Source: Wenzhouxiangella sp.
Lineage (GTDB): Bacteria > Pseudomonadota > Gammaproteobacteria > Xanthomonadales > Wenzhouxiangellaceae
Assembly (NCBI GenBank): GCA_007135935.1
Contig: SLIA01000310.1
Coordinates: 1 to 37,234, forward strand
Length of the DNA stretch: 37,234 bases
Direction of reading: 5' to 3'
Shown: piece after piece, positions 1 to 37,234 of the stretch
Numbering within the stretch: the first letter of the stretch is position 1
Layout of the letters: every line of letters starts with the position of its first letter
The notes under the pieces: generated by a model
What the model was told of the DNA's origin: nothing
The model's database searches: none
What the model saw: only the letters and a program-made list of their open reading frames with translations
Translations under genes and position numbers: made by a program

Positions 1-951
1 ACCGTCGTGATGGAGGCATCCTCACATGCGCTCGACCAGGGGCGTCTGGCCGGACTGGCCTTTACCAGCGCGATTTTCACCACGCTGGGTCACGATCACC
101 TCGATTATCACGCCGATATCGAGGCCTACGGCCGCGCCAAGGCCAGGCTGTTCACTGATCATTCAAGCACCCGCCAGCTGATCAATTTCGATGACGCCTT
201 CGGTCGCAAGCTGGCCGATGAACTTGACGCCGGTGACTCCTGCATCGGCTACAGCCTGGCCGGCGAGGCCGGCGCCCGAGTGCGCGCCGAGTCCATCGCG
301 GCCACGGTTGACGGCCTGAAGGCCGAGCTGCTGATCGACGACCGTCGCCTGACGGTTCACTCGCGCCTGCTTGGGCGGGTCAACCTGTGGAATCTGCTGA
401 TCGTTGCCGCCGAGCTGGCCGTGCGCGGTGGTTCCGATGCGGAGATCGCCGACACGATTGCCGCGCTCGAGCCGGTGCCCGGGCGCATGCAGCCGGTGCG
501 CGATGGCAGTGGCCGACTGGCCGTGATTGATTATGCACACACGCCCGATGCGCTCAGAAACGCTCTCGAGAGTCTGCGCGAGATGACCCCGCGCGAGCTG
601 TGGTGCGTGTTCGGCTGCGGTGGCGAGCGCGACCGCGCCAAGCGGCCGCGCATGGGCCGCGTTGCCGAATCGCTGGCTGATCGGGTGGTTCTGACCGATG
701 ACAATCCACGCGGCGAGGATGGCATGGGCATCATTCGTGCCATTCAGACCGGCATGCAGCGCCCCGAGCGTTGCCTGGTCATTCGCGACCGGGCGCGGGC
801 GATCGGTCGCGCCGTGGCCGACAGCGTCGACGGCGATGTCGTGCTCGTGGCCGGCAAGGGGCATGAAGATGAACAGGTGATCGGAGACGAGCGCCGCGCC
901 TTTAACGATGCCGACTGCGCGCGACGAGCACTGGAGGCAGTGACATGCTGA
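1..951 (+). CDS. murE: UDP-N-acetylmuramoyl-tripeptide synthetase MurE, C-terminal part (5' truncated by window edge)
   Basis: Frame is open from base 1 (TVVMEASSHALDQGR); contains GCGGERDRAKRPRMG and DDNPRGE (the DNPR motif is typical of meso-diaminopimelate-adding MurE); followed by murF with a 7-nt overlap. Confidence 0.95.
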   Translation, partial: TVVMEASSHALDQGRLAGLAFTSAIFTTLGHDHLDYHADIEAYGRAKARLFTDHSSTRQLINFDDAFGRKLADELDAGDSCIGYSLAGEAGARVRAESIAATVDGLKAELLIDDRRLTVHSRLLGRVNLWNLLIVAAELAVRGGSDAEIADTIAALEPVPGRMQPVRDGSGRLAVIDYAHTPDALRNALESLREMTPRELWCVFGCGGERDRAKRPRMGRVAESLADRVVLTDDNPRGEDGMGIIRAIQTGMQRPERCLVIRDRARAIGRAVADSVDGDVVLVAGKGHEDEQVIGDERRAFNDADCARRALEAVTC

Positions 952-2279
952 CCATGCCGCTCAAGCGCCTGGCCGGCACGATCGGCGGCGAAGCGACACG
1001 CAACGGGGTCGAAGTGGTCGGCATGACGCACGACTCGCGTCGCATCGAGCCGGGCAACCTGTTCTGCGCCTTGCCGGGCGAGCGGGTCGACGGTCACGAC
1101 TTTGTCGCCCGTGCCGCCGAAGCCGGCGCCTCGGCTGCCCTGGTCAGCCGTGTGGTGGATGCGGACCTGCCGCAACTGGTGGTCGACGATGTGCTTGCCG
1201 CCATGGGGCGGATCGCCTCGGTCTGGCGCGAGCAGATGCCGGCGACGGTCATCGGCATCACCGGGTCCAACGGCAAGACCACGGTCAAGGAAATGCTCGC
1301 CGCGATGCTGTCCAGGGCAGGATCGACCCTGGCCACGCAGGGCAACTACAACAACGAGATCGGTGTGCCGTTGACACTGACCGCGCTCTCGCCCGAACAC
1401 CGTTTTGCCGTTGTCGAAATGGGCGCGAGCCGTGCTGGCGACATCGCCTACCTGTGCGAGATTGCCCGCCCCGAGATCGGTATCCTCACCAACGCCGCCG
1501 CTGCCCACCTGGAAGGATTCGGCAGTCTTGACGGAGTCGCCCGCAGCAAGGGCGAACTGTTCCAGGCGCTGGCTCCCTCGGGGCTGGCGGTCATCAATGC
1601 CGACGATGCCTACAGCGGTCTCTGGCAGGAAATGGCAGGACACTGTCGCAGCATCACTTTCGGCACCAGCGACCGGGCACTGGTGCGGGGCAGCCTGGTC
1701 GACGGCCGGGTTCGGGTCCACACGCCGGCCGGTGACTTCCAGTATCTGCCTGCCCTGCCGGGCCATCACAACATGATGAACGCACTGGCGGCCACCGCGG
1801 CCGCAATCACACTCGAGATTCCGATCGACGAGATTGGCGCTGCACTGGGCAGCATGCAGGGAGTTGCCGGCCGCCTGCAGATTCACCGCCATCCCGAGGG
1901 CTGGTGTCTGATCGACGACACCTACAACGCCAATCCCGCCTCGCTGCGAGCCGGGCTGCAAGTGCTGGTCGAGCAGGACGGCGAGGGCTGGCTGGTGCTG
2001 GGCGACATGGCCGAGCTCGGAGAAGGCGCGGCCGGCCTGCACGCCGAGATGGGCCAGGCGGCAGCCGACATGGGAATCACCCGGCTGTTTGCGGTGGGTG
2101 AACTCAGCCGCAACAGTGTCCGCGCGTTCGGGCCGGGTGCGACCCATTTCGACAGCCACGAGGCGCTGGTCGCCGCGCTGTCGCGCGAAGTGCACAGCGG
2201 TGTGATCTGCCTGATCAAGGGGTCGCGCTCCATGCACATGGAACGCGTTGTTCAGTCGCTGATCGGGGAGGTGGCCTGA
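945..2279 (+). CDS. murF: UDP-N-acetylmuramoyl-tripeptide--D-alanyl-D-alanine ligase
   Basis: [15 protein letters not shown]-loop, [24 protein letters not shown]; position in dcw cluster; stop overlaps mraY start. Confidence 0.96.
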
Positions 2280-3358
2280 TGCTTGTCTGGCTGTTTGAAG
2301 AGTGGCTGGCCCTCGATGTCGCCCTGTTCGGCTTCATCACCTTCCGCACCATCATGGCGGCGATGACCGCCATGGCCGTGTCGCTGGTGATCGGACCCTA
2401 TTTCATCCGCCACATGATCGAGCGCCAGATCGGGCAGCCGATCCGCGAGCTCGGCCCCGACAGTCATTTCTCCAAGGCCGGTACACCGACCATGGGCGGG
2501 ACCATGATCCTCATCGCGCTGGTGGTGAGCACGCTGCTGTGGGCCGACCTGAGCAACCGCTATGTCTGGACGGTGCTGTTCGTGACCCTGGCCTTCGGCG
2601 GCATCGGCTTTATCGACGACTACCTCAAGCTCAAGCATCGCGACAGTGCCGGTCTCTCGGCCCGCTCCAAGTACCTGGCGCAGTCGCTGGCCGCATTGGG
2701 CGTGGCGCTGTTTCTCTACTACACCTCCGATGTGCCGGCCAATACCCAGCTCTACGTGCCGTTTTTCAAGGACGTTGCCATTCCGCTGGGCTTTGCCGGA
2801 TTCATCATCCTGACCTATTTTGTCGTGGTCGGTACCTCCAACGCCGTCAACCTGACCGACGGCCTCGACGGGCTGGCCATCATGCCGGCGGTTTTCGTCG
2901 CCGTCGGCCTGGGTATCTTCGCCTACGCCACCGGCAATACCGTGTTCGCCGAATACCTGGGCATGCCCTTCGTTCCCGGCGCCGGCGAGCTGGCCATCTT
3001 CTCTTCGGCCCTGGCCGGGGCCGGACTCGGCTTTCTGTGGTTCAACACCTATCCCGCCCAGGTCTTCATGGGCGATGTCGGTGCGCTGGCCGTGGGCGCG
3101 GCTCTGGGTCTGATGGCGGTGATCGTGCGCCAGGAAATCGTGTTCGTGGTCATGGCCGGCATCTTCGTGATCGAGACCCTGTCGGTGATCCTGCAGGTGG
3201 CCTCGTTCAAGCTCACGGGCAAGCGCATCTTTCGCATGGCCCCGATTCACCATCACTTCGAGCTCAAGGGCTGGCCCGAGCCGAAGGTGATCGTGCGTTT
3301 CTGGATCATTGCCGTGATGCTGGTGCTCGCGGCCCTGGCAACGATGAAGGTGCGATAG
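2279..3358 (+). CDS. mraY: phospho-N-acetylmuramoyl-pentapeptide transferase
   Basis: [53 protein letters not shown] motifs. Confidence 0.97.
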
Positions 3359-3360
3359 CC

Positions 3361-4551
3361 ATGAGTGCCGCCGTCAATCGCAAACAGGCCCGGCGCTGGG
3401 GTGAATCGGCTCCCGCCGCCGAACTCGACACGGCACTGGTGCTCAGCACCGTTGGCCTGCTGGCGATCGGCGTGGTCATGGTGGCTTCTACTTCGATGGC
3501 GGTGGCCGAGGGATTTGCCGTTTCCGGCTGGCACTTCATCATTCGCCACCTGGTCTACATCGGCCTGGGGCTCGGTGCCGCCGCGTTGTTTCGCTTTGTC
3601 GGCACCCGCCACCTGCAAGCCATCGCGCCGATGTGTTTTCCGCTGGCCGTGCTGGTTCTGCTGCTGCCGTTCGTGCCCGGTCTGGGTCATGAGGTCAACG
3701 GCTCGCTGCGCTGGATCGATCTTGGCATCGCCCGCTTCCAGGTGGTTGAAGTGGTCAAGCTGATGTTGATCGTCTTCGTCGCCGGTTACCTGGCCCGGCG
3801 CCCCGAACTGGGCCGTGCCCGTTTCATGGAGACGCTCAAGCCGCTGCTGGTCGTCGGGCTGTTGGCCGGCATTCTGCTCAAGCAGCCGGACATGGGTTCG
3901 GCCGTGGTGCTGGTGGCCATCGTCGGCGGCATGATCTGGCTGGCCGGTGCGGCCTGGAAGCACCTGTTCGTGCTGGGCCTGGCCAGCCTGCCGCTGTTGA
4001 CCTTCGCCGCCATGGAGCCTTACCGGCTGCAGCGTGTGATGACCTTTGTCGACCCCTGGGCAGACCCGTTCAACAGCGGCTTCCAGCTTACCCAGGCGCT
4101 GATCGCGGTTGGCCGGGGTCAGATCACCGGGGTGGGCATGGGCGCGAGCGTGCAGAAGCTCTATTACCTGCCCGAAGCCCATACCGACTTCATTTTCGCG
4201 GTGCTGGCCGAGGAATTCGGTTTGATCGGCATCGTGCTGGTCATGGTCCTGTTTGCCGTGCTGATCGGTCGCATCTTCGCCATCGGACTCAAGGCGCGGG
4301 CCATGGAGCGCCCGTTCGCCGCTTTCATGGTCTGGGGCGTCGGTCTGTGGATCGGTATCCAGGCGCTGGTTTCCATGGGCGTCAATCTCGGCATGCTGCC
4401 GACCAAGGGCCTGACGCTGCCGTTGATCTCCGCGGGTGGCAGCAGCCTGATTCTGACCCTTGTCGCCATCGGGCTGGTATTGCGCGTGCACTGGGAACTG
4501 ATGGTTGAAGCGCGTCAGACGCCGCGCAAGCGCCGGAGCTGGAAGGTATGA
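3361..4551 (+). CDS. ftsW: FtsW, SEDS-family lipid II polymerase / cell division protein
   Basis: Start ATG at 3361 (MSAAVNRKQARRWG) inside listed ORF 2302..4551; SEDS features KQPDMGSAVVL, GFQLTQALIAVGRGQITGVGMGASVQKLYYLPEAHTDFIFAVLAEEFG, GLTLPLISAGGSSL. Confidence 0.95.
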   Translation: MSAAVNRKQARRWGESAPAAELDTALVLSTVGLLAIGVVMVASTSMAVAEGFAVSGWHFIIRHLVYIGLGLGAAALFRFVGTRHLQAIAPMCFPLAVLVLLLPFVPGLGHEVNGSLRWIDLGIARFQVVEVVKLMLIVFVAGYLARRPELGRARFMETLKPLLVVGLLAGILLKQPDMGSAVVLVAIVGGMIWLAGAAWKHLFVLGLASLPLLTFAAMEPYRLQRVMTFVDPWADPFNSGFQLTQALIAVGRGQITGVGMGASVQKLYYLPEAHTDFIFAVLAEEFGLIGIVLVMVLFAVLIGRIFAIGLKARAMERPFAAFMVWGVGLWIGIQALVSMGVNLGMLPTKGLTLPLISAGGSSLILTLVAIGLVLRVHWELMVEARQTPRKRRSWKV

Positions 4552-5609
4552 CGGCCACGCGCATCATGATCATGGCCGGCGGCACCGGCGGGCATATCTT
4601 TCCCGGCCTGGCGGTGGCCGAGGCTCTGCGCGCGGATGGTGCCGAGATTTCCTGGCTCGGGACACCGGCCGGTCTGGAAAATCGCCTGGTGGTGCAGGCA
4701 GGTATCGAGCTGGATCATGTCCACATCCAGGGTCTGCGCGGTCGCGGGCTGCTGGGCTGGCTGGTTGCACCGCTGCGTATCCTGCGCGCAGTCTGGCAGG
4801 CACGCGGGATCCTGCGCCGCCGTCGGCCCCAGTGCGTTCTGAGCATGGGCGGCTACGTGGCCGGCCCGGGCGCACTGGCGGCCAGGCTGATGGGCATCCC
4901 GCTGGTCGTGCACGAGCAGAACGCCATTGCCGGGCTGACCAATCGCCTGCTCCGGCCGCTGGCGAAAAGAATTCTGACCGGTTTCCCCGACACTCTGCCC
5001 GGCGGCGAGCATGTGGGCAACCCGGTGCGCGCCGACATTGGCGCCATCGAAGCGCCACAACAGCGCATGGCCGAGCGCGAAGGCCCCCTGCGGGTACTGG
5101 TCATCGGCGGCAGCCAGGGTGCGGCGGCATTCACCCAGGTCGTGCCCGAGGCGCTGGCGAAACTGCCCCCCTCGAAACGTCCTGACGTGGTGCACCAGGC
5201 CGGTCGTCAGTTCGAACAAACCCGCCAGGCCTACAGCAAGGCCGGTGTCGAGGGCGATGTGCGCGAGTTCATCGACGACATGGCCACGGCCTGGGCCGAT
5301 ACCGACCTGGCGATCTGCCGTGCCGGGGCATTGACGGTATCCGAGCTGGCCGCCGCCGGGGTCGCTTCGGTGCTGGTTCCGTTTCCCCACGCCGTCGACG
5401 ATCACCAGACGGCCAACGCCCGCTTCCTGTCCGATGGCGGCGGCGCCTGGCTGGTGGCGCAGTCGGACTTTTCGGCCGCATGGCTGGCCGAACTGTTCGA
5501 GCGCCTGACCCGCGATGAACTGATGACAATGGCGTGCGTGGCCCGGGAACGGGCCCGCACGGACGCCGCCGGGCAGGTGGCGTCAGCCTGCCTGGAGGTG
5601 GCGCGATGA
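4548..5609 (+). CDS. murG: UDP-GlcNAc:lipid I GlcNAc transferase
   Basis: MAGGTGGHIFPGLAVAEAL, SMGGYVAGPGALAA, HEQNAIAGLTNRLL, GGSQGA, CRAGALTVSELAAAG motifs; 4-nt overlap with ftsW. Confidence 0.96.
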   Translation: MTATRIMIMAGGTGGHIFPGLAVAEALRADGAEISWLGTPAGLENRLVVQAGIELDHVHIQGLRGRGLLGWLVAPLRILRAVWQARGILRRRRPQCVLSMGGYVAGPGALAARLMGIPLVVHEQNAIAGLTNRLLRPLAKRILTGFPDTLPGGEHVGNPVRADIGAIEAPQQRMAEREGPLRVLVIGGSQGAAAFTQVVPEALAKLPPSKRPDVVHQAGRQFEQTRQAYSKAGVEGDVREFIDDMATAWADTDLAICRAGALTVSELAAAGVASVLVPFPHAVDDHQTANARFLSDGGGAWLVAQSDFSAAWLAELFERLTRDELMTMACVARERARTDAAGQVASACLEVAR

Positions 5610-7033
5610 GCCATGATCGCCACATCCGCAGCCTGATGCACCGGGTCCGCCAGATTCATTTCGTGGGCATTGGCGGTGCCGGCATGAGCGGTATTGCCGA
5701 GGTGCTGATCAATCTCGGGTTTGCCGTCAGCGGCTCCGACCTGGCCGATTCCGACGCCACCCGTCGCCTCGAAAAGCTGGGCGCGACGGTGCGTCGCGGT
5801 CATGCCGGTGAGCACCTTGGCCAGGCCGACGTGGTGGTCGTCTCCGGCGCCGTGCCCGAGGACAATCCCGAAGTGCTGGCCGCGCGCGAGCGGCGCGTGC
5901 CGGTGGTGGCGCGGGCCGAGATGCTGGGCGAGCTGATGCGCTTCCGCCAAGGGATTGCCGTGGCCGGCACACATGGCAAGACCACGACCACTTCGCTGGT
6001 GGCCAGTCTGCTGGCCGAGGGCGAACTCGACCCGACCTTCATCGTCGGCGGTCTGGTCAATGCCTTCGGCTCGAGTGCACGCCTGGGCCAGGGACGCTAC
6101 CTGGTGGCCGAGGCCGACGAGTCGGACGGCTCGTTTCTCAAACTGCAGCCGGTGATTTCGGTGGTGACCAACATCGACCGCGATCATCTCGATGCCTACC
6201 AGGGCAGTTTCGACCAGTTGCAGCGCGCCTTTCTGGAATTTCTGCATCACCTGCCGTTTTTCGGTGTCGCGGTGCTGTGCATCGACGATGCCCATGTTGC
6301 CGAACTGTTGCCCGACGTCGGGCGCACCGTGGTCACCTATGGCCTGGATGAGAGTGCCGATGTGCGCGGCAGCCGCTTGCAACAGAACGGGCGCCACATG
6401 CGCTTTGACCTGTGGTTGCCCGGGGCCGCACAGCCGCTGGCCGTCAGCCTGTCGCAGCCGGGCCGGCACAATGTACAGAACGCCATCGGCGCGGCCGCCG
6501 TGGCCTGGGAGCTGGGCATCGAGCCCGAGCGCATTGTCCGCGGGCTGGAGCGCTTCGGCGGTATCGGGCGCCGGTTCGCCGAGATCGGCGAGCTGGATGT
6601 CGACGGCAGGCAGGTGGTCGCCTACGAGGACTACGGCCACCATCCTACCGAGCTCGATGCGGTGATCCGCGCCGCACGCGAAGGCTGGCCGGATCGTCGC
6701 CTGGTGCTGTTCTTCCAGCCCCATCGCTACACCCGCACGCGCGATCAGTTCGACGAGTTCGCCCGCGTCCTGTCGGAGGTCGACGCACTGGTGCTGGCCG
6801 ACATCTACCCGGCCGGAGAATCTCCGCTGGCCGGCATCGACTCCGATGCCCTGGCCCGTGCGGTCGCGCGTCGGCGTGACCTCACCCTCGAGCGGGTGGG
6901 AACGGTCGCTGAAGCCCCCGATGTGCTCGGGCAAGTGCTCTCCGACGGCGATCTGCTGCTGGTCATGGGTGCCGGCGATGTCGGCCGGCTCGGCACGCTG
7001 TTGCGCCAGAAGTATGCGGGAGGACAGGCATGA
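5606..7033 (+). CDS. murC: UDP-N-acetylmuramate--L-alanine ligase
   Basis: ATG at 5606 (MSHDRHIRSLMHRVRQIHFVGIGGAGMSGIAEVL); AGTHGKTTTTSL, EADESDGSFL, DDYGHHPTE, FQPHRYTRTRD. Confidence 0.96.
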   Translation: MSHDRHIRSLMHRVRQIHFVGIGGAGMSGIAEVLINLGFAVSGSDLADSDATRRLEKLGATVRRGHAGEHLGQADVVVVSGAVPEDNPEVLAARERRVPVVARAEMLGELMRFRQGIAVAGTHGKTTTTSLVASLLAEGELDPTFIVGGLVNAFGSSARLGQGRYLVAEADESDGSFLKLQPVISVVTNIDRDHLDAYQGSFDQLQRAFLEFLHHLPFFGVAVLCIDDAHVAELLPDVGRTVVTYGLDESADVRGSRLQQNGRHMRFDLWLPGAAQPLAVSLSQPGRHNVQNAIGAAAVAWELGIEPERIVRGLERFGGIGRRFAEIGELDVDGRQVVAYEDYGHHPTELDAVIRAAREGWPDRRLVLFFQPHRYTRTRDQFDEFARVLSEVDALVLADIYPAGESPLAGIDSDALARAVARRRDLTLERVGTVAEAPDVLGQVLSDGDLLLVMGAGDVGRLGTLLRQKYAGGQA

Positions 7034-7956
7034 GCCAACGCGATCCCCGCCAGTTCGGACACGTTGCTCTGGTCGTCGGTGGCGACAGCGCCGAGCGCGA
7101 GGTTTCCCTGCGCGGGGGACGCGCCGTGGCCGCCGCGCTGGAAAATCTTGGCGTGCAGTTCAGCGTGGTCGACGGCCCGCGGCGGCTGCTCGAGCAGGTC
7201 GCCGCCGGACACTATGACCGCGTATTCAACCTGCTGCACGGCCGGGGTGGCGAAGACGGTGCCCTGCAGGGCGCGTTGCGCGTCTACGGCGTGCCGGTCA
7301 CCGGCTCGGGCATCCTGGCTTCCGCCCTGAGCATGGACAAGCTGCAAAGCAAGCGGGTGTTCACCGCCTGCGGTCTGCCCACTCCGGACTGGCGCACCGC
7401 GCAGTCAGTGGACGATGCCAGTCGTATCGCCGCACAACTGCCACCGCCCTGGTTCGTCAAGCCGGCGCGCGAAGGGTCGAGCATCGGCATGAGCCGGGTC
7501 GATCGTGCCGATGAACTGGCTGTCGCTCTGGACAAGGCGCTGGCCTGCGATTCCCTGGTACTGGTCGAGCAATTGATCGAGGGTAGCGAGTACACCGCGG
7601 CCGTCCTGGAAGACCGCGTGCTGCCCCTGATTCGCCTGGAAACCCCGCGAGAATTCTATGACTACGAGGCCAAGTACGAATCGGGCGATACGAATTATCG
7701 CTGTCCCTGCGGCCTGCCGCCCGAGCGCGAAGCCGGGCTGGCCGAGCTCTGCCTGCAAGCCTTCCGCGTGCTGGGAACCAGCGGCTGGGGGCGGGTCGAC
7801 CTGATGGTGGACGAAGACGAACGTCCGTGGCTGCTGGAGGTGAATACCACCCCCGGCATGACCGATCACTCACTGATGCCGATGGCGGCACATGCTGCCG
7901 GAATCGACTTCGAGGAACTGGTATGGCGAATCCTGAACACCAGCCGGAACGCGTAA
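7030..7956 (+). CDS. ddl: D-alanine--D-alanine ligase
   Basis: GGDSAEREVSLRGG, LLHGRGGEDGALQG, WFVKPAREGSSIGMSRV, GWGRVDLMVDEDERPWLLEVNTTPGMTDHSLMPMAA; located between murC and ftsQ. Confidence 0.95.
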   Translation: MSQRDPRQFGHVALVVGGDSAEREVSLRGGRAVAAALENLGVQFSVVDGPRRLLEQVAAGHYDRVFNLLHGRGGEDGALQGALRVYGVPVTGSGILASALSMDKLQSKRVFTACGLPTPDWRTAQSVDDASRIAAQLPPPWFVKPAREGSSIGMSRVDRADELAVALDKALACDSLVLVEQLIEGSEYTAAVLEDRVLPLIRLETPREFYDYEAKYESGDTNYRCPCGLPPEREAGLAELCLQAFRVLGTSGWGRVDLMVDEDERPWLLEVNTTPGMTDHSLMPMAAHAAGIDFEELVWRILNTSRNA

Positions 7957-8672
7957 TCCGGCCGACATGGGTGGCCACGCTGGTGCTGACCGGCTTGGCC
8001 GGGCTGTTTGTGCTGTGGCTCAGAACCGGACTGATTGGCGGCGATCAGTGGGCAATCGAGTGGCTGGATATCGAAGGCGACCTCGATCGCACCAGTGCCA
8101 ACCAGGTCAGGGCGGCGGCGGTCGATCAGGCCGCGCGCGGTTTCTTTGCCGCCGATCTGCACGAATTGCGCTCGGCGATCGAATCCCTGCCCTGGGTTGC
8201 AGAGGTCGAGGTGGCCCGGCAGTGGCCCGATGCCCTGCATGTTCACATCGCCGAGCATCGTCCGGTGGCGCGCTGGAACGAAGGCGGGCTGTTCAGCGAC
8301 CGCGGCGAGGTGTTTCGCGTCGACGGTACCGACGGCATGCAGGGCCTGGCGCGACTGCGCGGACCGGAGAGTCGGCGCGACGAAGTGCTCGAGACCTGGC
8401 TGGAAATGCGGCGGAGCCTGGGTGCGATCGGCCAGGACATCAATGAACTGGAAGTCGACGAGCGCGGCGCCTGGCAGGTGGTGCTGGGCAGCGGAGCCCG
8501 GCTGGTACTGGGCCGAGACGAGGTGCATGAGCGACTGGACCGCTACATCGCCGTGCACGCGCAGCTCAACGGCGACGATCGTCGGCCACGTGTAATCGAC
8601 ATGCGCTACACCAATGGCCTGGCCGTGCGCTGGGCCGGCGAACAGACGGGAGAAGACGAACATCATGGCTAA
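7923..8672 (+). CDS. ftsQ: FtsQ/DivIB cell division protein
   Basis: ATG at 7923 (MANPEHQPERVIRPTW...); single TM followed by POTRA-like region (SANQVRAAAVDQAARGFFAADLHELRSAIESLPWVAEVEVARQWPDALHVHIAEHRPVARWNEGGLFSDRGEVF); between ddl and ftsA. Confidence 0.92.
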   Translation: MANPEHQPERVIRPTWVATLVLTGLAGLFVLWLRTGLIGGDQWAIEWLDIEGDLDRTSANQVRAAAVDQAARGFFAADLHELRSAIESLPWVAEVEVARQWPDALHVHIAEHRPVARWNEGGLFSDRGEVFRVDGTDGMQGLARLRGPESRRDEVLETWLEMRRSLGAIGQDINELEVDERGAWQVVLGSGARLVLGRDEVHERLDRYIAVHAQLNGDDRRPRVIDMRYTNGLAVRWAGEQTGEDEHHG

Positions 8673-9894
8673 GCGGCCGGAAAAATCACTGGTCGTCGGA
8701 CTCGACATCGGGACGAGCAAGATCGTCGCCATCGTCGGTGAGATGCAGCCCGACGGTCAGGTCGAGGTGATCGGGCTGGGGTCGCATCCCTCGCGCGGGC
8801 TCAAGCGTGGGGTGGTGGTGGATATCGAGTCCACCGAGCAGTCCATTCAGCGTGCCGTGGAAGAGGCCGAGCTGATGGCCGACTGCGAGATCCACTCGGT
8901 TTTTGCCGGTATTGCCGGCAGCCACATCAGTTCGCTGAATTCGCACGGCGCGGTGGCCATTCGCGACAAGGAAGTGACCGACAGCGATGTCGAGCGCGTC
9001 CTCGAGTCGGCCCGCGCGGTGGCCATTCCGGCCGACCAGCGCATCCTGCACGTACTGCCGCAGGAATACGTGATTGACTCCACCGACGGCATTCGCCAGC
9101 CGGTGGGCATGTCCGGCGTGCGCCTGGAAGCGCGCGTGCACCTGGTCACCGCCGCGGTCAGCGCGGTGCAGAACGTGACCAAGTGCGTGGCGCGTTGCGG
9201 CCTGCAGGTCGATGACCTGATCCTGCAGCAGCTGGCTTCCAGCCATGCCGTGCTCAGCGATGACGAGAAGGATCTCGGCATCGGGCTGGTCGACATTGGC
9301 GCCGGCACCACCGACATCGCCGTGTTCACCGAGGGTGCCATCCGTTACACCGCCTGCATCCCGATTGCCGGCGACCTGGTGACCAACGACATCGCTGTGG
9401 CACTCAGGACGCCCACGGTGCATGCCGAGGAAATCAAGATCAAGTATGCCTGTGCGCTGGAGCAGCTGGCCAGTTCTGACGAGACCATCCAGGTGCCCAG
9501 CGTGGGCGACCGCCCCCATCGCCGTCTTGAGCGACAGACCCTGGCCCAGGTGGTCGAGGCACGCTACCGCGAGCTGTTCAACCACGTCCACAAGCAGCTT
9601 CGGCAATCGGGGTTCGAGTCGATGATCCCGGCCGGACTGGTGCTCACCGGTGGCGGCGCAAAGATGGAGGGCGTGGTCGAGCTGGCCGAGGAAATTCTGC
9701 ACATGCCGGTGCGCCTGGGCGCGCCGCAGCATGTCACCGGTTTGAGCGAGGTCGTCAACAACCAGATTCACGCCACCGGCGTCGGGCTGCTGATCTATGG
9801 CAGCCGCATGGACATGCCGCGTCACGGAGGACTCGGGCGCGGTGGAGAGAATCTCTGGAACCGGATCAAGAACTGGTTCCAGGGGGAGTTTTGA
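8665..9894 (+). CDS. ftsA: Cell division protein FtsA
   Basis: ATG at 8665; VVGLDIGTSKIVAIVGE, GLGSHPSRGLKRGVVVDIE, GIGLVDIGAGTTDIAVF, LTGGGAKMEGVVELAE; C-terminal amphipathic NRIKNWFQGEF. Confidence 0.96.
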   Translation: MAKRPEKSLVVGLDIGTSKIVAIVGEMQPDGQVEVIGLGSHPSRGLKRGVVVDIESTEQSIQRAVEEAELMADCEIHSVFAGIAGSHISSLNSHGAVAIRDKEVTDSDVERVLESARAVAIPADQRILHVLPQEYVIDSTDGIRQPVGMSGVRLEARVHLVTAAVSAVQNVTKCVARCGLQVDDLILQQLASSHAVLSDDEKDLGIGLVDIGAGTTDIAVFTEGAIRYTACIPIAGDLVTNDIAVALRTPTVHAEEIKIKYACALEQLASSDETIQVPSVGDRPHRRLERQTLAQVVEARYRELFNHVHKQLRQSGFESMIPAGLVLTGGGAKMEGVVELAEEILHMPVRLGAPQHVTGLSEVVNNQIHATGVGLLIYGSRMDMPRHGGLGRGGENLWNRIKNWFQGEF

Positions 9895-10010
9895 GGTCGA
9901 TGTGCCTCTGCAAGGCAGGGAGCGGCACGAAGCGTCCGACAAGAAGACGCGTGCCGTATCCCATTTTTCAAACGTGTTGATCGTTATGGCGAGTGAAAGG
10001 AGAGACTGTT

Positions 10011-11162
10011 ATGCCTTTTGAAGTGATTGAAAATTACACACCCGGAGCGACCATCAAGGTCGTGGGTATCGGTGGGGGCGGCGGCAACGCCGTCAACCAG
10101 ATGGTGGAATCGGCAATCGAAGGCGTGGATTTCATCTGCGTCAATACCGACTCCCAGGCGCTGCGCAACTTTTCCGGCAAGACCACCTTGCAGATCGGAT
10201 CGAGCGTGACCAAGGGCCTGGGTGCCGGTGCCAATCCCGAAGTCGGACGTCAGTCGGCGCTGGAGGATCGTGATCGCATCTGCGAGATGCTCGAAGGCTG
10301 CGACATGGTTTTCCTGACCGCCGGCATGGGTGGCGGCACCGGTACCGGCGCCATTCCCGTGGTTGCCCAGACCGCCAAGGAAATGGGCATCCTGACCGTG
10401 GCTGTGGTGACCCGTCCGTTCCCCTTCGAGGGACAGCGTCGCCTGGCCGTCGCCCAGCAGGGCATCGACGAGCTGGCCCATCATGTCGATTCCCTGATCA
10501 CCATCCCCAACGCCAAGCTGCTGAGCGTGCTGGGCTCGGAAGTGACCCTGCTCGACGCCTTCAAGTCCGCCAACCAGGTGCTGTCCGGCGCGGTGCAGGG
10601 CATTGCCGAGCTGATCACGCGTCCGGGCCTGATCAACGTCGACTTTGCCGACGTGCGTACGGTCATGAGCGAGATGGGCATGGCGATGATGGGGGCCGGA
10701 TCGGCCCGCGGCGAAGACCGCGCCCTGATGGCCGCCCAGGCCGCCATCGGCTCGCCGTTGCTCGAGGACGTCGACCTCAACGGTGCCTGCGGCATTCTGG
10801 TCAACGTCACCGCCGGCATGACGCTGAGCATGAAGGAGTTCGAAGAGGTCGGTACGACCGTGGCCGATCTGGCCAGCGACGATGCCACGGTGGTCATGGG
10901 TACGGTGATTGATCCCGACATGAGCGACGATCTGCGCGTGACGGTGGTGGCCACCGGGCTGGGCGAGAAGCGGCCCAAGCGCCAGGAAAAGCCGATGAAG
11001 CTGATTCGCACCGGCACCGACAACGAGCCCTTCACGGCGACCGAGAGCGATGAGCCGGCTGCCCAGCAGGACAACCGGGGCGAGAGCAAGAAGTCGTACG
11101 GCGAGCAGAAGGAACTCGATTACCTCGATATTCCGGCGTTTCTGCGCAACCAGGCCGACTGA
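10011..11162 (+). CDS. ftsZ: Cell division GTPase FtsZ
   Basis: ATG at 10011 preceded by GAAAGGAGAG ribosome binding site; GGGGGNAVNQM, GGGTGTGAIPVVA, C-terminal conserved peptide LDYLDIPAFLRNQ. Confidence 0.98.
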   Translation: MPFEVIENYTPGATIKVVGIGGGGGNAVNQMVESAIEGVDFICVNTDSQALRNFSGKTTLQIGSSVTKGLGAGANPEVGRQSALEDRDRICEMLEGCDMVFLTAGMGGGTGTGAIPVVAQTAKEMGILTVAVVTRPFPFEGQRRLAVAQQGIDELAHHVDSLITIPNAKLLSVLGSEVTLLDAFKSANQVLSGAVQGIAELITRPGLINVDFADVRTVMSEMGMAMMGAGSARGEDRALMAAQAAIGSPLLEDVDLNGACGILVNVTAGMTLSMKEFEEVGTTVADLASDDATVVMGTVIDPDMSDDLRVTVVATGLGEKRPKRQEKPMKLIRTGTDNEPFTATESDEPAAQQDNRGESKKSYGEQKELDYLDIPAFLRNQAD

Positions 11163-11210
11163 AGCCCGACGCCCCCGAATGGGGCGTGTCGGAGACCGGC
11201 GGGCCGGGCA

Positions 11211-11258
11211 ACCGGCCGGCACCGCCTCGTTCTCGCCATCGAGGCGGTGCCGGTCGGT
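11211..11258 (+). other. Long hairpin in ftsZ-lpxC intergenic region, no U-tract
   Basis: ACCGGCCGGCACCGCCTCG / CGAGGCGGTGCCGGTCGGT: 14-bp perfect stem (11216-11229 with 11240-11253) extending to about 19 bp with one G.T, loop TTCTCGCCAT; no T-run follows. Confidence 0.75.
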
Positions 11259-11382
11259 GACAAAGGAGTGACAAGGTGTGTTGTTCTTGCGCAACAAGTG
11301 TGGTCAAAACGACGAAAAAGTGCTTTTTCGCGACGAATTCCTGTGCTAGACTTCGTCGCGACTACCAGCATTTGGCTACAAA

Positions 11383-12297
11383 GTGATCAAGCAAAGAACA
11401 CTGAAGAATGTCATTCGTGCCACGGGCGTGGGCATGCACACCGGTGAAAAGGTGCTGATGACCTTGCGTCCGGCACCAGTAAATACCGGAATCGTGTTTC
11501 GTCGCGTCGATCTCGACCCGGTTGTCGAGATCAAGGCCGAACCGCACCGCGTAGGCGATACTGCCCTGTCGACCACCATGGTGGACGACAGCGGGGTGCG
11601 CGTAGCCACCATCGAACATCTCATGTCGGCCCTGGCCGGGCTGGGGATCGACAATCTGTATGTCGACCTCAGTGCCTCGGAGGTGCCGATCATGGATGGC
11701 AGCGCCGGTCCCTTCGCCTTCCTGGTGCAATCGGCCGGCATTGCCGAACAGAATGCGGCCAAGCGTTTCATCAAGGTTCTCAAGCCGGTCGAAGTGCATG
11801 ACGGCGACCGCTGGGTGCGTTTCGAGCCCTACGACGGCTTTCGCGTCAAGTTCACCATAGAATTCGATCACCCGGTCATTCGCTCGCATTCCTGCAAGGC
11901 CGATATCGACTTCTCCACGACCTCCTACCTCAAGGAGGTGGCTCGCGCGCGCACATTCGGGTTCATGCGCGACATCGAATATCTCCGTCAGCGCAACCTG
12001 GTGCTCGGTGGCAGCCTCGACAATGCCGTCGTGCTCGACGACTACCGGGTGCTCAACGAGAACGGTCTGCGCTACGACGACGAGTTCGTCAAGCACAAGG
12101 TGCTCGATGCCATCGGCGATCTCTACCTGCTGGGGCGCAACCCCATCGGCATTTTCACCGGTCACAAGTCCGGGCACGAGCTCAACAATCAGCTCCTGCG
12201 CACCCTGCTGGCCGACGAGACGGCCTGGGAAGAGGTGACCTATGAAGACGATGCGCATGCACCGATCTCCTACGTCCAGCCGGCCCAGGCCGTGTAA
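11383..12297 (+). CDS. lpxC: UDP-3-O-acyl-N-acetylglucosamine deacetylase
   Basis: [24 protein letters not shown]..., [67 protein letters not shown] start at 11383 matches the typical N-terminus of the family. Confidence 0.96.
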
Positions 12298-12333
12298 TTC
12301 GGTCACTCGGCCGGTCTCTGGTTGAAGGATCTT

Positions 12334-12365
12334 GCCCCGGCTTCGCGCCGGGGCTTTCTTTTTCA
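12334..12365 (+). terminator. Rho-independent terminator after lpxC (possibly bidirectional with the convergent gene)
   Basis: GCCCCGGC-TTCGC-GCCGGGGC stem followed by TTTCTTTTTC. Confidence 0.85.
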
Positions 12366-12689
12366 GGGCTGGTTCGGGCTCTTTGGCAGGCGTTCGGCGA
12401 CGATGACGCGGGTCCGCTTGAGCGGCTCGGGCAGGTGGCGGTTGGCCTCGGCCAACAGGGATTGTGCCACCAGGCGCGCCTTGCTGGCCCACGCCGGGCT
12501 GGCTGCGGCCAGCACCAGGCAGTCACCCTCGATGCAGGCCACCTGGATCATACCGCGCGCCGACTCGGGCAGAGCCGGCTGAATGGCCCGGTCCAGCTCC
12601 TCGAACAGCCGCCCGGCCTTGAGCAGGGCATTGAGCCGCCGGTCGTCGCCGGCCACTTGTTCCAGGCTTCGCTCGGATTTCTTTTCCAT
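12363..12689 (-). CDS. DUF721 / DciA-like protein
   Basis: 108-aa protein with DciA-like pattern (AGRLFEELDRAIQPALPESARGMIQVACIEGDCLVLAAASPAWASKARLVAQSLLAEAN); typical location between lpxC and secA. Confidence 0.7.
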   Translation of the reverse strand: MEKKSERSLEQVAGDDRRLNALLKAGRLFEELDRAIQPALPESARGMIQVACIEGDCLVLAAASPAWASKARLVAQSLLAEANRHLPEPLKRTRVIVAERLPKSPNQP

Positions 12690-12721
12690 TGGTCAATGGT
12701 AGCGCAAGCTTGTCGGTGAGG

Positions 12722-12827
12722 GACCAGGGACCAGGGACCAGGTTGGACTGCCACCGACCACTGACTTCCGACCTTCCCCATTCACCCATTCACCCATTCA
12801 CCCGTCGACTCGTCGACCCGTTCCTCC
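12722..12827. repeat. Short-unit tandem array: GACCAGG x3 (7 bp), then ATTCACCC x3 followed by degenerate 8-bp units
   Basis: GACCAGG at 12722, 12729, 12736; ATTCACCC at 12780, 12788, 12796, then GTCGACTC, GTCGACCC, GTTCCTCC in the same 8-bp phase to 12827. Confidence 0.85.
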
Positions 12828-12931
12828 GGAACCCGCCTTTCACGCTACAATGGCAGGCTGTCCTTGCAGCACCTTTTCGCTGTCCCCATTTACAACAATC
12901 AGCTAGCGAATAACCAACGAACGGACTCCGT

Positions 12932-15658
12932 ATGCTCAAAGCCCTGATCACCAAGGTCGTCGGCAGCCGCAACGAACGGCTGGTCAAGCGCCTGCAAAAG
13001 GATGTCGAGGCGATCAATGCCCTCGAACCCGAATTCCAGAATCTCTCCGATGACGAGCTGCGCGCCAAGACCGAAGAGTTTCGCAAGCGCCACGCCGACG
13101 GCACCAGCCTCGACGAGTTGCTGCCGGAGGCCTTTGCGGCGACGCGCGAAGCCTCCGTTCGTACCATGGGAATGCGCCATTTCGACGTTCAGCTTATCGG
13201 CGGCATGGTGCTGCATCAGGGCAAGATCGCCGAGATGAAGACCGGCGAGGGCAAGACGCTGGTCGCCACGCTGGCCGTCTACCTCAACGCCATTGCCGAC
13301 AAGGGCGTGCATGTGGTCACGGTCAACGACTATCTCGCCCGCCGTGACGCCGAATGGATGAAGCCCATCTACGACGCCCTGGGCCTGACCGTCGGTGTTT
13401 CCGTGCCGGGCATGACGCCCGACGCCAAGCGCGAGGCGTATGCCGCCGATGTGACCTACGGCACCAACAACGAATTCGGATTCGACTACCTGCGCGACAA
13501 CATGGCGTTTTCGCTCGAGCAGCGCGTGCAGCGCGGGCGCGCGTTCGCGATTGTCGACGAGGTCGACTCGATTCTCATCGACGAGGCGCGCACACCGCTG
13601 ATCATCTCCGGTCCGACCGACGAGGGCCCGGACATCTATCTGAAGATGAATCGCATTGTTCCCGCGCTCGAGCCTCAGGAGGAGGAAGAGGGTCCTGGCG
13701 ATTTCACCATCGACGAGAAGACCAAGCAGGTCTACCTGACCGAGGAAGGGATGGCCAAGACCGAGCGTCTGCTGGCACAGGCCGGACTGCTCGAGGCCGA
13801 CGACAGCCTCTACAATGCCAACAACCTGGGCCTGATGCACACCCTCAATGCCTCGCTGCGCGCGCATCACCTGTTTGCCAGGGACGTCGATTACATCGTG
13901 CGTGACGGCGAGGTGGTCATCGTCGACGAGTTCACCGGCCGTACCCTGCCGGGCCGGCGCTGGTCGGAAGGGCTGCACCAGGCCGTTGAGGCCAAGGAAG
14001 GGGTGCCGATTCAGCGCGAGAACCAGACCCTGGCCTCGATCACCTTCCAGAACTACTTCCGGCTCTACGAGAAGTTGTCCGGGATGACCGGTACGGCCGA
14101 TACCGAGGCCTACGAGTTCCAGAGCATTTACGGTCTGGAGGTGGTCGTGATTCCGACCCACCGGCCGATGGTGCGTGAGGATCATCCCGACCTGGTGTTT
14201 TTGACCAAGCAGCAGAAGTTCGATGCCATCGTGGCCGATATCAAGGAGCGGGTGGCCAACGGCCAGCCCGTGCTGGTCGGGACCACCTCGATCGAGAATT
14301 CCGAGCTGATTTCGAAGGAACTGAAGAAATCCGATATTCCTCACGAGGTGCTCAACGCCAAGCAGCACGAGCGCGAGGCGCACATCATCGAGCAGGCCGG
14401 CCGCCCGGGCTCGGTCACCATCGCCACCAACATGGCCGGCCGCGGTACCGATATCGTGCTCGGCGGCAATCTCGACGCCGAACTGGCCGAGCTCGGCGAG
14501 AACGCATCGGAGGAGGATCGTCGCAAGGTCAAGGAAGCGTGGCAGAAGCGCCACGACGCGGTCATCGAAGCCGGTGGACTGCATATCATCGGCACCGAAC
14601 GCCACGAGTCGCGCCGCATCGACAACCAGTTGCGCGGCCGTGCCGGCCGTCAGGGCGATCCCGGCTCCAGCCGGTTCTACCTGTCGCTCGAAGACAATCT
14701 CATGCGCATTTTCGCCTCCGAGCGCATGGGCAACATGATGGCCAAGCTGGGCATGAAGGATGGCGAGGCCATCGAACATCCCTGGGTGACGCGGGCGATC
14801 GAGAACGCCCAGCGCAAGGTCGAGGCTCACAACTTCGATCTGAGAAAACACCTGCTGGACTTCGACGACGTCGCCAACGACCAGCGGCGGGTGATCTATA
14901 CCCAGCGCAACGAATTGATGGAGGCCGACGACATCAAGGACACCATCGATTCGGTGCGAGAAGAGGTGTTCGACGACCTCATCAGCCAGTTTGTGCCGCC
15001 CGAGTCGATCGACGAGATGTGGGATCCGGAAGGCCTGGAGCGGGCGCTCGGTGGCGATTTCGGCATCGAGGTGCCGGTGCGCCAGTGGCTGGACGAAGAT
15101 GCCGATCTTGACGAGTCCGGTCTGCGCGAAAAGATCATGGAAAAGGTCAATGCCCACTTCGAAGCCAAGGAGGAGATGACCGGTTCGGAGGTCATGCGCC
15201 AGTTCGAGAAGGCATTGATGCTCAGCATCCTCGACCAGCAGTGGAAGGAGCACCTGGCGAGCATGGACTACCTGCGGCGCGGCATCAACCTGCGTGCGTT
15301 TGCCCAGAAGAAGCCACAGCAGGAGTTCAAGCGCGAAGGCTTCGAGATGTTCACCGCCATGCTCGATACCATGAAGCACGAGGTGATGAAGGGGCTGGCC
15401 AGGGTGCGCATCCGCAGCGAGGACGATGTCGAGGCGGTCGACCAGCAGCGCCGGCGCGAGGCGCCGATGCAGTTCCAGCACGCCGAGGCCCAGTCGGCCA
15501 CCGCCGGCGGTCCGGGTAGCGCCGACGATCAGCGCGGGCGCGGCGAGGATCTCAAGCCGGACACCTTCGTGCGCGAGGGGCGCAAGGTCGGCCGCAACGA
15601 GCCGTGCCCCTGTGGGTCGGGCAAGAAATACAAGCAATGTCACGGCAAGCTGGGATGA
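12932..15658 (+). CDS. secA: Preprotein translocase ATPase SecA
   Basis: [77 protein letters not shown]-terminal zinc motif [20 protein letters not shown]. Confidence 0.98.
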
Positions 15659-15668
15659 ATCGGCGGGT

Positions 15669-15689
15669 CGTGAGCCGTGAGCCGTGAGA
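15669..15689. repeat. Short 7-bp tandem repeat CGTGAGC x3 (last unit CGTGAGA)
   Basis: CGTGAGC CGTGAGC CGTGAGA directly after the secA stop and overlapping the only in-frame upstream GTG of the next gene. Confidence 0.7.
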
Positions 15690-16669
15690 CCCTGACCGGA
15701 TCGCCCGCGACCATTGAGCATCCGGCCCGAATCCGGGTCGCGGCCGGGGTGATTCGGGACCGCTCCGGCAATATTCTGCTAAGCCAGCGCCCCGCGGGCA
15801 AACACCTGGCCGGCACCTGGGAGTTCCCCGGTGGCAAATGCGATGCCGATGAAAGTGCCGCCCAGGCGCTGATCCGGGAGCTCGACGAGGAGCTCGGGAT
15901 CCAGGTCGAATCGGCCGCTCCTCTGCTGGCCTTGACCCATGCCTACCCCGAACGCACGGTCCAGTTGATCCTGATGGAAGTGGCTGCCTACCGCGGGCAT
16001 GCGCATGGGCGCGAGGGGCAGGCCCTGCGCTGGGTGGCTGCGCATGAACTCGATGCGCTGGAGATGCCGGCTGCCGACCGCCCCATCGTCAAGGCCCTTT
16101 CGATCGATCCGCGCTACGCCATTACGCCGGATCCGGCCGACCTGGGTGGGCCAAGCGGTCTGCTGGAGTGGGCCGATACGGCTTTCGCCGCCGGCCATCG
16201 GCTGATGCAGTTGCGAGCCCACAGCCTGGGCTCGGCGGCCTTGACCGACCTGGCCGGTCGCTTCGGCGCGCTGGCCCGCCGTCACGGCGCGCAATGGCTG
16301 CTCAATGGGCCGCCGGAACTGGCACTGGAGCTCGGGGCAGACGGCGTTCACCTGACCGGCAGGGCGCTTGCCGAGACCGGCACACGGCCACTGCCCGAGG
16401 ATCGATTGGTCATGGCTTCTTGTCACGACCGCCACGATCTGGCCCAGGCCGGTCGCATCGGGGCTGACCTGGTCTGTCTGTCGCCGGTCGGGAATACCGG
16501 CTCGCACCCCGACGCCGCCCCGATGGGTTGGGCCGGACTGCAGGCGCTGATTCGCCATGCCCCGTTGCCCGTGTTTGCGCTTGGCGGCATGGCGCCGGAC
16601 GATCTCGATCAGGCCCGTCGCCACGGTGCCTTCGGGGTAGCCGGCATTTCCGCCTTTGCCGGAACCTGA
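15677..16669 (+). CDS. Nudix (MutT-like) hydrolase fused to a thiamine-phosphate-synthase-like C-terminal domain
   Basis: Nudix box region WEFPGGKCDADESAAQALIRELDEELGI; C-terminal TIM-barrel-like ThiE similarity (HRLMQLRAHSLG..., GADGVHLTG, DLVCLSPVGNTGSHPDAAPMGW, VFALGGMAPDDL). Start codon uncertain (GTG 15677). Confidence 0.88.
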   Translation: MSRETLTGSPATIEHPARIRVAAGVIRDRSGNILLSQRPAGKHLAGTWEFPGGKCDADESAAQALIRELDEELGIQVESAAPLLALTHAYPERTVQLILMEVAAYRGHAHGREGQALRWVAAHELDALEMPAADRPIVKALSIDPRYAITPDPADLGGPSGLLEWADTAFAAGHRLMQLRAHSLGSAALTDLAGRFGALARRHGAQWLLNGPPELALELGADGVHLTGRALAETGTRPLPEDRLVMASCHDRHDLAQAGRIGADLVCLSPVGNTGSHPDAAPMGWAGLQALIRHAPLPVFALGGMAPDDLDQARRHGAFGVAGISAFAGT

Positions 16670-16670
16670 C

Positions 16671-17384
16671 ATGAATACCCTGTCACGAACCCGTCTGCCG
16701 CTGAAGACACGCCAGCTGCCGCCGCCCGGGATGGTGGATCTGTGGCTGATTGCATTACAGCAATTGCCGCTGGATTCCGTGCCTGCCGGTCACGATCGTC
16801 CTGCCTGGCTGCGCGGTCAGCGCATTCGGCAACGGTTCATGCTGCGTTTGCTGCTGGGTAGTTACCTGGGGTGCCCGGGGCGTGACCTTGAGCTGGTGCG
16901 CGGCGAGCGCGGCAAGCCGATGCTCGGCCAGCGTCATGCCGAAACAGCCTTGACATTCAATGTCTCGCACAGCGGCGATTGGCTGGCCGTGGTCGTCGGG
17001 CATGACTGCCCGGTGGGCGTGGATATCGAGCTTGAACGCAGCATGCCGCGTGCCGTGGCGCTGGCCAGGCGTTATTTCCCCGCAGTCGAGGCCGACGCGC
17101 TCTCCGGCCTGGATGAACCCTTTCGCTCAAGGACCTTCCTGCAGCACTGGACGGCGCGCGAAGCCCTGGTCAAGGCACGAGGCTGTGGCCTGGCCGGCAC
17201 CATGGATTGCATCGCACTCGGGGGCAGTCCGCCGGCGATCGCGGGATTGCCGTCGAGCTGGCCCGCGGACGATCAGTGGTCGTTGGTGATGCCGCCCCTG
17301 CCCGAGGGGCTGGTCGGGCATGTCGCGGTCGCGCGTTCCGGCGTCGGCGTCGACACCCGCGTGCTTGAAACACCCGGAGCGTAG
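16671..17384 (+). CDS. Sfp-type 4'-phosphopantetheinyl transferase superfamily protein
   Basis: LTFNVSHSGDWLAVVV, CPVGVDIELERS, FLQHWTAREALVKARGCGL (Sfp-like motifs); ATG at 16671. Confidence 0.85.
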   Translation: MNTLSRTRLPLKTRQLPPPGMVDLWLIALQQLPLDSVPAGHDRPAWLRGQRIRQRFMLRLLLGSYLGCPGRDLELVRGERGKPMLGQRHAETALTFNVSHSGDWLAVVVGHDCPVGVDIELERSMPRAVALARRYFPAVEADALSGLDEPFRSRTFLQHWTAREALVKARGCGLAGTMDCIALGGSPPAIAGLPSSWPADDQWSLVMPPLPEGLVGHVAVARSGVGVDTRVLETPGA

Positions 17385-17391
17385 CAGGGCG

Positions 17392-19152
17392 ATGAGACGG
17401 CTGTCGCTTGCGTTGCTGGTGCTTGTGCTGGGTGCGTGCAGTCTCTCGCCCGAGCGGCGGGCGGAGATCGACGCGCTTGTCGAACGTGAGCGCGGCAGTG
17501 TGGCGCTCATTCCCGACCCGGCCCCGCAGGTGCTGAATTCGCGGCTGGACGCGCTGGTTCCGGATGACGGCGGCCATCATCTGCTGCTGATCGAGCAGGG
17601 CAGCGATGCCCTGGCCATGCGTATCCACCTGATTCGCTCGGCGCGTGAAAGCATCGAGCTGATGAATTACATCTTCCATGACGACGAGTCCGGTCAGCTG
17701 CTGTTGGCCGAACTGATCGATGCCGCCCGTCGTGGCGTGTCGGTCCGGGTGCTGGTCGACAGCCTGTTCTCGCTCGACGACGTCGAACTGCTAGCCGGCC
17801 TGGAACTGCTCGATGCCGGAATCGAGATCAGCTTCTACAATCCGTTGTTCGATCGCGCCTCGCTGGGAGACCTGGCTTTTGCCAGTGCCGTGATCTGCTG
17901 CTTTCGGCAGATCAACAACCGACTGCATCACAAGCTTCTGGCCGTCGATGGCCGCCATGGCATGGTCGGTGGGCGCAACAGCGCCGACCGCTATTTCGAC
18001 CTCGACACACGCATGAATTTTCTCGATATGGAGGTGGTCGTGTCCGGGGACGTGGTCGCGGAAATGAGTGCGGATTTCGACGACTTCTGGCAGCACACCG
18101 CCAGTCTTCCGACGCGATACACCCGGGATGTGGCAGCGGTGCTCGAGAAACGTCGGCCCGAGGCCATGGTGCTTAAGCGCGACAACCGCGCTGCCTATGC
18201 GCTCGATCTGGTCGACAGCCCGGAATGGTTCGACAAGCTGGTCGGCGAGGCCGGCTTTGCGGTCGGCGCAGTGCGCTATTTTTCCGACCCGCCGGACAAG
18301 ACATGGCACCGGGAAAGCGAGGTCTCCACCCGCGTGCTGCATGAGCTGATCGCCAACGCCACCGAAAGCGTGCTCATCCAGACGCCTTATTTCGTGCTCT
18401 CACGTGACTTCGAGCGCTTGCTGGCCGGCCTCGACGACTCGGTGGAGGTGGTCGTCTCGAGCAATTCGCTGGCCTCCACCGACGCCTGGCCGGTCTATGC
18501 CATCTCGCGCCGACAGCGGTATCGCATGGTCAGCGGGCTTGGCGTGCGCCTGTACGAGGCCAAACCCTTCCCGGCCGATCTCGAACAATTCAATCGCCGT
18601 TACGAGCAGCTGGTTATCGATCGCGCGCTGGGCATTACCAGTCCGATGCGCATCGATCCGCCCAGTGCCACGGCCGAGCGTCCCGGGCCGCGCATCAGCG
18701 TCCACGCCAAGTTGCTTGTCATCGACGGGCGCATTGCCGTGGTGACGTCGCACAACTTCGACCCGCGCTCGGAGCTGTTCAATACCGAAAACGGCATCGT
18801 CGTCGAGGACGAGGTATTCGCCCGTGCCTTGAGCGATTACATCGAAACCATGATTGAACCGCGCAACAGCTGGCTGGTGGCTGCACGTCCGGAAGGCCCG
18901 CCCGTCATCGGGTCGATCAACCGCGGCATGGCGCGGGTATCGAGGCGCCTGCCGACCCTGGACCTGTGGCCGTGGTACCTGACCGAGAACTACCGTGTCG
19001 ACGAAGAGGCAACGGCGATCGGTCCGGATCATCCCGACTTTCACGATCACCACGAAGCGGTGGGCCTGATGCCCGATGTGGTGCTGCTGCGCCGTATTTT
19101 TTCCACCGGCCTGGTGAGCCGCATGTTCGGGTTCCTGCGCCCGATCATGTGA
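17392..19152 (+). CDS. Phospholipase D / cardiolipin synthase-like lipoprotein (two HKD motifs)
   Basis: ATG at 17392, lipobox LGACS; HHKLLAVDGRHGMVGGRNSADRYF and HAKLLVIDGRIAVVTSHNFDPRS. Confidence 0.88.
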   Translation: MRRLSLALLVLVLGACSLSPERRAEIDALVERERGSVALIPDPAPQVLNSRLDALVPDDGGHHLLLIEQGSDALAMRIHLIRSARESIELMNYIFHDDESGQLLLAELIDAARRGVSVRVLVDSLFSLDDVELLAGLELLDAGIEISFYNPLFDRASLGDLAFASAVICCFRQINNRLHHKLLAVDGRHGMVGGRNSADRYFDLDTRMNFLDMEVVVSGDVVAEMSADFDDFWQHTASLPTRYTRDVAAVLEKRRPEAMVLKRDNRAAYALDLVDSPEWFDKLVGEAGFAVGAVRYFSDPPDKTWHRESEVSTRVLHELIANATESVLIQTPYFVLSRDFERLLAGLDDSVEVVVSSNSLASTDAWPVYAISRRQRYRMVSGLGVRLYEAKPFPADLEQFNRRYEQLVIDRALGITSPMRIDPPSATAERPGPRISVHAKLLVIDGRIAVVTSHNFDPRSELFNTENGIVVEDEVFARALSDYIETMIEPRNSWLVAARPEGPPVIGSINRGMARVSRRLPTLDLWPWYLTENYRVDEEATAIGPDHPDFHDHHEAVGLMPDVVLLRRIFSTGLVSRMFGFLRPIM

Positions 19153-19220
19153 AGCGTCTGCAGAGTGTTCAGGTCGTGGCGAGGCGGCACAATCCGGCGC
19201 CGGCCTTGAGCGCTATCGGG

Positions 19221-20846
19221 TTATCGGGCTGTGGTGACCAGTCCCATCAGCAGGCCAATGACCAGACCCGCGCCGCCAAGCCAGTCGTGGCCCGAGGCGA
19301 ACAGCACACTGCCGGCAATGATCAGGGAGCCGGCCAGCAGCCCGGCCGCAACGCGCACCTGTGAACCGGTCGATTTCCCGTGCAGCCGTTCGAGGTCGGC
19401 GGGGTCGATACGCGTGTGCAGCTTGCCGCTGGCGGCCTTCTTGAGGTAGTCGTGGACCAGCACCGGCAACTCCGGTGAGCGCGCCAGCCAGCCCGGCAGT
19501 TCGCGTCCGATGCGGCGGGCGGTGCGCGGCAGGCCGTAGCGCTCGGCGAAAATGCCTTCCAGTTCCGGTTTGGCCACTTCCCAGATGTTGAGTTGCGGGT
19601 AGAGCTCGCGGGCCATGCCCTCGATGTTGAGCAGGGTCTTCTGCAGCATGATCAGCTGTGGCTGCAGGGTCAGCTTGAAGCGCCGGGCCACCGCGAACAG
19701 GGCCAGCACCATCTCGGCAAAGGAGACTTCTTCCAGTGGCCGGGTAAAGTTGGGTTCGCACACCGTGCGGGCCGCCGCTTCCAGTTCCTCGATGCGGGTG
19801 TCGGCCGGTACCCAGCCGGCCTCGACGTGCAGCTCGGCCACGCGCCGATAGTCGCGGTTGAAGATGGCCAGGAAATTCTCGCCAATGTAGTGCAGGTCTT
19901 CCGGCGCCATGGTCTCGACGATGCCGAAGTCCAGCGCGATGATGGTCGGATCGGCCGGGTCGGAGGTGTCGATGAGGATGTTGCCGGGGTGCAGGTCGGC
20001 ATGGAACAGATTGTCGCGAAAGACCTGGGTGTAGAAGATGCGGATGCCGCGTCGGGCCAGCTTTTCCAGGTCGACCTCGCGTCGCCTGAGCTCGGCAAGG
20101 TCCTTGACCGGCACGCCGGAGACGCGCTCCATGGTCAGTACCCGTTTCGCCGTGTGGCTCCAGTGAATGGCGGGGATGTAGAGTTCGTGCGAGTCCTCGA
20201 AATTGCGTCTGAGCAGCGAGGCATTGGCACCCTCGGACTGCATGTCGAGCTCGCGGGAAATGACGCGCTGGAACTCGGCGACGATGTCATCCGGGCGAAT
20301 GCGGTCGCCTTCGGGGTGATGGCGACGGACCAGCCGCGCCATGGCCTTGAGCAGTTCCAGGTCGCGCTCGATCTGGCGCTCGATACCTGGGCGGACCACC
20401 TTGACCACCACCGACTCGCCCGATTCGAGCCGGGCGGCGTGCACCTGGGCGATGGAGGCCGAGGCCAGGGCGCTGTGCTCGAATTCGGTGAACAGCTCGT
20501 CTGTGGACGCGCCGAGCTCTTCTTCGATGATGCGGCGCGCCTCCGCGCCGGGGAAGGGCGGCACCGCGTCCTGCAACAGTGCCAGCTCATCGGCGATGTC
20601 GGGCGGCAGCAGGTCGCGGCGCGTCGACAGGATCTGGCCGAACTTGACGTAGATCGGCCCCAGTTCCTGCAGGGCCAGGCGCAGGCGCTCGCCATGCGGC
20701 AAGTCGCGCACACCTCGACGGCCCCAGGGCAGAAGGCGGACCAGCCGGGCAAGCTTCAACGGCGGCATGCCGACGAACATTTCGTCGAGCCGGTAGCGGG
20801 CCAGGGTCAGCGCGATGCTGGCGAGTCGGAAGCTGCGCCCGATCAT
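19221..20846 (-). CDS. ubiB: UbiB-family kinase-like protein for ubiquinone biosynthesis
   Basis: GPIYVKFGQILSTRRDLLP (KxGQ motif), VVVKVVRPGIERQIERDLELL, DLHPGNILID, ALDFGIVETM; downstream of ubiJ and ubiE. Confidence 0.95.
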   Translation of the reverse strand: MIGRSFRLASIALTLARYRLDEMFVGMPPLKLARLVRLLPWGRRGVRDLPHGERLRLALQELGPIYVKFGQILSTRRDLLPPDIADELALLQDAVPPFPGAEARRIIEEELGASTDELFTEFEHSALASASIAQVHAARLESGESVVVKVVRPGIERQIERDLELLKAMARLVRRHHPEGDRIRPDDIVAEFQRVISRELDMQSEGANASLLRRNFEDSHELYIPAIHWSHTAKRVLTMERVSGVPVKDLAELRRREVDLEKLARRGIRIFYTQVFRDNLFHADLHPGNILIDTSDPADPTIIALDFGIVETMAPEDLHYIGENFLAIFNRDYRRVAELHVEAGWVPADTRIEELEAAARTVCEPNFTRPLEEVSFAEMVLALFAVARRFKLTLQPQLIMLQKTLLNIEGMARELYPQLNIWEVAKPELEGIFAERYGLPRTARRIGRELPGWLARSPELPVLVHDYLKKAASGKLHTRIDPADLERLHGKSTGSQVRVAAGLLAGSLIIAGSVLFASGHDWLGGAGLVIGLLMGLVTTAR

Positions 20847-21478
20847 GTCTGCCCCGATTGTTTTGCCGATTGTCTTGCCGAGCGTCGCAGGCGGGCTTCG
20901 AGGCGATCGGTTGCCTCGCGCAATTCATCCACCTGCCGGGTGAATTCCTCGACTTCCTCGCGCGTGACCAGCAGGCCGCTCTCCTCGCGCAGGAAACGGG
21001 CCGCCTGCCCGGCGGCGGTGCTGGCCACGTGACGGCCGACGCGCATGCTGTCGTTGATCATGCGCCAGACCTGGTGGCCCCAGACCGCGCCGAGATGCTC
21101 GACCAGCAGGGCTTCCCAATCGGGATCGAGCTGGCGCAGCAGTTTTTCCAGTGCCTGGGCGGCGCCGGCATCGCCCTGGATCTGCACGCCGCTGCCCGGC
21201 GCTCGCCAGTCGGGCACGGCCATGGCCAGCAGCGCAGCCGGTGAGCCACTGATGGTGGTGTCGGGTTCGGCATCGCTCTCGGCGTCGACGGCCAGTCGTT
21301 CTTCCAGGCCGCGAAAATACAGGTCGATGCCCAGGCCAAGCAGTTCAAGGCGAACGCACTTGCCCTGCATGGCCGCAAGCCGTGCGGCGGCCTTTTCATC
21401 CAGCCCGATGGCGCGGTTGAGTGCCGTATCGACGGCGCTGGCCAGCAGGCCGGGCAGGGGCGTGAGGTAGCGGCTCAT
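20843..21478 (-). CDS. ubiJ: UbiJ, SCP2-domain ubiquinone biosynthesis accessory factor
   Basis: SCP2-like N-terminal region and coiled-coil C-terminus (EVEEFTRQVDELREATDRLEARLRR), located between ubiE and ubiB as in other gammaproteobacteria; 4-nt overlap with ubiB. Confidence 0.85.
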   Translation of the reverse strand: MSRYLTPLPGLLASAVDTALNRAIGLDEKAAARLAAMQGKCVRLELLGLGIDLYFRGLEERLAVDAESDAEPDTTISGSPAALLAMAVPDWRAPGSGVQIQGDAGAAQALEKLLRQLDPDWEALLVEHLGAVWGHQVWRMINDSMRVGRHVASTAAGQAARFLREESGLLVTREEVEEFTRQVDELREATDRLEARLRRSARQSAKQSGQT

Positions 21479-21497
21479 GGTCTATTCCCACTCGTGG

Positions 21498-22223
21498 TCA
21501 GATGCGTGCGCCGCGGTGAATGGCGCAGATGCCCGACGACAGGTTGGTCCAGTTCACCCGCTCGAACCCCGCCTCGCGCAGCAACTCTGCCAGTGTCTCC
21601 TGGTCGGGGAAGCGGCGAATGGATTCGGCCAGATACTGGTAACTTTCGGCATCGCCGGCAATCTGCTCGCCCAGCCTGGGCAAGACCTTGAACGACCAGG
21701 TGTCGTAGAGTTTCTCCAGTGCCGGCAACCCGACTTTCGAGAATTCGAGAATATGTACCCGGCCGCCGGGCTTGAGCACACGGTGCATTTCGGCCAGTGC
21801 CTGGTCACGCCAGGTGACGTTTCTCAGGCCGAACGCGATGGTCAGATGGTCGAAACTGCCATCGGCGAATGGTAGTGCCTCGGCATTGACCTGGGTCCAG
21901 TCGAAGCCTTGCACTGCACCGCGTGCATCCATGCGCGAGCGGCCCACGCTGAGCATGGACAGGTTGATGTCGGCCACGGTCACTTCCGCGCCCTTGCCGC
22001 GTGCCAGCCAGGCGATGTCGCCGGTGCCGCCGGCCAGGTCGAGCAGCCTGTCGCCGCGGCGGATGCCGCAGGTGGCCACGAAATGACGCTTCCAGAGCCG
22101 GTGAATGCCCAGGCTCATCAGGTCGTTCATCAAGTCGTACTTCTGCGCCACGGAAGAAAACACCTGGCCGACCAGCCGGGTCTTCTCCTCGGGTGCCACT
22201 TCGCGGTATCCAAAATCAGTCAT
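21498..22223 (-). CDS. ubiE: Ubiquinone/menaquinone biosynthesis C-methyltransferase
   Basis: MTDFGYREVAPEEKTRLVGQVFSSVAQKYDLMNDLMSLGIHRLWKR, LDLAGGTGDIAW, LTIAFGLRNVTW, LKPGGRVHILEFSKV. Confidence 0.96.
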   Translation of the reverse strand: MTDFGYREVAPEEKTRLVGQVFSSVAQKYDLMNDLMSLGIHRLWKRHFVATCGIRRGDRLLDLAGGTGDIAWLARGKGAEVTVADINLSMLSVGRSRMDARGAVQGFDWTQVNAEALPFADGSFDHLTIAFGLRNVTWRDQALAEMHRVLKPGGRVHILEFSKVGLPALEKLYDTWSFKVLPRLGEQIAGDAESYQYLAESIRRFPDQETLAELLREAGFERVNWTNLSSGICAIHRGARI

Positions 22224-22261
22224 CTGAGATGCCTGTGCAAGTAGGTTGGCCTGGAAAACTG

Positions 22262-22365
22262 CACCACAGAGGCACAGAGTACACAGAGAAATTCCTCAAG
22301 AAATATTATGAAAATGTTTCCTCTGTGACCTCTGTGACCTCTGTGACCTCTGTGTCTCTGTGGTG
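22262..22365. repeat. Inverted-arm short-unit array, 9-bp period (CTCTGTGAC type)
   Basis: CACAGAG at 22265, 22273, 22282; CTCTGTG at 22321, 22330, 22339, 22348, 22356. Outer 18 bp CACCACAGAGGCACAGAG (22262-22279) matches the reverse complement of 22348-22365 at 17/18. Confidence 0.9.
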
Positions 22366-22371
22366 AGCATT

Positions 22372-22722
22372 TCAGTTCGATTCGGCTCCACGCAGTCGAT
22401 CAGCGTAACGAGCCTGGTTGGCTTCCATGTTAACGCCAAGATCATAAAGGAAACCCCACGAATAAATCCCGCTGTCGTGGCCGTCGTCGAAGACCAGTTG
22501 CACGGCATAGCTGCCCACCGGTTCGATGCGCTCGATGTTGACGTTCTCCTTGCCGGTCATGAGTTTCGGCTCGGACAGCCCGTGGCCGCGCACTTCGGCC
22601 GACGGCGAGTGCGTGCGCAGGTACTCGCAGGGCAGTTCGAAGCACTGTCCGTCGTCGAATGCCACCATCAGCACGCGCCGGCTTCGCTCCAGGCGCAGTT
22701 CGGTCGGCTGGGGCGTCTCCAT
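22372..22722 (-). CDS. DUF971 / gamma-butyrobetaine hydroxylase-like N-terminal domain protein
   Basis: METPQPTELRLERSRRVLMVAFDDGQCFELPCEYLRTHSPSAEVRGHG...VGSYAVQLVFDDGHDSGIYSWGFLYDLG; start overlaps the stop of the upstream transporter. Confidence 0.85.
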   Translation of the reverse strand: METPQPTELRLERSRRVLMVAFDDGQCFELPCEYLRTHSPSAEVRGHGLSEPKLMTGKENVNIERIEPVGSYAVQLVFDDGHDSGIYSWGFLYDLGVNMEANQARYADRLRGAESN

Positions 22723-24317
22723 CAGCCGCCGTAGTAGGTCGGCGAGCCCGGTCCGACCGGCAGCCCCAGCCCGAATACCCACAGGAAGAACAGGATCACC
22801 CAGAAGATGAAGTAGAAGATCGAGTAGGGCAGCATGGTGGCGATCAGCGTGCCGATGCCGAACTTCTTGTCGTAGCGGGTCGCCCAGGCCAGGATCAGGC
22901 CGAAGTAGCTCATCATCGGCGTGATGATGTTGGTGGTCGAGTCACCGATCCGGTAGGCGCCCTGGATGACTTCGGGCGAGTAGCCGATCATCATCAGCAT
23001 GGGCACGAAGATCGGGGCGGTGACCGCCCACTGCGCCGAGGCCGAGCCCAGCGACAGGTTGACGATGCCGCACATGATGATGAAGAACAGGAACACCAGC
23101 GGCCCGGTCATGCCGATGGCCTGCAGGAAATCGGCCCCGGCGATGGCGGTGATCAGGCCCATGTTGGTCCAGCCGAAAAAGGCCACGAACTGGGCGGCGA
23201 AGAACACCAGCACGATGTAGAGGCCGAGCGTGGAAATGGCCGAGGCCATGCCGTCGATCACGTCGCGGTCGTTCTTCATCGTGCCGACCACCTTGCCGTA
23301 GGCAAAGCCGGTGACCAGGAAGAACACGAAGATCCAGGCGACGATGGAGCGGAAGAACGGACCGGAGGAGGCGAGGAAGCCTTCGCCGACGGCTTCGGGG
23401 TCGCGCAGCACCCCGGTCTCGGGAACGACCAGGATGGCAATCAGCGCAATCACGCCCAGCACCGCCAGTCCGGCCATGCCCAGGCCCTTCTTCTCGTTGC
23501 CGGTCAGCGGCGTCATCTGCGAGTCGTCGAGCACCGTGGGATCGGCACGCGAATCGTCGTATTCGCCCAGCTTGGGCTCGACGATGAAGATGGTGACCAG
23601 CGAGCCGACCGCGGTGATCATGAACGTCGAGATGATCATGAAGTACCAGTTGGCGGTGGCAAAGACCTCGTAGTCCGGGTCGATGAGCTGGGCGGCCTCC
23701 TCGGTGATGCCGGCCAGCAGCGGATCGATGGTGCCCAGCAGCAGGTTGGCCGAGTAGCCCCCCGAGACCCCGGCGAAAGCGGCCGCCATGCCGGCCAGCG
23801 GATGGCGCCCCAGGGCCAGGAAGATGGCACCGGCCAGCGGCACCAGCACCACGTAGCCCATCTCCGAGGCGGTGTTGGAGATCACCCCGGCAAACACCAC
23901 GGCCACGGTAACCAGGTGCTTCGGTGCATTGAGCACGATGCCGCGCACCATGGCCGAGAGCAGGCCGGATTTTTCGGCCACGCCGACGCCGAGCATGGCC
24001 ACCAGCACCACACCCAGCGGGGCGAAGTTGACGAAGTTGGAAACCAGGTTGCCGAAGATCATGCGCACGCCTTCGGCATTGAGCAGGCTGACGGCCTCGA
24101 TGGTCGTACCGTCGGGCACGTCGGGCCGCGGGTCGGTCACCGACACGCCCAGCCAGCCGAACAGGCCGGAAAGGAACACCATGCCCGTGGCCAGGATGGC
24201 AAAAAGCGTCACCGGATGCGGCAGCAGATTGCCCAGCCACTCGACCGTGTCGAGAAAACGCGTGAACCAGTTGCGGTCTTCCATGGCCGGCTTCCCGGCC
24301 GTGCTGTGGTCGCTCAC
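22722..24317 (-). CDS. AbgT-family transporter
   Basis: NWFTRFLDTVEWLGNLLPHPVTLFAILATGMVFLSG, GNLVSNFVNFAPLGVVLVAMLGVGVAEKSGLLSAMVRG, GDSTTNIITPMMSYFGLI; AbgT-like multi-TM organisation. Confidence 0.9.
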   Translation of the reverse strand: MSDHSTAGKPAMEDRNWFTRFLDTVEWLGNLLPHPVTLFAILATGMVFLSGLFGWLGVSVTDPRPDVPDGTTIEAVSLLNAEGVRMIFGNLVSNFVNFAPLGVVLVAMLGVGVAEKSGLLSAMVRGIVLNAPKHLVTVAVVFAGVISNTASEMGYVVLVPLAGAIFLALGRHPLAGMAAAFAGVSGGYSANLLLGTIDPLLAGITEEAAQLIDPDYEVFATANWYFMIISTFMITAVGSLVTIFIVEPKLGEYDDSRADPTVLDDSQMTPLTGNEKKGLGMAGLAVLGVIALIAILVVPETGVLRDPEAVGEGFLASSGPFFRSIVAWIFVFFLVTGFAYGKVVGTMKNDRDVIDGMASAISTLGLYIVLVFFAAQFVAFFGWTNMGLITAIAGADFLQAIGMTGPLVFLFFIIMCGIVNLSLGSASAQWAVTAPIFVPMLMMIGYSPEVIQGAYRIGDSTTNIITPMMSYFGLILAWATRYDKKFGIGTLIATMLPYSIFYFIFWVILFFLWVFGLGLPVGPGSPTYYGG

Positions 24318-24447
24318 TCTTCTAACCCCGGGTTGTTATTGGTTCAGGCCGGCCAGTTGGCGGCAGAGCCGGCATGATAGCGCATGGGGGCGGAAGGTGC
24401 AGCGGGTGCGGGTTCCGAATCCAGGTGAAGAACGATCTACGGCGATT

Positions 24448-24561
24448 GTCGTTTGGTCGTTTTGTCTCTTTGTCTTTTCGTCAAAGAAGCGATGCCGTCC
24501 GGTATCGGTGTAAGTAGTGGATAGTTTTCGAAACGACAAAGCGACAAAGCGACTAAACGAC
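24448..24561. repeat. Inverted-arm short-unit array, strict 8-bp period (GTCGTTTN type)
   Basis: Left arm GTCGTTTG GTCGTTTT GTCTCTTT GTCTTTTC (24448-24479); right arm GAAACGAC AAAGCGAC AAAGCGAC TAAACGAC (24530-24561). Arms are reverse complements at 28/32 positions; core 24480-24529. Confidence 0.92.
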
Positions 24562-24613
24562 AGGTCCCGGAACCCCGGGAACCGCTCTTACCAGAACCCT
24601 GAAAGCTTCCCTA

Positions 24614-25927
24614 TCAGAACCCAATCGCAAACAACCCCAGACACAGAATCAACCCCGCCAGCGGCACGACGACGGTCAGTGCGCCCATGGCCGGGTAGGC
24701 GCCGGCGTGGGTTTCGTTGCAGATGGCGCGGATGGTGGTGACCACGTAGCCGTTGTGGGGCAGGGAGTCGAGGGCGCCGGAAGAGATGGCGACGACGCGG
24801 TGGAGTTGGTCGGGGTCGACGCCCTGGTCCATGTAATGAGGTCCCAGAATGGGCAGGGCGATGGCCTGGCCGCCGGAGGCCGAGCCGGTCATGGCGGCGA
24901 TGGCCGATACGGCAATGGCGGCACTGACCAGGCCATTGCCGGGCATGCCGGTAACCCAGGTCACGGCCGCGTCGAAGGCCGGTGAGACCTGGGCGACGGT
25001 ACCGAAGCCGACCACCGCGGCGGTATTGCCGATGGCGATCAGCGCGCCCACGCCGCCCTCGGTCATGGCATCGCCGGGCTTGTGCAGGTGGCGCACGTTG
25101 ATCAGGGCCGCGCCGATGGTGCCGGCCAGCAGGGCCAGAATCAGTGCTGAAGTGCCGAGCTGGTCATGAGTGGTGAACGAGATGCCCAGCACCAGCAGCA
25201 AGGGCACGGCCGATAGCGCGGGGTGGGGCAGGTTCTCGCGACCACTTTTTGGATCGCCTTCGCGCTCCTCGAAGTGTTCGCCGCGCTCGACCGCGCGCTT
25301 GAGCATCCATCGCAGCCACATGTAGCCGGTCACGGCCATGAACAGAGCGACGATGGCGCTGGCCTCCCAGGCCGCCAGCGGGCTGGAGCCGAGGTGCTCG
25401 ACCGGGATCCAGTTCTGGATTTCCGGCGAGCCGGCCGAGGTCATGGTGAAGGTGACCGAGCCGAAAGCCAGGGTGGCCGGGATGAAGCGGCGCGGCAGGT
25501 CGGCGTCGCGAAACAGCGCCAGGGCCATCGGGTAGACCGAGAAGGCAACCACGAACAGGCTCACCCCGCCGTAGGTCAGCACCGCGCAGGCCAGTACCAC
25601 GGCCAGGGCGGCCTGTTTGGTGCCCAGCCGGGTGATGATCCACTGGGCCACGGCGTCGGCGCCGCCGGAGGATTCCATGAACTTCCCGAACAGCGAGCCG
25701 AGCAGGAAGATGAAGAACCACGAGGCGATAAAGCCGGTGAAGCCGTTCATGTACTGGGTGATCAGGTCGGCCTGTCCCTCGGCGGCCAGCGGGGGCAACA
25801 GGGCGATCCCGCTGGTCAGGGCCACGATCAGGGCACACAGCGGCGTGGCCACGAACAGGCTCATGCCGCGCATGACAAGAACGATAAGCAGCGCAAGGCC
25901 GCCGAGCAGGCCGATCAGGCTGAGCAT
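24614..25927 (-). CDS. GntP-like / H+ symporter family permease
   Basis: MLSLIGLLGGLALLIVLVMRGMSLFVATPLCALIVAL..., FTGFIASWFFIFLLGSLFGKFMESSGGADAVAQWI, TYGGVSLFVVAFSVYPMALALF; start chosen at 25927, upstream ATGs possible. Confidence 0.78.
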   Translation of the reverse strand: MLSLIGLLGGLALLIVLVMRGMSLFVATPLCALIVALTSGIALLPPLAAEGQADLITQYMNGFTGFIASWFFIFLLGSLFGKFMESSGGADAVAQWIITRLGTKQAALAVVLACAVLTYGGVSLFVVAFSVYPMALALFRDADLPRRFIPATLAFGSVTFTMTSAGSPEIQNWIPVEHLGSSPLAAWEASAIVALFMAVTGYMWLRWMLKRAVERGEHFEEREGDPKSGRENLPHPALSAVPLLLVLGISFTTHDQLGTSALILALLAGTIGAALINVRHLHKPGDAMTEGGVGALIAIGNTAAVVGFGTVAQVSPAFDAAVTWVTGMPGNGLVSAAIAVSAIAAMTGSASGGQAIALPILGPHYMDQGVDPDQLHRVVAISSGALDSLPHNGYVVTTIRAICNETHAGAYPAMGALTVVVPLAGLILCLGLFAIGF

Positions 25928-26119
25928 GGTTGGACATTCCGGCTTGGAGTCGGATGTCATGTTGGCAAGCCGGGGCGATGGCGGGAACTGTACCAAGGTA
26001 CAAGTTACAGCTCGACGGTCGGCAACGTAGGCTTCAGGCTGTCAATCGACCCGGTGTCGGCTCGGCTCCGGGGTCACCAGTCAACAAATTCAAAAGAAAG
26101 CGGGATACAGGGAACTGCC

Positions 26120-28495
26120 ATGAAGATCAAAGCATTGTCCACATTGAGCCTCGCCATCATGCTCGCGCTGCATGGCGCCCATGCACAGGAACCGGATTCC
26201 GAGGAGCGTGGTGAGGGAGCGACCGAGGAGCGGCGAACCATCGATACCATTCAGGTCACCGCCCGGCGGCGCGAAGAACAGATCATCGACGTGCCGGGAT
26301 CGCTGACCGCGCTGACTGCCCAGGAGCTGTCGGATGTCGGCGCCCAGGACATCACCTACCTGAAACAGTCCGTCCCCAATACCACGCTCGAGGTCTCGCG
26401 CGGAACCTCCAGCACGCTGACCGCTTTCATTCGCGGTATCGGCCAGCAGGACCCTGTTGCCGGGTTCGAGGCCGGGGTCGGCATCTACATCGATGATGTC
26501 TATCTCAACCGTCCGCAGGGCGCGGTACTCGATATCTACGACATCGAGCGTATCGAGGTGCTTCGTGGTCCGCAGGGCACGCTGTACGGGCGAAACACCA
26601 TCGGTGGCGCGGTCAAGTACGTCACCCGCCGCCTTGGTCGCACCCCGCAAGGCAGCGTACGTGCGAGTATCGGCAGCTTCTCGCAGCGTGACGCGGTGCT
26701 GAGCGGCGAGACACCCATCGGCGAAAATTCGGCCGTGGGCGCGGCCGTGGCCAGCTTCAATCGCGGCGGCTTCGGCACCAACCTGCACCTGAACGAAGAC
26801 AACTACGACAAGGACGTGATTGCCGCGCGTGCCAGCTGGGAGTGGACCCCGACCGAGGCGCTGTTCGTGCGCCTGGCCGGTGACTACTTCGAGGACAATT
26901 CGAATCCGGTCGGCGGTCATCGCCTGATCCCCGGGCTGTTCTCCGGAGCGCCGGTGCTCGACAACGTCTACGATTCGCGCAGCGGTATCGAGGGCCCGAA
27001 CTTCACCGAAGCCTGGGGTGCGAGCCTGACTGTCGAATACGACATCAACCCGCAGTGGCAATTCAAGAGCATCACCGCCTGGCGCGAGAACGACAACACC
27101 CAGATGATCGACTTCGAGGCCCTGCCTGCGGCTGATGTGGATGTTGCCACCATTTATGACAACGAACAGTTCTCGCAGGAGTTCCAGCTGCACTATGCCG
27201 GTGACCGGGTCAGCGGTGTCGGCGGATTCTATTATCTGGACGCCAACGCATTCGGTCCCTTCGATGTTCGCCTGTTCGAGACGGGCGAATTGATCGGCGC
27301 GCCGGGGCTCAATGCCTTCACCAAGGGCGATGTCGATACCGAGAGCTGGGCGGTGTTCGCCGATGCCAGCTTCGATATCGGCGATTACCTGGGCATGGAC
27401 ACCGGGCTGGAGCTGACCCTGGGCGGTCGCTACACCAGCGACAAGCGATCCTCGCGCGTGCTGCGCCAGAACCTGCTTGGCGCCTCGGAGTTCTTCGGCG
27501 GCGACCCGGTGGTTCTCGAGACCACCTCCGATTTCCAGGGCTCGGAAACCTTCACCGAGTTCACGCCCCGTGCCAGCCTGGCCTGGAAGCCGACCATGGA
27601 CCACAACCTGTATGTGTCCTTCAGCCAGGGCTTCAAGGGAGGTGGCTTCGACCCGCGTGGCCTGACCACCGCCGCGCCCGACCTGACCGGCGACGGTGAG
27701 GTCACCGACGAGGACATCTTCCTGTTCATGCGCTTCGAGCCCGAGGAGGTCGATACCTGGGAGATCGGTGCCAAGTCGAACTGGGCTAACGGGCGTGTGA
27801 CCAGCAGCGTGGCGCTGTTCCACAGCGACTACACCAATATCCAGGTGCCCGGCTCCATCGGCGTCGACACCACCGGCGATGGCGTGTCCGACACGTTTGC
27901 CGGTGTGACGACCAACGCCGGTGCGGCCACCGTCACGGGTGCGGAGCTGGAACTCTCCGCGCTCCTGGCCGATGACTGGATTACGGCGGGGGATCGTCTG
28001 ACCACTAACCTGGCATTGGGCTACATCGACGCCAGTTACGACGAGTTCATTGCCGCGGTGACCGATCCGGCCACTGGCGACACCGCCCTGGAGGATGTGG
28101 CCGACCAGCGTGTGTTCCAGAATACGCCGAAGAACACCGCACACTGGAACCTCCGCTATGACGTACCCATGTCATTGTTCGGTGCCGAAGGCGACTTCAG
28201 CATTCTCGGTGCCTGGTCGTATCGCAGCGAGACCAACCAGTTCGAGATTCCATCGGAGTTTCTCGACCAGCCGGCTTACTCGCTCTACGACCTGAGCCTG
28301 ATCTGGGGCCGCGCGGATGGTCGTTTCGAACTGGGGCTGCACGGGCGCAACCTGACCAACGAGGAGTACCAGGTCTCCGGCTACGTGTTCGCCACCCCGG
28401 ACGGCACCGCGCCGACGCTGGGCCTGGAAGGCGTGATGAATGCCTTCTACGGACCGCCGCGCACCGTCACACTGACCGGAACCTTCAACTTCTGA
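26120..28495 (+). CDS. TonB-dependent outer-membrane receptor
   Basis: Signal peptide MKIKALSTLSLAIMLALHGAHAQ; plug IQVTARRREEQIIDVPGSLTALTAQEL, RIEVLRGPQGTLYGRNTIGGAVKYVT; C-terminal beta-strand ending in Phe (VTLTGTFNF). ATG at 26120. Confidence 0.95.
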   Translation: MKIKALSTLSLAIMLALHGAHAQEPDSEERGEGATEERRTIDTIQVTARRREEQIIDVPGSLTALTAQELSDVGAQDITYLKQSVPNTTLEVSRGTSSTLTAFIRGIGQQDPVAGFEAGVGIYIDDVYLNRPQGAVLDIYDIERIEVLRGPQGTLYGRNTIGGAVKYVTRRLGRTPQGSVRASIGSFSQRDAVLSGETPIGENSAVGAAVASFNRGGFGTNLHLNEDNYDKDVIAARASWEWTPTEALFVRLAGDYFEDNSNPVGGHRLIPGLFSGAPVLDNVYDSRSGIEGPNFTEAWGASLTVEYDINPQWQFKSITAWRENDNTQMIDFEALPAADVDVATIYDNEQFSQEFQLHYAGDRVSGVGGFYYLDANAFGPFDVRLFETGELIGAPGLNAFTKGDVDTESWAVFADASFDIGDYLGMDTGLELTLGGRYTSDKRSSRVLRQNLLGASEFFGGDPVVLETTSDFQGSETFTEFTPRASLAWKPTMDHNLYVSFSQGFKGGGFDPRGLTTAAPDLTGDGEVTDEDIFLFMRFEPEEVDTWEIGAKSNWANGRVTSSVALFHSDYTNIQVPGSIGVDTTGDGVSDTFAGVTTNAGAATVTGAELELSALLADDWITAGDRLTTNLALGYIDASYDEFIAAVTDPATGDTALEDVADQRVFQNTPKNTAHWNLRYDVPMSLFGAEGDFSILGAWSYRSETNQFEIPSEFLDQPAYSLYDLSLIWGRADGRFELGLHGRNLTNEEYQVSGYVFATPDGTAPTLGLEGVMNAFYGPPRTVTLTGTFNF

Positions 28496-28530
28496 TATGC
28501 CGGAAGGAGGGATTCATCCGGCTCTCCCGG

Positions 28531-28562
28531 CCCGGGGTCGCGCAAGCGGCCCCGGGTTTTTT
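28531..28562 (+). terminator. Rho-independent terminator after the TonB-dependent receptor
   Basis: CCCGGGGTCGC-GCAA-GCGGCCCCGGG (11-bp stem, one mismatch/wobble) followed by TTTTTT. Confidence 0.92.
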
Positions 28563-28566
28563 CGTC

Positions 28567-28681
28567 GGTGAAAGAAAAAAGGTGAAAGGTAAAAGGCGAA
28601 AAGACCAAACGACCAAACGACAAAACGACGAACGACCCAACGACCCAACGAACCAACGAACCAACGAACCAACGAACCAAC
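28567..28681. repeat. Compound short-unit tandem array: 7-bp units, then about ten 7/8-bp units drifting in sequence
   Basis: GGTGAAA GAAAAAA GGTGAAA GGTAAAA GGCGAAA (7-bp phase, 28567-28601), then GACCAAAC x2, GACAAAAC, GACGAAC, GACCCAAC x2, GAACCAAC x4 (28603-28681). Confidence 0.92.
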
Positions 28682-28696
28682 CAATAGGCGCTACCA

Positions 28697-31600
28697 TTGC
28701 CTGATGCACTCGCCCACGGTTCCGGAAGCTTGCTGAGTCTGTCGACGCTGACACTGATCATCGCCGGCGTCGTCTGGCTGGGGCTGCTGTTTGCCGTGGC
28801 CCTGGTCGGGGAGCGTTCGCCGGAGCGCTGGCGCCGGATCTGGCCGGTGGTCTACTCGCTGTCGTTGGCGGTCTACTGCACGGCCTGGACCTTTTACGGC
28901 ACCACTACCCAGGCGGTGGTACACGGCTGGCCGATTCCGCCGACTTTCGTCGGCACCATCATCCTGTTCGTTTTCTGCTTTCCGTTTCTCAGGCGCCTGG
29001 TTCGCCTGAGCAAGTCGGCCAATGCCACCAGCATCGCCGACTTCATCGCCAGCCGCTTCGGCAAGTCCTCGGCGCTGGCCGCGGTGGTCACCGGCGTGGC
29101 CCTGCTCGGCCTGGTGCCCTACATTTCCCTGCAGCTCAAGGCGGTGGCGATGAGCTTCGGCGCGCTGACCCTGGGGCGCGCCGAGGTGGCCGAGCCGGCC
29201 GCCTGGCAGGATCTGGCGTTCTATGTGGCCCTGTTCATGGCCCTCTTTGCCGTGCTCTTCGGCACCCGTCGCGCATCGGCTACCGAGCACAACCGCGGGT
29301 TGGTGTTGGCGATGGGGTTCGAGTCGCTGCTCAAGCTATCGGCCATGCTCGCCCTGGGTGTATTCGTGCTGTTCCGGCTCTACCCGGGCCCCGGCGACAT
29401 GTTGGAGCAGACCGTCACGCCGGCCTTTTCGGGCACCGACAGCTTTCTGACCCTGATGCTGCTCGGCGCCCTGGCCATGTTCACCTTGCCGCACCAGTTC
29501 CATATCGGCGTGGTCGAGTGCCGTTCGGAGTCGCATCTGAAGGTCGCGCGCTGGCTGTTTCCGCTGTTCCTGGTGTTGATCGCGTTGCCCATCGTGCCAC
29601 TGGCCCGTGCCGGCATGGCCCATTTCGGCGAAGCCGGTATCGCACCGGATCTGTACGTGCTGATGCTGCCGCTCACCGGCCAGGCCGACGGGCTTGCGCT
29701 GTTCGCGTTCCTTGGCGGCTTGAGCGCGGCCACCGGCATGGTCATTCTGGCCAGTCTCACGCTGTCGATCATGATCGGCAATCACTGGCTGACCCCGGCC
29801 TTGCTCAATCGGCGCTGGGGCGCGGTCGGCGATCTGCGCATTCCGGTTCGTCTGCAGCGGCGGGTCGGTATTGCCGCGGTATTGCTGATGGCCTATGCCT
29901 ACAGCCGTGCCGTGGGTATGGCCGAGGCGCTGGCCGATATCGGTGCGCTGTCGTTCTCCGGGTTGGCCCAGCTCGGCCCGGCCGTCGTGCTGGCCGTCTA
30001 TCGGCCCGGTCTGCCCGCACGCGCCATCATGGCCGGCATTGCCAGTGGCGTGGTGGTGTGGGCCTACGTACTGTTCCTGCCGCTCGGGCTGGCCGCGCTC
30101 GGCCTGCGCCCCGACTGGATGGGTGCCGGACCGCTCGGGCTGGCCTGGCTGGCACCGGAGAACCTGTTCGGTCTGACCGCGGTCGAGCCGCTGGCCCGGG
30201 CCGTGGTAGCCAGTCTGCTGGTCAATTGCCTGGTCATCGTGCTGGTCACCCGTTTCAGTCCGTCAGGCGATGATGAAGGGGTGGCCGCTGAACCGCTGGA
30301 TCCGAAAGTACTCTGGACGCTGGCCGACCGGTTCCTGCCGCCACAGCGCGTGCAGATGCTCTCGGGCGGGCAGAGCGATGCGCGCAGTCTGGCGCGTCGG
30401 CTGGAGCACGAGTTGACTGCCGTGGTGGGCTCGGCCTCCGCCCGGCTGCTGATGGATGCCGCCCGCCGGCGCACGCCGGCGCCACTGGACACCGTGGCCG
30501 ACCTGGTCGGTCAGGCCGCAGAGCAGGCGCGCTTCAGCCAGGAGGTGCTCTCGGGTGCGCTGGAGAACATGAGCCAGGGCGTGTGCGTGGTCGACCGCGA
30601 CATGCGCCTGGTGGCGTGGAACAGCAGCTACCTGGCCCTGTTTGACTACCCGGACGAACTGATTCGCGTCGGCCGGCCGGTGGCCGACCTGCTCAGGCAC
30701 AATGCCCGTCAGGGGTTGATGGAAGGCGGCGATGTCGATGCCATGATCGAGCGCCGGCTGACTCACAAGCGCGCCGGGACCCGGCATCGCGTTGAACGCC
30801 CCTGGCCGGATGGTCGCATCATCGAGATTCGTGGCAACCCCATGCCCGGTGGCGGTTTCGTCGCCACCTTCACCGACGTGACCGCGTTCCGGCATGCCGA
30901 GCAGGAACTCAAGCGCATCAACGAGACGCTGGAGCAGCGGGTGGCCGAACGCACGGGCGAGCTGGAGCAGGCCAAGCTCACCGCCGAACGGGCCAATGCG
31001 GCCAAGTCCCGCTTTCTCGCAGCGGTCAGCCACGACCTGGTGCAACCGGTCAACGCCGCGCAGTTGCTGACTCACTCGCTGGGCACCCAGATCGAAAGTC
31101 CACGGGCGAAGCAGTCACTGTCGCAGATCTCCGGTGCGCTGGGGGCGACCGAGGATTTGCTCGAGGGCCTGCTCGACATCTCGCGACTCGATGCCGGCGG
31201 GCTGGAACCGCGCATCAGCCGTTTCCCCCTGTCGGAAATGTTCGATCAGCTCCACGGCGAGTTTTCGGTGCTGGCGAAAGAGGCCGGTCTGCGTCTGGAC
31301 TGCATGCCGACCCGGGCCTGGGTCGAGACCGATTCGCAATTGCTGCGCCGCATCCTGCAGAACTTTCTGTCCAATGCCGTGCGCTACACCGAAAGCGGGC
31401 GTGTGCTGATCGGCTGTCGCCGCCGCGGCAGCGGGATCATGATCGGCGTGTGGGATACCGGCCCGGGGATTCCCGGGGAGTTTCGTCCCGTCATCTTCGA
31501 GGAATTCCGTCGCCTGGACGACGACCAGCATGCACCGGGCCTGGGCCTGGGCCTGGCCATTGCCGAGCGCATGACGCGCCTGCTGGGTCACGAGCTGGTG

Positions 31601-32089
31601 CTCGACAGCCGGCCCGGACGCGGCACGCTGTTCGGCCTGGTCGTGCCGCGCGTGGCGCCGGAGCGGCCGGCCGCGGTCGGTCCCGAGCTTGCCGGTGAGC
31701 CGGACTCGGCGCGGGTGCTGGTTGTCGATAACGACCCGGACATGCTGGGTTCGCTGGACACCTTGCTTGGCGACTGGGGTTTCGAGGTCGCGACCGCCGC
31801 CAGGCTGGAACAGGCCCGCGAGCTGGCGCAATCGCATCTGCCGTCACTGTTGCTGCTCGACTACCACCTCGATGGTGGCCAGACCGGTCTTGAAGTGCTT
31901 GAAGCGTTAAGGGCGGACGGTTGCACCGCACCCGCCATCCTGATCAGCGCCGATCACGGCGCCGACCTGAAACAGGCCGCCCGCCAGAGTGGTTGCGAAC
32001 TCCTGCACAAGCCGATCCGCCCCCTGGCGCTGAGGTCGCTGATGTCGCGCCTGCTGCGACCCTTGCGGGCCTCGGGCACAAATGGCTGA
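28697..32089 (+). CDS. Hybrid sensor histidine kinase with N-terminal sodium:solute-symporter-like domain, PAS, HisKA, HATPase and C-terminal receiver
   Basis: About 12-TM SLC5-like N-terminus (LSKSANATSIADFIASRFGKSSALAAVVTGVALLGLVPYISLQLKAV), PAS (LSGALENMSQGVCVVDRDMRLVAWNSSY), H-box FLAAVSHDLVQPVNAAQLL, HATPase GVWDTGPGIP / GLGLGLAIAERM, receiver VVDNDPDML...LLLLDYHLDGG...HKP. Start uncertain (TTG 28697 or a later TTG). Confidence 0.9.
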   Translation: MPDALAHGSGSLLSLSTLTLIIAGVVWLGLLFAVALVGERSPERWRRIWPVVYSLSLAVYCTAWTFYGTTTQAVVHGWPIPPTFVGTIILFVFCFPFLRRLVRLSKSANATSIADFIASRFGKSSALAAVVTGVALLGLVPYISLQLKAVAMSFGALTLGRAEVAEPAAWQDLAFYVALFMALFAVLFGTRRASATEHNRGLVLAMGFESLLKLSAMLALGVFVLFRLYPGPGDMLEQTVTPAFSGTDSFLTLMLLGALAMFTLPHQFHIGVVECRSESHLKVARWLFPLFLVLIALPIVPLARAGMAHFGEAGIAPDLYVLMLPLTGQADGLALFAFLGGLSAATGMVILASLTLSIMIGNHWLTPALLNRRWGAVGDLRIPVRLQRRVGIAAVLLMAYAYSRAVGMAEALADIGALSFSGLAQLGPAVVLAVYRPGLPARAIMAGIASGVVVWAYVLFLPLGLAALGLRPDWMGAGPLGLAWLAPENLFGLTAVEPLARAVVASLLVNCLVIVLVTRFSPSGDDEGVAAEPLDPKVLWTLADRFLPPQRVQMLSGGQSDARSLARRLEHELTAVVGSASARLLMDAARRRTPAPLDTVADLVGQAAEQARFSQEVLSGALENMSQGVCVVDRDMRLVAWNSSYLALFDYPDELIRVGRPVADLLRHNARQGLMEGGDVDAMIERRLTHKRAGTRHRVERPWPDGRIIEIRGNPMPGGGFVATFTDVTAFRHAEQELKRINETLEQRVAERTGELEQAKLTAERANAAKSRFLAAVSHDLVQPVNAAQLLTHSLGTQIESPRAKQSLSQISGALGATEDLLEGLLDISRLDAGGLEPRISRFPLSEMFDQLHGEFSVLAKEAGLRLDCMPTRAWVETDSQLLRRILQNFLSNAVRYTESGRVLIGCRRRGSGIMIGVWDTGPGIPGEFRPVIFEEFRRLDDDQHAPGLGLGLAIAERMTRLLGHELVLDSRPGRGTLFGLVVPRVAPERPAAVGPELAGEPDSARVLVVDNDPDMLGSLDTLLGDWGFEVATAARLEQARELAQSHLPSLLLLDYHLDGGQTGLEVLEALRADGCTAPAILISADHGADLKQAARQSGCELLHKPIRPLALRSLMSRLLRPLRASGTNG

Positions 32090-32139
32090 GGATTCCGGGT
32101 AACCCGGATGCAGCCTGGTTCCGGGTGGGAGATGCCCGG

Positions 32140-33453
32140 TCAGGAGAACTGAACGACCGGCGAGGTTTCAAGAATCTTGGCGTATCGCTCGTGCACCTTG
32201 CCCATGCGCACCCGGCCGAGAAAGCCCGAGTAGGCCAGGTAGCTGACCAGGAAACGCCGATCGGATGCCCAGGGAGGCAGGAACTTCGGCGCCTTGAGCA
32301 GCCCCATCTCGGCCAGTTCGCACAACACCGGCACATCGGCCAGTGCCAGCTTGCCGCAGAACAGTAGTTGCAACACGTCGGCGCGGCCGGCGGCGATCAG
32401 CGAGCGCAGGAAATCGTGCACGCGCAGCAAGCCGTCGAGATAGACCACGTCCTTGGTAAACGGTGCCCCACCGGTGAGCACGCCGCCGCGATAGACGCGT
32501 CGGGTCTGCTCGAAAGCCGCCTTCTCCGTGGCTCCCTTGTCGAGAAAATGCCGGTAGACCTCGATGAAGTCGGCCCCGTCGATCGCCATCTGTATGGCCA
32601 GCACCCGGTCGGCCAGGCGACTTAATCGATCCACATCCATGCAGCCGGTGATGAACTCGGAAAACACCGCCAGGCCTTCCTGGGTGCGGGTGGTGCCGGG
32701 ATGACTGGAGGCGAGAATGGGCAGTTCGGTCTGGGCGCGCCCGTTGAGAGCCGTGGTGACGTGGATGCCCGCTTCGTGGTGTACGAGCTGGTCGACGTCG
32801 CGGTCGGTGAAATGAGCGCCAGCGCGAATGCGGATGCGCTCGGCACCGGCGGTGGCATTGGCCGTCAGGCTGTCGACGATCTCCACTGCCGGCGCGTCAT
32901 CGCCGAAGAATTTCACCACGGCGGCACGCATGCGTCGGGCGACGAGATCGGCCGTCGCGGTCGCGCCAGGTGGTGCGCCCAGGTCGATGTGGGCGAGGTG
33001 GTCGATGATGCGGCGCAACCGTCGTGCCAGTTGCAGGGGGCTGGCGGTTGAATCGGGCAGCGCCTCGGAAGGTGCGCCGTAGAGTTGGTGCGAACACTCG
33101 AAAAAACCGGGGTTGTCGAGTTGATTGAGCATGCGGCTGGCCATGTCGAGCCGATCGGCGATGCGCGCCAGCCAATCGCGGGCCGGTCCGCTCCGTTCAA
33201 TCAGGGGGCGGGCCGTGGCCAGCGCCTGGTCGACGGGGGCGGTGTCGACCTCGGGGTAGGTGACCCGCGGCAGCTCCCGGCCGCCGGAGGCGAGAAATCG
33301 GTCGCGCACCTCGACAGGCCAGGCCAGCAGGCCGAGAATGCGCAACGGCTGCTCCGCCTGGCGCAAGGCCGTGGCGGCCTCGGTAATGCGGCGGGCCTGT
33401 TGGCGGTGGGCGCTGGTCGGCACGCTCGGACTCCATGCGATAATGGGCGGCAA
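32140..33453 (-). CDS. DUF1704 / QEGLA-motif putative zinc metallopeptidase
   Basis: HHEAGIHVTTALNG (HExxxH) and TRTQEGLAVFSEFITG (QEGLA motif); start uncertain (TTG 33453, possibly GTG about 33424). Confidence 0.85.
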   Translation of the reverse strand: MPPIIAWSPSVPTSAHRQQARRITEAATALRQAEQPLRILGLLAWPVEVRDRFLASGGRELPRVTYPEVDTAPVDQALATARPLIERSGPARDWLARIADRLDMASRMLNQLDNPGFFECSHQLYGAPSEALPDSTASPLQLARRLRRIIDHLAHIDLGAPPGATATADLVARRMRAAVVKFFGDDAPAVEIVDSLTANATAGAERIRIRAGAHFTDRDVDQLVHHEAGIHVTTALNGRAQTELPILASSHPGTTRTQEGLAVFSEFITGCMDVDRLSRLADRVLAIQMAIDGADFIEVYRHFLDKGATEKAAFEQTRRVYRGGVLTGGAPFTKDVVYLDGLLRVHDFLRSLIAAGRADVLQLLFCGKLALADVPVLCELAEMGLLKAPKFLPPWASDRRFLVSYLAYSGFLGRVRMGKVHERYAKILETSPVVQFS

Positions 33454-33459
33454 TCGCGG

Positions 33460-33465
33460 TATAAT
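33460..33465 (+). promoter_or_regulatory. Possible -10 element (TATAAT) upstream of oleA
   Basis: GCGGTATAATAACC about 48 bp upstream of the oleA ATG; no convincing -35 at 17 bp spacing. Confidence 0.3.
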
Positions 33466-33512
33466 AACCTGTTAACGTGCTCAATCGCCCGTCGGGCGGT
33501 CAGGAAGAAATC

Positions 33513-34529
33513 ATGCTGTTTGACAACGTCGTCATCAAATCCGTCGCCTGCGTCGATGCCCCCTACGCGGTCACCAGTGAGGAAGTCCGGGAACGGCTTG
33601 CCCCGACCTTCAAGAAACTCAAGGTGCGCGGCAATCCACTGATTGATCTGGCCGGCATCGAGGAGCGACGCTTCTGGGACGATGGCGTGCTGCCCTCCGA
33701 TGCGGCCACCATGGCCGCGCGTGAAGCGCTGGCACGCGCTGACGTCGATCCGGACCGGATCGGCATCCTGATCAACACCTCGGTTTCGCGCGACTTTCTC
33801 GAGCCGTCGACCGCCTGCATGGTGCACGGTAACCTCAAGCTGCCCAATACCTGCGAGAGCTTCGATGTCGGCAACGCCTGCCTGGCCTTCATCAACGGCA
33901 TGAACATCGCCGGACGCATGCTCGATCGCGGCGAGATCGATTACGCGCTGATCGTCAACGGCGAGAACAGCAAGGAGATCAATGAGATCACCATCAAGCG
34001 CCTGCTCGATCCCAAGGTGACGCGCAAGCAGTTCAAGAGCGAGTTCGCCAGCCTGACGCTGGGCTCCGGCGCGGCTGCCATGGTCATGTCGAGAGGTGAA
34101 ATCGAGCCCGACGGTCACCGCTACCGCGGCGGCGTGTCGCGAGCGGCTACCGAGTTCAACCAGCTCTGCCGTGGCTGGAACCACCAGATGTGGACCGACA
34201 CCCGCGGCCTGATGCGCGAAGGCATCAAGCTGGCCACCTCCACCTACGCCACGGCTCGCCAGTTGCTGGGCTGGGTCGCCAGCGAATTCGATCACGTCGT
34301 CGTCCACCAGGTCTCCAAGGCCCACACCGACGCCTTCATCATGGCGTTCGGTCTGGACCCCGAGCGCGTCTACCGCATCTTCCCGACACTCGGCAACGTT
34401 GGCCCGGCCTCCATCCCCACGGTGCTGGCCCGGCTGGTCGACGAAAATCGCGTCAAGCGCGGCGATCGCATCACCCTGGTCGGCGTCGGCTCCGGATTGA
34501 ATGCGGCGATGACGGAAGTGGTTTGGTAA
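33513..34529 (+). CDS. oleA: OleA, thiolase-superfamily acyl-CoA condensing enzyme (olefin / beta-lactone pathway)
   Basis: ATG at 33513 with AGGAAG upstream; MLFDNVVIKSVACVDAPYAVTSEEVRERL, LINTSVSRDFLEPSTACMVHGNL, DVGNACLAFINGMNIAGRMLDRGEIDYALIV (active-site Cys), GSGLNAAMTEVVW C-terminus as in known OleA. Confidence 0.93.
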   Translation: MLFDNVVIKSVACVDAPYAVTSEEVRERLAPTFKKLKVRGNPLIDLAGIEERRFWDDGVLPSDAATMAAREALARADVDPDRIGILINTSVSRDFLEPSTACMVHGNLKLPNTCESFDVGNACLAFINGMNIAGRMLDRGEIDYALIVNGENSKEINEITIKRLLDPKVTRKQFKSEFASLTLGSGAAAMVMSRGEIEPDGHRYRGGVSRAATEFNQLCRGWNHQMWTDTRGLMREGIKLATSTYATARQLLGWVASEFDHVVVHQVSKAHTDAFIMAFGLDPERVYRIFPTLGNVGPASIPTVLARLVDENRVKRGDRITLVGVGSGLNAAMTEVVW

Positions 34530-34530
34530 G

Positions 34531-34632
34531 TTTCGTTCGTTCGTTTTTTCGTTTGTTGGTTTTTTCGTTGGAGTAGCAGCCCGCTCCCTTGACAACGAAT
34601 CAACGAACAAACGAATCAACGAACAAACGAGA
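34531..34632. repeat. Inverted-arm short-unit array, strict 8-bp period, filling the oleA-oleB junction
   Basis: Left arm TTTCGTTC GTTCGTTT TTTCGTTT GTTGGTTT TTTCGTTG (34531-34570); right arm CAACGAAT CAACGAAC AAACGAAT CAACGAAC AAACGAGA (34593-34632); reverse complements at 33/40; 22-nt core. Confidence 0.92.
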
Positions 34633-34636
34633 TCCC

Positions 34637-35524
34637 ATGATGGAAATCCCCCGAACGCTCTACCCGTTCGACAGCCACTGGCATGTCCAGTCGGGCGGTC
34701 ATCGCATGCACTACCTCGACGAGGGGCCGGTGGACGGTCAGCCCGTGGTCATGGTGCATGGCAACCCCACCTGGTCGTTCTATTACCGCGAGGTCGTCAA
34801 GGCGCTCAGTGACAGCCATCGCTGCCTGGTCCCCGATCATGTCGGCATGGGGTTGTCCGATCGTCCGTCAGACAACAACTACCACTATACCTACGCCAGC
34901 CGTATCGCCGACCTGGGCCACTGGCTCGACGAGGTCGAGCCCGAGCGCCCGGTCGACATCGTCGCCCACGACTGGGGCGGGGCGATCGCCATGGCCTGGG
35001 CGGTTCAGCACCCCGAGCGCGTGCGCCGCATCGTGCTGCTCAACACCTGGGCGTTCACCATTCCGCCGGAAGAAAGCTTGCCGTTCGGCCTGAAGTTCTG
35101 CCGGACCTCGATCGGTGCCTTCGCCATCAATCGCTTCAACCTGTTCGCCGGCCTGGCTGCGCGCGTGGCCACCAAAAACAAACTCGCCCCCGAAGTTGCC
35201 CGCGGCCTGGTCGCCCCCTATCGCGGCCGCCCCGAACAACGCCTGGCGACCCTGCGCTTCGTACAGGACATCCCCTTGAGCGAATCCGACCCCGCCTGGG
35301 CACCCCTGGCCGAAACCGAAAACGGCCTGCACAAACTCGTCGACAAGCCCATCCGCTTCATCTGGGGCCGCAAGGACTTCGTCTTCGATAACCGCGTCCT
35401 GAATAAGTGGCAGGAAATCTGGCCAGATGCCGACTACCAGATCCTCGAAAATGCCGCCCATTACGTCCTCGAAGACGCTCCCGAGCAGGTCACTGCTGGA
35501 ATTCGTGAACACCTTGAACGTTGA
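34637..35524 (+). CDS. oleB: OleB, alpha/beta-hydrolase (haloalkane dehalogenase-like) beta-lactone decarboxylase
   Basis: MMEIPRTLYPFDSHWHVQSGGHRMHYLDEGP, VMVHGNPTWSFYYREVV, VDIVAHDWGGAIAMAWA (Asp nucleophile), HYVLEDAPEQV; between oleA and oleC. Confidence 0.9.
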   Translation: MMEIPRTLYPFDSHWHVQSGGHRMHYLDEGPVDGQPVVMVHGNPTWSFYYREVVKALSDSHRCLVPDHVGMGLSDRPSDNNYHYTYASRIADLGHWLDEVEPERPVDIVAHDWGGAIAMAWAVQHPERVRRIVLLNTWAFTIPPEESLPFGLKFCRTSIGAFAINRFNLFAGLAARVATKNKLAPEVARGLVAPYRGRPEQRLATLRFVQDIPLSESDPAWAPLAETENGLHKLVDKPIRFIWGRKDFVFDNRVLNKWQEIWPDADYQILENAAHYVLEDAPEQVTAGIREHLER

Positions 35525-35528
35525 CCGT

Positions 35529-35697
35529 GTAACACGAAGAGCACGAAGGAGGCACGAAGCACACTTCATGAGTGACTGATGATCAAGTGCGCTTGTCAGA
35601 GCTTCCCCTGATGAGCTTGCCGGGGACTGGCCCAGCAAGTACTTTATCCCGATTCTCTTCGTGAGCTTCGTGCTCTTCTTCGTGTTCTTCGTGTTAC
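35529..35697. repeat. Inverted-arm short-unit array, about 9-bp period (CACGAAG/CTTCGTG type), in oleB-oleC junction
   Basis: CACGAAG at 35533, 35542, 35553; CTTCGTG at 35657, 35666, 35678, 35687. Outer 22 bp GTAACACGAAGAGCACGAAGGA (35529-35550) matches the reverse complement of 35676-35697 at 20/22. Confidence 0.9.
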
Positions 35698-35714
35698 AAA
35701 ACCCATGCTGAGCT

Positions 35715-37234
35715 ATGTCCAAGTACACAAATATTGCCGCCGCACTAAGCAGCCAGGCCGAAACGCAGCCTGACGGGATTGCGCTGATCATGCCGACCCG
35801 GCGTACGGCCTCGGGGTGGGAGGATGTGCGCTATACCTACCGGGAGCTCGATGAGCTGACCGACCGGCTGGCGGCCGGGCTGCATGCCAACGGCATGGGG
35901 CCGGGGACGCGGGTGGCGTTCATGGTGCCGCCGTCGCTGGAGTTCTTCGCGCTGTTCTTTGCCTTCTTCAAGGCCGGCTGCGTGCCGGTGCTGGTGGATC
36001 CGGGCATTGGGCTCAAGCCGCTCAAGACCTGCCTGGGCGAGGCGAAACCACAGGCATTCATAGGCATCACCAAGGCTCAGGTGGCGCGGATGATTCTGGG
36101 CTGGGCGCGCGATTCCATCGAGACGGTGGTCAGCGTGGGTCCACGCCCGTTCTGGCAGGGGTTGCGATACCGGGATCTGCTCGAGGCCTCCGCTGATTCC
36201 TTCCAGGCGCCTGAAAGTGACCCCGACGGCGAGGCGGCCATCCTGTTCACTTCCGGCTCGACCGGCATCCCCAAGGGCGTGGTCTACCGGCATCGCCACA
36301 TGGTCGCGCAGGTCGAGCTGATGCGCGAGGCCTTCGGCATGAGCCCGGGCGAGGTGGATCTGCCCACCTTCCCGCCGTTTGCCCTGTTCGACCCCATGCT
36401 GGGCATGACCACGGTGATTCCGCAGATGGACTTCACCCGGCCGGCCAAGGCCGACCCCGACATGCTGGTGAGCATGATCGAGCAGTACCAGGTGACCAAC
36501 CTGTTCGGATCGCCTGCGCTGATGAATACCCTGAGCCGGCACCTGGTTACCAACGACCTGAAGCTGCCCGGCATTCGCCGCATGCTCTCGGCCGGTGCCC
36601 CGGTGCATCCGCACGTGATCGAGCGCATCCATACGGCCATCGAGCCGCCGGCCGATATCCACACCCCCTACGGGGCGACCGAGGCATTGCCGGTGGCCAC
36701 GGTGGCCGGGTGCGAGCTGGTCGGCGAGTTGTCCGACGGCAACCGCTCCGGGCAGGGTATCTGCGTGGGCCGGCCATTGCCGGCCAACGAGGTGCGCATC
36801 ATCCCGATTTCCGACGAGCCGATCGAGCTGACCGAATATGCCGGCGAGGTCGCCGACGGCGAGATCGGCGAGATCTGCGTGTGCGGCCCGACCGTGACCG
36901 ATACCTACTGGGAGCGCGAAAAGCAGACCCGCGAGGCCAAGATGACCGACAGCCAGGGCCGCATCTGGCACCGCATGGGCGATCTGGGCTGGATGGATGC
37001 CGACGGGCGGCTGTGGTATTGCGGGCGCAAGTCCGAGCGGGTGCGCACCGTCGCGGGCACGCTGTTTACCGAGTGTGTGGAAGGGCCGGTCAATGCCGTC
37101 GACGGCGTGTTCCGGTCGGCCCTGGTCGGGGTTGGCGAGCCCGGCGAGCAGGAGCCGGTCATCGTGGTCGAGCCGGAACAGGATGCCGACCGCGCGGCCG
37201 TGCAACGGCGGGTGCGCGAAGTGCTGGACTCGCG
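35715..37234 (+). CDS. oleC: OleC, AMP-dependent ligase family beta-lactone synthetase (3' truncated by window edge)
   Basis: Open frame from ATG 35715 to the window end (not in the ORF track): MSKYTNIAAALSSQAETQPDGIALIMPT..., AMP-binding motif AILFTSGSTGIPKGVVYRHRHMVAQVELMREAFG, TPYGATEALPVATV, WHRMGDLGWMDADGRLWYCGRKSERV. Confidence 0.92.
   Translation, partial: MSKYTNIAAALSSQAETQPDGIALIMPTRRTASGWEDVRYTYRELDELTDRLAAGLHANGMGPGTRVAFMVPPSLEFFALFFAFFKAGCVPVLVDPGIGLKPLKTCLGEAKPQAFIGITKAQVARMILGWARDSIETVVSVGPRPFWQGLRYRDLLEASADSFQAPESDPDGEAAILFTSGSTGIPKGVVYRHRHMVAQVELMREAFGMSPGEVDLPTFPPFALFDPMLGMTTVIPQMDFTRPAKADPDMLVSMIEQYQVTNLFGSPALMNTLSRHLVTNDLKLPGIRRMLSAGAPVHPHVIERIHTAIEPPADIHTPYGATEALPVATVAGCELVGELSDGNRSGQGICVGRPLPANEVRIIPISDEPIELTEYAGEVADGEIGEICVCGPTVTDTYWEREKQTREAKMTDSQGRIWHRMGDLGWMDADGRLWYCGRKSERVRTVAGTLFTECVEGPVNAVDGVFRSALVGVGEPGEQEPVIVVEPEQDADRAAVQRRVREVLDS

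Follow-up and report, generated by a model that had tools for sequence, protein, structure and literature searches.

Inverted arrays of seven- and eight-base words in bacterial intergenic gaps: a tandem kind and a spaced-word kind

Several intergenic gaps of a Wenzhouxiangella genome hold arrays of very short repeated words, many of them arranged as two oppositely oriented arms around a core, which raises the question of whether these arrays form one undescribed family, as the initial annotation proposed, and what keeps them in place. The window analyzed here is a stretch of 37,234 nucleotides (G000:C52) from a host genome, G000, that spans 3.2 Mb in 325 contigs and is 85% complete. The first half of the window contains dcw, secA, and mutT, names that rest on gene order and length; the second half, by Pfam, encodes ubiE, a GntP-type permease, a TonB receptor, a histidine kinase, and the ole cluster.

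Arrays in the window and in the host genome

Arrays were present in all the gaps originally listed, within a few bases of the positions reported. In an unbiased 362-kb sample of G000, we identified 56 arrays of period 6-11, compared with 0 in five dinucleotide shuffles. The 45 arrays that are mostly intergenic comprise 20 of period 7, 23 of period 8, and 2 of period 9, again against 0 in the five shuffles; a chance origin of the arrays is excluded. Among 26 neighboring array pairs (no more than 200 bp apart), 14 were inverted-like and 0 direct-like, compared with about 6% each for random pairs, which bears out the proposed pairing of arms. The expectation of a shared architecture with divergent words likewise holds genome-wide. 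Extrapolation gives about 400 class A arrays (defined below) per genome, all array densities being derived from a 362-614 kb sample of G000. Many contigs begin or stop inside arrays; the arrays break assemblies, and draft genomes therefore undercount them. Small inverted word-array elements were also found in many intergenic gaps of related genomes and of bacteria from other phyla. The arrays are real and not ordinary, and in kind partly known already.

Two kinds of element are mixed in these gaps: true tandem 7- and 8-mers (class A) and spaced 7-mer words with fixed geometry and variable spacers (class B). Class A occupies positions 12719-12821, 24448-24561, 28567-28684, and 34531-34632 of the window. 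Upstream of secA, where the gap is divergent, a one-armed, forward-strand heptamer array of 3.4 GACCAGG units (12719-12742; the start had been placed at 12722, and 12719 fits better) is followed on the same strand by an octamer array in which ATTCACCC grades into CGTCGACC-type units (12777-12821). The block at about 12719-12830 is missing from the orthologous gap in G022 and G019, with conserved flanks. Downstream of secA, a forward-strand array of three CGTGAGC units (15669-15688) is matched by counterparts in G008 and G009; in G022, a decayed remnant of it is left. The octamer pair GTCGTTTN / NAAACGAC (24448-24561) surrounds a core of about 50 bp and is flanked on both sides by decayed heptamer-like stretches (about 24406-24430 and 24566-24606). 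A one-armed composite on the forward strand, (AGGTGAA)n - AAGGCGAAAAGACC - (AAACGACC)n - (AACGAACC)n, lies at 28567-28684, and the octamer pair TTCGTTNN / AACGAANN lies between oleA and oleB (34531-34632).

The remaining two elements, at 22262-22365 and 35529-35697, had been read as 9-bp arrays and are actually class B, with 7-mer words at steps of 8/9 and 9/11-12/9, respectively. The former consists of inverted CACAGAG words, three in the 5' arm and five in the 3' arm, around an AT-rich core (22289-22319), and the same slot is occupied by CACAGAG elements in G019 and G022. The latter, between oleB and oleC, consists of inverted CACGAAG words with steps of 9,11 in the 5' arm and 9,12,9 in the 3' arm. 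As originally noted, four of the six gaps are two-armed, with 12719-12821 and 28567-28684 one-armed or composite. The three two-armed elements that were folded exceed shuffles (z from -6.6 to -9.4), whereas 12719-12821 and 28567-28684 fold no better than shuffles (z of -0.4 and +1.8). A known structured RNA family was rejected, given 0 Rfam matches in the window at the gathering threshold.

Spaced 7-mer words with fixed geometry

Class B follows two layouts: CACAGAG in 3+3 words (steps 8,8 or 8,9) and CACGAAG in 4+4 words (steps 9,12,9). In a set of 49 CACGAAG arms from 25 stretches of G000 and G009, 31 have steps of exactly 9,12,9 and the remainder are close or shorter variants. The arm begins with TAA. 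Alignment of 33 arms gives 1.3-2.0 bits per position within the words, mostly 2.0, and 0.2-0.8 in the two-base spacers. The same contrast holds for CACAGAG arms sampled at 73 loci across many phyla, with about 2 bits for the words, about 0.5 for the spacers, and about 0 for the core; their steps are 8,8 (79) or 8,9 (36), and their outer end is TTAAC/TTCAC. In 70 of 72 CACAGAG pairs, it is the 5' arm that reads CACAGAG. T-rich stretches adjoin the ends of class B elements, a flank observed for this class alone.

Comparison of four loci orthologous between G000 and G009 showed 1 difference in 210 positions for the words and 26 in 267, plus 8 gaps, for the non-word bases between them (p = 3e-6), an apparent word conservation that is inflated because all four usable pairs were located through CACGAAG word pairs on both sides. 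The SecA proteins of the two genomes are 94% identical. Spacers of the two arms of one element agree at 3.3 of 9 positions, compared with 4.3 for unrelated arms, and as they are no more alike than unrelated ones, neither arm pairing nor homogenization keeps the words; arm homogenization was accordingly rejected as the reason for the conserved words in class B. Plain slippage was rejected as well, since it would copy the spacers along with the words, and here the spacers drift around words that stay the same. At 21 bp, the step between word pairs spans two helical turns, in keeping with duplex DNA as what may be read. Class B is most likely, judging from these sequence patterns, a dispersed array of putative recognition words that would be read one by one. 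Conservation of a fixed word and geometry in each copy contradicts, for this class, the initial view that the arrays are something other than one conserved binding site. A duplication process in which the words, but not the spacers, are rewritten would produce the same pattern.

The annotation had pointed to CACAGAG- and CACGAAG-type blocks in unrelated genomes, and these were verified. Using one genome per species and the pattern CACAGAG-N-CACAGAG-(20..50)-CTCTGTG-N-CTCTGTG, we retrieved at least 120 stretches with paired CACAGAG elements, representing at least 9 phyla. The 80 of these stretches that were listed by phylum, which include many metagenome-assembled genomes and a few possibly misbinned ones, cover Acidobacteriota, Myxococcota, Verrucomicrobiota, Planctomycetota, Gemmatimonadota, Spirochaetota, Bacteroidota, Calditrichota, and Chlamydiota, along with several classes of Proteobacteria; the named isolates among the matches listed include Sorangium (two genomes), Spirosoma, Roseateles, and Rhodopila. 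Within the phylum of the window, CACAGAG pairs occur in 43 of 249 genomes, with 494 matches compared with 26 for a reversed-pattern control (summed by hand). CACGAAG geometry was also found in G157 and G330, both outside the class, and 29 viral contig stretches contain a CACAGAG element. Full-text searches of largely open-access literature returned no description of class B.

The distribution is uneven. Genome G162 contains 193 CACAGAG matches, compared with at most 23 in other members of its genus; about 28 of its copies have a common asymmetric core and about 200 bp of common context, with the core flipped in 3 of 15 copies. This shared core and context indicate that the CACAGAG element can spread by copying. 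The copies of G000 have only words in common, not cores. In two Sorangium genomes (L158 and L228), the same element lies at the same place with its outer words kept and its core replaced, and class B elements remain at their loci between two related species.

Tandem heptamers and octamers

Class A words include AGGTGAA, AGGTTTC, GTCGTTTG, and GGTTCGTT. Their polarity is fixed, the 5' arm being the G-richer strand (toward the core) in 19 of 21 pairs of G000 and 20 of 20 in relatives (39 of 41 together), and in 14 of 17 pairs from other phyla. The annotation had described one strand of each arm as almost free of A, which applies to the octamers but not to the heptamers; the general rule is word polarity relative to the core. 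Slippage-type expansion, offered originally as a generating process, is inadequate: plain slippage is a weak explanation for class A in view of the fixed polarity and because intergenic arrays almost never have units of 5, 6, or more than 9 bp, 7 and 8 bp being nearly the sole sizes, and the drifting class B spacers do not fit it either.

Class A word sets are lineage-specific, and the same gaps are re-used. AGGTGAA was found in 8 of 41 relatives, with 5-327 matches each (327 in G000, 5 in G008), and zero in the others; in samples from ten further genomes of the order, 7- or 8-mer arrays are almost absent, and the same inverted-array design with other heptamers occurs in other phyla. Four of five gaps compared across species retain a palindrome, with sequences that resemble each other no more than noise. 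At such orthologous gaps, both word and core are exchanged, in some cases by nesting. The slot at 24390-24614, which in G000 holds the octamer pair and its heptamer-like flanking remnants, contains heptamer pairs in G008, G009, and G022, and the oleA-oleB gap contains TTCGTT words in G000 and G009, GTCGTTTC in G008, and GGTTGGCT in G003 and G010, with self-inverted scores of 58-71 and comparisons between words at or close to noise. Nested pairs were detected in G022 (ubiE slot), L110, and L213.

Between G000 and G009, the oleA-oleB pair is identical at 110 of 112 positions, with coding flanks at about 86% and no wider conserved tract; 98% identity inside such flanks means that class A is not simply fast-evolving junk. 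Conservation of this pair exceeds what a neutral array undergoing fast slippage would show, which counts against the class A explanation given below. In five one-armed composites, the one at 28567-28684 and those at L009, L022 (two loci), and L041, the units follow the same order and meet at the same junction (AAGGCGAAAAGACC or a near variant), which points to copying between loci; such copying rests on these five loci and their one shared junction. The idea of a mobile class raised in the annotation is supported for some copies, namely, the shared-core burst in G162 and the lineage bursts of AGGTGAA.

For class A, the term undescribed was too strong. G-rich heptamer arrays with the words GGGAATC or GGGGA(C/T)T have been reported in Xanthomonas and Nostoc, where they are intergenic and number hundreds per genome, turn over in length and sequence in the same gaps between related species and, in Xanthomonas, form about 70-75 convergent inverted pairs per genome (Rehm et al. 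2015, PMC4692102). Class A resembles them in the 7-bp tandem unit, intergenic placement, copy number in the hundreds, and convergent inverted pairs, and it extends the GGGAATC arrays described in Xanthomonas. Whereas those arrays (GGGNATC) contain G-quadruplex-capable G3 tracts, such tracts are absent from the main words here (AGGTGAA, AAACGACC, and AACCAACG), and many words coexist per genome, octamers are the main class, pairs are nested, and words are replaced at slots. The additions to the published heptamer arrays are the octamers, the many words, the conservation of slots with word swaps, the nesting, and the polarity across phyla. The spaced words of class B do not fit these arrays. TAACTGA heptamer repeats of Beggiatoaceae, Cyanobacteria, and Bacteroidetes (MacGregor 2015, PMC4679880) are likewise intergenic arrays whose patchy occurrence suggests transfer, but they comprise one word, in direct repeats close upstream of start codons, with a single indirect repeat reported.

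Candidate explanations

Our assessment is evenly balanced on the following account, in which two palindromic, non-coding kinds of element coexist: class B, a dispersed array of putative recognition words, and class A, a hairpin-forming satellite of the Xanthomonas kind. In a class B element, two inverted arms enclose a free core, and each arm carries 3-4 copies of a 7-bp word at fixed steps; recognition of the words by a sequence-specific factor, probably a protein that binds duplex DNA, would be what retains each copy, and copies may spread through occasional mobilization or horizontal transfer. Class A would spread by copying of arrays between loci and by nesting into old cores, from which the word swaps at slots may stem, and its arms might be kept alike through slippage and template switching. 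A related formulation, which we put forward tentatively, treats the CACAGAG and CACGAAG elements as undescribed cross-phylum inverted 7-mer recognition arrays of fixed step geometry, with a putative reader and horizontal spread; the tandem 7- and 8-mers, whose inward polarity is the same, would be degenerate or parallel versions. Elements occur in co-directional, convergent, and divergent gaps, with a mild depletion in divergent ones (12/90 versus 56/260 and 9/43 versus 62/219); with all gap types used, there is no clear regulatory position, which argues against recognition arrays. Heptamer arrays have been noted in bacteria for years without a function, and the spaced-word class makes the phenomenon testable; inward polarity and word swaps at conserved slots are constraints for any model of the origin of intergenic repeats.

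It is improbable that the elements are RNA hairpins (terminators or processing or stability elements) selected for pairing, with the words incidental. The strong folding of two-armed elements (z from -6.6 to -9.4), the palindromes kept at four of five gaps despite noise-level similarity, and the T-rich stretches after class B ends agree with such a role, but elements also lie in divergent gaps, one-armed arrays do not fold, and class B words lack compensatory variation while their spacers are unpaired. The G-rich 5' arm is moreover opposite in orientation to usual intrinsic terminators, and terminators as a general role were rejected, with 12/90 and 9/43 elements in divergent gaps. We regard as very improbable a telomerase-like addition, in which a reverse transcriptase would use a short RNA as template to extend the 3' ends at a break, which would then be joined, the synthesized strand running inward. 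This would account for the inward polarity, the equal words in both arms, the free core, and a unit of 7-9, and has a parallel in DRT10, which makes protein-primed tandem-repeat cDNA with units of 9 nt and other lengths, although no chromosomal arrays have been described for it (PMC12632851). Both cases involve short-unit tandem DNA repeats; however, PF00078 reverse transcriptases do not track the arrays, and their absence from the array-bearing G020 (99% complete), G023 (96%), and G003 (99%) weakens a DRT10-like origin, as do, for the addition model, the variable class B spacers, which cannot derive from one template.

A reading of all elements as neutral or selfish, bursty MITE-like or REP-like repeats, their arms kept alike by template switching and their unit number altered by slippage, with no word being read, is unlikely in our judgement but deserves serious weight. 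REP/BIME sequences mobilized by RAYT (Y1) transposases are likewise dispersed intergenic palindromes, whereas the arms here are repeated 7-8-mers; with 0 PF01797 (Y1_Tnp) matches in the 85% complete G000, the REP/RAYT system was rejected for this host. MITEs are likewise small, palindromic, and burst-like, as in G162, where copies share the whole element, a MITE trait that is absent in G000. Neither a transposase nor an evident target duplication was noted, the latter having been looked for at the ends of 11 G162 copies. Patchy bursts (CACAGAG in G162 compared with its genus; AGGTGAA in G000 compared with G008), the common 200-bp context and flipped cores in G162, the nesting in G022, L213, and L110, and published cases of template-switch homogenization and spacer inversion (PMC8604942) favor this reading. 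It is opposed by class B, in which the words are kept and the spacers drift in unlinked as well as orthologous copies, and in which an identical word with identical steps recurs in many phyla around unrelated cores.

Palindromes of spaced words

Palindromes built from spaced or 10-bp words, CGCCAAGG/CGCAAAGG, CGCAGATGAA, and CACAGATGAA, were found at four further loci (L103, 4339-4496; L114, 118-322; L125, 9962-10117; and the oleB-oleC gap of L101) and are probably additional members of class B, the inverted arms of spaced 7-mers. In G162, the genome with the CACAGAG burst, a CACGAAT(GA) word palindrome adjoins a burst element (left flank of L311). The palindrome around the CACAGAG element at L159 (about 142-268) reaches at least 26 bp into each flank, nearly mismatch-free, the result of a recent inverted duplication or else an artefact of assembly.

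Array interruption and contig ends

In the TonB receptor-histidine kinase gap of G008 (L097), an unrelated insert of ~200 bp bearing a palindrome interrupts an old array, the outer remnants of which are common to G000, the Wenzhouxiangella genome. Contigs frequently start or stop within arrays (L006, L009, L022, L041, L053, and L065; ends of G008:C94 and G009:C167), so that arrays break short-read assemblies and their copies are undercounted.

Neighboring genes and reverse transcriptases

In the single-contig genome G019, nine reverse-transcriptase matches, several of them near-identical copies, cluster within 29 kb (C1:3792391-3820990). Adjoining the ole genes, the window contains a PF08014 match (microtubule-associated tyrosine carboxypeptidase family; 32140-33453, minus strand).
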